Source: Branchiostoma floridae
Lineage: Eukaryota > Chordata > Leptocardii > Amphioxiformes > Branchiostomatidae
Direction of reading: 5' to 3'
DNA length: 64,000 nucleotides
NCBI RefSeq assembly: GCF_000003815.2
Contig: NC_049996.1
Location: 10,221,545 to 10,285,544 of the forward strand
This document shows, piece by piece, positions 1-64,000 of this stretch (positions are counted from its first letter, which is position 1; each line of letters begins with the position of its first letter). Made by a program: the position numbers and the translations under genes. A model generated the notes under the pieces. It did not search any database and was not told the origin of the DNA. It saw nothing but the letters and a program-made list of their open reading frames with translations.

Positions 1-1496
1 TCTGATTCAAGCATTGGAGACATCCTAGTTCTAGGCACATGCACATGTGGAAACTTGTAGGTTGTAAGTTTTGTAATCTTTACAACAGTGTAGAAAAAGG
101 CATCGGTAGTTTTGTATCCAGTGTGTCAAGTTTTACAAGCCTGCCAGAATCTTCAGTTAGCTACGTTTTACACCAGATATTACAATGCTCCATTCTAACG
201 GGTCTCCATACATAAAAATTTTGTTATAGACTTTGTTTTTGGTTTGCCCTTATGTTAACAAATGAATGGTTAGGCATGATAACACACCATTAGACTAAGT
301 GTGTTGCAGTTTGTCCAACGCAGCAAACCTGCACTGCACCTGATATATAGTCAATGAGGTTATATAGACATGTCTAGATATGCCTATATATGTCGATACA
401 ACTTCCTTTATAATGTATACCATCATTGATCAAGAAAAGTACAATATACTTGACGTATTCATCCCAGAGTAACCTTGTTCTTGACCTTTTGTTATGGTCT
501 TGTTTCTAGATAAATTTTTAATATGCATGACGCAGTCCTGCATCCACATATCCTGTGTCACATATGTGGTGCCCCGGTAACCCCATGCAGAGCCTTTTTC
601 ATTGTGTACGACATACTAGATATACGCTGTGAATTTTAGTAAGGTATCTAAAAAGAGCAAAAGATTTGTAAAAAAATGTGTGAAATCAAGGTAATTCATT
701 ATCAGGTATCCTTATAACCCCCATGTAGAGCCCAAATTAACATTTCCAATCAATTATGATATTTTTCACAGTTAAGTATGATTTACAAGATGACAGGAGC
801 AAAATCACGCGTCAGAGAACTTGACTCTCTGCTGTTTTGGCTTGAAACATGACTGAGTACACCCTTAGCAACGGCCTTAGCAACAGTTTTGCTAACGATT
901 CTGAAAGAAATGACGTAAAAAAAAACACATTTCTGCATCTGTTACATGTTAAACATTTTAACACGATTCCTTGTACTAACCTCCTCTGTCATTGATTTGA
1001 CAAGTTTAAAATGCTTATAATATGAAGTTCTGAAACCACAACCAAATAAGTCTCTTAAAGAACAAGACAACAACTGACGGTACACAAATGTACATGATTG
1101 TTAGTACCTATTTGTTTAAGGCACCCAGTCTATAGCACAGTGCCATGCCCCCCTCCCAACAATTGTCAAAATTCAAAATGTGGCCATTTGTCACTAATAT
1201 CTTACCTCATAAACATGATGTACACTTCCCCCCACATCCACAGTACTTCCAAACAATAGTTATGGCAATCAATCTCCTTTCCAAGCTGCAAAGTCTGAGA
1301 GATGGAGGCCTGGATACAGAGAGTAAATATCCCTGCTGTCCTTCTCTAGCTGAGCTCAAAACCTAACTGTCTCAGTTCAAACTTCCCTGGGCCTGCAGCC
1401 AATTAAAGAGCTGGTATCTGATTCGCTAGATGCCTAATTAATACAAGATTGTGATTTGCCATGGCTGACAGTGGTGGGACTGTCATCAACAGTCGT

Positions 1497-1690
1497 ATTT
1501 CAGGCCTGTCAAGACAGTCCTAAGCGCTTTCAGGCCTGTCAAGACAGTCCCAGATCAGTGCTAGAGCCCGATTTGTACTTGCCAGACGTATTGCAGGCCT
1601 GTCAGTGGAGGTCTTCTGCTGATTTGCGTCTGAAATGCCTCTGTCAGTGCCTGTCCAGCCACTGACAGTGGCATTCCAGGACTGATGGTT
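1497..1690. repeat. Small repeat cluster with CAGGCCTGTC units
   Basis: The block CAGGCCTGTCAAGACAGTCC occurs twice about 30 bases apart. A further CAGGCCTGTCAGTGG lies near 1594, and complementary GGACTGTC/GACAGTCC pairs surround them. The arrangement can fold into stems. It may be the remnant of a palindromic element. An open frame of about 69 codons runs through it, but the repetition explains it better than a gene does. Confidence 0.4.
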
Positions 1691-2023
1691 TGCTACGGGT
1701 TCTACTGATGTAATCAGAGTAAAATACTACAGAAAAGTAAGTTCTTTGCATCAGTTTTGTTGTTGAGTACGATCTGAAACCTCCTTAACAACAGCCTTAG
1801 CAACGGCCTTAGCAACGATATTGTCACTATAAGCTGGCAGATGTGTCATTCTTCACACATTCATATCTCTGGATTTCATTGATGGATTTCGATCATTTAA
1901 AGCTTAATATGCAGAGAAGGATAGGTACGGTAAGTCTAACTCATCAGGCAAGGCCCCATAGGTAATGTGAATAAATGAACGATATTGGAAAGTAAAGTAT
2001 ATATTTTTCACCAGAAAATCACC

Positions 2024-2127
2024 NNNNNNNNNNNNNNNNNNNNNNNNNNNNNNNNNNNNNNNNNNNNNNNNNNNNNNNNNNNNNNNNNNNNNNNNNNNNN
2101 NNNNNNNNNNNNNNNNNNNNNNNNNNN
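2024..2127. other. Assembly gap (104 N)
   Basis: A run of 104 N. No sequence is known here, and frames read through it have no meaning. Confidence 0.99.
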
Positions 2128-3215
2128 TTTTCGTGGAAAAAAATTGAGGTTTAAATTTTTTGCCCCCTCCCCCTTTATGGAAGACCAGGAAATTTCCAGA
2201 CCATTTAGGTGGTGATAGGTTTGAAGGGTGATAGCCGGTAAAAAGCTACCATACCAGAATGGCTATCACGTCAAAATATATGCCACAGGCCTTCTACTAT
2301 TCAAAAATAACAAGGAGAATTTGCCACCCGAGAGGGTACCGATATGTGAAATTTGGGGTGCTGGCCCATGGACTAATAGTGATTCTAGCTGCTCCAAGAA
2401 AAGGTATCACAGCAGGTATGGTACTTTTCAGTGCTATAGAAAATTGGATTGCGTGCATCAGTACATTGCAGAGAAGTAAAAGTTGTCGAAACTCATAATA
2501 GAAGAAATGAATGCTTCACTCTCCAAGAACATAAGTCCTGAGCTGGTCAGTACGTATTTGTCATTACCGCCATGGAAACTAATGATAGTCAGTACACTGA
2601 CAGGTTAGATGTTGCAATTCATTGAAAGCTGGCTAATATGTCAATAGCCACTTAGTTAATTAGTTAATTAACATAAAATTCATTGTCAAAGGGAGTAGAG
2701 GGATAGGACAAAGGGGGGTAAGATGAATTTTAAGTCGAACATTTTTTTCTTCCAGGGCAATCTTATTGGCATGACCGAGATTCAAGATTCAAATGCAAGA
2801 AAAAAATCCAACTTACCATATAGGACTAAATATGCGGATGTTGTTAAGTGGCATTTGACAAGCCACAGAGGATACCATAGGCAACATACAACTCAACAAA
2901 CTCCAATGTAGCATAATGGGATCACTATGGAAGACATATAGCAGAAACATTTAGCTTCAAGTGATAATGCCAGTAGTGATACATTCAAAAGGAAAAGCTT
3001 AAAGTTTTTAAAGGTTTATTAGATTTGTTGAGCAAGAAAAGAGCTGATGCGTGATACACAACAAAAGTTCCACAAAAAGCATTTAAGAGCGAATGTCTGT
3101 AAGGGTCAAACAATGGTGGCAGGGGTCAAAAAATAGATTTGGCTCGTATTTTGCACAGTGATAGTACTTGGTACACAACCCCTCAAAATAGCTTTCTTTC
3201 TGCTCAGAACCTCTC

Positions 3216-3229
3216 GTTGCTATGGCAAC
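3216..3229. promoter_or_regulatory. X-box-like palindrome in left transposon arm
   Basis: GTTGCTATGGCAAC fits the RFX-factor X-box consensus (two half-sites RYYNYY and RRNRAC separated by 1-3 bases). The mirrored copy GTTGCCATAGCAAC is at 6930-6943. Whether RFX proteins bind it is not known. Confidence 0.4.
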
Positions 3230-3569
3230 AGGCCAAAGAAGTTTATGGGCCATTTTTCCAGATTTTGGCATGTAAAAAACATGAAAATTGGCCAACTTTA
3301 GGGCACTAATACTGATCAATGCTTTAACTTACAAACAAAAGCAGAATGTCCTGATTAGAGCAATGCCTGAACTTGCATTAAATAGCAGAAAAGTTAATCT
3401 TCTGTAAAATCTATGGTCATGGGCAACCTGAATGCAATACACTGTTTTCACGTTGTGAAAAAACTGAAATTTTGCCCAAATTTGAAGCACTGAAAGTCCG
3501 TAAGTGTAAAGATTTTTCGCTTGCATTTCACACCAAATGATAACCCACTAAAGAGCTATTAGATGAATG

Positions 3570-4221
3570 CTTGCAAAGTTTGGGTTCTTGTTTTGTTGCT
3601 ACGCAATTATCCTTTAAAGTGAGTCAATTTTCATGATTTTGAGAAAATGTCATTTTTTGCTATCTTTGAACTACTGTAAGTTCAAAACCAAACTTGTTCT
3701 GTTATTGGAATTTATTTGGAAGATAAACCAATATATTGTCTATCAAATGCATGCTTGTAAAGTTTGCGTTCATGTTTTGTTGCTACGCAACTGTCCTTTA
3801 AAGTGGGTCAATTTTCATGATTTTGATAATATGTCATTTTTGCCATTTTTGCACAATCATAACTTCCAAACCGAACTTGTTCTGTTATTGAAACTTACAT
3901 CAAATATAAACCAATATATTGTCTATGAAACTCATGCTTATTAAAGTTGTGTTCTTATTTCGTTGCTCCGTAATTGTCCTTTAAAGTAGGTCATTTTTTA
4001 TAATTTTGACAAAATGTCATTTTGTGCCATATTTGAACTATTGTAAGTTCTAAACCAAACTTGTTCTGTTATTTGAATTTATTTGAAAGATAAACCAATA
4101 TATTGTCTATATTAAATGCATACTTGTAAAGTTTGCGTTCTTGTTTTGTTGCTATGCAATTGTCCTTTAAAGTGGGTCAGTTTTCATGATTCTGATATCC
4201 GTCACACTTATTTATCGTACT
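3570..4221. repeat. Subterminal ~183-bp tandem repeats, left arm
   Basis: The landmark GCTACGCAATTATCCTTTAA and its variants start near 3598, 3782, 3964 and 4151, giving periods of 184, 182 and 187 bp. Each unit also carries an AACCAATATATTGTCTAT block and an AAACCAAACTTGTTCTGTTA block. The array runs into the gap at 4222. Confidence 0.85.
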
Positions 4222-5144
4222 NNNNNNNNNNNNNNNNNNNNNNNNNNNNNNNNNNNNNNNNNNNNNNNNNNNNNNNNNNNNNNNNNNNNNNNNNNNNNNN
4301 NNNNNNNNNNNNNNNNNNNNNNNNNNNNNNNNNNNNNNNNNNNNNNNNNNNNNNNNNNNNNNNNNNNNNNNNNNNNNNNNNNNNNNNNNNNNNNNNNNNN
4401 NNNNNNNNNNNNNNNNNNNNNNNNNNNNNNNNNNNNNNNNNNNNNNNNNNNNNNNNNNNNNNNNNNNNNNNNNNNNNNNNNNNNNNNNNNNNNNNNNNNN
4501 NNNNNNNNNNNNNNNNNNNNNNNNNNNNNNNNNNNNNNNNNNNNNNNNNNNNNNNNNNNNNNNNNNNNNNNNNNNNNNNNNNNNNNNNNNNNNNNNNNNN
4601 NNNNNNNNNNNNNNNNNNNNNNNNNNNNNNNNNNNNNNNNNNNNNNNNNNNNNNNNNNNNNNNNNNNNNNNNNNNNNNNNNNNNNNNNNNNNNNNNNNNN
4701 NNNNNNNNNNNNNNNNNNNNNNNNNNNNNNNNNNNNNNNNNNNNNNNNNNNNNNNNNNNNNNNNNNNNNNNNNNNNNNNNNNNNNNNNNNNNNNNNNNNN
4801 NNNNNNNNNNNNNNNNNNNNNNNNNNNNNNNNNNNNNNNNNNNNNNNNNNNNNNNNNNNNNNNNNNNNNNNNNNNNNNNNNNNNNNNNNNNNNNNNNNNN
4901 NNNNNNNNNNNNNNNNNNNNNNNNNNNNNNNNNNNNNNNNNNNNNNNNNNNNNNNNNNNNNNNNNNNNNNNNNNNNNNNNNNNNNNNNNNNNNNNNNNNN
5001 NNNNNNNNNNNNNNNNNNNNNNNNNNNNNNNNNNNNNNNNNNNNNNNNNNNNNNNNNNNNNNNNNNNNNNNNNNNNNNNNNNNNNNNNNNNNNNNNNNNN
5101 NNNNNNNNNNNNNNNNNNNNNNNNNNNNNNNNNNNNNNNNNNNN
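4222..5144. other. Assembly gap (923 N)
   Basis: A run of 923 N at the centre of the foldback element. Inverted arms with internal tandem repeats are hard to assemble, so the true centre, which might include a transposase gene, is unknown. Confidence 0.99.
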
Positions 5145-5169
5145 GTTACACATTGTTAGTGTTACATTA

Positions 5170-6600
5170 ATTCTATAAAAATGAAGACTACCATGTCTGG
5201 TGTATCGCCATTGTCAAAAACAAGTTTTAGGATAAGTGCGAAAAACGACCTACTTATAGGGACATGTACGTATTCTGCTAGAATACAAGAACCCCAACTG
5301 TGCATAGTCATGCATTTGATAGACAATGTATTGGTTTATATTTCAAGCAAATTTCCGTTACAGAACAAGTTTGGTTTGGAATTTATCACTGTGCAAATAT
5401 AGCACAAAATAACTATCAAAGTCACGAAAATTGAACTACTTTAAATTAAGGACAATTGTGTATCAACAAATTTTAAACAAGAACTCAAATATAAGCATAT
5501 ATCTGATAAACAATATATTGGTTATTTCAATTACACAACAATTTTGGTTTAGAATTTATGATAGTTCAAATATAGCAAAAATGACACATTATCAAAGTCA
5601 TGAAAATCAGCCCACTTCAAAGGGAAAATGTGTACCAACAAAACAAGTACCCAAACTTTACATGCGTGCCTTTGATAAAAAAAATATATTGGTTTACATT
5701 CCAAGTAAATTCCAATAACATAACAAGTTTGGTTTGGAAGTTATGATTGCGCAAAAATGGCACAAAATGACATATTATCAGAATCATGAAAACTGACCCA
5801 CTTTAAAGGACAATTGCATAGCAACAAAACAAGAACGCAAACTTTACAAGTATGCATTTAATATAGACAATATATTGGTTTATCTTTCAAATAAATTCAA
5901 ATAACAGAACAAGTTTGGTTTAGAACTTACAATAGTTCAAATATGGCACAAAATGACATTTTGTCAAAATTATAAAAAATGACCTACTTTAAAGGACAAT
6001 TGCGTAGCAACAACACAAGAACACAAACTTTACAAGCATGCATTTGACTAGACAATATATTGGTTTATCTTTCAAATAAATTCCAATAACAGAACAAGTT
6101 TGGTTTGGAACTTACAATAGTTCAAAGATAGCAAAAAATGACATTTGCTCAAAATCATGAAAATTGACCTACTTTAAAGGACAGTTGCGTAGCAACAAAA
6201 CATGAACCCAAACTTTACAAGCATGCATTTGATAGGCAATATATTGGTTTATCTTTCAAATAAATTCCAATAACAGAATAAGTTTGGTTTTGAACTTACA
6301 GTAGTTCAAAGATAGCAAAAAATGACATTTTCTCAAAATCATGAAAATTGACCCACTTTAAAGGATAATTGCGTAGCAACAAAACATGAACCCAAACTTT
6401 ACAAGCATGCATTTGATAGGCAATATATTGGTTTATCTTTCAAATAAATTCCAATAACAGAACAAGTTTGGTTTTGAACTTACAGTAGTTCAAAGATAGC
6501 AAAAAATGACATTTTCTCAAAATCATGAAAATTGACCCACTTTAAAGGATAATTGCGTAGCAACAAAACAAGAACCCAAACTTTGCAAGTATTCATCTAA
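5170..6600. repeat. Subterminal ~183-bp tandem repeats, right arm
   Basis: These are the same units as in the left arm, in reverse orientation. About seven copies can be followed by the landmark TTGCGTAGCAACAAAAC and its variants. Inner copies (5170-5800) are more diverged than outer ones (6100-6600), as expected if homogenisation works from the ends. Confidence 0.8.
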
Positions 6601-6929
6601 AAGCTCTTTAGTGGGTTATCATTTGGTGTGAATTGCAAGCAAAAAATCTTTACACTTACGGACTTTCAGTGCTTCAAAGTTGGGCAAAATTTCAGTTTTT
6701 TCACAACGTGAAAACAGTGTATTGCATTCAGGTTGCCCATGACCATAGATTTTACAGAAGATTAACTTTTCTGCTATTTAATGCAAGTTCAGGCATTGCT
6801 CTAATCAGGACATTCTGCTTTTGTTTGTAAGTTAAAGCATTGATCAGTATTAGTGCCCTAAAGTTGGCCAATTTTCATGTTTTTTACATGCCAAAATCTG
6901 GAAAAATGGCCAATAAACTTTTTTGGCCT

Positions 6930-6943
6930 GTTGCCATAGCAAC
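6930..6943. promoter_or_regulatory. X-box-like palindrome in right transposon arm
   Basis: GTTGCCATAGCAAC is the reverse complement of the site in the left arm. It is conserved because the arms are near-identical; independent selection cannot be claimed. Confidence 0.4.
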
Positions 6944-9168
6944 GAGAGGTTCTGAGCAGAAAGAAAGCTATTTTGAGGCGTTGTGTACCAAGTACTATCA
7001 CTGTGCAAAATATGAGCCAAATCTATTTTTTGACCCCTGCCACCATTGTTTGACCCTTACAGACATTCGCTCTTAAGTTGTAAACCTTATGTTTTCAAAT
7101 TTAGCAAATGTTTGCAAAAGTAGCTCAAAGCATTTTTAAAGTCTCAGACCTTTCCAAGAAAGTTAGACTTAATGTCCTTATTTCACAGTTTTGCTGCCAG
7201 CTTCAGTTTCAGCACCGAGGACAGGACTCAGATGCTTCTTGAAATCCGTTACTTACCCTTTGTATAAAGGGGACTTGAAAACTGGATGACAGTGTTGAAG
7301 TATATCTAGGATACAATAACCTGCATTGTAAGAAAAGTAAAGTTTGTGACAATGTTGTAAGTAGAAAGTCACACGGGCTCCTTCCACTATTCACTATAGA
7401 GCAAGAGCGTATGTTGTTATAGGCAAAGTCCTGAGAAAAAACATAAGAATACGGGTAACAGAAAAATTCTTACCACTGTCTTAAGCTTTATCGTAAGGAT
7501 GCATTTTGAAGGCAAACTATACAATAATATTCATTTATTTATTTATCAATACAGTAGTATTTGCATATTTTCAACAATACACAATGATAATACTATTTTC
7601 TTCAATACAGCAAAAGGTCTAAAAGTCACCAGATGGAGGGAATCACACTATAGAAAATAGACTGATTGTGTGCGGAACTTGTCTATATTCAGATCAATTG
7701 CAGTAGATCACAGAAATGGGGATGGTGGTGCTGAGATGAAAAGAAGTCCAACTCAAACACCAGAAACTGTGAGCAGCACCACATAAAGGACTTAGACATG
7801 TCTCCAAAAGAACTGCTTCTTCAAAACTACATGATACGGTAACTGTTGAAACTATCCAACCAAGCATAGTTATAATTGCCTACCATAAGAGTTTTCAAGG
7901 GATTTTCAAACATTTCATACAAACACCCCTTTGGGAATTATTAGAGGCGGTATCCAAGTATCTGTCTCTAGGATTACTGGTGTGGTTTATCTCTAGGAGT
8001 TGAATATAGTCTCCAGATTTGTGACACAACTTGTAGGTATACGTGCAATTAAAAAAGACAACTACAGAATTGAGCATGAAGAAAGTGATACCCACTATGA
8101 TAAAATTTGGTATATATCAGTTCAGGATATCAGTTAAGTTTTTGTAAATGATTCAATGCTATCAGGTACAGAATCTATAAAGTACGAATGGAGCAAGCCA
8201 AAAAAATTCAGGCAAAGTATACTGGGTATCTTCCCAGACAAAACTAGGAGCACAAGTTTTACTTCATATATACATCAGGAGCTAGACAGCTTGTCGCTAG
8301 AAGAATTGCTTCTTCAAGTCTACGCAATACAGTTGAAACTTGTGATAGTTATGAAGATTTAGGCAGATTTAGCGCAGAAGAAATTAAAAGTAAAGATTAA
8401 AGTGTCGAAGACATTTTGAATATCAAGCGCCAGTTCAGTAGTAAGACCACTAAAGGGAATCTCGGAGGCGTCATAAATGCTTAACAAACTTGAGGATTTT
8501 ATTTCCAAAGCAACTGACTTTTATGAGTCGTGGTTGGACTCAACCAACTTAACATAGGGGTGGCAGTCTAACCAAATACAACATAAACCAACATAATTTA
8601 GGTGGCGGGTGTCTCTCTCACTGTTGAAGTTACACCAACTAGCTATAACCAACTAGTAACGTTAGTGGCAAAGTATTACATATCAAATGGCGTACAGGAT
8701 CCAAAGTGAAAGTGAAGACCACCAGGAGCATTCTCTGCACTGCAGGGTACAGAAATGGACTTAGAAGTGAACAAAAATTAAGTTAGCGCTAGAAGTGTTA
8801 ACCATTGGCTTGGCTTAAGAGGACTGAGGTTTAGAATCTGGAAAACAATCATAGTGATTTGGGATGAGGGAAGAATCTCACATCTACTGAAAATGTAAGA
8901 TGAGCACCAGCACTGGCACCATCACCGGCACCAAACTAGCACACCCTACGCTTGGGTGAGAAGGACATTGTTGCTTAACTGAAGAGGATTAAACCAAGCT
9001 TATAGCAACTGTTTTAAAAGAAGTAAGGGAAAGATTGCACCACAAATAAGTATGTATAGTTAACAAAACTATAGAAATTCTTTAATTGTTAGATATATTA
9101 TACATGCACACGCATCAAACAAACGGAGCAGAAAATATAACTGAGCAAGGACTGAGATAAAAAATGAC

Positions 9169-9415
9169 TTTCCAGTGGCAAAGTTTGCATACAATAAGTA
9201 TTATTTGAAATACTATGAGCAAAATGAAGAAAGATAGTAGTTAGTATTTTCTAACAAGGCAAATGTCCAGAAAAAGATCTACATGTAACGTGACAAGTAG
9301 AATTAAGTTTCCAGTGGCAAAGTTTGCATACAATAAGTATTATTTGAAATACTATGAGCAAAATGAAGAAAGTCAGTAGTTAGCATTTTGTAACAAGGTA
9401 AATGTCCAGAAAAGA
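9169..9415. repeat. Tandem duplication, ~139-bp unit, two copies
   Basis: The block starting CCAGTGGCAAAGTTTGCATA at 9172 is repeated at 9311, and the similarity continues through AATGTCCAGAAAA at about 9266 and 9405. Few differences separate the copies, so the event is fairly recent. Confidence 0.8.
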
Positions 9416-9864
9416 TGAACAAGTAGAGGAGAAATTAGGATTTTCTGTAACTGGCATATCTGAAAGTTGCAGAAACACTAACAAAGTGCTAACTTTATGA
9501 TTAGATAGTAAGAATGGGCTTAAATTATCATATGTAAGGTAATAAACTCTGAAATTCAAACAATGCATTGTTTAAGGTTTAATCCTGGAAAATGCCAGCT
9601 AGGAAACTGCAGCCATTTCAGACTGTATTAGTTAAAAGTCAGAGATAGAATACCCAATGGTTAGGATAAAAGATTGTAACAAAAGTTATAAAGTTTGAGA
9701 TTTGCTCAGGAAGTTGAAAAAAGTGAAGGACATATGGAGACACTGAAGGTATTCAAGCATTCTAAGAAATAAAGATGCACCTCAATTTGGTGAAACGGAA
9801 GCAGAATTCATGCCAGGCCACTGTAAGAAAAGCAGAATAAAGTTTTCCATATCAAGTCCATTAC

Positions 9865-10520
9865 ATAGATGCCTCTAAAATCTCAGAGGGATCGAAAAGA
9901 AGAACTTACACAACGCGACTTCTAAGTCACCAAATCACCATCTGGATGATATGTCTGTAGCTTAGCAACATCATGGACAAGAAGAAATGTCGCAGTGAAA
10001 AATGCCCAGCCTTGAAACAATGCATCTTCAGGCAAACAAAACTGAAAAAGGGCCATTTTCAAACACTTCCCAAGAAATATGTTTTTAAAGAATTGCAGGT
10101 TCAACAGAACATAGGCATTGGTACATCAGGTATACTCATATCAAAGCAAAGAGGCATAAATGTCATACAGATATGATATGTAAATTGGTGAAAGGAAACC
10201 ATGACAGTAGCCCATCAGTTACATTACATTTGTTACTGAATAAAAAGGCAAAATAAAGAGCTTTATAAACTTGTTAGATGGATGCCTTGAAAACCTCAGA
10301 GCAATAGAAATAGCTTACAATAAAAATGTAAGTCACCATATTGTATGTATAATATATGTCTAAGCGATGTTATTGACAAGAAGAAATGTTGTACTAAAAA
10401 ATGCTCAGCCTTCCAGTGTAAAATGATGTGAGGCTAACACACTTAGTGAAAACAGAGAAAATATTATTTTCAGCCATTTTTCATTCACAAATAACATAAC
10501 TGGATAGGCGAAACGAAATT
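9865..10520. repeat. Diverged tandem duplication, ~400-bp unit
   Basis: The ordered landmarks AGATGCCT..CTCAGAG, AAGTCACCA, ATATGTCT and GACAAGAAGAAATGT..AATGC.CAGCCT occur from about 9868 and again from about 10278. The copies differ at many positions, so this is an old duplication. No coding function is evident. Confidence 0.55.
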
Positions 10521-12853
10521 GTCATAGACATATAAATTAAATAGGAATACCTAGTAATGTTAATTAGAGGCATAAATGTAATAGATGAACAGTCACATGT
10601 ACTTATCTAACAATTATTGTCACAGTTGACATTTTTAATTCAAGATTTCGAAGGACATTTCAAATTGTGACAAGAAAACAAACTAAATGTGAACAGCATA
10701 GATTTTTACAAAAAGCACCCACAATTTGAGAAGCAATGAAAAGCAGATTGAATCAGTATTGACCAATGTTGACGAGAGAAATTGTCCTGATAACAGTACG
10801 AGTTGTCACTGACAACATTCTTGTTTTGTTTGAACCCAAAGTTAGTATGAGAGATAGTGGCTGGACTATGAGGAATACTATGATCTCTTTATCTATTTCT
10901 AGATCAAATCCTTATAAATTATAATCATAAATTCTAAATCAATCCAATGTAATCACATCAATGATAGACAAGGAAATTGAAGAATGTAGTTGTTGAGGTA
11001 ATAGTCAGCATTAAGGTTTTATGCACAAAAAGACGACAGAATCAATTGAGCTCTATTTTAGGAAATGGCAAAGAATTTGCAAAGAAAAACAGACAAAAGT
11101 CTAGAAGAATCAGGCACTCTAGTAGTACGTTTTGAGTATTATAATAGATGGCAACAACAAAACACTTAGGGCTGCAAATCCTAAAGAGTATTTAAGTTGA
11201 AGGGTACAGTGAGAAGCACAACATGACACAGTGCAGTTGAATGAAATTACACAAACCCAGTTTCAGAAGGCATGCATTCAATTAAAGATTTTGACAAGCA
11301 ATGGTACTCAGACTTCAGAAGGAATCAATAATTGTATTTAGGGATAAAAAAAGACCTGTTTTCTAATTCTTGATTGTTTAAAAAATATTAAATGGACAGT
11401 TTTTGTCCTTCTTTACACAGCGAGAGATGCACTTCAAATTCAACTTTAATGCACAGAAAAATTAGAAACTCGAGACTTTGTGAGTCAGCAAAGAGCATAC
11501 AGAACCTTGTAGTGTTCATTGAAATAAGCTTGAAAGTCCTAAATTTCTTTTCAGCACATCTCTTTGTAAGTACTGTTCATAAGGTACATTGTATCTTATG
11601 GTCAGTAAGGATCTTAAGGGTTGAAAGTTAGTTTGAGTACACCATGACTGCAAACTGAAAAAAAAGCAGAGAAGGGCTGGATAGAATGACAGTTTTTAAG
11701 AGAAGGCAACAAATCCGTTCAACAGTGTCGGGAGAATTATGTCATTTTGAAGATGATTCTGTTATTGGAGGAATCCCAATAGTTTACATAGAGATGAAAA
11801 GAAAAAGATGTCGAGAACAATTTATGGTTGCAATGCTGGAGTAGTATGCCATGTAAGAGCTAAAGGAAGAGCACAACATATCTGTGTGCAGTTGCAAATA
11901 CAAACTTTTCAAGGGATTTTCAAACAACTCAATTAATTTTTTTAAAACTGCATGAACAATGTGGCTGATATAGGGACATATACATTAAAAGAGTCATTTT
12001 CTTTCATTTCATTAGATAAGAAAGAAAACTGGTGATAGCCTGTTAGTATTCTGTCTGACATATCACAAAAGAGCACAACACGTTTTGAATAAAAAGCTTA
12101 TCAATGCAACTATCAGTCTGAGTCTGTGTGTGTCAGGGTAAATGCATGCAAACTTGGTATTGGATAATGGAAACAAAATCAAAATTCTTAGATACATGTA
12201 CTAACTTCAATTCTGCATAATGTCTGCTAGACTTTTAATTATGATTTGGATTGCAGCATATTGTATAGTAAGCATACTAGATTAGTTATATCACTTTCTG
12301 CTTTGTTGCACTGCAATGGAGCTCAGCTTTGGACTCATCACAAATTGAAAGGTTCTAAATACTCATCATAATACATATATGTGCAGCACTGTACTACTGT
12401 CTTATTACAGTCTGCCTTTTACATCGCATTGTATATACAAATGTAGGTGCACTGTGAAAATCAAACAGCTCAATCATTCAAAAGAAAGAGTTCCTATACT
12501 GAAAATGGTTTTAAAGTCAGGATAGTAAAGAAATTTTTATAACATGATCTACTTACTTTCAGAACTTGGTGAATTACTTTAGTTGAACTATGACATGTCA
12601 AAACAGAAGCTACTAACAGTATCTTAAATGACTGCTACATGATTGTATACTTGCACAATGGCATCTGTAGTCTGTAGGATTCAGGGGATGGTCCAAGCAT
12701 TCTTCCTTGTGGTACACAAACTGTGGAAGGTGTTGGTAGATGATGTCATTAGTCCTCACCTTGCCTAGTAGCTGTTAACAATGAGACATTTCATTTTTCA
12801 TAGTCATTAATACAAACTAGAAAGGCCGGTATTTGCTTAGGAGCAAATTCAGC

Positions 12854-14699
12854 TATTTTTACTCCGCTCCTCCTTGCGAAAATGGACTGTTCCAAAATTG
12901 AATTTGAAAAAAAAAAGATCCAGTTTGAGAATGACTCGGAATTACGGTTCTTTCATACTAGTACTGTACAGTAATCACACTTTCATTTCTTGATTACAAC
13001 ACGCAAACAGTATGCTAGTGATTCACACATTAACAAAGAAGACACCGTTGTTCTTCAAGAAAGAAAGTCGGGGTAAACTCAAAAGGCCGGCTACAAGCTC
13101 TATCGGCAAAATCTCAAAGGGCAGCTAATCAGACAGACTGACAGAAGCAGGTCGGTGCCGGGTAAAACACCCCAAAGCCGACCGCGGAGAATGGTACCCA
13201 GTCTAATGATATCGGGGTCCTTTTAGTAAATATCTCATGCACTATCATACCAAATTTCGGGTCCATTGGGCTTAATACCTGGGCACAGGAGGCACAATTA
13301 TACAGTTCGGTCAGAACACCACCTAAAAACATCCATAAAATCATTTTTAAGGTATCTATAAAAAAAACAGAAAAAATCGGGTCTGGGTATTGGCCCACTC
13401 TACCTTTGTGCCAAACTTCAGGTCATTCGATGGTGTTTCTGTCATAATTTCATAATGTATGTGGGAACACTTCTTGCACTTGACTTTGCTATCCTCTGCT
13501 TGGTGTCTGTTGGTGCCACTTGTGGCCGGTTGACTATTGTACCCTCTGACAGGCCAGAGTTTCAGCACCCGGCCAATAATAAATTTAGCACTGTCAAATT
13601 GACACCTTCTATCAAGGCACAATCCCATGTGTCTGCACAACTGGTGGTGTATCCTCTTCATCCAGTAGAAAATAGTCTCCAATAAGCAGACCCATCGGTG
13701 CCTTAGAGATAATATAAAAGCTGGCAAAGGAGCATAGCCGGCGGAGATAGCCGGCCAAAGGGCTACACTAAGTCCCTTGCCAGCTTTGATACTATTTCTA
13801 AGGCACCGTAGGGTCTGCTTGGAGACTAGTAGAAAATAGAGTACAATACAATGATTAGTATTTCCTTTGTGTAGTTTCATGTACCACTGACCGCGCCATT
13901 CTGCACGCCCTGCTGTATCGCTAAACCCGACACTCTAAACGTGCGTTAATTAAACGTACAAAAACTACACAATAAGGACGACAAGCTACCCAAATTTGTT
14001 ACTGTGTTTGTGCATTGTAGCCAATTTTAAGTTAAACAGTACGATTTTTTACTTACTTTTAACAAATTTCTTCCCCGACGACATGCTCTCCTGGTATGGT
14101 TAAGCTGCTAATTTGAAAGACACTTCCTCATTTGCTGTACCCAATCAGGTCATCGCTTCCGCTAAGTGCCGCGCGTATTGGTGACGCGGTAATTACATTT
14201 AGGCACAACTCACAGCTGCACCACATTACGTCACTCGCGGGACGTGACCATATATGGTGACACGCGCGAAACGCGTGAAACGCATGAAAATACACGTAGA
14301 TACCCCGCCAAACCGGCTTATAGATCATTATGAAGTGATTTTGGGCCAAAAATGATAGCTTGGTTCTTTTAATAACTATCTCCCGCAGTATCATACCAAA
14401 TTACAGGTCATTTGGACTGAGTACCTTGGCACGGGAGGCAAGAATATATAGTCATGGTCAGAAATGGACCTAAAAACATCCATAAAATCATTTTAAAGGT
14501 ATCTATCAAAAAAAGGAGAAAAAAGCATCTGAGTATTGGCCCACTCTACCTTTGTGCCAAATTTCAGGTCATTCGGTGCAGGAACGACGGAGAGGAATCA
14601 CTTTAACGATCGCGACAGGAGAAAGAAAGAAAGAAACAGACGAGTATGAAAACAGTATTTTTACTCCCGAGCGTACCTACGGTACGCGGAGTAAAAATA
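12854..14699. mobile_element. Repeat element bounded by 14-bp inverted termini
   Basis: TATTTTTACTCCGC at 12854 is matched exactly in reverse complement at 14686-14699. A hairpin built from the same bases (14656-14699) closes the right end. Inside, two direct repeats of about 200 bp (13225-13435 and 14380-14578) share the block GGCCCACTCTACCTTTGTGC and a block around CCTAAAAACATCCATAAAA. No transposase or reverse transcriptase is readable, so the class is open. No target-site duplication was found. The terminal match could also be a shared hairpin motif and not true TIRs. Confidence 0.5.
13664..13837. mobile_element. MITE (154 bp) with perfect 10-bp target duplication
   Basis: The element proper is 13674-13827, beginning AGTCTCCAA and ending TTGGAGACT. 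Inverted arms of over 50 bp contain GGTGCCTTAGA and an AAAGCTGGCAA block. AGTAGAAAAT stands directly on both sides (13664-13673 and 13828-13837). A 10-bp duplication is the range of Mutator-like elements (8-11 bp), which is the likely class. It sits inside the 12854-14699 repeat, so it inserted later. A related, more decayed copy is at 52490-52685. Confidence 0.85.
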
Positions 14700-17180
14700 A
14701 ATATGACTTTATCACATTTTCAAGTAAAGCAACATCAAAACCTCCTGTAATATACCTGTAGTAGATACTGATGACAAATAATTTGTTGCATGGTTTGGGG
14801 CATATTTGTTTAGCCATTGTAAATGCATCAACCCTAGGTTACATGCAATATGCCCATCTATTGTGAACACTGTGCTATAGATATTAGCTCCAAAAATTTT
14901 CAGTTTGAAAGAAATCTGATCATACCATTGACTTGTGCAGGACACTGCCTCAAAGGGGTCTCAGGAACCTGTTGAGTGACTGATCACAATCACCAGTCTG
15001 GGATTCTGGCTTTCCTGTTGACAATATGAGGTAAACAGATTATCAGGGTGGATTTTAGGGGCTATAATCTACAAAACTATAATCTTTATCGGGCCTTACA
15101 TTCAGAAATGTGACTTATGAAGCAGATATCATCACTGTGGTAAACAGCTGGGCAGGACACATGAGTAACATGGACACATGTACAGAGCCTGGAAAAGACA
15201 AACATGACAAGCAAGCATGAGCCAGAGGGACAAACTTTGACCTAACGCTAAGTCAAGGAAGGGGTTCCTCAATGAAGAGAGAATGTTACACTATGATGAT
15301 GAAAAGTGATGATTCCAGGACTTTTGTGCATTAAGCAGAAGTGTGGGTATTTGAATAAGTTCTCCTATGATAGTTATGAACTGGCAATTTTGAACTTTTA
15401 GCACTTTGATTAGGCATTGTGTGTGTGGGGGGGGGGCATTAATGATAGGTTTTGCCATGTAGGCAAGACATGAATTATAGACTTTCAGTGCCTGCACATA
15501 CCTGATATACCCAATACTCAAGATTCAGGGTGTTGAGAATTTTGTTGTGCACATCTCAGCATTCATAACTCTTCTTCATGCAGTCACTTCAGTTCTGCTA
15601 AGATTTCATGTTGTCATATTGCAGACAAAACACCCACACTCTGGCACCATCAAGATTCTGGAGAAGAAGTACAGTAAAAGATCAAATATTACAACATTCA
15701 TATTTTCTTTACTAAATCTCAAGAACACCAAAGCTAACACACATTGGCCCTACCATCAATTGTGAGCACAGAAGTTTTCCAAAGATTGAAACAGAACCCC
15801 AGACAGAATTCTGCCTGTGGGAATGGCACAGATGTGGATAAGTATGTATGAGTCGAGCAGAGCAATTGCATTTTTTCTGACAATTGTCTGATGACATTTG
15901 TCTTGAACTTGAAGTGAAAATTTGCCTGAAAGGGAAGAAACCCATGAGGTTTGTATATTGCTTCCATGATTACAGTACGTGAGGGTATGAAATGACATCT
16001 GCAGTGTAACCACTGAACAGTTTGAACATAGAAAAACTTTGATGATGTTGGCGGACACTTTCTCTTGCCATGAAAGCTGGAACTATACTGAATTTTGAAC
16101 CTAGTGGCCCTAAATAAGGAAGCAATTGTGTGAGAAACTGGTGTAAAATACAAATTGTGCAAATCTAAAGTGAGATGCAATGAAATAATATTTACAGACA
16201 CACAACAATCTCACCTGCAAGTCTGTTGTCTCCAGAGTGTGATACACTTAATGCCCATCCTCTTGGTTGCCTGACCAAGATTAAGGATATTTCATCCATT
16301 GAAAGTGCCTACATCAACACACATGATTTAAAGTTTTTTAAACATTACACATAAATCAGGGAGTCATATTAGTTGCACCAGTGTATAACTGCACTGTGTT
16401 TGTTAACAAAATATTCGCATTGGGCTCATGCATACTAACTTGCTTTTTGACATGTCTTAAACTTTTCCTGGCTGTACTTACCTTTCTAAGAATCAATTTT
16501 AAACAGCAAAATTAAACTTTCCATCAGCTGACTGAGTAGAGTCAGTAGAGTCTGTCTGTCAGTTCGCTTTGGGACATACAACGTTACGCTGAAGCTAGGT
16601 TTCAGCAGTTAAGCCAGACGTGCAAAACCAAAACAACGGAGAAAGAATCAAACCTAAACTTTTGCTCCTTCGTCAAAATCACGTTCAAATATCACGAAGG
16701 GACATAACAAGATGTAACGGTCCGATCTTAGAACATTCGAAACATAAACACAACGTCACGCCATCTAAAGAATCTTGATGTTCTTCGAAAAACATTCGAC
16801 AGGGCATCTGGAATATCGTCCACCTCCCATCCCCATATATGGGAGCGTCGTAACTTTTGTGGAGTTCTCACTTCAAATTTTCACGCTACAAAGTTTCTTT
16901 GCTGCATAAAATTGTTCCGATGAAATAAATTACTTACTGGTAGCATGGGCTCTATTTAGTGTCCATTTCCATGTATGTTCGAGAAATTCAACGTACTATG
17001 TAGAACAAGTACATAAGAGTGCAGCAGAACTAGCTAGGTAATTCAGCACCAAGGACAGGTCAAGGTTCCAATCACAAAAAGTAGGTCCACAAGATACGGA
17101 GCTACAGTACAATAACAACTCTCAAATCATAACTTTTTCTGCTTAGTTTGGAGTTTCATGTTTCTCGTCAATACCTGGGT
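14700..17180. other. No gene seen; intergenic
   Basis: No gene is recognised. The notable parts are a GT/G-run at about 15420-15437 and a block at about 15880-16060. That block ends in CCATGATTACAGTACGTGAGGGTATG and resembles the upstream blocks of the LRR array. A minus-strand frame of 155 codons (15734-16201) overlaps this block, shows no domain, and is judged to be chance. Confidence 0.5.
15880..16060 (-). repeat. Diverged copy of the array flank block, leftmost
   Basis: It contains ATTGTCTGATGACATTTG, then GATTACAGTACGTGAGGGTATG, in the same order as the clearer copies at 17650-17830, 32865-33010 and 33770-33960. Similarity is weak at the edges. It may mark the 5' flank of an LRR copy whose coding part is gone, or a member of an unrecognised transposon family. 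Confidence 0.35.
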
Positions 17181-17930
17181 TTAATCTGTGTTTCTTTTTC
17201 TGAAAAGCTCGTTTACTGTAATTTGTTTGTGCCATGTTTGTTTGGCAGGCGAAGACTCCCTGATATTAATCCGCGCAAACGGTAATGCAGCCCTGTCGCC
17301 TGATGGTCCAGATAGTGTGCTATCTGTGCGTTTGACGTATATTTGTGTCATCGATTGCTGAAAACGACTCATCAATTTCATTCTTATTCTATAGAGATAT
17401 AGAAAGGTAGTATTTTCTGACATCAGGAATAAAAGTTGTGTGTCGCAACGCTTGTTTGGAAAGTGCTCAACACATGATGGGGTTGAATTGCTTTAAATGA
17501 CATTTTTACCCAAAACTTCCGAATGGCAGAAAATATCAAGGCAAGATATCCTCATATCCACCCCATTCCAATGTTTGGCACTCTACTTTGGTCCGCAAAA
17601 AGATATACATGTACATATGCAGTCAAGCAAAGGCAAACGGTAATTTCTACATCTTTGTTTTTCTTGTAGAAATTGTCTCTGACGCCCCAAAGCAGGAGAC
17701 CAATTTTCATCAAGTGAAAAACAACATAGGCTTTGTCGATTGGTTCACTGATTACATAACGTGAGTGTATGACGCGACGTCTGCTGACATTTTATTGCTA
17801 TGAGAAAGCTGAATCTAAAAAAAAAAGGAATGATGCCTTGGGACACAGACACAGACCAAAAACCTTCATCAAAACGTCGTTTGTGGAAATGAAAAATAGA
17901 AATGTATACGTAAAAACATTCACAAATAAC
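17181..17930 (-). repeat. Old duplicate of the 32.4-33.1 kb flank block
   Basis: Ordered matches to 32441-33080 include a C.CTGTCGCCTGA block with CCAGATAGTGTG.TAT, then TTTGGTCCGCAAAAAGATAT, then GAAATTGTCTCTGACGC, GATTGGTT and TGATTACATAACGTGA..GTATG. The copies keep order and spacing over about 600 bp. This argues for segmental duplication and against scattered short motifs. It lies left of LRR1, as the 32.4-33.9 kb copies lie left of LRR6. Confidence 0.6.
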
Positions 17931-18039
17931 GCCAACGACCATTCTCTTTATGTCTTGTGTAGTTTGGTGTCTTTTATATCATACTTTTCGTTCCATAAAG
18001 ATGCCCGGTTTGAAGGCCCCGGTTTGGAAATGTGACGTA

Positions 18040-19290
18040 GTCGACCTTACCAGTACTATTTCTCTTTTCTGATTTAAATTCAAAAGAAAACTTAGCTTTT
18101 CGTCCCACTGCGATTTATCATCAATTCATCGTAGCGAGCTTGCTCAGCACAGGGCCACAGCAAACACTTCTGGGTATACGTACTGATCTTACGCTCCATC
18201 TTTTCGTCAAGTCGGAAACATCAAGTCTTGGCAGGCTCGACTAACTGACTCAATAGGGGAAGCGGGGGGCACGAGAGCTGCTCGGAAAATTCTTACCCCA
18301 TTTAAATATTGCCGGAATGGATTCAATGCGCTCACACTGAGAAGATTTTTGGGTTATCTAACGTCCTGATACAGCTTAATTGGCCACCGATATGTAGTCA
18401 ATATTGTTAGAAAAATAAATGAATAAAATACTTTACTCCCATATAGGACATGTTTAAATTAGCAGAAAATACAAATGCTCCGTATTTCAAGATCTGTGCA
18501 AAATTTATTTTGTTCAAAGTTGATATTTACATTCAACTGATAACCAGAAGGTCAGAGTCCAGTCATTAATTATGACAGACGTCGACAAGAATCACATCAA
18601 ATGTGCAAGTATCTTTCTTATTCACCACTACAAATCAACGATATACAAAAAATCTGACATGATCTTTTGACTTTTGTTTAGTGCATCTGATATGTGTAAG
18701 TTTCGCTATTATGAACACAATGGCTTACACATTGTGCAATCTAAATACTTAAAAAAACTTCGCTAATTTGCTTTCCTTATTAATACATATGTAAGTCATA
18801 ATCAAAAGTAATGATATTATCGATCTGTCCTATGTGTACAAATCAACAATTAAATTCGTAAACTTTCTATATTTATTTTTCTTTCATTCTTTCTTTACTT
18901 CTTTCTTTATTTTTGCTTCTATCTCTAAACCACTGACTTCTACTTGTTCTAACATAGTTATGATGAATATTAATTACTCAAAGAAACAAACCTTGTAACA
19001 TCATCTTAATCTTGAATACAGGAAATAGCCAAAGATATAACATCAAATTAGCATTGATAACAGCAAACCAACAACAATTTACATGGGCTATGCCTTTTAT
19101 GCTTTAATATAGATATAAAGTAAGAATAGGTTTAGTATGAAGCAAAGTAGACCATAAATCTAAAAATGAACCATTGTAAGTAAACAATATATACTATCAA
19201 CTAAAGAACCTAAGTTAAGACATATACAAACTGAATGATGAAGTTGTATTTTGGGACCATCTGCTACATCTGATTTACATGTTCATTTTC
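18040..19290 (-). other. 3' flank of LRR1, shared with LRR3 and partly LRR6
   Basis: No gene here. From about 18510, the sequence with TTGATATTTACATTCAACTG, CCAGAAGGTC and TATCTTTCTTATTCACCACT reappears at 24218 (left of LRR3) and, more diverged, at 34110 (left of LRR6). From 18960 to the LRR1 stop the match to 24660-25030 is close. So the three long-tail genes were copied together with more than 1 kb of downstream DNA. Confidence 0.75.
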
Positions 19291-19297
19291 TTTATTA

Positions 19298-20772
19298 TTA
19301 TTCGTTATTCAATCCCTCTGCAAAAGCGTTGTACAAGCAGTTTGTAGAGTCTAATGTTGGTTCCGCATATGCATACTGGTTGGATGGGTCAGTTTGGGTT
19401 AGGTTAGATTCAACGTAGTGTTCTGTGTTATTCGAGACGGCAACAGTTTCATTATCGCCATAGAGTTCTCGTTTCAATCCCTCCGCAGAAGTGTTGAAGT
19501 TTGTGGAGTCTACTGCTGTTGGTTCCGCACATGTGGACTGGCTAGATTTCGTAGGTTTGATGTGGTTAGATTCGACGCTAAGCTCTGCGTTACTTGAGAC
19601 AGACACAGTTTCATGGTGCAACACTTCTGCTGAGGCACTAAGGTTTGTGGAGTTGAATATTGGTGGTGAAATATGGTCTTCATTCGAGACAACCGAAGGT
19701 TCATTGTTCAAGTCCTGTGCAGATGTTCCGTCGCACTGGTGCGTCGAGTTTTGTATCGGTACCGTAGGCGTGCTCTGATTTGCAACTGGAGATCCATGGT
19801 TCGAACCTTCTACGACATGGTATGGATTGATTTCTGTTGGTGGTGCAATTTGGTGCAAGTCGATGGAACGACGGTCTACATTCATGTCGGCGTCTTCCTG
19901 ACGATTGCAGCCCAGGTTTTTCCTCATCAGGAGACGTACTAGACATACAATAAAAGTTATAGTCAGATATGTTTCAATCAGGAAGATGGCAATGTAAAGA
20001 ATGGTATATTTTTTTCCTTTAAATTTGTCTTTCCTCGTATCCGTAGATTTAGGAGATGAATAAGCATTGGTCAGTGTAGTACTTGGTGGCATCCTTGCCG
20101 AGCTGTTGTTCTCGTAGGATTTTGTTGTGTATACTTTTTTCCATGGTTCGGTCTGTATGTTTGTGTTTCCCAAACCCGAACCGTTGGTGATGTAAATGCC
20201 ATATTTTACGCTCTGCACTTCGGTTGGGGCTTGTTGGGTCGATCCACAGTCCGTCAGATGTGTGGACACATCTGACAAAAGGCGACGGCGCAGTTGACTT
20301 GGGCTTTTACAGTCAAAGCGACACGATGGGATCAANNNNNNNNNNNNNNNNNNNNNNNNNNNNNNNNNNNNNNNNNNNNNNNNNNNNNNNNNNNNNNNNN
20401 NNNNNNNNNNNNNNNNNNNNNNNNNNNNNNNNNNNNNNNNNNNNNNNNNNNNNNNNNNNNNNNNNNNNNNNNNNNNNNNNNNNNNNNNNNNNNNNNNNNN
20501 NNNNNNNNNNNNNNNNNNNNNNNNNNNNNNNNNNNNNNNNNNNNNNNNNNNNNNNNNNNNNNNNNNNNNNNNNNNNNNNNNNNNNNNNNNNNNNNNNNNN
20601 NNNNNNNNNNNNNNNNNNNNNNNNNNNNNNNNNNNNNNNNNNNNNNNNNNNNNNNNNNNNNNNNNNNNNNNNNNNNNNNNNNNNNNNNNNNNNNNNNNNN
20701 NNNNNNNNNNNNNNNNNNNNNNNNNNNNNNNNNNNNNNNNNNNNNNNNNNNNNNNNNTTGTCTTACTTTCAT
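19298..20772 (-). CDS. LRR1: long-tail LRR membrane receptor, interrupted by a gap
   Basis: The 5' end is at ATG 20770-20772 (MKVRQ, after upstream AKTS, as in the paralogues). The 422-bp gap then hides most of the LRR domain. The 3' part resumes at residues LIPSCRFDCKSPSQL, followed by a stalk, a membrane segment (around ILYIAIFLIETYLTITF) and a cytoplasmic tail of about 200 residues. By LRR3 about 600 bp should lie between the two parts, so the gap is too short or a real deletion exists, and reading frames cannot be joined across it. The juxtamembrane signature CNRQEDAD..VDRRSI.LHQIAPP is shared by all loci. The tail holds one full ~85-residue unit and a shortened second. The closest relative is LRR3. 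Expected role: surface recognition receptor, by architecture only. AATAAA lies two bases after the stop. Confidence 0.8.
20336..20757. other. Assembly gap (422 N) inside LRR1
   Basis: A run of 422 N. It removes the region coding for most of the signal peptide, the LRRs and part of the C-terminal cap of LRR1. Confidence 0.99.
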
Positions 20773-20859
20773 GCTTGTTTTCGCCATACACATACACATA
20801 CAGTTATAAAATATGTAAGATTAGAAACGCCTTGTCAGACCATGGTAGACAACAGCAAA

Positions 20860-21345
20860 TGATTTTCAATGTCCCTGCTGATCGCACTGAACAAAAAAGT
20901 GTTATGAAACCTTGGATGTGGATGTCTTCTATTGGTACCGCAGTCACGGGTGTCAGAATACATGCATATCATTTGTGTGAATATGACGTGGCATTCATTC
21001 ATATGCAACAAGAACATGTTATGAAACCTTGGATTTGGATGTCTTCTATTGGAACCAAAGTCACAGGCGTCAGAATACATCATATTGTCTGTGGTCATAA
21101 CAACGTGGCATTCATCCATTTGCAACAGAACCACACGCGAGCTTGACATGTGCGTCGGCTAGACTGTTGTTCACAACATTCCACTGTCAGGGAACGGATT
21201 GGTTTATTGATTATAGTCCGTGAAAGTATCTATAGCTGCTATATACATATTCCAATATACATGTTTCGACTGAAACCTTACCACTAGCATTGCCATTGCA
21301 AATTTTCAATTGATTTCTTTTTGCTTCTTTTGTAATCTGTATTAT
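20860..21345 (-). promoter_or_regulatory. Conserved upstream module of LRR1 (two 117-bp units plus GATTGGTT block)
   Basis: The units start with GTTATGAAACCTTGGAT at 20901 and 21018, exactly 117 bp apart, and end near 21132. They share TCAGAATACAT, TGACGTGGCATTCAT (AACGTGGCATTCAT in the second) and TGCAACA. The block GGATTGGTTTATTGATTATAG then follows from 21196, continuing to about 21345. The module starts about 130 bp upstream of the ATG. Position and recurrence suggest a promoter or enhancer; no binding factor is proved. TGACGTGG resembles a CRE/ATF-type core. Both strands happen to be open through the two units because 117 is divisible by three. Confidence 0.55.
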
Positions 21346-21419
21346 ACATCATGTCATGTCAAATGTTCCATCCATGCAAGACGTACAAAAAAGATTTTAA
21401 GTGTATTTCTAGTCATGAT

Positions 21420-21988
21420 TGAGGAGGAAAACCTTAAATGCAAATTAGATGAAACTTGATGTTTTGTTCGTGAACGGAGAGGTGATAACGCGCCAAGACA
21501 AACGGGCTAGCCGGCTTTGTCTATCAACCTGGTGTTGTACATGGTTTTGTGTATTTCTGGTATTTTTTTCCATCTGTTTTTCATAACCGTCCACGTTGTG
21601 CTGATTGTCACGACGTGATGATGCATGTTTTAAAAAGTAACCAGGTGTACATTTTAGATAAGCACTACGCCGTGTATTGTCTTATATTTTTAAATAAATC
21701 TTGCTGGTAGTTGCACTCAGGAACTCAGTAAGTCCTACGGAGACACTGTGAGACTAAGATGGCACATCAAAAATGATACCGACTGGGTAATGAAGATGTT
21801 GCTTGCGAATCTGGAACCAAGTTCGCGATTCCGAATGCCTGTTGGGCTATGAAGCATTTTGGAACACAATTTACTTCATTGTATCATCCAAAACGGTTAG
21901 ATTTAAATGTTTCACACACAACCCTGCAAATGAGTCACTTTACCACTGGCAAAGTAATCTGCAGCTAGTTACCTGTGGTTTGAACCGC
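21420..21988 (-). other. Spacer between LRR1 module and LRR2; 3' part is an eroded tail-coding region
   Basis: Blocks shared with 23930-24200, 27260-27930 and 29830-30390 fill this spacer. From about 21786 to the LRR2 stop it aligns with the tail-coding part of LRR7 (37665-37830): a GACTGGRTRATGAAGA block followed by TTGCTTSCRAATC, and a CGGTTAGATT block. In LRR7 these bases encode cytoplasmic residues. Here they lie past the stop and are interrupted by further stops, so the segment is a relic of a longer tail. Confidence 0.6.
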
Positions 21989-23163
21989 CTAGCCCGCAGA
22001 AGTGGTGCTGTGATATGAAAGGCCCGCTGTTGGTGGTACAATCTGATGAAGGCGAATGGAATGATGATCTACACCATTGCCGGCGACTTCCTGGCGATTT
22101 CGACAAGGACCACGTTTAATCATGCACCGAACAAGGCGGGAAATAAACATCAAAGTTAGGACGCTTCCATCGAGAATAATTACCTTGTAGATAACTGTAA
22201 CTGGAAGTTGTTGGCCAGCTTTTGTCGTTGTGTCCATGGATGGAGTTGGTAACTTAGAAGCGCTGGTAACTGTACTTTTCTTTGACATCCTTGATGGGTT
22301 CTCGGTGGATTCTGTTATGTTTACTTTCTTCAATGGGTTGGTCTGTGTGGCATTACTTCCCGAACCGAGAAGAGCGCCATGTTCTACGCTCTGCAGTTTG
22401 GTCTTGGTTTGGTGGGTAGGTCTACAGTCCGGCAGTTGGCTGGACACAGTGGACAATTGATGCCAAAACAGTTGACTTGGACTGTTGCAGTTGAAACGTC
22501 CACCTTTACTGATATGAAGGAAACAGACTGAACATGAAGAACAACAGGCCTGCCGATCTCTCCCCTTACAGGCCTGTAAACACGCCAACTAATCAATCAG
22601 CCAGGAAAGCTCACAGTCACAGTAAAATGAATACTGTTGAGCACTACTGTTACCTGTGGCCATCATATTGCGTATGAGAGNNNNNNNNNNNNNNNNNNNN
22701 NNNNNNNNNNNNNNNNNNNNNNNNNNNNNNNNNNNNNNNNNNNNNNNNNNNNNNNNNNNNNNNNNNNNNNNNNNNNNNNNTTTCGGGAGATGTCCATGAC
22801 GATGCCGAGATTTACGTACTTAAGTCTGTTTCCTTGTAGTTGAAGACTGAACAAAGCTGGTAATGTCTGCAGAGACATCCAAGACACACTCTCAATAGAA
22901 TTATAGCCCAGGTCCAGAGAGGACAGTTGCGGTAGTGACTGCAAATACGTAACGTTTCTAATCTTATTGAAAGAGACTTCGAGTCGTGCAGCGTTGGATG
23001 GTATATCATCGGGAACCATCATGAGATTTAGCCTGAAACACTCAACTGATACAGTAGAGAAGAGCGCACTAAACTCCTCGACTTTACATCCATATGGCAG
23101 ACAAAAACAGCCTGTCCACAGGAGTCCAAAGTTAAAGAGCAAAAAACTTGCACTTACTTTCAT
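21989..23163 (-). pseudogene. LRR2: short-tail LRR receptor pseudogene
   Basis: The start MKVSASFLLFNFGLL is intact and the first ~120 codons match LRR4. Then three lesions are visible by comparison with LRR4. One base is missing near 22794 (TCCATGAC for TCCAATGAC on the plus strand), which ends the GIVIGHLP frame. One base is missing near 22630 in the NPFHCDC cap. A TAG replaces the Lys codon of LIDKLACL at 22589-22591. A 100-N gap hides part of the LRRs between the first two lesions. Downstream of the TAG the frame is open again for about 200 codons, with cap, stalk, membrane segment (VTVIYKVIILDGSVLTLMF) and short tail ending in YHSTTSAG. Three independent lesions make a sequencing explanation unlikely, so it is called a pseudogene. 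Confidence 0.85.
22681..22780. other. Assembly gap (100 N) inside LRR2
   Basis: Exactly 100 N, a common placeholder for a gap of unknown size. In LRR4 the corresponding interval is about 110 bp. Confidence 0.99.
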
Positions 23164-23245
23164 GCTTGTTTTGTATCGCATGATTCCCAACTTCGTTGCC
23201 TCTACGGTCCGCAGCGTTTGCTAACAAAGCGTACAAACTGATAAC

Positions 23246-23254
23246 ATTTATATA
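23246..23254 (-). promoter_or_regulatory. TATA-like box upstream of LRR2
   Basis: In gene sense the sequence reads TATATAAAT, about 83 bp upstream of the LRR2 ATG. The aligned sites of LRR3 and LRR4 read CCTATGTAAAT and CCTATGTAGAT, so the TATA form is private to the pseudogene copy. It may be chance. Confidence 0.25.
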
Positions 23255-23344
23255 TGTCACATTTCCGCACAATAAACTCTCCATACACATAGAGTTATAA
23301 AATAGGTAAGATTAGAAAAGCCTTGCGCTAAGTCAGACCGGAAA

Positions 23345-23860
23345 GACAACGCTTCGCTGGGTAAAACAGCAAATGAATTTCAATGTCCCTGCTGATCACA
23401 CTGAAAAAGAAAGTGTTATGAAACCTTGGATGTGGATGTCTTCTATTGGTACCGCAGTCACGGGTGTCAGAATACATGCATATCATTTGTGGGAATATGA
23501 CGTGGAATTCATCCATATGCAACAAGAACATGTTATGAAACCTTGGATTTGGATGTCTTATGTTGGAACCAAAGTCACAGGCGTCAGAATACATGCATAT
23601 TACCTGCGGTCATAACAACGTGGCATTCATCCATTTGCAACAGAACCACACGCGAGCTTGACATGTGCGTCGGCTAGACTGTTGTTCACAACATCTCACT
23701 GTCAGGGAACGGATTGGTTTCTTGATTATAGTCCGTGAAAGTATCTCTAGCTGCTATATACATATTTCAATGTACATGTTTCGACTGAAACCTTACCACT
23801 AGCATTGCCATTGCAAATTTTCAATTGATTTCTTTTTGCTTCTTTTGTAATCTGTATTAT
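23345..23860 (-). promoter_or_regulatory. Conserved upstream module of LRR2
   Basis: Units start at 23415 and 23532 (period 117) and end near 23650. The GATTGGTTTCTTGATTATAG block begins at 23712. The module starts about 180 bp from the LRR2 ATG. The left edge GGGTAAAACAGCAAATGA also recurs at every other copy and, in part, before LRR6. That this copy stays well preserved next to a dead gene suggests recent gene death or continued homogenisation. Confidence 0.55.
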
Positions 23861-23929
23861 AGATCATGTCAAATTTTCCATCCATGCAAGGCGTACTAAA
23901 AAAATTAAGTGTATTTCTAGTCTTGATTG

Positions 23930-25030
23930 AGGAGGAAAACCTTAAATGCGAATGAGATGAAACTTGATGTTTAGTTAGTGAACGGAGAGGCGAGAACGCA
24001 CCAAGACAAGCGGGCTATCCGGCTTAGTCTATCAACCTGGTGTTGTACATGGTTTTGTGTATTTCTGGCATATTTTTCCATCTTTTTGTCATAATCGCCC
24101 ACGTTGTGCTGATTTTCACGACGTGATAATGCATGTTTTGAAAAGTAACCAGGTGTACATTTTAGATAAACACTACGCCGTGTATTGTCTTCTCTATTGT
24201 CTAATTATTTCAATTGTGATATTTACTTTCAACTGATAACCAGAAGGTCAAAGTCCAGTCATTAATTTTGACAGAAAATAATCACATCATATGTGCAAGT
24301 ATCTTTCTTATTCACCACTACATATCAACGATATACACAAAATCTGCCAATATTCGATTAACATTATTTTCATTAGTGCATCTGATATAAACCTGTAAGT
24401 TTTGCTATGATGCATGGGCAAAATTCCCTAATTACACTTTGTGCAATCTAAAGATCTATAAAACTTTGCTAATTTCATTTCCGTATGTGAATACATATGC
24501 ATGTCATAATAAACAGTAATCATACCGTCTGTCCTATGTACAGCACTTTTTCTTCCCACCTTCTCTTTCATTCATTCATTCATTCATTCATTCATTCATT
24601 CATTCTTTATCTTTGTTCATGTCTCTAAACCAATGACTTGTGCTTGGCCCAACATAGTTATGATAGATATCAATTACTGAAAGAAACAAACCTTAACATC
24701 ATCTTAATCTTGAATACAGGAAATAGCCAAAGATATAACATCAAATAAGCATCAATAACAGCAAACCAACAACAATTTACAAGAGCTATACCTTATATGC
24801 TGTAATATAGATATAAAGTAAGAATTGGTTCAATATAAACCAGAGTACACTATAAATCTAGAAATGAACCATTGTAAGTAAATAATATATACTATCAACT
24901 AAAGAGCTTAAGTTAAGACGTATACAAACTGAATGATGAAGTTGTATTTTGGGACCATCTGCTTCATCTGATTTACATGTTCATTTTCTTTATCTGCTTC
25001 ATCTGATTTACATGTTCATTTTCTTTATTA
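23930..25030 (-). other. Spacer LRR2-LRR3: array flank blocks, 3' flank of LRR3
   Basis: No gene. 23930-24200 repeats the block at 21440-21690. From 24215 on it matches the LRR1 3' flank (18510-19297). An imperfect 38-bp duplication (CTTCATCTGATTTACATGTT) sits at 24958-25024, just past the LRR3 stop. AATAAA follows the stop as in LRR1. Confidence 0.75.
24566..24605. repeat. (TTCA)n microsatellite
   Basis: About nine uninterrupted TTCA units. The same region at 18885-18915 has only loose TTCTTTC repeats, so the array expanded after the LRR1/LRR3 duplication. Confidence 0.95.
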
Positions 25031-26485
25031 TTATTCGTTATTCAATCCCTCTACAGAAGCGTTGTACATGTAGTTTGTGGAGTCTAATGTTGGTTCCGCA
25101 CATGCATACTGGTTGGATGGGTCAGTTTGGGTAAGGTTAGTGCACACGTAGTGCTCTGTGTTATTCGAGAAGGTAACGGTTTCATCATACAAGACTCCCG
25201 TAGAGTGGTTTGCGGAGTTTTCTGGTTGTGGCATAAGGTGTTCACCCGAGACAGTCTCATTATCATCATGGTGCTCTTGATTCAATCCCTCCGCAGAAGA
25301 TTTTCCGCCGCACTGGTGCACGGAGTTATGTATCGGTACCGTAGGCGTGCTCTGACTTGCAACTGGTGGTCCATGGTTCGAACCTCCCACTACATGGCAT
25401 GGATTGGTTTCTGCTGGTGGTGCAATTCGATGTAAGTGAATGGAACGATGATCTACGTTCGCGTCGGCATCTTCCTGGCGATTGCAGCCCAGGTTTTTCC
25501 TCATCATGAGACGTACAAGACATACAATAAAAGTTATGATCAGGCATATTTCAATCAGGAAAATGGTTTTGTAAAGAATGGAATATTTTTTCCCTTTGTC
25601 TTTCCTCGTATCCGCAGATTTAGCAGATGAATAAGCATTGGTCAGTGTAGTACTTGCCCAGCTGTGTTCTCGTAGGATTCTGTTGGATATACTTTTTTCC
25701 ATGGTTGGGTCTGTATGTTGGTGTACCTAAACCCGAACCGTTGGTGATGTAAGTGCACTTTTTATGCTCTGCACTCCTGTTCTGGCTTGTTGGGTCGATC
25801 CACAGTCCGTCAGTTGGGTGGATACTTCTGACAAAAGGCGACGATGTAGTTGACTTGGACTTTTACAGTCAAAGCGTCCCGTTGGGATCAAATGAACAAA
25901 ACAGGCTGAACACGAGGAACAACAGGCCTTTCGATCTCTCCCCTTACAGGCATGTAAACACGTCATCTTATCAATCAGCCAGGAAAGCTCACAGTCACAG
26001 TGAAATGGGTTATGGTTGATCACTACTGTTTTTATATGTGGCCATCCTAGTGCGTATTGAGAGAATGTTGCCAGTTTGTTCATTCCTAGATTGACAATTT
26101 TCAGTTTCGGGAGATGCTCAATGACGATGCCGAGATTTACGTACGTCAGTTTGTTTTCTTGTAGTTGAAGACGGTACAAAGCTGGCAATGTCTGCAGAGA
26201 CATCCAGGACACACTCTCAATGGAATTATAGCTCAGGTCCAGAGAGGACAGTTGAGGCAGTGACGGCAAGTACGTAACGTTTCTAATCTCATTGTAAGAG
26301 ACTTTCAGTCGTGCAGCGTTGGGCGGTATATCTTCGGGCACCGTCATGAGATTAAGCATGTTGCACCGTATTGTTACCTCACACAACGTGGTAAACTCCT
26401 CGACTTCACATCCATTCGGCAGACAAAAACAGCCTGTCCACAGGAGTCCCAAGTTAAAGAGCAAAGAACTTGCACTTACTTTCAT
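25031..26485 (-). pseudogene. LRR3: long-tail LRR receptor, frame broken before the membrane segment
   Basis: ATG at 26483-26485 (MKVSASSLLFNLG). The frame is open through signal peptide, LRRs, the NPFHCDC cap and the CCSSCSACF cluster, to a TAG at 25727-25729 shortly after QSIKSALTSP. Against LRR1, single bases are missing near 25757, near 25720 and near 25665; a 12-bp deletion also lies in the last area. The three single losses add up to one codon, so the stalk, membrane segment (TIFLIEICLIITFIVCLV) and tail (one ~85-residue unit, ending EGLNNE) are again in the original frame. As written, the gene would make a soluble LRR ectodomain of about 250 residues. It may be a pseudogene, a secreted form, or a draft-sequence artefact. 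The remaining coding parts are clean, so any break is young. Confidence 0.75.
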
Positions 26486-26689
26486 GCTTGTTTTGCATCG
26501 CATGATTCCTAAGTCCGTTGCCTCTACGATCCGCAGCGTTTGTGAAAAAAGCGTACAAACTGATGAACATTTACATAGGTCACATTTCCACACAATAAAC
26601 TCGCTATACACATAGAGATAAAATAGGTAAGATTAGAACAGCGTATCTCCTTGTGCTAAGTGAGACCAGAAAGACAACGCTTCACTGGG

Positions 26690-27182
26690 TAAAACAGCAA
26701 ATGAAGTTCAATGTCCCTGCTGATCACACTGAACAAGAAAGTGTTATGAAACCTTGGATGTGGATGTCTTCTATTGGTACCGCAGTCACGGGTGTCAGAA
26801 TACATGCATATCATTTGTGGGAATATGACGTGGCATTCATCCATATGCAACAAGAAAATGCTATGAATCCTTGAATTTGGATGTCTTCTATTGGAGCCAA
26901 AGTCACAGGCGTCAGAATACATCATATTGTCTGTGGTCATAACAACGTGGCATTCATCCATTTGCAACAGAACCACACGCGGGCTTGACATGTGCGTCGG
27001 CTAGACTGTTGTTCACAATATCTCACTGTCATGGAACGGATTGGTTTCTTGATTATAGTCCGTGAAAGTATCTATAGCTGCTATATACATATTTCAATAT
27101 GCATGTTTCGAAACCTTGCAACTAGCATTTCCATTGCAAATTTTCAATTGATTTCTTTTTGCTTCTTTTGTAATCTGTATTA
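26690..27182 (-). promoter_or_regulatory. Conserved upstream module of LRR3
   Basis: Units start at 26743 and 26860 (the second reads GCTATGAATCCTTGAATTTGG) and end near 26974. The GATTGGTTTCTTGATTATAG block starts at 27039. The substitutions in the second unit close the plus-strand frame that is open in the LRR1, LRR2 and LRR4 copies. This argues against a conserved divergent peptide. Confidence 0.55.
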
Positions 27183-27259
27183 TGTATCATGTCATGTCAA
27201 ATGTTCCATCCATGCAAGACGTACAAAAAAGAATTTAAGTGTATTTCTAGTCATGATTG

Positions 27260-27929
27260 AGGAGGAAAACCTTAAATGCAAATGAGATGAAATTTGATGT
27301 TTTGTACGTAAACGGAGAGGCGAGAACGCCAAGATAAGCGGGCTAGCCGGCTTTGTCTATCAACCTGGTGTTGTACATGGTTTTGTGTATTTCTGGTATT
27401 TTTTCCATCTTTTTTTCATAACTGTCCAAGTTGTGCTGATTTTCACGACGTGATGACGCATGTTTTGAAAAGTCATCAGGTTTACCTTTTAGATAAACAC
27501 TACGACGTGTATTGTTTCATATATTTTTAGATACATCTTGCCAGTAGTCGTCTTCGGGAACTCAGTGAGTCCTACGGAGACACTGTGAGACTAAGATGGC
27601 ACATCGAACATGATTAAGCAGACTGGGTAATGCAGATGTTGCTTGCGAATCTAGAACCAAGTTCGCGATTCCTAATGTCTGTTGGGCTATGTAGCACTTT
27701 GGCACTTCGTTGTATCCTCCGAAACGGTTTGAGTTAAATGTTTCACACACAACCCTGCAAATGAGCCACTTTACCACTCGCAAAGTAATCTGTTGGACTA
27801 TGTAGCACTTTGGAACACCATGTACTTCATTGTATTATCCGCAATGGTTAATATATGTTTCACACACTACCCTGCAAATGAGCCACTTTACCACTGACAA
27901 AGTAATCTGCAGCCTATGGTTTGAACCGC
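27260..27929 (-). other. Spacer LRR3-LRR4 with eroded tail relic
   Basis: It repeats the blocks of 21440-21988. In addition a ~111-bp segment is tandemly duplicated here: 27682-27792 and 27793-27908 both run from a TTGGRCTATGTAGCACTTTGG block to a CAAAGTAATCTG block. The other copies have this segment once. The part beyond the LRR4 stop resembles the LRR7 tail-coding region but has stop codons. Confidence 0.6.
27682..27908. repeat. Tandem duplication of ~111 bp next to the LRR4 stop
   Basis: Two units, at 27682-27792 and 27793-27908. Both contain TGCAAATGAGCCACTTTACC. The duplication is absent beside LRR2 and LRR5. Confidence 0.85.
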
Positions 27930-29054
27930 CTAGCCCACAGTAGAAGTGCTGTGATATAAAAGGCCCGCTCTTGGTGGTACAATCTGATGAAGGCGAATGG
28001 AATGATGATCTACACCATTGCCGGCGACTTCCTGGCGATTTCGGCAAGGATCACGTTTAATCAAGTACCGAACAAGGCGAGAAATAAACATCAAAATTAG
28101 GATGCTTCCATCGAGAATAATGACCTTGTAAATAACTGTAACTGGAAGTTGTTGCCCAGCTTTTGTCGTTGCGTTCATTGATTCAGTAGCTGATTTAGAA
28201 TCGCTGTTAACTGTAGTGCTTGATGACATCCTCGGTGACTTCTTGTAGCGTTCTGCTGTGTTTACTTTCTTCCATGGTTCGGTCTGTGTGCTGTTACTTC
28301 CCGAACCATTGATGAGAAAAGTGCCCTGTTCTACGCTCTGAAGTTTGGTCTTGGCTTGGTGGGTCTGTCCACAGTTCTTCAGATGGGTGGACACTGTGGA
28401 CAAATGATGCCGGTACAGTTGACTTGGACTGTTGCAGTTGAAACGTCCACCTGAACTTATATGAAGGAAACAGGCTGAACATGAAGAGCAACAAGCCTGC
28501 CGATCTCTCCCCTTACAGGCCTGTAAACACGCCAACTTGTCAATCAGCCAGGAAAGCTCACAGTCACAGTGAAATGGGTTACTGTTGAGCACTACTGTTA
28601 CCTGTGGCCATCCCAGTGAGTATTGAGAGAACTTTATCAGTTTGTTCATACCTAGATTTACTAATTTTAGTTTCGGAAGATGTCCAATGACGATGCCGAG
28701 ATTTACGTACTTAAGTCTGTTTCCTTGTAGTTGAAGACTGAATAAAGCTGGTAATGTCTGCAGAGACATCCAAGACACACTTTCAATGGAATTGTAGCTC
28801 AGGTCCAGAGAGAACAGTTTAGGCAGTGACTGCAAATACGTAACGTTTCTAATCTTATTGAAAGAGACTTCGAGTCGTGCAGCGTTGGATGGTATATCAT
28901 CGGGAACCATCATGAGATTTAGCCTGAAACACTCAACTGATACAGTAGAGAAGAGCGCACTAAACTCCTTGACTTCACATCCATACGGCAGACAAAAACA
29001 GCCTGTCCACAGGAGTCCCAAGTTAAAGAGCAAAAAACTTGCACTTACTTTCAT
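27930..29054 (-). CDS. LRR4: short-tail LRR membrane receptor, intact
   Basis: 374 residues in one exon. The chosen start is ATG 29052-29054 (MKVSASFLLFNLG), because this Met begins the signal peptide (1-22) in all copies; the open frame extends 28 codons further up. The N-terminal cap is at 26-52, four LRRs lie about 60-158 (e.g. LDLSYNSIESVSW, LQLQGNRLKYVNLG), and the C-terminal cap starts at NPFHCDCELSWL (159-170) with a Cys cluster ACCSSCSACF (187-196). The stalk is rich in Ser/Thr. The membrane segment is about 304-327 and contains Lys310 and Asp315. A tail of about 45 residues carries the CRNRQEVAG..VDHHSI.LHQIVPP signature and ends YHSTSTVG. Its nearest relative is the dead LRR2. Expected location: plasma membrane, ectodomain outside. 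Ligand unknown. Confidence 0.9.
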   Translation of the reverse strand: MKVSASFLLFNLGLLWTGCFCLPYGCEVKEFSALFSTVSVECFRLNLMMVPDDIPSNAARLEVSFNKIRNVTYLQSLPKLFSLDLSYNSIESVSWMSLQTLPALFSLQLQGNRLKYVNLGIVIGHLPKLKLVNLGMNKLIKFSQYSLGWPQVTVVLNSNPFHCDCELSWLIDKLACLQACKGRDRQACCSSCSACFLHISSGGRFNCNSPSQLYRHHLSTVSTHLKNCGQTHQAKTKLQSVEQGTFLINGSGSNSTQTEPWKKVNTAERYKKSPRMSSSTTVNSDSKSATESMNATTKAGQQLPVTVIYKVIILDGSILILMFISRLVRYLIKRDPCRNRQEVAGNGVDHHSIRLHQIVPPRAGLLYHSTSTVG

Positions 29055-29249
29055 GCTTGTTTTGTATCGCATGATTCCCAAGTGCGTTGCCTCTACGGTC
29101 CTCAGCGTTTGTGAACAAAGCGTACAAACTGATAACATCTACATAGGTCACATTTCCGCACAATAAACTCGCCATACACATAAAGATGAAATAGGTAAGA
29201 TTAGAACAGCGTATCTCCTTGTGCTAAGTCAGACCAGAAAGACAACGCT

Positions 29250-29756
29250 TCACTGGGTAGAACAGCAAATGGACTTCCTTGTCCCTGCTGATCGCATTGA
29301 ACAAGAAGGCGTTATGAAACCTTGGATGTGGATGTCTTCTATTGGTACCGCAGTCACGGGTGTCAGAATACATGCATATCGTTTGTGGGAATATGACGTG
29401 GAATTCATTCATATGCAACAAGAACATGTTATGAAACCTTGGATTTGGATGTCTTATGTTGGAACCAAAGTCACAGGCGTCAGAATACATGCATATTGTC
29501 TGCGGTCATAACAACGTGGCATTCATCCATTTGCAACAGAACCACACGCGGGCTTGACATGTGCGTCGGCTAGACTGTTGTTCACAACATTTCACTGTCA
29601 GGGAACGGATTGGTTTCTTAATTATAGTCCGTGAAAGTATCTCTAGCTGCTATATACATATTTCAATGTACATGTTTCGACTGAAACCTTGCCACTAGCA
29701 TTTCCATTGCAAATTTTCAATTGATTTCTTTTTGCTTCTTTTGTAATCTGTATTAT
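29250..29756 (-). promoter_or_regulatory. Conserved upstream module of LRR4
   Basis: Units start at 29311 and 29428 (period 117) and end near 29542. The GATTGGTTTCTTAATTATAG block starts at 29607. The module begins about 200 bp from the ATG, and the closest match is to the LRR2 copy. Confidence 0.55.
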
Positions 29757-29829
29757 GTATCATGTCATGTCAAATGTTCAATCCATGCAAGACGTACAAA
29801 AACGAATTTAAGTGTATTTCTAGTCATGA

Positions 29830-30390
29830 TTGAGGAGGAAAACCTTAAATGCAAATGAGATGAAACTTGATGTTTTGTACGTAAACGGAGAGGCGAGGAC
29901 GCCAAGATAAGCGGGCTAGCCGGCTTTGTCTATCAACCTGGTGTTGTACATGATTTTGTGTATTTCTGGTATTTTTCCCCCATCTTTTTTCATAACCGTT
30001 CACGTTATGCTGATTTTCACGACGTGATGATGCATGTTTTAAAAAGTAACCAGGTGTACATTTTAGATAAACACTACGCCGTGTATTGTCTTATATTTTT
30101 AAATAAATCTTGCCAGTAGTTGCACTCAGGAACTCAGTGAGTCCTACAGAGACACTTTGAGACTAATATGGCACATCAAACGTGATACCGACTGGGTAAT
30201 GAAGATGTTGCTTGCGAATCTAGAACCAAGTTCGCGATTCCGAATGCCTGTTGGGCTATGTAGCATTTTGGAACACAATTTACTTCATTGTATCATCCAA
30301 AACGGTTAGATTTAAATGTTTCACACACTACCCTGCAAATGAGCCACTGTACCACTGGTAAAGTAATCTGAAACCTGTGGTTTGAACCGC
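29830..30390 (-). other. Spacer LRR4-LRR5 with eroded tail relic
   Basis: It matches 21440-21988 closely. Past the LRR5 stop, AAATCTAACCG and then GCAACATCTTCATTACCCAG (gene sense) align with GAATCTAACCG and GCAATGTCTTCATCATCCAG of LRR7, where they are coding. No gene here. Confidence 0.65.
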
Positions 30391-31506
30391 CTAGCCTGTA
30401 AAAGTGCTGTGATATGGAAGGCCCGCTGTTGGTGGTACAATCTGATGAAGGGGAATGGAATGATGATCTACACCATTGCCGGCGACTTCCTGGCAATTTC
30501 GGCAAGGATCACGTTTAATCATGTACCGAACAAGGCGAGAAATAAACATCAAAGTTAGGACGCTTCCATCGAGAATAATGACCTTGTAAATAACTGTAAC
30601 TGGAAGTTGTTGTCCAGCTTTTGTCGTTGAGTCCATGGATTGAGTTGGTGACTTAGAAGCGCTGGTAACTGTAGTGCTTGTTGACATCCTTGATGGGTTT
30701 TCGGCGAATTCTGTTATGTTTACTTTCTTCAATGGTTGGGTCTGTATGGTGTTACTTCCCGAACCGAGATAAGGGCCATGTTCTACGCTCTGCAGTGTGG
30801 TCTTGATTTGGTAGGTAGGTCTACAGTCCGGCAGTTGGGTGGACACAGTGGACAATTGATGCCAAAACAGTTGACTCGGACTGTTGCAGTTGAAACGTCC
30901 ACCTGAACTGATATGAAGGAAACAGGCTGAACATGATGAGCAACAGGCCTGCTTGTCTCTCCCCTTACAGGCCTGTAAACGCGTCATCTTGCCAATCAGC
31001 CAGGAGAGGTCACAGTCACAGTGAAATGGGTTATTGTTGATCACTACTGTTGTTACCTGTGGCCATCCCAGTTCGTATTGAGAGAACGTTGCCAGTTTGT
31101 TCATACTTAGATGTACGAATTTTAGCTTCAGGAGATGACCTATCACGATGTTGAGATTTACGTACGTCAGTTTGTTTCTTTGTAGTTGAAGACTGGTCAA
31201 AGCTGGCAATGTCCGCAGAGACATCCAGGACACATTTTCAATGACATTATAGCTCAAGTCTAGATGGGACAGATGCGGCAGTGACGGGAAATAAGTGACG
31301 GTTGTAATTTTATTGTAAGCGGCATGCAGCCGTTCAGCATTGACCGGTATGTCATCGGGCACCGCTACGAGACCCAGTCTGTTGCAGTTTGTCGCCACCG
31401 TACCAAAGTACTTTAATTTCTCAACCTCACATTCTTCCGGCGAACAAAAACATTCTGTCCAGAGAAACCCCAAGGTAAAGAGTAAATACACTATAGTAAC
31501 TCTCAT
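30391..31506 (-). CDS. LRR5: short-tail LRR membrane receptor, intact
   Basis: 371 residues from ATG 31504-31506 (MRVTIVYLLFTLGFLW); a second in-frame start lies nine codons up. It has a signal peptide to about residue 22, an N-terminal cap, LRRs with LDLSYNVIENVSW and LQLQRNKLTYVNLN, the cap NPFHCDCDLSWL, and the cluster ACCSSCSACF. The membrane segment again holds Lys and Asp (VTVIYKVIILDGSVLTLMF). The tail is about 41 residues and ends YHSTFTG. The signature has one change (CRNCQE for CRNRQE). The N-terminal half is the most diverged of the short-tail group (e.g. CSPEECEVEKLKYFGTVATN), while the part from the stalk on is nearly that of LRR2. This mosaic could come from gene conversion. Confidence 0.9.
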   Translation of the reverse strand: MRVTIVYLLFTLGFLWTECFCSPEECEVEKLKYFGTVATNCNRLGLVAVPDDIPVNAERLHAAYNKITTVTYFPSLPHLSHLDLSYNVIENVSWMSLRTLPALTSLQLQRNKLTYVNLNIVIGHLLKLKFVHLSMNKLATFSQYELGWPQVTTVVINNNPFHCDCDLSWLIGKMTRLQACKGRDKQACCSSCSACFLHISSGGRFNCNSPSQLFWHQLSTVSTQLPDCRPTYQIKTTLQSVEHGPYLGSGSNTIQTQPLKKVNITEFAENPSRMSTSTTVTSASKSPTQSMDSTTKAGQQLPVTVIYKVIILDGSVLTLMFISRLVRYMIKRDPCRNCQEVAGNGVDHHSIPLHQIVPPTAGLPYHSTFTG

Positions 31507-31699
31507 GTTTGTGTGTTTGGAGTTCAAGAACACTCAAGTTCGGAGGGTCACACCTGCAAGCGAATCCTAGAAACTGAGAAAAATCAATTTGGGCTCAAAT
31601 TTACTCACGGTGAATTTACTTTCAATATGACGTTATTGTAATTTTAGCATAAAGAGAGCACACCACCTTCAGGTTTTTTTATTTAAGTGCTCTATGGCG

Positions 31700-32212
31700 A
31701 AATCAATCAATAGAGAAAAAAACGTTTCGCCGGGTATAATTTAGAGGGTAGTGACGGACCAGTTTAGCTCTAGTGAACTCAATGAGCAGTTGAGCTTCAC
31801 TTAAACTGCCTTGAATTGATAGGGCAGACAGACGCTATGTACAGTATTTACAGGTTCGTTGTGCCGGGGATATCCCCCTTGCTCTTTTCGACAAGTACAA
31901 TGAACAGTGCATTACAGCTCAACGTCTCGCTCTATTATATATATAAAGGACCCTTTTCAGAATCGTGCATACTTGGTGACAAAAACCGGTATTCGAACTC
32001 ACGACTTCTTGGCACAGACGCAAGCCCACTAACGACTGGATTATTAGTAATCCTTAGCTCTTGTTATCGCATTGTCCAAGAAGCTGTTGTCAGGCTGTAG
32101 ATTTGAATGTCTTCTACGCGAAGTCAAGTCAATAGTGTAAGAATATATGCATATCTTTTTGTGGTCATGACGTACTGATATTCATGCATGTGCAACAAGG
32201 TCGCCTAGAGAC
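31700..32212 (-). promoter_or_regulatory. Decayed upstream module of LRR5 (single unit)
   Basis: One 117-bp-type unit can be followed at about 32098-32212. Conserved islands are GAATATATGCATATC, GTCATGACGTA and ATTCATGCATGTGCAACAAG. The left block AACGTTTCGCCGGGTA is near 31720, so the module is stretched by about 250 bp compared with the LRR4 copy. An insertion holding the tRNA-like repeat at 31960-32060 lies between. Confidence 0.4.
31960..32060 (-). repeat. tRNA-like SINE head
   Basis: On the minus strand TAGTGGGCTTG stands in the place of a pol III A box and GAGTTCGAATACC in the place of a B box, about 35 bases apart. The cloverleaf does not close, so this is not called as a tRNA gene. 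It is probably a SINE fragment inserted upstream of LRR5. Confidence 0.4.
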
Positions 32213-32440
32213 ATTTGCGTGAGTTAGTTTGCGTCATTGTCAGGGGCGGATAGATTTGGTGTGGGTATGGGCTTTGTTCATGATACCCTGTACAAGAGAA
32301 CAGCCCATATCAGCATGGTTACAGGGTGCGAACTCTAGAGGTCTTCTGGGTGGTACTAGTACCTGAGTTTAATGATGATGAATGCTAACCCACTGTGAAT
32401 GTCCTTAGTTTGGTTCCTCATTTCGACTCTACAATATCGT

Positions 32441-33080
32441 TATTTTTTCCTGAAGAGCACTTTTATTCTGACCATTTTGGTTGTATAAAGTTAGTTGGGC
32501 GGTGAATATCTCCTAGTATGAATCCAAGCCAACGGTTATGCGGTCCTGTCGCCTGAATTCCCAGATAGTGTGTTATATGTGCGCTTGAGGTAGGTTTGTT
32601 TTATGCGCGGTTGAAGAACATGGTTCCTCATTTCGTTATGCTGAGAAAATTCGTGTTTATTGTACAGCAGCATTTGTTAAAATTGGGGGCGATAAATGAC
32701 TTCAATGACATGTTTTCATTAAAACCTACTTGACGACTCAAGCTGTCAAGATAAGCTATCATTATAACCATTTCAACCAAACGTTTGATACTCGACTTCG
32801 GTCCACAAAAAGATATGCATATGTAGAAAAATAAAGAGGCAAAATGTTATTTTCTTCTTTGCTCTTTTAGAAATTGTCTGACGCTTAAATCTCCAGACCA
32901 ATGTGTCTTGCAGTGAGAACAAACATGTGGTTTGTAGATTGGTTGTGTGATTACATAACGTGATGGTATGACAGAACGTCCACTGACATTTGATTGCTCC
33001 GAAAACGGAAATTGAAAACGCAGAACCTGCTTCAAGGCACAGACACAGACGAAACTCAGATGCCCCCCCCCCATCCACCG
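32441..33080 (-). repeat. Array flank block, copy A (possible flank of a lost LRR gene)
   Basis: Key landmarks, shared with 33590-33970 and with 17181-17930, are GAAATTGTCTGACGC, CTCCAGACCAATGTGT, CAGTGAGAACAAACATGTGG, GATTGGTTGTGTGATTACAT and AACGTGATGGTATG. The last two correspond to the GATTGGTT block that lies 450-600 bp upstream of the LRR genes. Confidence 0.6.
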
Positions 33081-33589
33081 ACTAAAAATGCCTCTAAATC
33101 AACGTTTTTGTTTGTAAATGTCAGTTTTTGTTAACCTTTTTGCGGGGAACATTACAGAAAGCGTATTATAGGTGGTTTTCAGTGTATCTGACAGAAGGGC
33201 TTTAATATATTAGCGGTAGATGATTTTTAAGATGGCGGTTGTAGCTCGAACCTGCTTGCTACATTTCTAATCCACGCGATTTTTATTATCCTCATTATTG
33301 TTCGTAATTCAAACCTTGTGCAACAGTTGTAAATTTTGGTCATATGATAAAAAACTAAACTTCACATATTGTATTGTCCTTATGCATCAGGGAAAACTCA
33401 TAAGAGATGAAGATGCACTTTAGAACTCGATGAGTACTATGGTGACAATATGTAGTTCGAAGTACGTCTTGATCACAGCGAACCCATGTTTGTTTTCTTT
33501 AGTTGTTGTAGAGGCCGGACGGTGCAGTTAGTGCCAGCGACTCTGGACCTGTGTAGAGATCGCGATTCAAAACTTCTTCAGAGCGATAA

Positions 33590-33970
33590 TTCGCTTTGCA
33601 AAATTGAATGACATTACTTTATCCAAATCTATTTGACGACACAAGTTGTCAATATAAAATATCATTACGACCATTCCCGTGTAACATCTGACACTGTTGC
33701 CCCCCCCCCCCACACACACACACTGAATATGCAATAAGGCAAGGGCAAAATGTACTTTTCTTCCACTTCTTCTAGAAACTGTCTCTGCCGCTTCAATCTC
33801 CGGACCAATTTGTTTTGCAGTGAGAACAAACATGTAGTTTGAACATTGGTTGTGTGATTACATAACGTGAGGGTATGGCAGAACGTCCACTGACATTTCA
33901 ATGCTATCAAAATTGAAGTCAAAACGCAGAATCGGCCTCAAGGTACAGACACAGACAAAACCAAGATGCC
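33590..33970 (-). repeat. Array flank block, copy B
   Basis: It shares with copy A an offset of about 900 bp and long matches (CAGTGAGAACAAACATGTAG, GTGTGATTACATAACGTGA, CAGAACGTCCACTGACATTT, AGACACAGAC). It is less diverged from copy A than from the 17-kb copy. Confidence 0.65.
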
Positions 33971-35020
33971 CCCTCCCCCGTCCACACCACCAGCCAAATT
34001 GCGTTTTTTTTTTCGGTAAGAACCCAATCATTTTCTCTCATAAAGGATATGTTCTGATCATCAAAAAAGACAAATCGCTGTCTTTTGCAGGGACTGCAAA
34101 GTCTGTTTATTCAATGTTGATATTTACACTCAACTAATACTCAAAAGATCACAATGCCAGTTGTGATAGTCTGATAGGCCAGAACGAATCACATGAAATA
34201 TTCATATATTTTATTTTACAATCCACTACAGATCATATACACAAAAACTGCCAATATTCTGCTATTAAATCACTACTCTCGAGATTGATCTTTCTATGTA
34301 TGTCTAAAATAATCTTGGATTTTTTCTTCATTTTAAACAAGTTGTTCCTATTTCGAAGTGCGACTTCAACAAAATGACTAAAAATACTTACTTTGTTTGC
34401 TAATTTTCTTTGCTTATGCCTATATGCCATAATCAATCGACCATAATTGTCAATGATATTTATACTCTCTCTCTTTGAAAAACTCTACTAAGAAAAGGAT
34501 CTATAATCTCTATACCTCTATAACCCGATGTTGTTTATGCAGTTGTTAATGAGTGGTTTCTTTCCGTAAAAGTTTGTACAGATTACGTAAGGACAGATTC
34601 ACACACATGGTACTTCTACTCCTCTAAATGCCTCTTTCAATATGTATATAATCGATATATGGTCTCTAGAAATTGAATTTGCCAAGTAGCAAAACCATAA
34701 AAACAATTTCTAAATGTCATTGAGGCTTCTAAATAAATATTTTGTGCTTGCTTCTTAATCAAACTGAAAGACCTAATGTCAAACTAGCAGCAACATCAAA
34801 TAATCAATAATCTAAGGGCTTTATATTACTAATATAACGTAAAATAAATCATGCCATACAAATATGAGAAGACAATTACAATAGAAAAAGAACATTATAT
34901 GCAATACCAGACAGCCAAACGAGAAATTACCTTAAAACATACGTCCTAAAAGATGTAGAAGTGCATGTAATAGCCTGTCACATCTTGATTCCATGATGTG
35001 TATAACCCTTGTCTGTGTTC

Positions 35021-36724
35021 TTAATTGAAACCTTCTGTAGACTTGTTGTACATGTAGTTGGCAATGCTTTCTGTTGGTACCGTTAAAGTATACAGGCTGC
35101 AATCCGCAGTTTCTTTGCAGCTGAATTCCGCGCAGAGCTCTGTGTTATTCGAGAGGACAACAGTTTCATGATACAACACTCCTGCAGAGTGATTTGCAGG
35201 GTTTACTGGTGATGGGCTAACCTGGTTTTCATCAGAGATACCTTCATTACTGCCACGATGTTCTTGACTCAAACCCTCTGCAGAAGTGCTGTGCATGTAG
35301 TTAGCGGAGTCTACTACTTGATCCGCACATGAGGTCTGGTTAGATGTCTCAGTTTTGGTCAGGCTGGAGTCCACGCAGAGCTCTGTGTCATTTGAGACGA
35401 CATTAGTGTCGTCATTTAGTCCTCCAGCCGAGGCACTATGGTGCGCTGAGTTTATCATTGCTGTTAGTATCTGGTCTTCACTCCGGACAACCAACTGTTC
35501 ATTATCATCTAAACCTTGCGTAGAGATACCGGAGCACTGGTCCTTGGCGTTAAGTATCGGTAACGTAGGCGAGATCTGATCTGCAACTGGATGTCCATGG
35601 TTCGAACCTCGTACAACAGCTCCATTGTTTAAGTCGTTTTCTATTGGCAGCACAATCTGGTTTAGGTGAATAGAATGATGATTTACGTCCATGTTGGCAT
35701 CTTCCTGGCGATTGCAGCACAGATTTGTCTTTATCATTAATCGTAAGAGGCAAACAATAAAAGTTACAGTCAGACATGTTTCAATTAAAAAGATAGAGAT
35801 GTGAAGACTTGTATATTCTTTACTTTTTTCTTTCTTCGTGTCCATAGGTGTAGTGGAAAATGTATAAGAGCTGGTCTGGTTGGCGCTTGTTTGTACCTTT
35901 GTCGAGCTGTTGTTCTTGTAGATTTCTGTTGTATTAAAATCTTTCCATGGCTGTGTCTGTGTGTTGTTGTTTCCCGAATCATTGATGAGAAAAGTGTCAC
36001 TTTCTTTGCTCTTCACTTTGGTGTTGCCTTGGTGGGCCCGTCCACAGTTCTTCAGCTGGGTGGACACAGTGGACAAATGATGCCGATACAGGTGACTGGG
36101 ACTGTTGCAGTTAAAACGTCCGGCTGGACTGATATGAAGGAAACAAGCTGAACATAAAGAACAACAGGACTGCCGATCTCTCCCCTTACAGGCCTGTAAA
36201 CACGCCAACTTATCAATCAGCCAGGAAAGCTCACAGTCACAGTGAAATGGGTTATTGTTGATCACTACTGTTACCTGTGGCCATCCCAGTGAGTACTGAG
36301 AAAATGTTGCCAGTTTGTTATGACTTAGATTGACAAGTATAAGCTTCGGGAGATGCTCAATCACGGTGTCGAGATTTACGTACTTCAGTCTGTTTTCTTG
36401 CAAAAGAAGAGAGATCAATGCTGGCAAAGTCTGCAGAGACATCCAGGACACACTCTCAATGGAATTGTGACTCAGATCTAGATTGTACAGTTGCGGCAGT
36501 GACGGTAGGTATGTGATGTTTCTTATGTCATTGTACGCGACTCGGAGTCGTCCAGCGTTAGACGGTATATTATCGGGCACCGTCATGAGATTCAGCCCGC
36601 GACACTCAATTGACACCGTAGAGAGGTACTCTGACCTCTTGACTTCACATCCATTTGGCAAACAAAAACAGCCCGTCCATAGAAATCCCAAGATAAGGAG
36701 TAAATACTTTGCACTTACTTTCAT
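35021..36724 (-). CDS. LRR6: long-tail LRR membrane receptor, intact
   Basis: 567 residues in one exon from ATG 36722-36724 (MKVSAKYLLLILGFLW). Signal peptide 1-22, N-terminal cap 26-54, about four LRRs at 60-155 (LDLSHNSIESVSW, VNLSHNKLATFSQ), cap NPFHCDCELSWL 158-169, Cys cluster 187-194, and an Asn/Ser/Thr-rich stalk 230-305. The membrane segment is about 307-331 (ISIFLIETCLTVTFIVCLL, with a Glu in the middle). The tail of about 236 residues begins with CCNRQEDANMDVNHHSI. It consists largely of two ~85-residue units (about 393-478 and 476-566), each with SN.TELC, NYM(H/Y) and a closing EG(L/F). Tyrosines occur in VLYHETV, CSLYTLT and NYMYN; none is a canonical ITIM. This is the best reference copy for the long-tail group. 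Confidence 0.92.
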   Translation of the reverse strand: MKVSAKYLLLILGFLWTGCFCLPNGCEVKRSEYLSTVSIECRGLNLMTVPDNIPSNAGRLRVAYNDIRNITYLPSLPQLYNLDLSHNSIESVSWMSLQTLPALISLLLQENRLKYVNLDTVIEHLPKLILVNLSHNKLATFSQYSLGWPQVTVVINNNPFHCDCELSWLIDKLACLQACKGRDRQSCCSLCSACFLHISPAGRFNCNSPSHLYRHHLSTVSTQLKNCGRAHQGNTKVKSKESDTFLINDSGNNNTQTQPWKDFNTTEIYKNNSSTKVQTSANQTSSYTFSTTPMDTKKEKSKEYTSLHISIFLIETCLTVTFIVCLLRLMIKTNLCCNRQEDANMDVNHHSIHLNQIVLPIENDLNNGAVVRGSNHGHPVADQISPTLPILNAKDQCSGISTQGLDDNEQLVVRSEDQILTAMINSAHHSASAGGLNDDTNVVSNDTELCVDSSLTKTETSNQTSCADQVVDSANYMHSTSAEGLSQEHRGSNEGISDENQVSPSPVNPANHSAGVLYHETVVLSNNTELCAEFSCKETADCSLYTLTVPTESIANYMYNKSTEGFN

Positions 36725-36889
36725 GTTTACTTTGTTCACCTGAATAAGAAGCTGGTGCGATTTCAAAACACCACCTCTATGGTCCTCAGCGTTTGCCAAC
36801 AAAGGCTACAAACTGACAAGTTTTGACATTGGCTTGCATCTACCCACATTAATTCGCTTAAAAGAATGTTATTGCAGGATCCGGTGGTC

Positions 36890-37330
36890 CATAGTGGGAA
36901 GAGATATTAAACGTAACGATTCGCCAGGTAAAACAGCAAGTACACTTCCCTGCCCCTGTTGATTGTGGAACGAAAAGCTGTTGTGAGACCTTGAATTTGA
37001 CTGTCTTTCATTGGAGAGCAAAGGTGTGAGAGTCAGAATACATGCATATCATTTGTTGTTATGACGACGTGTTATGCATATGCAACAAAGCCGTCTATAG
37101 CTATAGGCTTGACATTTTCGTCAGCTAGCTTATGTTACACAATAGTTGTAAAGACAGACGGATTTGTTGAGTACAGTCCGTGAAAGTATGACAGGGCGTC
37201 TGTTTCGTAACTCATTGGGTGTGAAAAGTATATTTCATCTTTTGACTCGACTGAAAGTTTATTCCATTTCTTATTCTTTCTTGATCGCTTTTTGCTTCTT
37301 TCAAAAAAGACCAACGAATTTTGCTGTATT
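36890..37330 (-). promoter_or_regulatory. Decayed upstream module of LRR6 (single unit)
   Basis: One unit at about 36979-37095 keeps TCAGAATACATGCATATC, TTATGACGACGTG and ATGCATATGCAACAAAG. The left block CGCCAGGTAAAACAGCAA is near 36922. The block with ACAGTCCGTGAAAGTATGAC follows from 37161. Between these islands similarity to the other copies is low, so the islands are candidates for constrained sites. Confidence 0.5.
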
Positions 37331-37616
37331 GCTTTGCACTCCGTCTGGAAAGGTGGTGGTTTCGTGCTTGAATGGAGAAAGCATTTTACCTTTTTTTTAG
37401 TCCTGATGAAGGTAAAAGGGCTTAGTTGTGATGGCTGATATATACCTTAATGAATTCCTTTGAAAAACATTTTTGATGAAGAGAGGTTTACATGCAGGGA
37501 ATACACAGAAATTTTCTCTGATGTCATATTCGATCGGTCTGTAAACTAAGATTATTATTAACATTTCAGAAATAGAGGGGAACGCGCCTCGTCCGGGAGG
37601 CTATAGCCGTGCGATT

Positions 37617-38936
37617 TTAGTCTGTCAACCTGGCGGGGTCTGCAGAGTTAACTGCTGGGGATGTATACAGACTGGATGATGAAGACATTGCTTCCAAATG
37701 CCCGGAAGTGTGATGATACACCACACAGTCGGTTAGATTCCCATGGTACAGACTCCCACCAAATGTGGTATGATCTGCAACTGGGTTTCTGTGGCTTGAA
37801 TTAGCAATGGAGTATGAAGGGTGTGCTGGTGGTGGTAAAATCTGACGTGCGTTGATGGAATGGTCATCTAAACCAATGCCGGCATCTTCGCGGCGATTGC
37901 AGCAAAAATCACGTTTAATCACATACCAAAGAAGGCGTGTGACCAACATCAAAGTTAAACAGCTTCCAATGAGAATGATGACGATATAAAGAATCATAAC
38001 TGGAAGTTGATGGCCAGCTTTTCTCGTCGTGTGTAGGGATTCAGTGGATGGTTTAGAAGGGTTTGTCGTTGTAGCAATTGTTGATATCCTTGCCGAGCTC
38101 TTGTTGTACTGGGGTTCCTTTGTCTTTGTTTCCATCCATAATTCTGTCTGCGTGTTGTTGTTTCCGGACTCTTTCATAAGGCAAGTGTCATTTTCTGCAC
38201 TCTGCAGTTCGGTCTTGGCTAGGTGGGTCTGCCCACAGTCAGCCAGTTGGGTAGATACATCTGACAAATGGCGCTGATACAGTTGACTCGGGCTGTTGCA
38301 GTGAAAACGTCCGTCTGATTTCGTCATGTAAAGAAAACAGGCTGAACATGAAGAACAACAGGCCTGCCGATCTCTACCCTTACAAGCCTGTAAACACGCC
38401 AACTTGTCAATCAGCCAGGAAAGCTCACAGTCACAGTGAAATGGGTTATTGTTGATCACTACTTTTGTTACCTGTGGCCACCCCAGTCCGTATTGAGAAA
38501 ATGTTGCCAGTTTGTTCATGCTTAGATTTACGAATGACAGTTTCGGGAGATGTCCAATGACCATATCGAGCCTGACGTGGCTCAGTCTGTTTCCTTGTAG
38601 TTGAAGACTGGTCAAAACTGGCAATGTCCGCAGAGACATCCAGGACACACTTTCAATGGAATTATAGCTCAGGTCTAGCGAGGACAGTTGTGGCAGTGAC
38701 GGCAAATAGGTAACGTTTCTAATGTTATTGTAAGCGACATGCAGTCGTTCAGTACTGACCGGAATGTCATCGGGCACCGTGACGAGGCCCCAACTATTAC
38801 AGTGAATTGTTGTATGTACAACATTGGCGGAAAATAGGGACGGTTTCTTCTCGATTGTACATTGCGTTGGCAGACCAGCACAGCCTAACCACCAAGATCC
38901 AAAGGCAATCAGTATTATTATACCACCTACTGTCAT
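37617..38936 (-). CDS. LRR7: LRR membrane receptor with intermediate tail, intact
   Basis: 439 residues, one exon, ATG at 38934-38936 (MTVGGIIILIAFGSWWLG); no better start exists upstream. Signal peptide 1-22, N-terminal cap 26-58, four LRRs 65-163, cap NPFHCDCELSWL 164-175, Cys cluster 191-200, stalk to 305, and an uncharged membrane segment 311-333 (LPVMILYIVIILIGSCLTLM). The tail of about 100 residues starts CCNRREDAGIGLDDHSIN and ends with a Ser run and DPARLTD. Four tyrosines lie in the distal tail (SLYHGNL, CVVYHHT, SSLYTSP, PSYSIAN). Its tail DNA aligns with non-coding DNA past the stops of LRR2, LRR4 and LRR5, so LRR7 may keep the ancestral tail of that branch. It is the most diverged member and lacks the 117-bp unit upstream. 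Confidence 0.92.
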   Translation of the reverse strand: MTVGGIIILIAFGSWWLGCAGLPTQCTIEKKPSLFSANVVHTTIHCNSWGLVTVPDDIPVSTERLHVAYNNIRNVTYLPSLPQLSSLDLSYNSIESVSWMSLRTLPVLTSLQLQGNRLSHVRLDMVIGHLPKLSFVNLSMNKLATFSQYGLGWPQVTKVVINNNPFHCDCELSWLIDKLACLQACKGRDRQACCSSCSACFLYMTKSDGRFHCNSPSQLYQRHLSDVSTQLADCGQTHLAKTELQSAENDTCLMKESGNNNTQTELWMETKTKEPQYNKSSARISTIATTTNPSKPSTESLHTTRKAGHQLPVMILYIVIILIGSCLTLMLVTRLLWYVIKRDFCCNRREDAGIGLDDHSINARQILPPPAHPSYSIANSSHRNPVADHTTFGGSLYHGNLTDCVVYHHTSGHLEAMSSSSSLYTSPAVNSADPARLTD

Positions 38937-39335
38937 GTTTATCCAAGGATGAAAATCAGGTTGTCCCCACCTATATGATCTTCAATGACTGTCACCAACA
39001 CTGATAGACGGCCACGCGGGTACGTTGGCTATCTTTTGTCTGTACAATCAGTTGAACGCCTAAACTGATGACAGAAAATCATATGCATTGCCTGCAAAGT
39101 ACGCGACAATATCACATCCGCGCGTCCGTTCCATGAAAGGAAGCTGTTAGGCCCAGAAAAAATAATGTTGTGTTTCCTGTTTCACTCCTGAAAAAATAGG
39201 GTCGGTAGCCGGGTAGGTAGGGATTATATTTTTTTCAAATTTTTGTACGACTTTGGCCAAAACAATACTGGTTTTACAAAAAACAAAACTGAAATGCATT
39301 ATGATACTTGTATTTTCAATGTCAAACTTCAGTTT

Positions 39336-39449
39336 TGTAGCCTGGTACCGTCCGATTTCTACCGGGGCTCACTGCACTAGCTGCCCTATTTATTTTAGGG
39401 CAGCGAGTGCAAGGAGCCCCGGTAGAAATCGGCCGGTACCCAGGCTACA
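39336..39449. mobile_element. Palindromic element (114 bp), hairpin-forming
   Basis: TGTAGCCTGG at the left and CCAGGCTACA at the right. The arms of about 50 bp run through GGTACCG, GATTTCTACCGGGGCTC and CTGCCCTA to a loop TTTATT. The two arms differ at a few positions. The termini resemble the TAGCCTGGGTACC of the element at 41794-42160, so both may use the same transposase. Confidence 0.75.
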
Positions 39450-39654
39450 ATTTTGTGCATAATGGTTACAAATATGTGGATACATTTATCCTTCATTAGA
39501 TAGAACAAGCAGTTTTTTACTTGAATAGGGAGCAGGCTGAATACAAATTCTAACTGGAAACTATGTGACTCCACTGCCGACCCGTAAAGGTTAGGGTAGG
39601 CAGGTTTTATTTCAGGTAAACCAGGGAACAGGACACATTTTTTCCTAGGCCTGA

Positions 39655-39765
39655 GCTGTTTCCAGATTGGTTTACTGATTGCGGTCCGTGAAAGTATGAC
39701 GATGTGTCTACTTTGCGGAGGATATGCATATTTTGACTGAACCTCCTGGCACCTGGAGTCAAATG
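39655..39765 (-). promoter_or_regulatory. GATTGGTT block upstream of LRR7
   Basis: GATTGGTTTACTGATTGCGG and then TCCGTGAAAGTATGAC (39665-39700) match the distal block of the other modules, followed by GATATGCATATTTTGACTGA. It lies about 730 bp from the ATG. The hairpin element at 39336-39449 sits between it and the gene and accounts for part of the extra distance. Confidence 0.45.
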
Positions 39766-39829
39766 CACGTGTCACTGACACTTTCAGTCGCAAAGGCGCT
39801 GAGATTGTTAGATCACAGACACACAACAA

Positions 39830-40540
39830 TCGCTAGGAGGCGTTGCTGAATGTGGTCAATAGCAGAACGTCATATCAACGATGAGCCGTGTTCACATCTG
39901 CTTTGAGATCATAAGAAATGACCATGCGATTGATCTAAATGAAATGCCCCATGTTGAAAGATCTCACGCTCTCACCAATCGCATAGACTGAGGGAAGAGA
40001 TTAGAAATTGGGAAATGGCTAAAGGTAGACTATTGAACACTTTTGTCAGGTACCAGTACCAGGGATCGATAGATATACATGTAGGCATAGGTTGGTAAGC
40101 TATTTCAGTCGTACAACGTTTAATGGTTGAACTGTGAGTCGTGTGTGAGAGTACGGTGAAGAAATTATTGAGTTTCCCCTTCAATGGTAATGGGGGTGCA
40201 TAATGCTCACGTTTATTTTTGTTTTCTAACCAGTGTGCGCGTTGATGTACATGTAAACTCTTAAAATATACGTGAACCAAGTGTATCTATCCATCTACTC
40301 ATCCATCCATATTGCTTTCTTTCACGTAACCATAATAGCCTATCCAGTGTCGCCGTTATAAGAAGCAAGCGCATTCGTGACCAACAAGAGTTCGGAGACC
40401 TCATATCTCCATGAAATAGTCAGATTATGTAAACGATTTCCACATTTACATAATATATGCTTGGTTATGTACACATTTGAATAACTTACACTGGTCACAA
40501 TGTGGATTAATTGATTGCGCAATCATTTACTATTTAGAAG
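39830..40540. other. No gene seen
   Basis: Intergenic DNA without a recognisable frame, repeat or RNA gene. Confidence 0.5.
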
Positions 40541-41140
40541 AATTCTAGCACTTTAACATTGATTATGCAAATTAGGGATGTATTTGCATAATTGATATCT
40601 GTTAATATTCCACCAGCCACAAACTACATATGACAGGTATTTGAGACCTACAATGGCAAACACTACAAATATAGATTTCCCTCATTAATTATGCAAATTA
40701 AGTGCTAGTTTGCATAATTTGCACTTGATTATGTACATCTCTGTCTAAGCTACCTACATACCAAATATCATCTATATTTGTCATTCCCTTGTCCAGTTAT
40801 CCTCCTTAGAAGATTTTGCGAAAAACGCCCCTGCAGTTCCAGAGCAACCTGCTAGGGGGCCCAAACATACACAACATATTCCTTACGTCACAAGCTATCT
40901 GCTACCAAAAAATTAAGACCATAGCACATCCAGATCAAAAGATACAAAAAAACGAAATTTCTGCTGCAGTACCAAGGTCACATACCATGGGGCCCAAAAT
41001 TGACCTTGACCTTTGTCTTCCTAACATCTACCCACATACCAAATATCATGGCAATCCGCCCAGAGGTTCTTGCGTTATTCTGACACACACACAGACACAC
41101 CCAAAACTATATCTCCATTTTTTCATGGAGATAAATATAA
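40540..41140. repeat. Dispersed repeat with ACATACCAAATATCAT.GCAATCC motif
   Basis: It holds repeated TTATGCAAATTA-type blocks (40563, 40690) and two CATACCAAATATCAT blocks. It ends with a CCAGAGGTTCTTGCGTTAT block, an ACACACACAGACACAC tract and a CATGGAGATAAATATA end. A short relative at 48880-49010 has the same order (AATGCCCCTGCAGTTC, ACATACCAAATGTAATCC, GAGTTATATTG). A frame of 130 codons at 40816-41208 runs through it and is judged spurious. Confidence 0.5.
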
Positions 41141-41793
41141 AGATGAATAGCTACATCGTATCTATCCTGACCACTCTCCATTTGCAAACCCACCTTATGA
41201 ATCAATAAGGACAAAAGCTCTATATCCTGGCAGGGTTCAGTCCTGTGCGATAATCTTATGCTATAATCCTACATCAGCCGGCGTACTGTACTTCAAGTAG
41301 TTTGAATCAATGCCAAAACGTTGCCATCGAACCATGAGGAACCGTACTTGGCCCCAGACCAAAATGGCGCTTACAAAGGAAGCCCTCTTAAGCCCTGTAC
41401 ATGGGGTAATATCGTTTTCAGTGATCTTAACTGGTAATGGGGTTTATAGGGTCGATGGTTTTCCGTTTCTTGGGTCCAGCAAGTGACCGAGATGACCCCA
41501 ACACACCCCCGCAAGCAGAGACTGCACGTCACCTAAATAATTGTCAAATTATCCAACAACCATCCCACGCAAAGTTCAAACTTTTCTAACTACGCCATGC
41601 ATCGATCGCGACCTCCGTCCGTCAACCTAGTGGGAAAAAAAACATGTATACACGCTGGTAGGAATATCATATAATGTCAAAATCAGGTCATATGGGCATA
41701 TATTATTATGTGTCGTTTTACGTAATGTATCGATGGCACAATGCGTATATGGCCTTCAATGTAAACTATTTGATGAAGCAATGCGTATGTGTG

Positions 41794-42160
41794 GATCATT
41801 GAACCAAGTCATAAGTTACCCCTGAATATCTTTTGTAATGATTTTCATATACCACTCATATAGCCTGGGTACCATCCGGGTAGTAGTTTGCTCCTATGTT
41901 CGCTTCTGGTACCCGTCTGGAGACCTGCACATTCAAACCTTTTGGTGGTTACGTCAGTTTATGAGCGGATTGAGGAATGGTTTCTAGAGCACTGGTTCGA
42001 TGGCTGTATATAGTAAAATGTTAGAGCGAGAAGCGGCTATACAGTGTATGATAAACGCCGGAGCGAACTACTTTCCGGATGGTAATCAGGCTATATGTGT
42101 GGTATATGGAAATCATTACAAAACATATTCAGGGGTAACTTACTACTTGGTTCAATGATC
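41794..42160. mobile_element. Long-arm palindromic element (367 bp)
   Basis: GATCATTGAACCAAGT at the left is mirrored by ACTTGGTTCAATGATC at the right. The arms of about 100 bp include GTTACCCCTGAATAT, GTAATGATTTTCATATACCA and a TAGCCTG.GTACC block. The central ~160 bp are not inverted. No coding capacity; a MITE or foldback element. Confidence 0.85.
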
Positions 42161-43925
42161 CCTTATCAGAATAGAACTAATGACTTCACTGAAAGGTAAT
42201 CATTCAGTCTGACTGAAGATGTAACCTTGGGGAGTATCTTTTTGTATCTGCTTATTTAGAATATCATCATTAAACAGTGATAGATCGCATATTTTTTATC
42301 CATCTGACAGTAGAGGCAACTAACATATCTGCTTCACAAAAATGTAATTAGTCCACCGCAGGAAGAAGATCAAGAGCTCAACGTTACAACAGGAATAGCT
42401 GATCTGTATGTCTTCCCTACTGTGTGAAGGGATTTAGACTGTCAAAGAATCGCCGTCAATCCGTCCTTTTATAGTTTCAAGACGGTCATTGTATTATTCA
42501 TTTCAGCTCAATCGTTATATAGACCGACTTTTGATATAAGGATGTCAAAGAGATGAATATGAAATCCCTTCTTTGATGTCACGGCACGTAGAGATGTAAG
42601 ACCAAGGTGCTTGGCAGTGAACCAGGCATTGAAGATGTAAGAGAAGAAATTGGGTTTTAAGTATTCTTAACTGCAACCCACAGTCTTACAGCGTCATGCT
42701 TCTTTAAGAAACAAGCCGTGATTAAGAAGAAAGGTCAGTTGTAATTAGCTTAAGTAGGAACTACCAACTAATGAGTAGAGGGGATGCCAGAAGGTAAAAA
42801 ATACAAATGGCAATTACTGAGATGCCCGGGAGGAGGGGGGATGTTACGCAGCTAAATCAGCAATGGTGCCAGGGCCACCAACAGGGCAATTTTGGAAGCC
42901 TTTGATCATATTCCCTTGGTATTACCAAAGCGTTCATTCTTAGAACACATAGAGTAAGGTCACATCAAGTAAATTTTACCGATGACATCCTTGCAGACTC
43001 CGAATTTAATAAGAGAGGGCCAGAAAAAGGATGGGTAAAAAAACGAGACATCTAGATTGTCAAAATAGACACCATAAACGTTGAAACAAGAATTGAAGCG
43101 ACAAATGTGGCATCACAGCCAACAAGTCTTCTATTTCTGTATTCCTGACAGGTACAAAGTGACACTGGTGTGGTAGACTGGTAATGATTTTACTACAGAT
43201 CATTTCTACCACATTGGTGCCATTGTTTTAATATTGAACTAGTTTTACTTCTGCAACAACAGTCATGGCTACATGTGCCACACTACTGTCACTTCTACAA
43301 GTACAGTCAAGTCTACCACACCATATAATTTCTTATTTTGGTACTTTCTCATCATGTTCACCATCTTCGAAGGAGAAAATATTCTCTCTTTTTTTTCAAA
43401 ATCAGGCGAAATTTATTGAGCGCGCTGATGTCATCCATAAGATTTACTTGCTGTGGCCTATCCATGAACCCTTCCTTTGTGACCTTTGTGATCTTTTTTC
43501 CATCAACTATCACAAGAAACTTCCAATGTATCTTTACCAGTGGGGGCGATAACCATTTAACTTAGAAACTTCATTTGATAGTGAGATTTGTATCATCACA
43601 AGGTTTGCCTTCATTACTGCATCATTAGTACTTCTTATTCCAATAAGAAGAAAACACTTATCCCGGCACAACAGTCTTCAAACTAGAGTCTGTAATTGCA
43701 GTTTCCACAACTAATTGCGTTGTAATGACCAAGGGGGTAGGTTCAAAGTTACGATCTACAACTCTTTGTAAGTCTAAATGTACAGCTTGAGCGTTTATTT
43801 TTTATGTAATCACCAGTTAGTGGATAATGCATGCTTCGCATGCACAAGGAAAGTACAAGCAACCAAGGTAAAGGTTACGGTTTTCCAATAGCCTTGTTGA
43901 GGCCGTCAGGGCAATGGTTTTAATT
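42161..43925. other. No gene seen
   Basis: Frames up to 95 codons (43265-43552) have no recognisable domain and show no bias. A short run of CCACACTACTGTCACTTCTA-like DNA gives chance Thr/Ser-rich frames. Nothing else is supported. Confidence 0.5.
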
Positions 43926-44240
43926 AGGATATATCATTGTTTACCTGTTGTAAAATTAGGATATATCATTGTTTACCTGTTGTTATTAACTTTATATCAA
44001 ACTTAATGCATTTAGCCCCATTGGGGCATGAACATGCAATAAACATTGTCATTGTCATTGTTATTCACGGAGCACGATATTGGAAGGGAGTCTATCCCAC
44101 TCCTTTTCACTGCCTTTTACCTCGTGTCAGTTTTACACCTGGGCGGAGTGAGGAAAGTCGCCATGAACGCCAGGGATCGAATCAGTGACCTCTTGGTCAC
44201 ATGTCCGCTAACCTAACTGTTCAGCCATATGACGCCACAA
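43926..44240 (-). repeat. LINE-like 3' end followed by tRNA-derived SINE
   Basis: ATTAGGATATATCATTGTTT is present twice (43925, 43957). GCCCCATTGGGGCATGAACA and then CAATAAACATTGTCATTGTC follow, which looks like the short terminal repeat of a CR1/L2-type LINE. The next part, on the minus strand, has a tRNA-like head (a GGCGTCATATGGCTGAACAG block, then CTGATTCGATCCC as B box, 44172-44238) and a CCTCACTCCGCCCAGGTGTA body block. The same body block is in the SINE at 52130-52320. Confidence 0.55.
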
Positions 44241-45262
44241 ACCTGCTGTTCTGCAAATTGATTTATATTTCAACTGAAAAAAAAAGATATATGATATTGA
44301 TTTGATATACATGTGTTTATGATGCGCTGCGGTATGCATAGTGGTGAGTCATGTGATATCGGTTCAGGTTTCTATGTTATTGTTTGTTTACTACACAACA
44401 AAGAATAAAAATAAAATCAACAAACATATATCATATTTCAGATAAAAATAGAATTAAAAAATATCAGATTTAGTGTCGACAGCCAATGATGTCAGTGTGC
44501 GTTTGTGTATCTCTCCGTTATGTTAGATCTACAGATGCATTTTTGTAATTGATATATCCAAATCTACTTAATACGAATATTCAATAGTTCAAGAGTAATC
44601 ATCTGTGATTTACCGGAGTAAACTTTTCCTACAGGCTTTAAAACTACTCAGAAATCTTCTATCCTAAAGGAACACTTTAGAAATTCAGTAAATGAGATTT
44701 GGGATTTTTCCCATCCGGCGAAAGCTTTAAAAATATCACTGGCTTGAAAATACAGACTTGAAAGAGGCATGAGTAGTCTGTAGGGTTATTGGCTCTCTTG
44801 AGTTATCTTCAGTCTAGAGCTTTTGTCTTTGATTCTTATGCCGTAATGGACATATCGTTCAAAAGTTCAAGGTAATGGGCTCTTTCTGGTAATGCAAAAA
44901 CGATGAAGCCAAGGGGGACCTTTCAGAAAGCTCAAAACGTGCATTGAGTTCCGACATCTCCTAGGAGTAATGCTTCCGGTTTCAAAAATGTACATCTAAA
45001 AGCCAATTTATCTACTTTTTCACTTATCACGTCCAGGAAGCCAAATTCCGGAATTAGACGGGACCTTGAAGTTTGAAAGATGTTTAACAATTCGACATCT
45101 TAACTCAAGAGGTAGAAACATGTAATCTACAAAGAAAGTCTCATAGAGTTTCAAAGTTTCCGACAAATACACGCCAGCAGTTCTAAGAAAAGCCGCTAGG
45201 AGGCCCATCCCAATAACACATATCTGAGCCAATATGCTACCAATTATATTTCTAAAAAAAAA

Positions 45263-45318
45263 TTGCAAGGATTTGCAAAAATTGCAAGGATTTGCAAAAA
45301 TTGCAAGGATTTGCAAAA
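45263..45318. repeat. 21-bp tandem repeat, about three copies
   Basis: AATTGCAAGGATTTGCAAA repeats in three consecutive units with hardly any change. Confidence 0.9.
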
Positions 45319-47549
45319 GGAAGGTATTTGGAGACAGAATGATGTTACGTTGCACCATATGGCTTGGAAAGTCATAATAAAGTCAGAGAAGCACCGTCTA
45401 CAGCAAAAACTGACACTTAGCTATGATATATGATAATAGTTCTAGTTTCTATTTGCCCGTCTACGACCTCTCCCGGTGAGGAATCTATAGCTGGTTCACA
45501 TTCTTTCCAGAAAATGCCGCTAGATTGGTTTTCTGGGACATCGCCAAGCACGAAGCAGTCATTAGAAGCACAAATGCTGCTGCATTCGATCATCTATGTT
45601 CATGATCACGGTCGGTTGCTTGTAGTTCACATTTCCGGTTTAAAGTTGGAGTCTGTTCTTTCGTTATTGCCTGACCTCACAAATTGCTGTGGGAATCTTA
45701 TACATCAGCAGACAAAAAGACAATTACTTTTTAACAAGTTGGCACAGGACGCAACTGTAATGATAAACCAGCACTATGTTGCAGTATTTGCAGTGTCCAT
45801 AGAGACTTGCTGTTAGTGCACATGTACACTTGAGTCGTACAGTCTACAATGTTTTACCTAAAACTTTTGACTATGACAAAAGAATGAAAATGCATGAGGC
45901 ACCCTGTAAAGACGTATATTATCTTCCTTGTTACACCGTATATCAAAATTTCCCAGTTGCCCAGCTATATACTGGTAATATCCTATACTTGTTTTATCTT
46001 TCATTTATGTGTTGTTTAACAAGCAAGCAATCAGAGAATACAGTCGAAAGCTATAACTTTTTATGAGCAAATTATGCTATGTTTAGATAGACCTAGCACC
46101 AGTTTGTGTTCACTTTATTACCTTGTATATCATACGGCTAACGATATAACATCTTTGAAGAGAATATGCTCCATCAATTCAAACAAATTGGGTATGGAGC
46201 GTGAAGCAAGCTCTACACTTTATCGAAGAATAACAGGCTGCATTTGGACGACTTTTGCTGATGATAACCTCCTTTGCAGACTTCTAGAGCGGAGGCGTTT
46301 ATTACATGGAGAACGCTGATTCACTTGTGTTCAACATGTGCCAAGGTTGGCTCTATGCCTGGAAAGGGAGTTTCGCGGCACACAGCTAAATGTCTGCTTT
46401 TAGTCGGGCACTTGAGTAGGTTTTCTGGGCGCGGCAAAACTAAATTTCCTTTCCAGGAATTGAGTCAACCTTAGTCCATCTTGAAAATGGTGAATTCAGT
46501 AAGTGCTGTATCAAAGAATAATTAAGCTGCCGCTTCCTAAGTAGAACTAGAAGGAGGTTATGCTAATGAGTACACAATGTAAAATGCTAGCCCTCTGTCC
46601 CACCACAATCTATGACTCCAACACTTACCTCCGTCATATCGGAGGTTTTGATTTCCGTCTGTTTATTTGTTTGTTTCGGTGTGTGTTCAAGTCTGTTCCT
46701 GGCTCAAATTTCGATCCCGGGTTGAGTAGGGCCCGGAGATCGACAGAATGCGAAGGTTGAGCTTTGAGCTAGCCTGCGTCACAATTGTTGTGTCTTATTT
46801 TGTCAAGGAGTATACCAAAACTCTAAATATAATACTTAACGGATGTATGAGATTTCTTGTTGAAGATGCCTTCAGATGATGCCTATTGCAATGCATTTAA
46901 TAGAATCTCTTCTAAGACAAATACGTTTTCCTCACCGGCACTTTGCGGGAACTGACGTAAGATCGGTCTATTCTACCTGTCATTCTCGTAGCTTCTGAAT
47001 GTTCCGAAATTGGTGTTAAGTGACTTTTTACGTGACACGAATGACTATCAAAGTAGTGCTTTTAGCGCCCACCATCTCGCGTCATTTACTAACCCTCTGG
47101 AGGTCTCTTGTAAGTCTCACTGTGAATTGACGTCATTGGGAATGTGAAAAGATCTCAGAAGACTTCTGCTGGATTCATTGATGGATGTCTGGCATTTCAA
47201 TTATCTCCTTCAGCAGTTGTCTGTTCAAGCTTAGACAGCTGGGTACCATAGATACAGGTACACGGTAAAGCAGTCGTCCTCTATTGAAGTGAAGCATGAA
47301 TGACGCTGTCTCTATTGGATAATTGCGCAATGCAGCTTTGCCATAACTCTTATTGACAGCGACAAGTATGTTGTAGTACCTAACGAGCAGAGACCGACTG
47401 CTTAAAGGGATACTCAACAGTAGAAGGTAGAATTATCTCAACTTCCATACATTTACAGACGGATAGAAAGGCACTTTCCTCCTAGAATTGCAAAACTCAC
47501 AAATTGTAGAAAAGGTGAGGCTTTTTGTCTTCCTCTGTTTCCAAAAAAG

Positions 47550-47720
47550 AAGTCAAACTCAACCTGTTTAGAAATAGCCAACACTAGTATTCCAGTAGCC
47601 TGTTTTTACAATTATGTTTATCACTGTTCATTGTCACATGTATGTTCCTTATGTTTTACCATGTATTTGCAATTAGCCTCCGGGTATGAACTTGCAAATA
47701 AACTTTCTTCATTTTTCTTG
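47550..47720 (+). repeat. Probable LINE 3' end relic
   Basis: A short frame ending KLNLFRNSQH and stop is followed by about 110 bp with TAGCCTCCGGGTATGAACTT and AATAAACTTTCTTC. The pattern (end of a reverse-transcriptase frame, short 3' UTR, repeat-like end) fits a truncated CR1/RTE-type LINE. Only the last residues are seen, so confidence is low. Confidence 0.3.
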
Positions 47721-48065
47721 GTTCTTCAGATACTACTTTTCTGAATCGAGTCTTGATGTGCGTCAGCAGTGATATAAATGTTGTATAGTAACAGCATGTA
47801 AGGTGGAAGTAGTGTAATAGGATATTTGGAGAATTGGAAGTAAGATTTGACTCGGGTGCAGTGTTGTTAGAGTACAGGAAGACTTATGGCCACAGCAATG
47901 TCGTGTCGTTAGTGGCACCCACTTAGAGCTTGTCAAAACGACGTTCAGCCAATTTTAGCAGATTCTTGTAAGTTCACTTAGCATTGCAGTGAGGGAAATG
48001 TGCCTAGGCTTTGGTGTTAAGGTGTTTAATGTGCGGAGGGAGTTACTGTAAAAAAATATTACAAC

Positions 48066-48356
48066 TTATGCTCAAGGTTCGATTGTCCCGTTGGTAACAC
48101 ATATTGAAGTAAAACTACCTTCTCATGGGTTTTAACGCCCCTGAACGATGACATAATATCGTATTCAAGGTTCGGTTGTCCTGTTGCTAACACACATTAA
48201 GTCACATTTCCTTTTCATAGTTTTTTTACGATCCTGAACAATGACATAATATCACATTCAAGGTCTGGTTATCCCTGTGCTAACACACACTGAAGTCATA
48301 GACTTCCTTCTCATAGGCTCTTATGCCCCTGGACGATGATATAATGTCGCATTCAA
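48066..48356. repeat. 93-bp tandem repeat, three copies
   Basis: TTCAAGGTTCGGTTGTCC and its variants start near 48073, 48166 and 48259 (period 93). Each unit has GCTAACACACA, CTTCTCATRG and GATGACATAATAT. Divergence between units is considerable. No coding frame persists. Confidence 0.8.
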
Positions 48357-50130
48357 TAACTTATCACCATTGTCGGTATAGAGAGCCGAGTGTAACACCA
48401 CGGGAGGCAGAGCGCGCAGCTTGAAATCCAAGCTGTACGACATGGATAAGGTGTAGCGCAATTTCTAAAAACGGCTGCAATCGTTAAATAAACGTTAAAC
48501 CGTTTCATCACTGAAATTGACACGCATTTGAACCCAACAGCAGGCAGGTAGACACGGTTGGTTCAACTTTTGGACAAAACATGTTTAGTATGTGCAGTGT
48601 TAGGCCTACATTATCCCTAACATTACCAGCTAAGCCTGGCGTTTTCAATAACACGGGAATTACGGTGTTATGCTCGCTCAGGGCCAGTGCGAGACATTCA
48701 ACAAAGCTCAAAAGCATCGTCAGAAAGTCGCCAGCTTGTTACTTTATTGAAGAGCATATACTTCAAAGGGAGCATCGCACATAAACTGCTCAATGCAGCT
48801 ATTTATTGCCAGATTTGGTATGAAATGCCTAATACTAACTGGAAATACATGTCCACAATCTGAATAAGATATCAAAAGAAAAATGCCCCTGCAGTTCAGT
48901 AGAAAGATGCTAGGGAGACCATTGGCCCTTTTGCCAACATACCAAATGTAATCCAAATCGATCCACGGCGTCCTGAGTTATATTGTACATAGACGCACGC
49001 ACCTAAAAACATAAACTTCTTGCCAAATCTTGGATAGGTACCGGGGGGTAGGTATGGCGGATTTACATTTACGTTAAAACCGAACCAATCCTCCACACGC
49101 TTCGGGCTATTCCAAATCTCCAGCAGGCACATTTTGCATTTGTTGTAAGGCAATGTTATAGCAACAAATGTGTTTTAAATCTTCTGGTAGTCTCAGTTTA
49201 AGAGAATATAAATCTAAGAACATTAACTAGTAAGCTTGGCAAGTCTTCCTCGTCTTTACTACCGCACGAATTCATGGAATTGTAACGCCTTCAGTTCAAC
49301 AAGTGTCAAATTGTAGCTGATAGGACTAAATACGTTTTTCGTTGTATTCCTTATCATTTACTTAGTGGCACAACATATAGTAATCAAATGGTTATTTTTA
49401 AAGTTTCTATTATCTCATATATTATATCATTTTACATATTTATTTTACTAGTATTATCAAACATTTTGACAATGTCTTCATAGAATTTATGGCATGGGAA
49501 ACTCGACCCACATGTCTGATCACAGTTCAGTCTTGTTTTTCTCGCCACTTACCTACTGATTTTCAAAAAGACGTTACCTGAAAAGTAAAGAGCTAAAGAC
49601 TACTGATTTGAAATTCGGAGTATCATGATAAAATGCTTTACACTACGAAATTGTGCCTCAAAATTTGAGTTGTGCTGATTGTTTCTGGATGAGGCCGAGA
49701 AGTTTATTGATCACCCCTCGTAGCTACCGAGTCGCTTCGTCCTCTCGGTATTTGCTCGGATTATGAAGGAGGATCACCGGTTTTTCTTTCACCATGAGCT
49801 TTAAATCACTACCAAGAACCAGCGGACAGGATAGTTCTTGCCCAACGCGGCTCTTCACTATTGGTTAATGACGTGCAGAATCAGATATAAGTGGTGCGGG
49901 GTCCATCAACACAGCTTACACCAACGGATGCTCCGAGACGGTAAGTTAGTTTTTCATGCCATCAATTTTCACATGACGTTTCCGTATACACGTCTTACAG
50001 ACAGACGACAAGAAGGCAGGTACTCACATGCTAGAGGGTACCTTGTTTTAATGCAGGGATTTTATCGATAAGTATGATGTGGGCTTCGACGTGCTTCAGT
50101 GTTTTCTACGTGCACGTCCCAGCAATGACT
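48357..50130. other. No gene seen; one short dispersed repeat
   Basis: 48880-49010 is a fragment of the repeat described at 40540-41140. The segment 49690-49790 can form short stems (CCGAGTCGCTTCGTCCTCTCGG-like). Otherwise nothing is recognised. Confidence 0.5.
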
Positions 50131-50133
50131 AAG

Positions 50134-50336
50134 GGCGCGGTCTCACAGGTCGTGCGATCGTCGTACGATCGATAACTTCGGGCATTTTGGAGGACAAGCT
50201 CGTACGTCTCCTGCAAAGTCTTGGTACACAAAATGTTGTTTTGGGTCCATGTCGGTGGTTGGTTCTGTCACGGCCTGCTTGAAAATCCGATGGCATCAAA
50301 ATCGTACGACGATCGCACGACCTATGTAATCGCGCC
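50134..50336. mobile_element. MITE (203 bp) with GGCGCG termini
   Basis: The left end GGCGCGGTCTCACAGGTCG and the right end CGACCTATGTAATCGCGCC are imperfect inverted repeats. Both continue into TGCGATCGTCGTACGAT, giving arms of about 37 bp. The flanks CTAAG and GTTAA suggest a TAA/TTA-type duplication, but this is not certain. Confidence 0.75.
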
Positions 50337-50680
50337 GTTAACGCCCGATCCAAACAACGCTACGTCAATCATTAGCCAAACAATTGTAGCCGAGAAAATT
50401 CAAACCTAGACCGTGTGGACCATACTACAAGGGGAACTGGTAATTAGTAGTCCACCGAATGTTCTGATGGTTATGAGGATGTTGTAATGAAAACTACTTT
50501 AGTTTTCTGGTTGCGTGTGTGAAGAAATGGGAATGTAAAATCTTTACATCCCAGTATCTGCTGGGGGATAAGGCACGCTACAGGATTTATCTTCCCTATT
50601 TTACAGTTACAGACACACGCTAGCCTACACTTAATTGTTGGAGAGCCAGAGCGTTGGTGTTCGTGGTAAGAGTTTCTAGG

Positions 50681-50813
50681 ATGGCGCAACTGTTCTACAA
50701 CAACGGCACGCCCGCAGACTGGCGGGCGGTGGTGGGCCTGACGGAGGCCGAGCAGGTCATCAGCGAGCCCGGCAAGTGTGTGGCACGAGGACAGTCCCAG
50801 TCTCCGCTGCAAG
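50681..50813 (+). CDS. Candidate first exon, weakly carbonic-anhydrase-like
   Basis: ATG at 50681, then 44 codons (MAQLFYNNGTPADWRAVVG...) to a good splice donor AAG|GTGGGT at 50813/50814, leaving phase 1. GC at third codon positions is very high, unlike the surroundings, which supports coding. The residues PADW, then a Cys followed by ARGQSQSPLQ, resemble the beginning of an alpha-carbonic-anhydrase domain, where a Trp and a C.G..QSPI motif occur with similar spacing. The later hallmarks (HFHWG and the zinc His residues) were not found downstream in the window. The identity is therefore tentative, and the exon could belong to another gene running right. Other first-exon candidates nearby were not seen. 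Confidence 0.4.
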
Positions 50814-50864
50814 GTGGGTGCGACATGCTCTTAATGATCTTGTGGTTCACGCACGGACCCTTTC

Positions 50865-51243
50865 CATTGGACAGCGAGCGCGGCGATCTCACTTAAACGC
50901 ATGTGTGTAAACTTCGACTTAATACTGGGTATATACAAAATGTAAATGTGTGACTGAAAAGACAGTAAAAGATAGCGTAAAAGATCATTTTTCTATATGT
51001 GGTTCATGTAAGGCCGCCTTTCCACTGGACAGCGAGCGCGCTGCGCTCTCACTGCGAACTGTAACGGATGTGTGTAACCTTCGATTTCATACTGTGCATA
51101 TACAAAATGTAAAAGTGTGACTGAAAGGACAACAAAACACAGAAACGCAAAATGATTCATTTTTTCGATACAATTCATTGGGCGATTTGTCAAATTTTAG
51201 GTTTCAGAAAGAGCACGACGAGGGCGTTTTCCTAGTGGAAAGG
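50865..51243. mobile_element. MITE with CCTTTCCACT termini plus partial tandem copy
   Basis: 51017-51243 starts CCTTTCCACTGGACAGCGAG and ends AGTGGAAAGG. A left-half copy (CCTTTCCATTGGACAGCGAG, then ATATACAAAATGTAAATGTG) precedes it at about 50868-51000. If 50681-50813 is an exon, this pair lies in its intron. A minus-strand frame of 66 codons with a signal-like start crosses it and is judged spurious. Confidence 0.7.
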
Positions 51244-52013
51244 GGTACAAATATATTCCTTTGTGAACATGGATGAATGGTCCAATGGTGATCAATACTT
51301 TGTCTAGGGGAGCGATTTATAAAAATAAAGGTACTAGTAGTCAGTGTTGAGAAATCAGCACTGACCAAACGTATGATATCCACTAAGGCATTACAGTTGC
51401 ATTACAGTTCTAACATTGTATTTACAATAGATAACATAGATATATTATCTATGGATATGTCGGGGCAGAGATTCTATGTGGCAGAAAAGACGATTATACC
51501 GGTAGAGATTCCCAATCGGAGTTTCCGTTGACAGAAGTCGAGATCAGGATGCTAGTAATGTGTTGGGGCGGTTTCCTATTCATAAATCCCATAGCCTAGG
51601 TTTCCATTGATCGTATGTGATATGAATCTGAGTATCCTTTAAGTGAATATTGATCGTGCACAGAAACATTAACAGACTAGGATCAGGATATCTTCCGGCT
51701 GACGTATAGTCCCAAAGCAGATGTTACGGGAAAATATCGTAATGCTTTCCGACAAGCATCCACTCTATCAAATGGAATGTGTTTCCGTGAGCGCTGTTAA
51801 GTCACTTAACTAGGAGGTACTCTAAGTGGAACCCTCCGCTGCTTATGTCAGAAAAAACTGCAGGCATCCCTGCAATACAGATCTAAAAGCCATCAACGTG
51901 TATCCTGACCCCAAGCTATGATAATTCACCATGTTTGATGTGTTCCACGTTTTCCTGGCCTCCTTCGCAAAGTTCTAGCAGCAGTGCGCGCTCAGAAACT
52001 CCCTCCCCCGGCA
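51244..52013. other. No gene seen
   Basis: Nothing recognisable beyond short AT-rich stretches. Confidence 0.5.
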
Positions 52014-52447
52014 TTATACCCCCTCACATTAGGCGCGATTCGATCGGACGACGAGTCTGCGAGCTCTAATTTTTTTTTTTTCAATTTTGCTTTTGGACAG
52101 AGGAGGACAATGTGGCACTGCACTCAAGTTTCGGTAACTTATATTAACAGTGCCACATACACAGTACAAACAGAATGTACCCATTTTTACACCTGGGCAA
52201 AGTGAGGAAGGTCGTGTAAAGTGCCTTTCCCAAGGGCACAACGTCGGGGGCACGGCGGGGATCGAACTCAGAACCTCTAGGTTCCGAGCCGAACGCTCTA
52301 CCAGTTACGCCACGCCCAACGCCACGAATTTACGAGGAGGCATGACCCTCGGCAAAGTTCCCCCTTCCCGTCAGGGTCATGCCTCCTCGTAATTTAGAGC
52401 TCGCAGTTTCGTCGTCCGATCGAATCGCGCCTAATGTGAGGGGGGTA
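52014..52447. mobile_element. Composite inverted element carrying a SINE and a hairpin
   Basis: Outer arms of about 50 bp (52017-52072 and 52391-52447) share ACATTAGGCGCGATTCGATC and a GACGA block. Between them lie the tRNA-derived SINE (52130-52320) and an inner hairpin with ACGAGGAGGCATGACCCT and its complement (52326-52395). Order of events: the SINE apparently inserted into a palindromic element. Confidence 0.7.
52130..52320 (-). repeat. tRNA-derived SINE
   Basis: On the minus strand the head reads GGGCGTGGCGTAACTGGTAG (A box TGGCGTAACTGG), followed about 40 bases later by a B box inside TTCTGAGTTCGATCCCCG. The body has GTGCCCTTGGGAAAGGCACT, CCTCACTTTGCCCAGGTGTA and AAAATGGGTAC, a type common in marine-invertebrate SINEs as far as I recall. 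No 3' CCA-ready tRNA end exists, so it is not a functional tRNA gene. Confidence 0.75.
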
Positions 52448-52489
52448 TTCGAGAACCATAGTCCGTGTTGAGAATTGCGAACTAACGTT

Positions 52490-52685
52490 ATCTCCCAGTA
52501 TAAGATAGTATCAAAGCTGGCCAAGGAGTATACCCGACCAGAGGTCAGCTACCTACCGGTAGGCGGCTGACCTCCTCTGGCCGTCTATACTCCTTGCAGG
52601 AGGCTGACTTCCTCTGGGCGGCTGTACTCCTTGGCCAGCTTTGAGTTTGATACTATCTTATACCACCGGGAATCTGCTTGGAGAT
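52490..52685. mobile_element. Second member of the TCTCCAAGCAGA MITE family
   Basis: The right arm in reverse complement reads ATCTCCAAGCAGATTCCC, then GATAGTATCAAA and AGCTGGCCAAGGAGTA. These match the termini and subterminal blocks of the MITE at 13674-13827. The left arm lacks about 17 bp after TCTCC. The interior has three imperfect copies of GGCTGACCTCCTCTGG-type sequence. No clear target duplication remains. Confidence 0.75.
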
Positions 52686-54029
52686 TACAAAGTAGGCTAG
52701 TCTTTTCCCTCCCTGTACTCGAACTTAGGTATACCATGTGCGACATATGTTTGATGAGTCGTTCCGAAGAAGACTAATAATACTCCCCACTCAAAGGTCT
52801 GATTATGTGTCATTCTTTGTTAGATTAAAGGCTTGAGCGTCTATTACATGTGGGACTGACGTGACGCCTATGTAAGCCTGTGTGCCAAAGGCTGGTGCCG
52901 ACTTTGATTGAAATATCGACTCCAGTCCCAAAATAACGCTTAAAAAACAAGACACCGAAGAGCTCATACCTCCGTGAATAAATGAACTTTGTTGCACGAC
53001 AATTGTACACGGCGCAATGTATGACAGCAACTATTACACAGAGTAAAAATAAAGGTATATGATAAAACGTAACTTCCAAATTACTATAACATTAAGGGCT
53101 AGCATACGTTTTGATATCATGTTTCAGTCGAGTAGACTCTAATCTTGAGTGTCGGTATTTTTTTTTCTAATAACAAAGCAGTCTTATATATATTTGCCTA
53201 TTTTTGCATTGTGGGAGTTGTTGCAATTGAGTATCTATTCAAATCTGTCTGTTGCATCTAGTCTCTTGAAATCTGATGTACTTGATTCGAGACATGTGAA
53301 CTACTTATGACGTAAAGTATCATATCTAGAAATATGAAGATTGTTTTGTGAATTTGTTGTTTTATTCATTATTGCAGATTGCTATGCTTTTCCCTACTGG
53401 CTCCCATAGGCAATAGAAATGATGCATGCCATACGAAATTGAAGTCAGGAAATGAGACAACATTTCGTTAACTTTTCTGGGACCCGGGTCTAGTTGACCG
53501 TCCGTACTGCCAGTCTCCAGTTACACCATCATCTATCATCTCCCACACGCCCTGCACCACTTACTCTCCAAGCACTTACTCTAGCTGTCTGCTAGCGAGA
53601 TATAAAGAAAATGGTACAAAATAGAAATCCCGATCAGACGCATTACAACATGTAAAAAACATCAAACATCCTAAACTCGGCTTGGAGAGTAGCCTCACTA
53701 CAAAGAACTGCATGCGGGCACACACCAATACATACAAATACACACACACACCGAAAATCGTGCCCCTTTTCTCCGTTGCTCCATAACCACACCCAAAACA
53801 AGTATTCTTAAAGCTGGCATGTTGTCCTTTACATCAAGATTAGGATCGATATTATCCAACGTGTAAGTAAAATCCAGTCTGAAGGTTGTGCCTCCCCTCT
53901 GAGATGACAAGCCTTCCCATGTGTCAGTTGTGGAGCGAACCCAGACGACACCTGGCCCGGGGGATTTCTGTGAAGGAGTTTGTTCTCCCCAGAGAGAATA
54001 AGGTTTTCCTTTTCGGTGGTTCCAGAGGA
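52686..54029. other. No gene seen
   Basis: No supported frame. The minus-strand frames at 52803-53079 and 53698-54071 are short and domain-free. Confidence 0.5.
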
Positions 54030-54315
54030 TTTACACGGTGCGGGTGGATATTGTGTTGTATACATGTACATGTACTTTCAAAGTAGAAAATCTATCCCTA
54101 GAGTTTTTGTGACAGCAGGAGGTCTGCCCTTTAGGGTGATTTCGGCTGGTGCTTGTTCCTCGTTTGCACGGATTTGTGCACGTTGTGCAGGGTGGATATT
54201 GTATTGTACTTTTAGAGTAGAAAATCTATCCCTAGAGTTTTTGTGACAGCAGGAGGTCTGCCCTTTGGGGTACTTTCGGCTGGTGCTTGTTCCTCGTTGG
54301 CACGGATTTCTGCGT
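54030..54315. repeat. 134-bp tandem duplication
   Basis: GTAGAAAATCTATCCCTAGA starts at 54083 and again at 54217, and both copies continue through CAGCAGGAGGTCTGCCCTTT and TTCGGCTGGTGCTTGTTCCTC. A partial earlier unit (GGGTGGATATTGTGTTGTA) precedes the first. Frames on both strands stay open through the copies only because of the repetition. Confidence 0.85.
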
Positions 54316-57180
54316 ACGTTTTGCATTTTGACATATTTCCCTGTGCGGTGGTGGTTTCCTCTTGGTTGGATTTAAATTTAACGCCAGCGACGTTTTCGCT
54401 AACGCTTGTTGCTCTTTAATGTCCATGCTTCGTCTCTCCCGAACCTTTCTGTGTAGGATTTCAATCTTCTTTTCAATGACTTATAGTCCCAAAGGGACGC
54501 ATATGTTTGTACATGACGCTTTAACATACTATGACCTTTCAAAAGTCCTTGCCAAACTGGCTGCCTAAAACATTACTTGCGTGAAACTACATCGAAAACT
54601 TTACATTGACGGAAAAGTTATGGAATTGTCCGGAGGTATAAATAATACTTTAAGACCTCAGCATATATGGATATGTGTAACTCTGAATCTATCACTGTGC
54701 AAAAGGAACGTATAGATTCGCATGTTTGACAGTTTGATTCACTGATTAGAACATCAAGCTCCAGGGATTCTTGTTTTATGACTTGAAAACTGTGAGAAAC
54801 TGTCTTCCATGTACCTGATTCGGATGATAAGTTTCCTCAACACAGCGAGAAGCACATAGGGCAGCAGCTATATTGTTCGGCTACAGTAATCAGTGTCTAC
54901 CATATGCGACCACAATGGATTACAGTGAAGAAAAATGGATTTCGTGGTGCAATCATTAACAAGGAATGGGGAAATGGTGCGAGTGATTCATGGGTGCAAG
55001 TATTCGCAACGTAGCTTCACTTGATTTACTTGGGAGATGTATACTATAAGGAAACTGGTGTTGGAAGATATTCTATTGCCTGTGGCCTTAATGTTTAGTT
55101 ACCATTTAACACTAACGGCATATGGTAGTGATTGATATCCTGGCCATTTACTTGTTCCATAACATCCATTACAGTTTGAACGAAGTCTGTAGCAAGGCCG
55201 GTGAAAAAAATAGATGAAACTTGAAACCTTGACCGTAGTCTAAAAACAGAAGTTATGGTATAGCATTAAAAAAAACTAGATAGTATTGGATATCTATAGA
55301 AACTTGATCGTATTCTAAAAACATGAGTTATACCATAGCATAAAAACAACCAGATGGGTATCTATGGAAACTTGACCGTATTTTAAACACATGCGCATAT
55401 AGTACAGTATAGCAAAGTACGTACAGATTTCAAAAGAGCTGCAAAGGGAAAACAATCGTGCTTGTAATCATTGGGAAGTCCAGAAACAAATTTCTATAGA
55501 TGTGAGATCACTAATGACTCAAAACCTTTGCATGTAAAAGAACACAACACTCGTAATGAGAGGTGTAGGGATGACCCGGTGTATGATTGGCTGAAAACTC
55601 CTGTAGCAAAGCCGCATTACAGTACTACCAAGATGTGCGTCACCTCAACTGATGACTACTTTTACCTCAACTGACCTTATAACTAACAATCCATCATCAT
55701 TTGCACACTATCACCTAAGATTGCCGGGTTAACCACTGACGCACTTGCACCATGGCCATGAATGGCAAGGCTCAATTTTCCTTCCTTATCATATGGTGGG
55801 CCGGCTTACCGTATATTTATCTGAGTAGCCACGTGTGGTTTATATGGTCGCCATGGCTCCAGTTCAAATTTGAAAATTTTTATTAGCTACACGTACAGTA
55901 ACACCTGGAGTCCTTTGACGTTTTAAGATAAATCGTCTTGCCTCCGAGGCCACGGGTGATTCGAGTCCAACCTCCTAAATTTCATGCGGAACACGCAAGC
56001 GGCTTTAGTTGACGTGTAAGTAGTTGATATAAGCTTGTTATAGCGGTTGACCCGATTTGAACTGCCTTGGTATCTTGAGTGACGACTTCGCATGGACTTC
56101 TAATTGCCTATGAAAGTCATATACAGAGTATGATTGCAGTTAACAAGAGATAGCAGACGCGTATGAGAAATTCATTCCATCACGTAACTTCAGGCTTTAG
56201 TTAGTGCCCTACACTGTACCTAATTCTCCCTGGTGTGATACGCCATGAAAAATCAATTATTACGTGACGGTGAACTCGAACGTGTCATGTGGCAGGCAGC
56301 TGATACTGTAGGGACATTCGTGATGAATACGACCTTGACAATGATAAAATTTCGTTCATTTCAAATGACGATTAACTGCATGCTACCACTTGTATCCAAG
56401 TTTTACTACTTTTCCAAAAAGCACGCCCATTGGGTTTCAAATGCCGTTTGCGAGGGCGTGGCCTTGATGCAGCGGTACCAATCACATAGTTCCTTTGGGT
56501 CACCTGACTCTGCCAGACCTATAACATTGCTTGCCATAGTCACCGTCATCCAGCTTAAACTTCTTTCACTCACTACGTCGTAGTTATCCTTATCTTAAAA
56601 GTGCAGTGAACAAGTTTTACAGAAGTTATCATTCGTCCCTGGTACATGAGTCCTTGAGTTACAGCTTGAGAGGGCTGAACAACTAAGCCTATATACAGAG
56701 CATAACATTGAATCTCAATAACAAAAACTGTACTGCCGTAAATTGTATCGACATACTGCATGCGTATGATAAGTCTTTCTGTACACTATTCACCTCTGAG
56801 GAAATCCTATATAAGCGTTCGCAAGTCGCCTTTTTCGATATGTAGAACGATGATGGAGAGGTAGTGCTACCAGAGCCGATAGTATTTACATGTACAAATC
56901 CACCATTCGTCATTGGATGAAGTATTTCTGCGATCTCTGGTCTGGAGCCCCAGTAGACTGCCTTAAACTTTTTGACAGTATTCAAAGGAGAACTTGTATG
57001 GCCACTGGTCACCATCTGGCCTGAAAGCTGCATTTCCTGCTTCAAAGACAAATCCTTGCCTTCCTTCTATACATGCTTTCATTGCCATTCACGGTTTCGA
57101 TGAACTCTCACTATCTTGATCCACAATTGGCATCTTTTCAGAGTTTTCACTAGGTTCTCGTCTAGCTCACATCATTACAC
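54316..57180. other. No gene recognised; repeats and two unexplained frames
   Basis: An ~85-bp unit with AACTTGACCGTATT.TAAA.ACA is repeated two to three times at 55215-55400. Frames of 112 codons (56245-56583, plus) and 120 codons (56689-57051, minus) show no known domain. The second has an even amino-acid mix with SSPSSFYISKKAT and could be an exon, but no splice evidence is convincing. Confidence 0.4.
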
Positions 57181-57400
57181 TGCCAATATACCAGCGCAGT
57201 CTCAAAGAACTTTTACAGCAACGGCTACTTTTTGCAAAATGTAGAACTCTCCCTGAAGTGCGTTCCTCCCGAGTACAACCCACAAGCTTTCAAAACCAAG
57301 TTTCACCGCCATCTGTCATGACAGACATAATGTACCTGCCACCGACTTAGTTCAGCGCCTAGAGGTGGCCTCTTGGCCTTGCACTGAGCGGACTTGTTAT
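57181..57400 (+). repeat. Probable LINE 3' end relic
   Basis: A plus-strand frame reads VPPEYNPQAFKTKFHRHLS and stop, which resembles the C-terminal end of LINE reverse-transcriptase proteins (LP.....L..FK..L..HL). It is followed by GCGCCTAGAGGTGGCCTCTT, a 3' UTR-like block. Upstream the frame is not clean. It could be chance. Confidence 0.35.
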
Positions 57401-59390
57401 AAACATACCAATGATTTATATCCTAAACGTAGGAATGGTACCACGGGAACTGGGGTGTCTACAAGGTGAGAAAAGTCTCCAAGCAACTGACAAAGATCTA
57501 TGATCCTTACATAGGCTGCAGCTGGTGGCAAATTGGTGTAGTTACGTTGGATAGCGGCTGTCCAAAATTCCTTACCAAATTCTTTCATTGTCTATTCATT
57601 CCAGATGACTGCATGCACATATACCCTCTGTAGTATAGAGCAATAAACCGTTATATGACTAGCTGCAGCAACAACATTCTAAAGTTATCAAAATGATACG
57701 AGATCATTATTAAATGGTGCGAAAGAGTAGCTTCAATATTGCCTCTTGTATCAATTCCACAGGCCCGTACCTTACAGTAGTGCATACACCATCGTGTAAA
57801 ACTTTAAAACTAGTAAAAGATACACTAAACTTTGGCAATAGCCCAAAAGTTCAGGTTGTTCACCCTTTCACTTCCATCGGGGTGTAAGATTCCCCACACG
57901 GCTACAGGACAATTTGGCTCGCTTCCTCCAGAATCCTTTGAGCGTACTGACGACATCCGTCTTCAAGACGTTTCTGCCTTGAGTAAATCAATAAAGAAGC
58001 AAAGTTAAAGCAAAGATGACTCATACAGTAATATAAGTGCGTATCTGGTTGACCTGTAACGCATCTGGCCATGTAGAATATTGCATCCTTTGACGCTATC
58101 GCGCGCTTGCAGGCCTGATAACTTCCGACTGATGATATGCCTCGGCAATGTACAAAAGTGCTACTGCTGTAACTCTGATGGTCAATGGATTATGAACAAG
58201 ACGTCATCAAATGGATGTTGTTGTAGGGTGCTGTAGGATGTTGTTATATGCTGTGTGTTATGCGCAGTGTTCATGTTTTCTGTGTAAGTTTGTTACTCCT
58301 AGTTGAGTATGTACGTAGTTGTCACAGTTACATACGATAGCAAAAGGAGTTAATAAAACAATAAACAATTAGGCTGTCCTCACAATGACTTGGTAGACAA
58401 GCTTCATTTGACGTTTTCGTAGAAATCTCCAACACCTAATCTTGTACACAAGATGCTGCAAGAAAGCGGCTAACCACGTACATACACCCGAATCTATACT
58501 ATTGGACAGGCGTAAATGATTCATGTACATGATACTTTGCCTTAACAACCGGGTCAACGCAACCCTTTGTGAGCACAAATGGCTTCATACATCAGACTTA
58601 CAGCAGGGCGCTTATCTCTATAGATCAGGAGGCTGTGGTGTCGGTCCATAACGGAGATCTGACACAAAGCCTCTACTAGCGTATAACTCATTTCTCTCAA
58701 TATGTACACTGGGAGACTCACCTTGTTTCACCTTTATACACTGTAGTCTGTTGGGCACGCTACAGATGAGCGACAACCTGGGCACGTCCCCAAACAATTT
58801 GAAACGAACGCAGACCGAATTTGTAGATCGGCTGGACCTCGCCGAATTTCAAAATCGCTCGAGCGTGTCTTTCGCTGAAAATTTGCCCCGTCACAAATTG
58901 TACTGGGCTCGATGTTTCGTTCCGGAAAGTTTAAGTAGTTGCCATTCCTGCCTTTTGGTTGCACAACTGACATCACACGGAGGTCCCAACGAACGAGCTG
59001 CTAAAAATCATCCGAAGCCCTAGTAATAGCAAAAACATTGAAGTAACTACCATAATTTGAAGTTGTTTTCTTTTTTATCGCCACAGTGCTTTGTAACTTA
59101 ACGCTCCCCAATCATCAAAATGTTTATAAGCTTTAAGTACCATTCAGTGACCAAGCCTATTCTGACGACCCGTTTGACATAACGATTTGTTGAAGGCATT
59201 AGCCGAGCACTCCTTTAGCCAAATTCGCTGTAAATGCATTTTAATGAAAAAAGTTCAAGAAGCCCTGCCATCATTGGCCTTGGGGCCATCCTTCTACTCG
59301 TAAAAGCATATTGCCGATTGACACTTCATTACATAGGTGAGATGAACTGACGCACTGAGGTCCATTTGTACATAGTGGACACTGTCAGGA
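57401..59390. other. No gene seen
   Basis: No supported gene. A 90-codon plus frame (58751-59023) and its 80-codon minus partner mirror each other without domain content. Confidence 0.5.
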
Positions 59391-59394
59391 ATAA

Positions 59395-60010
59395 TTCCGC
59401 TCATGTATTCCTCGAAATCCGAGATAAGTACCCCGAAAAACATCAACAGAATCTACTTAATCGTAATTCGAATGATTACCAGCGATGGGTGGTCTTAACT
59501 TGGAGGTTGATAAGTTTATATAGGTGCATGGGATTACAATTTCTATTAAATGTAGATGGATAAATTAGCACATGGGCGCATGGCGAACCATTAAAAAGAT
59601 GTTAGCTCATGTATCTCTCGGAAATCCGAGATAAATATCCTGATAAAAAACATCAACAGAAGCTACTTAATCTTACTTTGAGTGATTACAAGCTATGGGT
59701 GGTCCTAGTTTGGAGGTTGATGAGTTCATATAGGTGCACTGGATTACAATTTCTAATACATTTAGATGGAGAAGTGAGCACTTTGGGCGCATGACGAACC
59801 ATTATAACGATGTTAGTTAATGTATTCCTCGGATATCCGAGATAAATACCCTGAAGAAACATCAACAGAAGCTACTTAATCTTACTTTGAGTGATTACAA
59901 GCTATGGGTGGTCCTAGTTTGGAGGTTGATGAGTTCGTATAGGTGCACTGGATTACAATTTCTATCACTCCATGTAGATGTAAAAGTGAACAAAAAACCA
60001 TTAAAATGTT
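59395..60010. repeat. ~210-bp tandem repeat, three copies
   Basis: Landmarks are AATCCGAGATAA at 59414, 59622 and 59835, each followed by AACATCAACAGAA.CTACTTAA, TGGGTGGTC.TA..TTGGAG and GGATTACAATTTCTA. In the first two copies one frame stays open (RDKYP.K..QQ.LLN), while the third has stops. So a coding role is not supported. Confidence 0.85.
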
Positions 60011-61775
60011 GGCGCACGAGGACCGGGAGGCTATAATAAAAGCACTACGCTCAAGATCCTATCCTAGATAACTTTGGAGTTTTACATACATACGGATTGA
60101 CAAGGTCTGCATTCGAAATCACTCAATAACAAGATTTTAGGCTAGCCACGGTGGTTAGCAAGCAAAATTAGTGAGCCGGCGGTCACTACAGAGGATGGTA
60201 CTAATTTTAGGCATCCAATATTGATCATATGTTGCCAAAACACATTCCAGTCAGCACTTATGTATATCAATAAACTACGAGGTACATGTATCTACCAATT
60301 TTCTGACATTGTTTTTTATCCTTTCCTTGCTGTAGCTTACATGTAACACTTGACACATTGTATCTACTTTTAATGACTTCGTGTAAAGGTATTTGATGTT
60401 TCGCAGATTAGAACAATGAATCCAAGAATAACTACAAAACCATCTGGAATCTCGTAGTGATGTGAACAAGATGAAACTCAAGTGTACGCACTTCGCCATC
60501 ACGTCTCCGTACTTAAGCCACAACAGCGTCTCAGACTTATCTTCCTCTTCCTGTCGACGGTAAGTAGACAGCCCTGAGGAGAAATTAAGGTTCCCTGGCC
60601 ACTTAGAAGACACCTGAAATGACTTAAGGTGATTTCTGAAGAGCTCCAGAGAATCTTTTGATGATGAAGGTTGTTAAGTTCGCCCATTAAGGTGCCTAGC
60701 GGCAAGATTGTCACAATCAACAGCTTAGCGTTCATATGGAACACTCTTATCAAATCCAGGAATTACAGTCGGATGTGTGTTAGACTTTCGAGTCCATTAA
60801 AGTTCTAGATGTTTCTGACAATCATTGACAAGCTTGATATGTGCGTAATGACTTTGAAAGTTTGAAATAAAGTTGGTAAGACCCTGCTTGTGACTAATGA
60901 AAAAGTTCATGCATGCACAATGTCCATAAGTTGTCACGTAAACCTTATAAAGGCATGAACAACCATGCTCGTAAAAAGCCCTGGGGGACTTTTCAGCACA
61001 GATTATGTGGTATTACCTCGATGCATTTCTCTGTAATGTCCCTCCTGCATCTAAATGCATCTTAGTGTTGATTGAAAAGGAGCTCTTAGGCCATTTTCAG
61101 AACCGCACATAGTGATGCATACATATATCCACATTCACCAATCACCATACAGAGGCAGTTTAACTGAAAAAAAAATGCAAATGAATAAAATAACCTAATT
61201 CTATTTTTAATAATCGTTTATATATCAGCTATGACAATACATATTGAGAATTCTACCTGTACATGTATACAACTAAAGTAACACTAAAGAAAAAAACAGG
61301 AGATGCAAAATGAATAAAAATCAAATTCTATGTTCAATAGTCAATTCTATCTATTGGCTAAAACAAATTGTGGTAAAAAAAAATTACATGAATAAAAATT
61401 CTACCTGAATATGTGCACTACTACCTTTAAGTAACATGAATATCGTTTTAGTTGATACTTAGCTATTCTCTACAGTACTAATGACATACAAAAGTCATCG
61501 TGTATGCATACAATGAATGCTTGTCCTAAGTAAGATACACCTTAGCTATTGCTAGTCATTGAAAACCTATATTGGAGACCAGATTACTCTCAATCTAAGA
61601 GATTTGTGTCTAAATAGCTCATTACCACCATGGTTATTAGCTGATCCAATGGCCTTGTATCGTTAGAATAAAAAGGAGTACTTGCAGGGATACCTTAACT
61701 TGTTAGGATAAAAATAGTTTGCACAAATAGATCAATAAAACTAAGTCTAAGGTACAATCTCTATTGACTTCTACA
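60011..61775. other. No gene recognised
   Basis: A 112-codon minus frame (60275-60613) contains EEEDKSETLLWLKYGD downstream of a sequence that could serve as a splice acceptor (TTACCGTCGACAG|GAAG near 60560, gene sense). I do not recognise the peptide and do not call it. The rest is AT-rich. Confidence 0.4.
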
Positions 61776-61957
61776 AATAGCCTCTACCAGGCTCCACAAG
61801 ATGCTGGGAAAAAGTAGAAATTGGCCAAATAGACAGATAACTTGCAAAAAGAGTTAGCTGGCCGAGGAGTACAGTACAGTTAACTCCTCTAGTGTATTAT
61901 CTGTCTGGCCAATTTCTATTTTTTCCAGCTTCCTGTGGAGCCTGATAGAGGCTATTC
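61776..61957. mobile_element. Palindromic MITE (182 bp)
   Basis: AATAGCCTCTACCAGGCTCC at the left and GGAGCCTGATAGAGGCTATT at the right. The arms of about 80 bp run through GCTGG, AGAAATTGGCCA and ACAGATAA. CTACA stands on both outer sides, a possible 5-bp target duplication. Confidence 0.85.
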
Positions 61958-62111
61958 TACAAACACACGTTCCTGCATTGTGACCTATTGAATAAACATA
62001 TATTGTGCCATAACATTTCATAACTTTGTACTGTTACAACGGTTAGTCTGAAACCATGTTAGCAACTACTACACTGTGATAATCATATCATAAACTCCAT
62101 AATTCCACATG

Positions 62112-64000
62112 TTATGTGTAAAAGTTGAGGGGATCATCCAAATCAAATTGCAGCAAGCCTCTGTCTACATCACATTTGGATGCACATGTACTAGTCGTAT
62201 TGAATGTACATGTGGTAGTATTGGATACACATGTTGTAGTATTAGATATACCAATAGTAGGAGAAGGCTCGCACTGGTTTTCCACCAGATCTTCACTTGT
62301 TGCTTCAGATGTATCGGAATCTGAGAGATCGGAATCTGAGCTTTCCCCACCATCGTGCACAGCCATGTGTTGGACTAAGTTGCACTTCCGCGCTGTGGAA
62401 AAGTCACAGCGGGCACATCTGAAAGGTTTTTTCTTTGAATCATGATGATGTGTCCTCAAATGTTTCAAAAGCAAAGACCTAGAAACAGCCCCATACCCGC
62501 ACTTATCACACTTGTACGGTGCGTTACCAGTGTGTTTGCGCTTGTGTAGATCTAAACAACTTTTCCACCTTGTAGAAAAGTCACACTCATCACAGTTGAA
62601 AGGTTTTTCGTCCGAGTGTATCTTCATGTGTTGTGCGAGCTTAAAACGGTGAGTTGTCTCATATCCACACTTCTCACAAACATACTTCTCACCACGATGC
62701 ATGGCCATGTGCTGGACTAGGTTGCATTTCCGTTCAGTGGAGAAATCACACTGACCACACTTGTGCGGTTTCTCCCCTGTATGATGATGTTTACTCAAAT
62801 GTTTTGATAGACCAAACCTAGAAGAGGCCCCATAACCGCACTTCTGACACTTGTGAGGTGCATCACCATTGTGGTTGAGCTTGTGTCGAGCTAAAGTGAA
62901 TTTCCGAGCAGTAGAAAAGTCACACAGATCACAGTTGAAAGCACATGTATGTCGTGCGAGTTCATGACTTTTAGTTGTCTCATACCCGCACTGCTCACAC
63001 CCGTACAGATGTTTCTCGCGAGAATGTCTAAGCACGTGCCGTTCTAAGCTGTCTTTATCTGTTGAAGAAAACCCACACTGGCTACACCAGTAAATCTTCA
63101 ACCCTGTATGAGTCTTGAAATGTTGTGAGAAGTCCGACCTTGCAGTCGTCTTGTAGCCACATACATTACACGTGTAATGTGTCTTGGTCTTGTGCTTGAC
63201 CTTGTGTCTGTCAAACAACCCTTTGTGATGTGTGGAAAAACCACATTCATGACAATGGAAAGTCTGTTTGTCATGTTTTTGTGTCTCTCTTTTTTCATTC
63301 CTTACAGTATGTTTCTCAGCAGGATGTCTAACTTTAAGCAAGTGTCTCTTTAAACTTTGTTTGTGAGTTGTGGAAAAATCACATTTATGACAATTGAAGG
63401 TTTGTTTGTTGTGTTCTGTTCCATGTTGCGAGGGGTCAAAGCTATCAACACTTTTCTCAGCAGTGTGTTGAAGCATGTGTTGGATTAAATTGTCTTTCCC
63501 TTCTGTAGAAAAGTCACACTGATCACAATTGAAAGTGTCTTTTCTTCTATGCTTCCTTGTATGACATATGAGGTCAGACCTAGAGGCAGTCTCATAACCA
63601 CACTCCTCACACTTGTAAGGTGTCTCGTCCGCATGTTCAAGCAAGTGTCTCTCAAAGTCGTCTTTCTCTGCTGTAGAAAAGTCACACTTATCAACATCAC
63701 ACCTGTAAAGTGCTTTATCGTGTTCCTTCATATGGCGTGCAAAGTCAAATCTATCAACAGTTTCATACGCGCACTGCTCGCATATCATGGGTTCCTCCCA
63801 AGTGTGTTTGAGTAAGTGCTGAAGTAAGTTGCATTTCCTCGCGCAGGAAAAATCACACTGATCACAGCAGAAAGGTTTTCCACCTCTCTGTTTTCTGTAA
63901 TGTAGCGTGGGATCAAACCTAGCTTCTGTCTGCACTCTTTGTTTCCTGTGTGTCTTTAGATGTAGTGTGAGGAGAAACTTACCATTTGCAGTAAAGTCGC
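62112..64000 (-). CDS. C2H2 zinc-finger protein, 17 fingers visible, 5' end outside the window
   Basis: The frame ends in TAA at 62112-62114 and stays open to the window edge. At the edge DFTANGKFLLTLHLKTH is the rest of one more finger, so the true start is not here; a GTG at 63933-63935 is not a start. Counting from the edge, 17 fingers follow. Many alternate between CDFST and CGYET/CGYGA knuckles (e.g. CDQCDFSTEGKDNLIQH, CEECGYETASRSDLICH), the style of REST-like and related poly-zinc-finger proteins. Finger 3 has four residues between its Cys (CDVDKC). Finger 10 lacks a proper second His (LARHTCAF). Fingers 5-7 have longer linkers without TGEKP. The C-terminal ~80 residues are acidic and Ser-rich (SDSDLSDSDTSEATSED), then Thr/Asn repeats (ISNTTTCVSNTTTC), ending DDPLNFYT. 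Expected role: nuclear DNA binding; target unknown. Confidence 0.92.
   Translation of the reverse strand, partial: DFTANGKFLLTLHLKTHRKQRVQTEARFDPTLHYRKQRGGKPFCCDQCDFSCARKCNLLQHLLKHTWEEPMICEQCAYETVDRFDFARHMKEHDKALYRCDVDKCDFSTAEKDDFERHLLEHADETPYKCEECGYETASRSDLICHTRKHRRKDTFNCDQCDFSTEGKDNLIQHMLQHTAEKSVDSFDPSQHGTEHNKQTFNCHKCDFSTTHKQSLKRHLLKVRHPAEKHTVRNEKRETQKHDKQTFHCHECGFSTHHKGLFDRHKVKHKTKTHYTCNVCGYKTTARSDFSQHFKTHTGLKIYWCSQCGFSSTDKDSLERHVLRHSREKHLYGCEQCGYETTKSHELARHTCAFNCDLCDFSTARKFTLARHKLNHNGDAPHKCQKCGYGASSRFGLSKHLSKHHHTGEKPHKCGQCDFSTERKCNLVQHMAMHRGEKYVCEKCGYETTHRFKLAQHMKIHSDEKPFNCDECDFSTRWKSCLDLHKRKHTGNAPYKCDKCGYGAVSRSLLLKHLRTHHHDSKKKPFRCARCDFSTARKCNLVQHMAVHDGGESSDSDLSDSDTSEATSEDLVENQCEPSPTIGISNTTTCVSNTTTCTFNTTSTCASKCDVDRGLLQFDLDDPLNFYT

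Follow-up and report, generated by a model that had tools for sequence, protein, structure and literature searches.

Do the LRR receptor loci clustered in a 64,000-nucleotide stretch of the Branchiostoma floridae genome (hereafter the window), which place related ectodomains on long or short tails, constitute a paired-receptor-like system? Most known paired activating and inhibitory receptors belong to vertebrate Ig and C-type lectin families, and Botryllus has them in another form; our searches of open-licence PubMed Central papers turned up no report of such receptors in lancelets. On balance, we favor a reading in which the array belongs, as one cluster, to a large lancelet family of type I LRR receptors whose heads and tails can be exchanged as modules, giving a paired-receptor-like architecture whose short-tailed members would tune the long-tailed ones.

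Seven homologous loci lie in tandem on the minus strand within about 20 kb (19298-38936), and tblastn searches with four of them as queries detected no eighth locus in the window. All share the plan of type I receptors, consisting of a signal peptide, an LRRNT-LRR-LRRCT ectodomain, a stalk, a TM and a tail. Residue counts past the predicted TM (Table 1) place long (L), short (S) and intermediate (I) tails in the order L S L S S L I from LRR1 to LRR7. On locus number and strand, shared plan, tail classes and order, our analysis agrees with a preliminary description of this DNA. No TIR domain was detected: only LRR models exceeded Pfam cut-offs among the seven window proteins or parts, two parts having no match above cut-off, and four relatives. 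Because of gaps, stops or frameshifts in LRR1, LRR2 and LRR3, lesions that the preliminary description omitted, only LRR4, LRR5, LRR6 and LRR7 are intact in this assembly. LRR2 is either a pseudogene or the product of gap-edge errors, and the stalk of LRR3 contains a stop codon within an out-of-frame stretch. The phrase "near-identical ectodomains," applied in that description to vertebrate arrays, is not true of this one: whole-protein identity to LRR4 is 72% for LRR5, 65% for LRR6 and 62% for LRR7, and close match is limited to some segments.

Table 1. Loci and upstream repeat units of the LRR array (window coordinates).
Feature	Coordinates	Strand	Tail (residues past predicted TM)	Remarks
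LRR1	19298..20803	-	long (213)	ectodomain mostly assembly gap (N, 20336-20757)
LRR2	21989..23163	-	short (48)	N gap 22681-22780; one-base deletions flanking it on both sides; in-frame TAG
LRR3	25031..26485	-	long (161)	ectodomain open (25727-26485 part); TM and tail open (within 25031-25726)
LRR4	27930..29054	-	short (50)	intact ORF from ATG; K and D in TM
LRR5	30391..31506	-	short (49)	intact ORF; no synonymous difference from LRR4 in TM/juxtamembrane
LRR6	35021..36724	-	long (240)	intact ORF; E in TM
LRR7	37617..38936	-	intermediate (108)	intact ORF; TM core uncharged
117-bp unit, two copies upstream of LRR4	29300..29542	-		
Like pair upstream of LRR1	20900-21131			
Like pair upstream of LRR2	23407-23646			
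Like pair upstream of LRR3	26732-26969			

Sliding-window comparison of long-tailed LRR3 with short-tailed LRR4 revealed an identity of about 89-98% in the 5′ flank and of 92 down to 71% by window in the ectodomain, then 65, 61, 53 and 44% across stalk, TM and tail; dS was 0.27 in the LRR region and 0.84 in the TM/juxtamembrane region. For LRR4 and LRR5, both short, this relationship is reversed, with dS values of 0.64 and 0.00, respectively. We compared synonymous differences between regions using Fisher tests, in which counts were rounded, sites were taken as independent, the regions (LRR part, LRRCT) were picked after the sliding windows had been seen, and p values are uncorrected for the number of tests. 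LRR3 and LRR4 differed at 0.23 in the ectodomain LRR part vs. 0.50 in the TM (p = 0.006), and the same contrast was detected for LRR3-LRR2 (p = 0.0004) and LRR3-LRR5 (p = 0.04). LRR6, whose LRR part is distant from those of the short genes (dS 0.60-0.64), is close to them in the LRRCT only; the LRRCT-TM contrast was 0.14 vs. 0.61 for LRR6-LRR2 (p = 5e-5) and was also found for LRR6-LRR4 (p = 0.01) and LRR6-LRR5 (p = 0.005). Same-type pairs were either reversed (LRR4-LRR5, 0.43 vs. 0.00, p = 2.5e-8; LRR2-LRR5, p = 6e-5) or flat (LRR2-LRR4, p = 1; LRR3-LRR6, p = 0.16). In AU tests, LRR4 plus LRR5 as a single ectodomain clade was disfavored (p = 0.022), a result compatible with head exchange, while an LRR3 plus LRR6 ectodomain clade was not rejected (p = 0.20). 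The expectation that tail type forms clades therefore holds for the TM/tail part only. Head and tail evolve apart in this array, which is a stronger result than the first reading had offered.

Flanking sequences link genes across tail types as well. The 5′ block common to LRR1-4 was compared pairwise in 39 windows of 150 bases; identity was 77-99% and reached at least 88% in 34 of them. Pairs of a 117-bp unit lie upstream of all four genes and are therefore common to long- and short-tail members. LRR1 and LRR3 have tail and 3′ flank in common, and LRR2 and LRR4 the N-terminal half. The alternation of long and short tails is at least partly an outcome of local duplication, and the seven loci cannot be counted as independent of one another. 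The stops of LRR2, LRR4 and LRR5 are followed by a 3′ flank common to the short-tail genes, which have their own distinct 3′ ends. Since blastn matched no long-tail coding sequence behind these stops, we rejected the notion that the short tails are plain truncations of a neighboring long tail.

We next consider the family genome-wide, for which 103 of 1317 candidate matches were scored; 96 lie outside the window, and none of the scored matches falls within 400 kb outside the array. Among them is a second short-tail module, S1, with a tail of 5-15 residues. The six genes that have it lie on contigs 18 and 11, and their ectodomains belong to two clades whose other members bear a different TM module. 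The stop position is about the same in five of the six, L038 stopping some ten residues earlier. A single ectodomain clade of the six genes, a group defined by tail before the tree, was rejected (AU test, p = 4e-7); the test of L033, L035 and L044, named after the tree, gave p = 0.0002. The tree is of a quick kind that carries a warning of long branches meeting, and it left out seven of 61 ORFs (L034, L043, L051 and L054, which are broken or without TM, together with L057, L058 and one L066). For four of the six S1 genes, a relative with a longer tail lies less than 9 kb away on the same strand. S1 gene L044 and L040 combine ectodomain dS values of 0.11/0.10 with different stalk/TM (p = 6e-9), and head-TM contrasts were also found for L044-L032 (p = 0.0006), L033-L030 (p = 0.0002) and L035-L030 (p = 0.0001); same-type pairs gave p values of 0.10, 0.11 and 0.55. 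The ectodomain of L053, neighbor of S1 gene L038, is not close to that of L038. L032, L040 and L041 (the X genes) are not claimed to have proven long tails, because only L030, L053 and L067 showed a second tail exon. The tail-type split recurs within this genome, in other clusters and with a different short module. Genes of different stalk, TM and tail share 5′ flank and ectodomain segments in two further ectodomain clades as they do in the array, and these mosaics probably arose by gene conversion or unequal crossing-over.

We searched the tails for ITIM and ITAM patterns and, as previously described, found neither in any of the seven window tails. In 29 long tails (LRR7 included), the strict ITIM was seen 0 times against 3.6 expected and the loose ITIM once against 8.4 expected. 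In the long tails, tyrosines stand in family-specific [I/L/M/V]Y contexts: I, L, M or V precedes 121 of 204 tyrosines (37 expected). YxN (26 seen, 19 expected) and PxQx[TS] (7 seen, 3.3 expected) were in excess in the 29 tails, each excess being reached by 14 of 200 shuffles; none of the other known tail motifs searched was in excess. In LRR1, LRR3 and LRR6, PxxP occurred four times (1.7 expected; 13/200 shuffles). Few aligned tyrosines are kept among these three tails (4/7, 2/9 and 1/9), and the tyrosine code in the array is therefore loose. The long tails are fast-evolving (dN/dS 0.58-0.62), and purifying selection was not seen on the window short tails (dN/dS 0.7-1.4 on 47-48 codons). Variability is higher at the exposed positions of the LRR strand (entropy 1.30 vs. 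0.77, p = 0.002). Short-tailed activating receptors are expected to carry a basic TM residue; K and D lie within the TM of LRR2, LRR4 and LRR5, K also occurs in long-tailed LRR3, and the TM cores of LRR7 and all six S1 genes lack charged residues. A basic TM residue was therefore dropped as a mark of the short type. E is present in 13 of 53 TM cores, LRR6 among these, and in LRR1 and LRR3.

A possible explanation that we consider rather doubtful is that the tandem family simply evolves by ordinary birth-and-death, its short tails being by-products of recombination, stops and relaxed constraint that serve no function of their own. The disruption of LRR2, the stop in LRR3, the dN/dS values of the window short tails and an array order partly readable as local duplication are all consistent with this explanation, and L019, L021 and L056 owe their short tails to nonsense or frameshift lesions in long-tail genes, remnants of the tail persisting past the stop, so decay alone is able to create short tails. 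However, the ORFs of LRR4 and LRR5 are intact and are followed by a shared 3′ flank without long-tail remnant, and the S1 TM and very short tail have been kept in six genes on different ectodomain clades. Scaffolding errors are the least probable source of the array mosaics. LRR2 joins LRR4-like and LRR5-like halves exactly at its N gap, where a 92% match (20844-22680 vs. 29256-31084) changes over to a 93% match (22781-24191 vs. 28671-30092), but no gap interrupts the sequence in which LRR3/LRR4 and LRR4/LRR5 show their contrasts, and the pattern is repeated elsewhere in the genome.

The charged TM residues bear on two further proposals. True activating/inhibitory pairs of the KIR/PIR kind, with long tails inhibiting via ITIM-like tyrosines and short members activating via a TM-bound ITAM adaptor, would fit the array architecture, the K and D of LRR2, LRR4 and LRR5, and the report from Branchiostoma belcheri of BbLcLRR, an inhibitory tyrosine-phosphorylated LRR receptor (PMC8211107). 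We nevertheless regard such pairs as unlikely, given the deficit of ITIMs, the K of LRR3 and the uncharged S1 cores. Alternatively, long and short receptors may form one hetero-oligomer of signaling and binding chains through E in the former and K/D in the latter; the distribution of E and of K plus D is in keeping with this, but K in LRR3, the uncharged LRR7 and S1 cores, and the potential of K and D to pair inside one helix make it quite improbable.

Under the modular, paired-receptor-like reading that we prefer, long- and short-tailed members would see related ligands via the variable concave LRR face, even if the ectodomain differences may be large enough that ligands differ. Because some pairs have the 5′ flank in common, both types are perhaps expressed in the same cells, the shared flank of LRR1-4 being only suggestive of overlapping expression. 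Long tails would recruit SH2 proteins once phosphorylated at their family-specific [I/L/M/V]Y modules; short tails, lacking these docking sites, would most likely act as non-signaling competitors or co-receptors rather than as ITAM-adaptor activators. The paired-receptor-like architecture proposed earlier is thus supported at the level of genes with respect to heads shared across distinct TM/tail modules, here and in other clusters, and not with respect to ITIM/ITAM, a type-specific basic TM residue or constraint on the short tail. More tentatively, cephalochordates could have a genome-wide LRR paired-receptor system whose origin is separate from that of Ig and C-type lectin receptors and from ITIM/ITAM, with heads swapped between short-tailed partners, which arose more than once, and long tails bearing their own tandem tyrosine code (for example IYSIEED, YENP, LYHEPV and MYNTS), and response thresholds set by competition for one ligand. 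If head/tail exchange on an LRR scaffold is true of lancelets, this architecture would prove to evolve repeatedly under recognition pressure, and its origin would become testable in a tractable animal. The repeated [I/L/M/V]Y contexts are concrete candidate SH2 sites beyond the ITIM/ITAM scheme.

Mammalian paired receptors (KIR, PILR, SIRP, and dog CEACAM1/CEACAM28) likewise form small clusters with related ectodomains and long/short or opposed tails, as described in PMC3533184 and PMC2110893; in dog CEACAM1/CEACAM28, according to the latter, the 5′ flank, leader and N domain were converted while TM and tail were kept apart. The lancelet genes are similarly clustered (all seven loci fall within 20 kb, and four of six S1 genes have longer-tailed relatives nearby) and share ectodomains by segments of dS 0.10-0.30 across tail types, at a whole-protein identity to LRR4 of just 62-72%. 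They differ in using LRR instead of Ig or C-type lectin domains, in the absence of ITIMs from the LRR1, LRR3 and LRR6 tails, and in their TM charges, and the likeness is one of architecture. Botryllus fester/FcoR pairs also set invertebrate chordate receptor families side by side, one partner having a long tyrosine-motif tail, but use Ig/sushi domains and ITIM plus hemITAM, serve allorecognition, and pair two different proteins rather than one head type on two tails (PMC12065747). The Lck-associated BbLcLRR, also from a lancelet, combines LRRNT, four LRRs and LRRCT with a TM and a tail phosphorylated on tyrosine; it differs in a predicted WSC domain (PMC8211107). Compared by that reported description, not by sequence, its motifs DDYATV, HDYSEV and HDYDDP occur in 0 of 56 tails, and WSC is absent among our Pfam matches. 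Toll-like receptors differ by a cytoplasmic TIR. The short LRRNT-LRR-LRRCT ectodomain is shared with lamprey VLR and the VLR-like Bf66946 of Branchiostoma floridae, LRR4 matching PDB 4xsq at E 1.6e-9, more weakly than it matches many other LRR proteins in the same match list. Variable lymphocyte receptors are assembled somatically from an incomplete germline gene. The array carries TM and tails on complete germline genes, with four complete ORFs in the assembly.

The preliminary description had reported seven tandem LRR receptor loci (LRR1 to LRR7) in long-, short- and intermediate-tailed classes. Both points were confirmed: tblastn searches of the window with four of the loci detected no eighth homologous locus, and the residues after the transmembrane segment (TM) numbered 213, 161 and 240 in long-tailed LRR1, LRR3 and LRR6, 48, 50 and 49 in short-tailed LRR2, LRR4 and LRR5, and 108 in LRR7. 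An uninterrupted reading frame from ATG to stop is present in LRR4, LRR5, LRR6 and LRR7. Most of the LRR1 ectodomain is an N gap, LRR2 has an N gap flanked on each side by a one-base deletion as well as an in-frame TAG, and part of the LRR3 stalk is out of frame with a stop within. LRR models alone exceeded the Pfam cut-off in the array proteins. The best PDB matches of LRR4 were general LRR proteins (a TIR domain-containing protein, LRFN, LINGO, LRIG1, LRRC32 and TLR4/VLR hybrids), and the lancelet VLR-like protein Bf66946 (PDB 4xsq) matched at 1.6e-9. An AlphaFold2 model of LRR4 from an alignment of 35 family sequences (mean pLDDT 65.7) has a confident LRR domain (pLDDT 84-98 in ten-residue blocks, residues 21 to 140), a less confident LRRCT cap, a long TM helix (residues 305-334) and a disordered stalk and tail.

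Locations of the array and of other features in the window and genome
Feature	Location	Strand	Description
LRR array	window 19298-38936	minus	seven homologous loci
Tandem repeats	window 3083-7076		184-bp repeats, two arrays in opposite orientation either side of a 923-bp assembly gap
Zinc-finger frame	window 62115-63998	minus	C2H2 open frame, 628 aa, runs to window end
L067 frame	L067 1-768	minus	256-aa frame off locus end, beside LRR gene with replaced 5′ part
L052 repeat	L052 4172-5001		repetitive, several open frames, downstream of 674-aa LRR receptor
C3 cluster	C3 5.77-6.08 Mb		distant relatives, dense; open frames 259 to 788 aa across both clusters
C12 cluster	C12 11.40-11.43 Mb		as for C3
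L057	contig 8, 1.92 Mb	plus	279-aa LRR ORF
L058	contig 8, 3.20 Mb	minus	identical to L057

Comparison within the array indicates that head (5′ flank and ectodomain) and tail (stalk, TM and cytoplasmic part) evolve apart. Between LRR3 and LRR4, identity is about 89-98% upstream and 80-92% over most of the ectodomain, and falls through 71, 65, 61 and 53 to 44% across the LRRCT end, stalk, TM and tail. Synonymous divergence (dS), which is free of the effect of protein constraint, is 0.27 in the LRR part, already 0.49-0.73 in the LRRCT part and 0.84 in the TM/juxtamembrane region, in agreement with the sliding identity. LRR6 is near the three short genes in the LRRCT (dS 0.16-0.30) and far from them in the TM (0.96-1.25), its LRR part not being close either (0.60-0.64). 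When counts of synonymous differences from the three short genes were compared by Fisher test, the contrast gave p 0.0004-0.04 for LRR3 and, LRRCT versus TM, 5e-5 to 0.01 for LRR6. Among same-type pairs there was no regional contrast in LRR2-LRR4 (p 1) or LRR6-LRR3 (p 0.16), and it was reversed in LRR2-LRR5 (6e-5) and LRR4-LRR5 (2.5e-8), the latter with dS 0.64 in the LRR part and 0.00 in the TM/juxtamembrane region; LRR7 gave none with LRR4 (p 0.42) or LRR6 (p 0.11). In the ectodomain tree LRR4 joins LRR3 (SH-aLRT 86), the pair joins LRR6 (95) and LRR5 stands apart from LRR4. The proposal that tail type forms clades was disfavoured on the ectodomain for short-tailed LRR4 and LRR5 (p-AU 0.022), while a clade of long-tailed LRR3 and LRR6 was not rejected (p-AU 0.20).

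Self-comparison of the array revealed recent local duplication. Upstream sequence containing two copies of a 117-bp unit is common to LRR1-4 irrespective of tail type (77-99% identity across 39 pairwise windows of 150 bases, with at least 88% in 34), LRR1 and LRR3 share tail and 3′ flank, and the N-terminal half of LRR2 resembles LRR4 and its C-terminal half LRR5, the switch coinciding with the N gap. Given this sharing, the long, short, long, short order of LRR1-4 at least partly represents two copies of one long/short neighbour pair.

The LRR4 protein was searched against the assembly (513,431,437 bases, 431 contigs, the window lying on C18 at 10221545-10285544), yielding 103 scored matches of 1317 candidates, seven of them the window's own. 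Of 74 ORFs from the loci read out of those matches, 61 matched a family profile and 54 entered the tree, seven being left out: 27 long-tailed, eight X (another juxtamembrane/TM module), six S1 (a second short-tail module), five other short, three intermediate, two window short and three truncated by stop or frameshift. L019, L021 and L056 are long-tail genes so shortened, with tail remnants legible behind. In all eight X genes a donor-like site, GGTTTGTTT, follows the juxtamembrane part. At three X-type loci (L030, L053 and L067) an exon farther downstream carries a long tail that begins HG.P.VNHI, and none was found at the other X genes within the stretches read. The S1 genes have in common a TM that contains AGT, beyond which the protein continues for 13-15 residues (5 in L038). 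Three C12 and three C3 genes were read from the distant-relative clusters. L057 and L058 may be a recent duplicate or an assembly duplication.

That the tail-type pattern recurs beyond the array was borne out within this genome by S1/X pairs (p 6e-9 to 0.0002). L044 (S1) and L040 (X) have ectodomain dS 0.11/0.10 and differ in stalk and TM (6/32 TM residues alike; p 6e-9); the same contrast separates L033 (S1) from long-tailed L030 (X; p 0.0002) and L035 (S1) from L030 (p 0.0001). L035 and L067 agree with it (dS 0.32 in the ectodomain, 0.73 in the stalk), and L038/L053 lack ectodomain closeness (LRR 0.61, LRRCT 0.94). L044, L033 and L035 are alike in stalk and TM despite the distant L044 ectodomain, and a single ectodomain clade of the six S1 genes was rejected (p-AU 4e-7). 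Among the matches listed, four of the six have a same-strand neighbour (L033 with L030, L035 with L067, L038 with L053, and the L039 triple of 364, 476 and 486 aa), L048 has none, and L044 has nearby only the broken, opposite-strand L043. These contrasts, the rejected clade and the neighbours indicate that the separation of head and tail is repeated with a short module different from the window's. The beginning of the LRR region has been lost from L067, whose 256-aa frame is possibly a mobile element insertion.

With the first ten residues of each tail set aside, 29 long tails (LRR7 included) contain 204 tyrosines, and I/L/M/V precedes 121 of them (expected 37, p 7e-39); when each distinct context is counted once, the figure is 106 of 181 (p 1e-33). 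These p-values overstate independence because the tails are related. The contexts xIYSIEED and HxYENPTG recur in one branch, and LYHEPV, LYTCxEP and MYNTS in the window's. Consistent with the reported lack of canonical ITIM or ITAM in the window, ITIMs fall below chance expectation in these 29 tails and ITAMs are absent. LRR1, LRR3 and LRR6 keep few aligned tyrosines (4/7, 2/9 and 1/9) at dN/dS 0.58-0.62, which argues against a strict tyrosine code; short tails gave no sign of constraint. The TM contains E in LRR1, LRR3 and LRR6, as do 13 of the 53 TM cores listed (LRR6 in both counts), and K and D in LRR2, LRR4 and LRR5, K also in LRR3; no core charge occurs in LRR7 or S1.

Our findings thus show exchanged heads on distinct tail modules, recurrently and with ITIM/ITAM lacking. 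The closest documented process is gene conversion in dog CEACAM1/CEACAM28, where 5′ flank, leader and N domain are converted and TM and tail left apart (PMC2110893). The paired-receptor definition of PMC3533184 includes two structural features seen in the array and two motif features that it lacks. The nearest invertebrate-chordate parallel found is the Botryllus fester/FcoR pairs (PMC12065747). Long tails may signal through tyrosines, plausibly since the lancelet receptor BbLcLRR can be phosphorylated by Lck and inhibit signalling in human T cells (PMC8211107); its reported tyrosine motifs occur in 0/56 tails here. Long- and short-tailed members might see related ligands, and short tails might tune long-tailed receptors. 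As expected of a binding face, in LRR3-7 and seven near relatives entropy was higher at solvent-exposed LRR strand positions, assigned by pattern (1.30, n=23), than in the rest of the LRR region (0.77, n=121; p 0.002).
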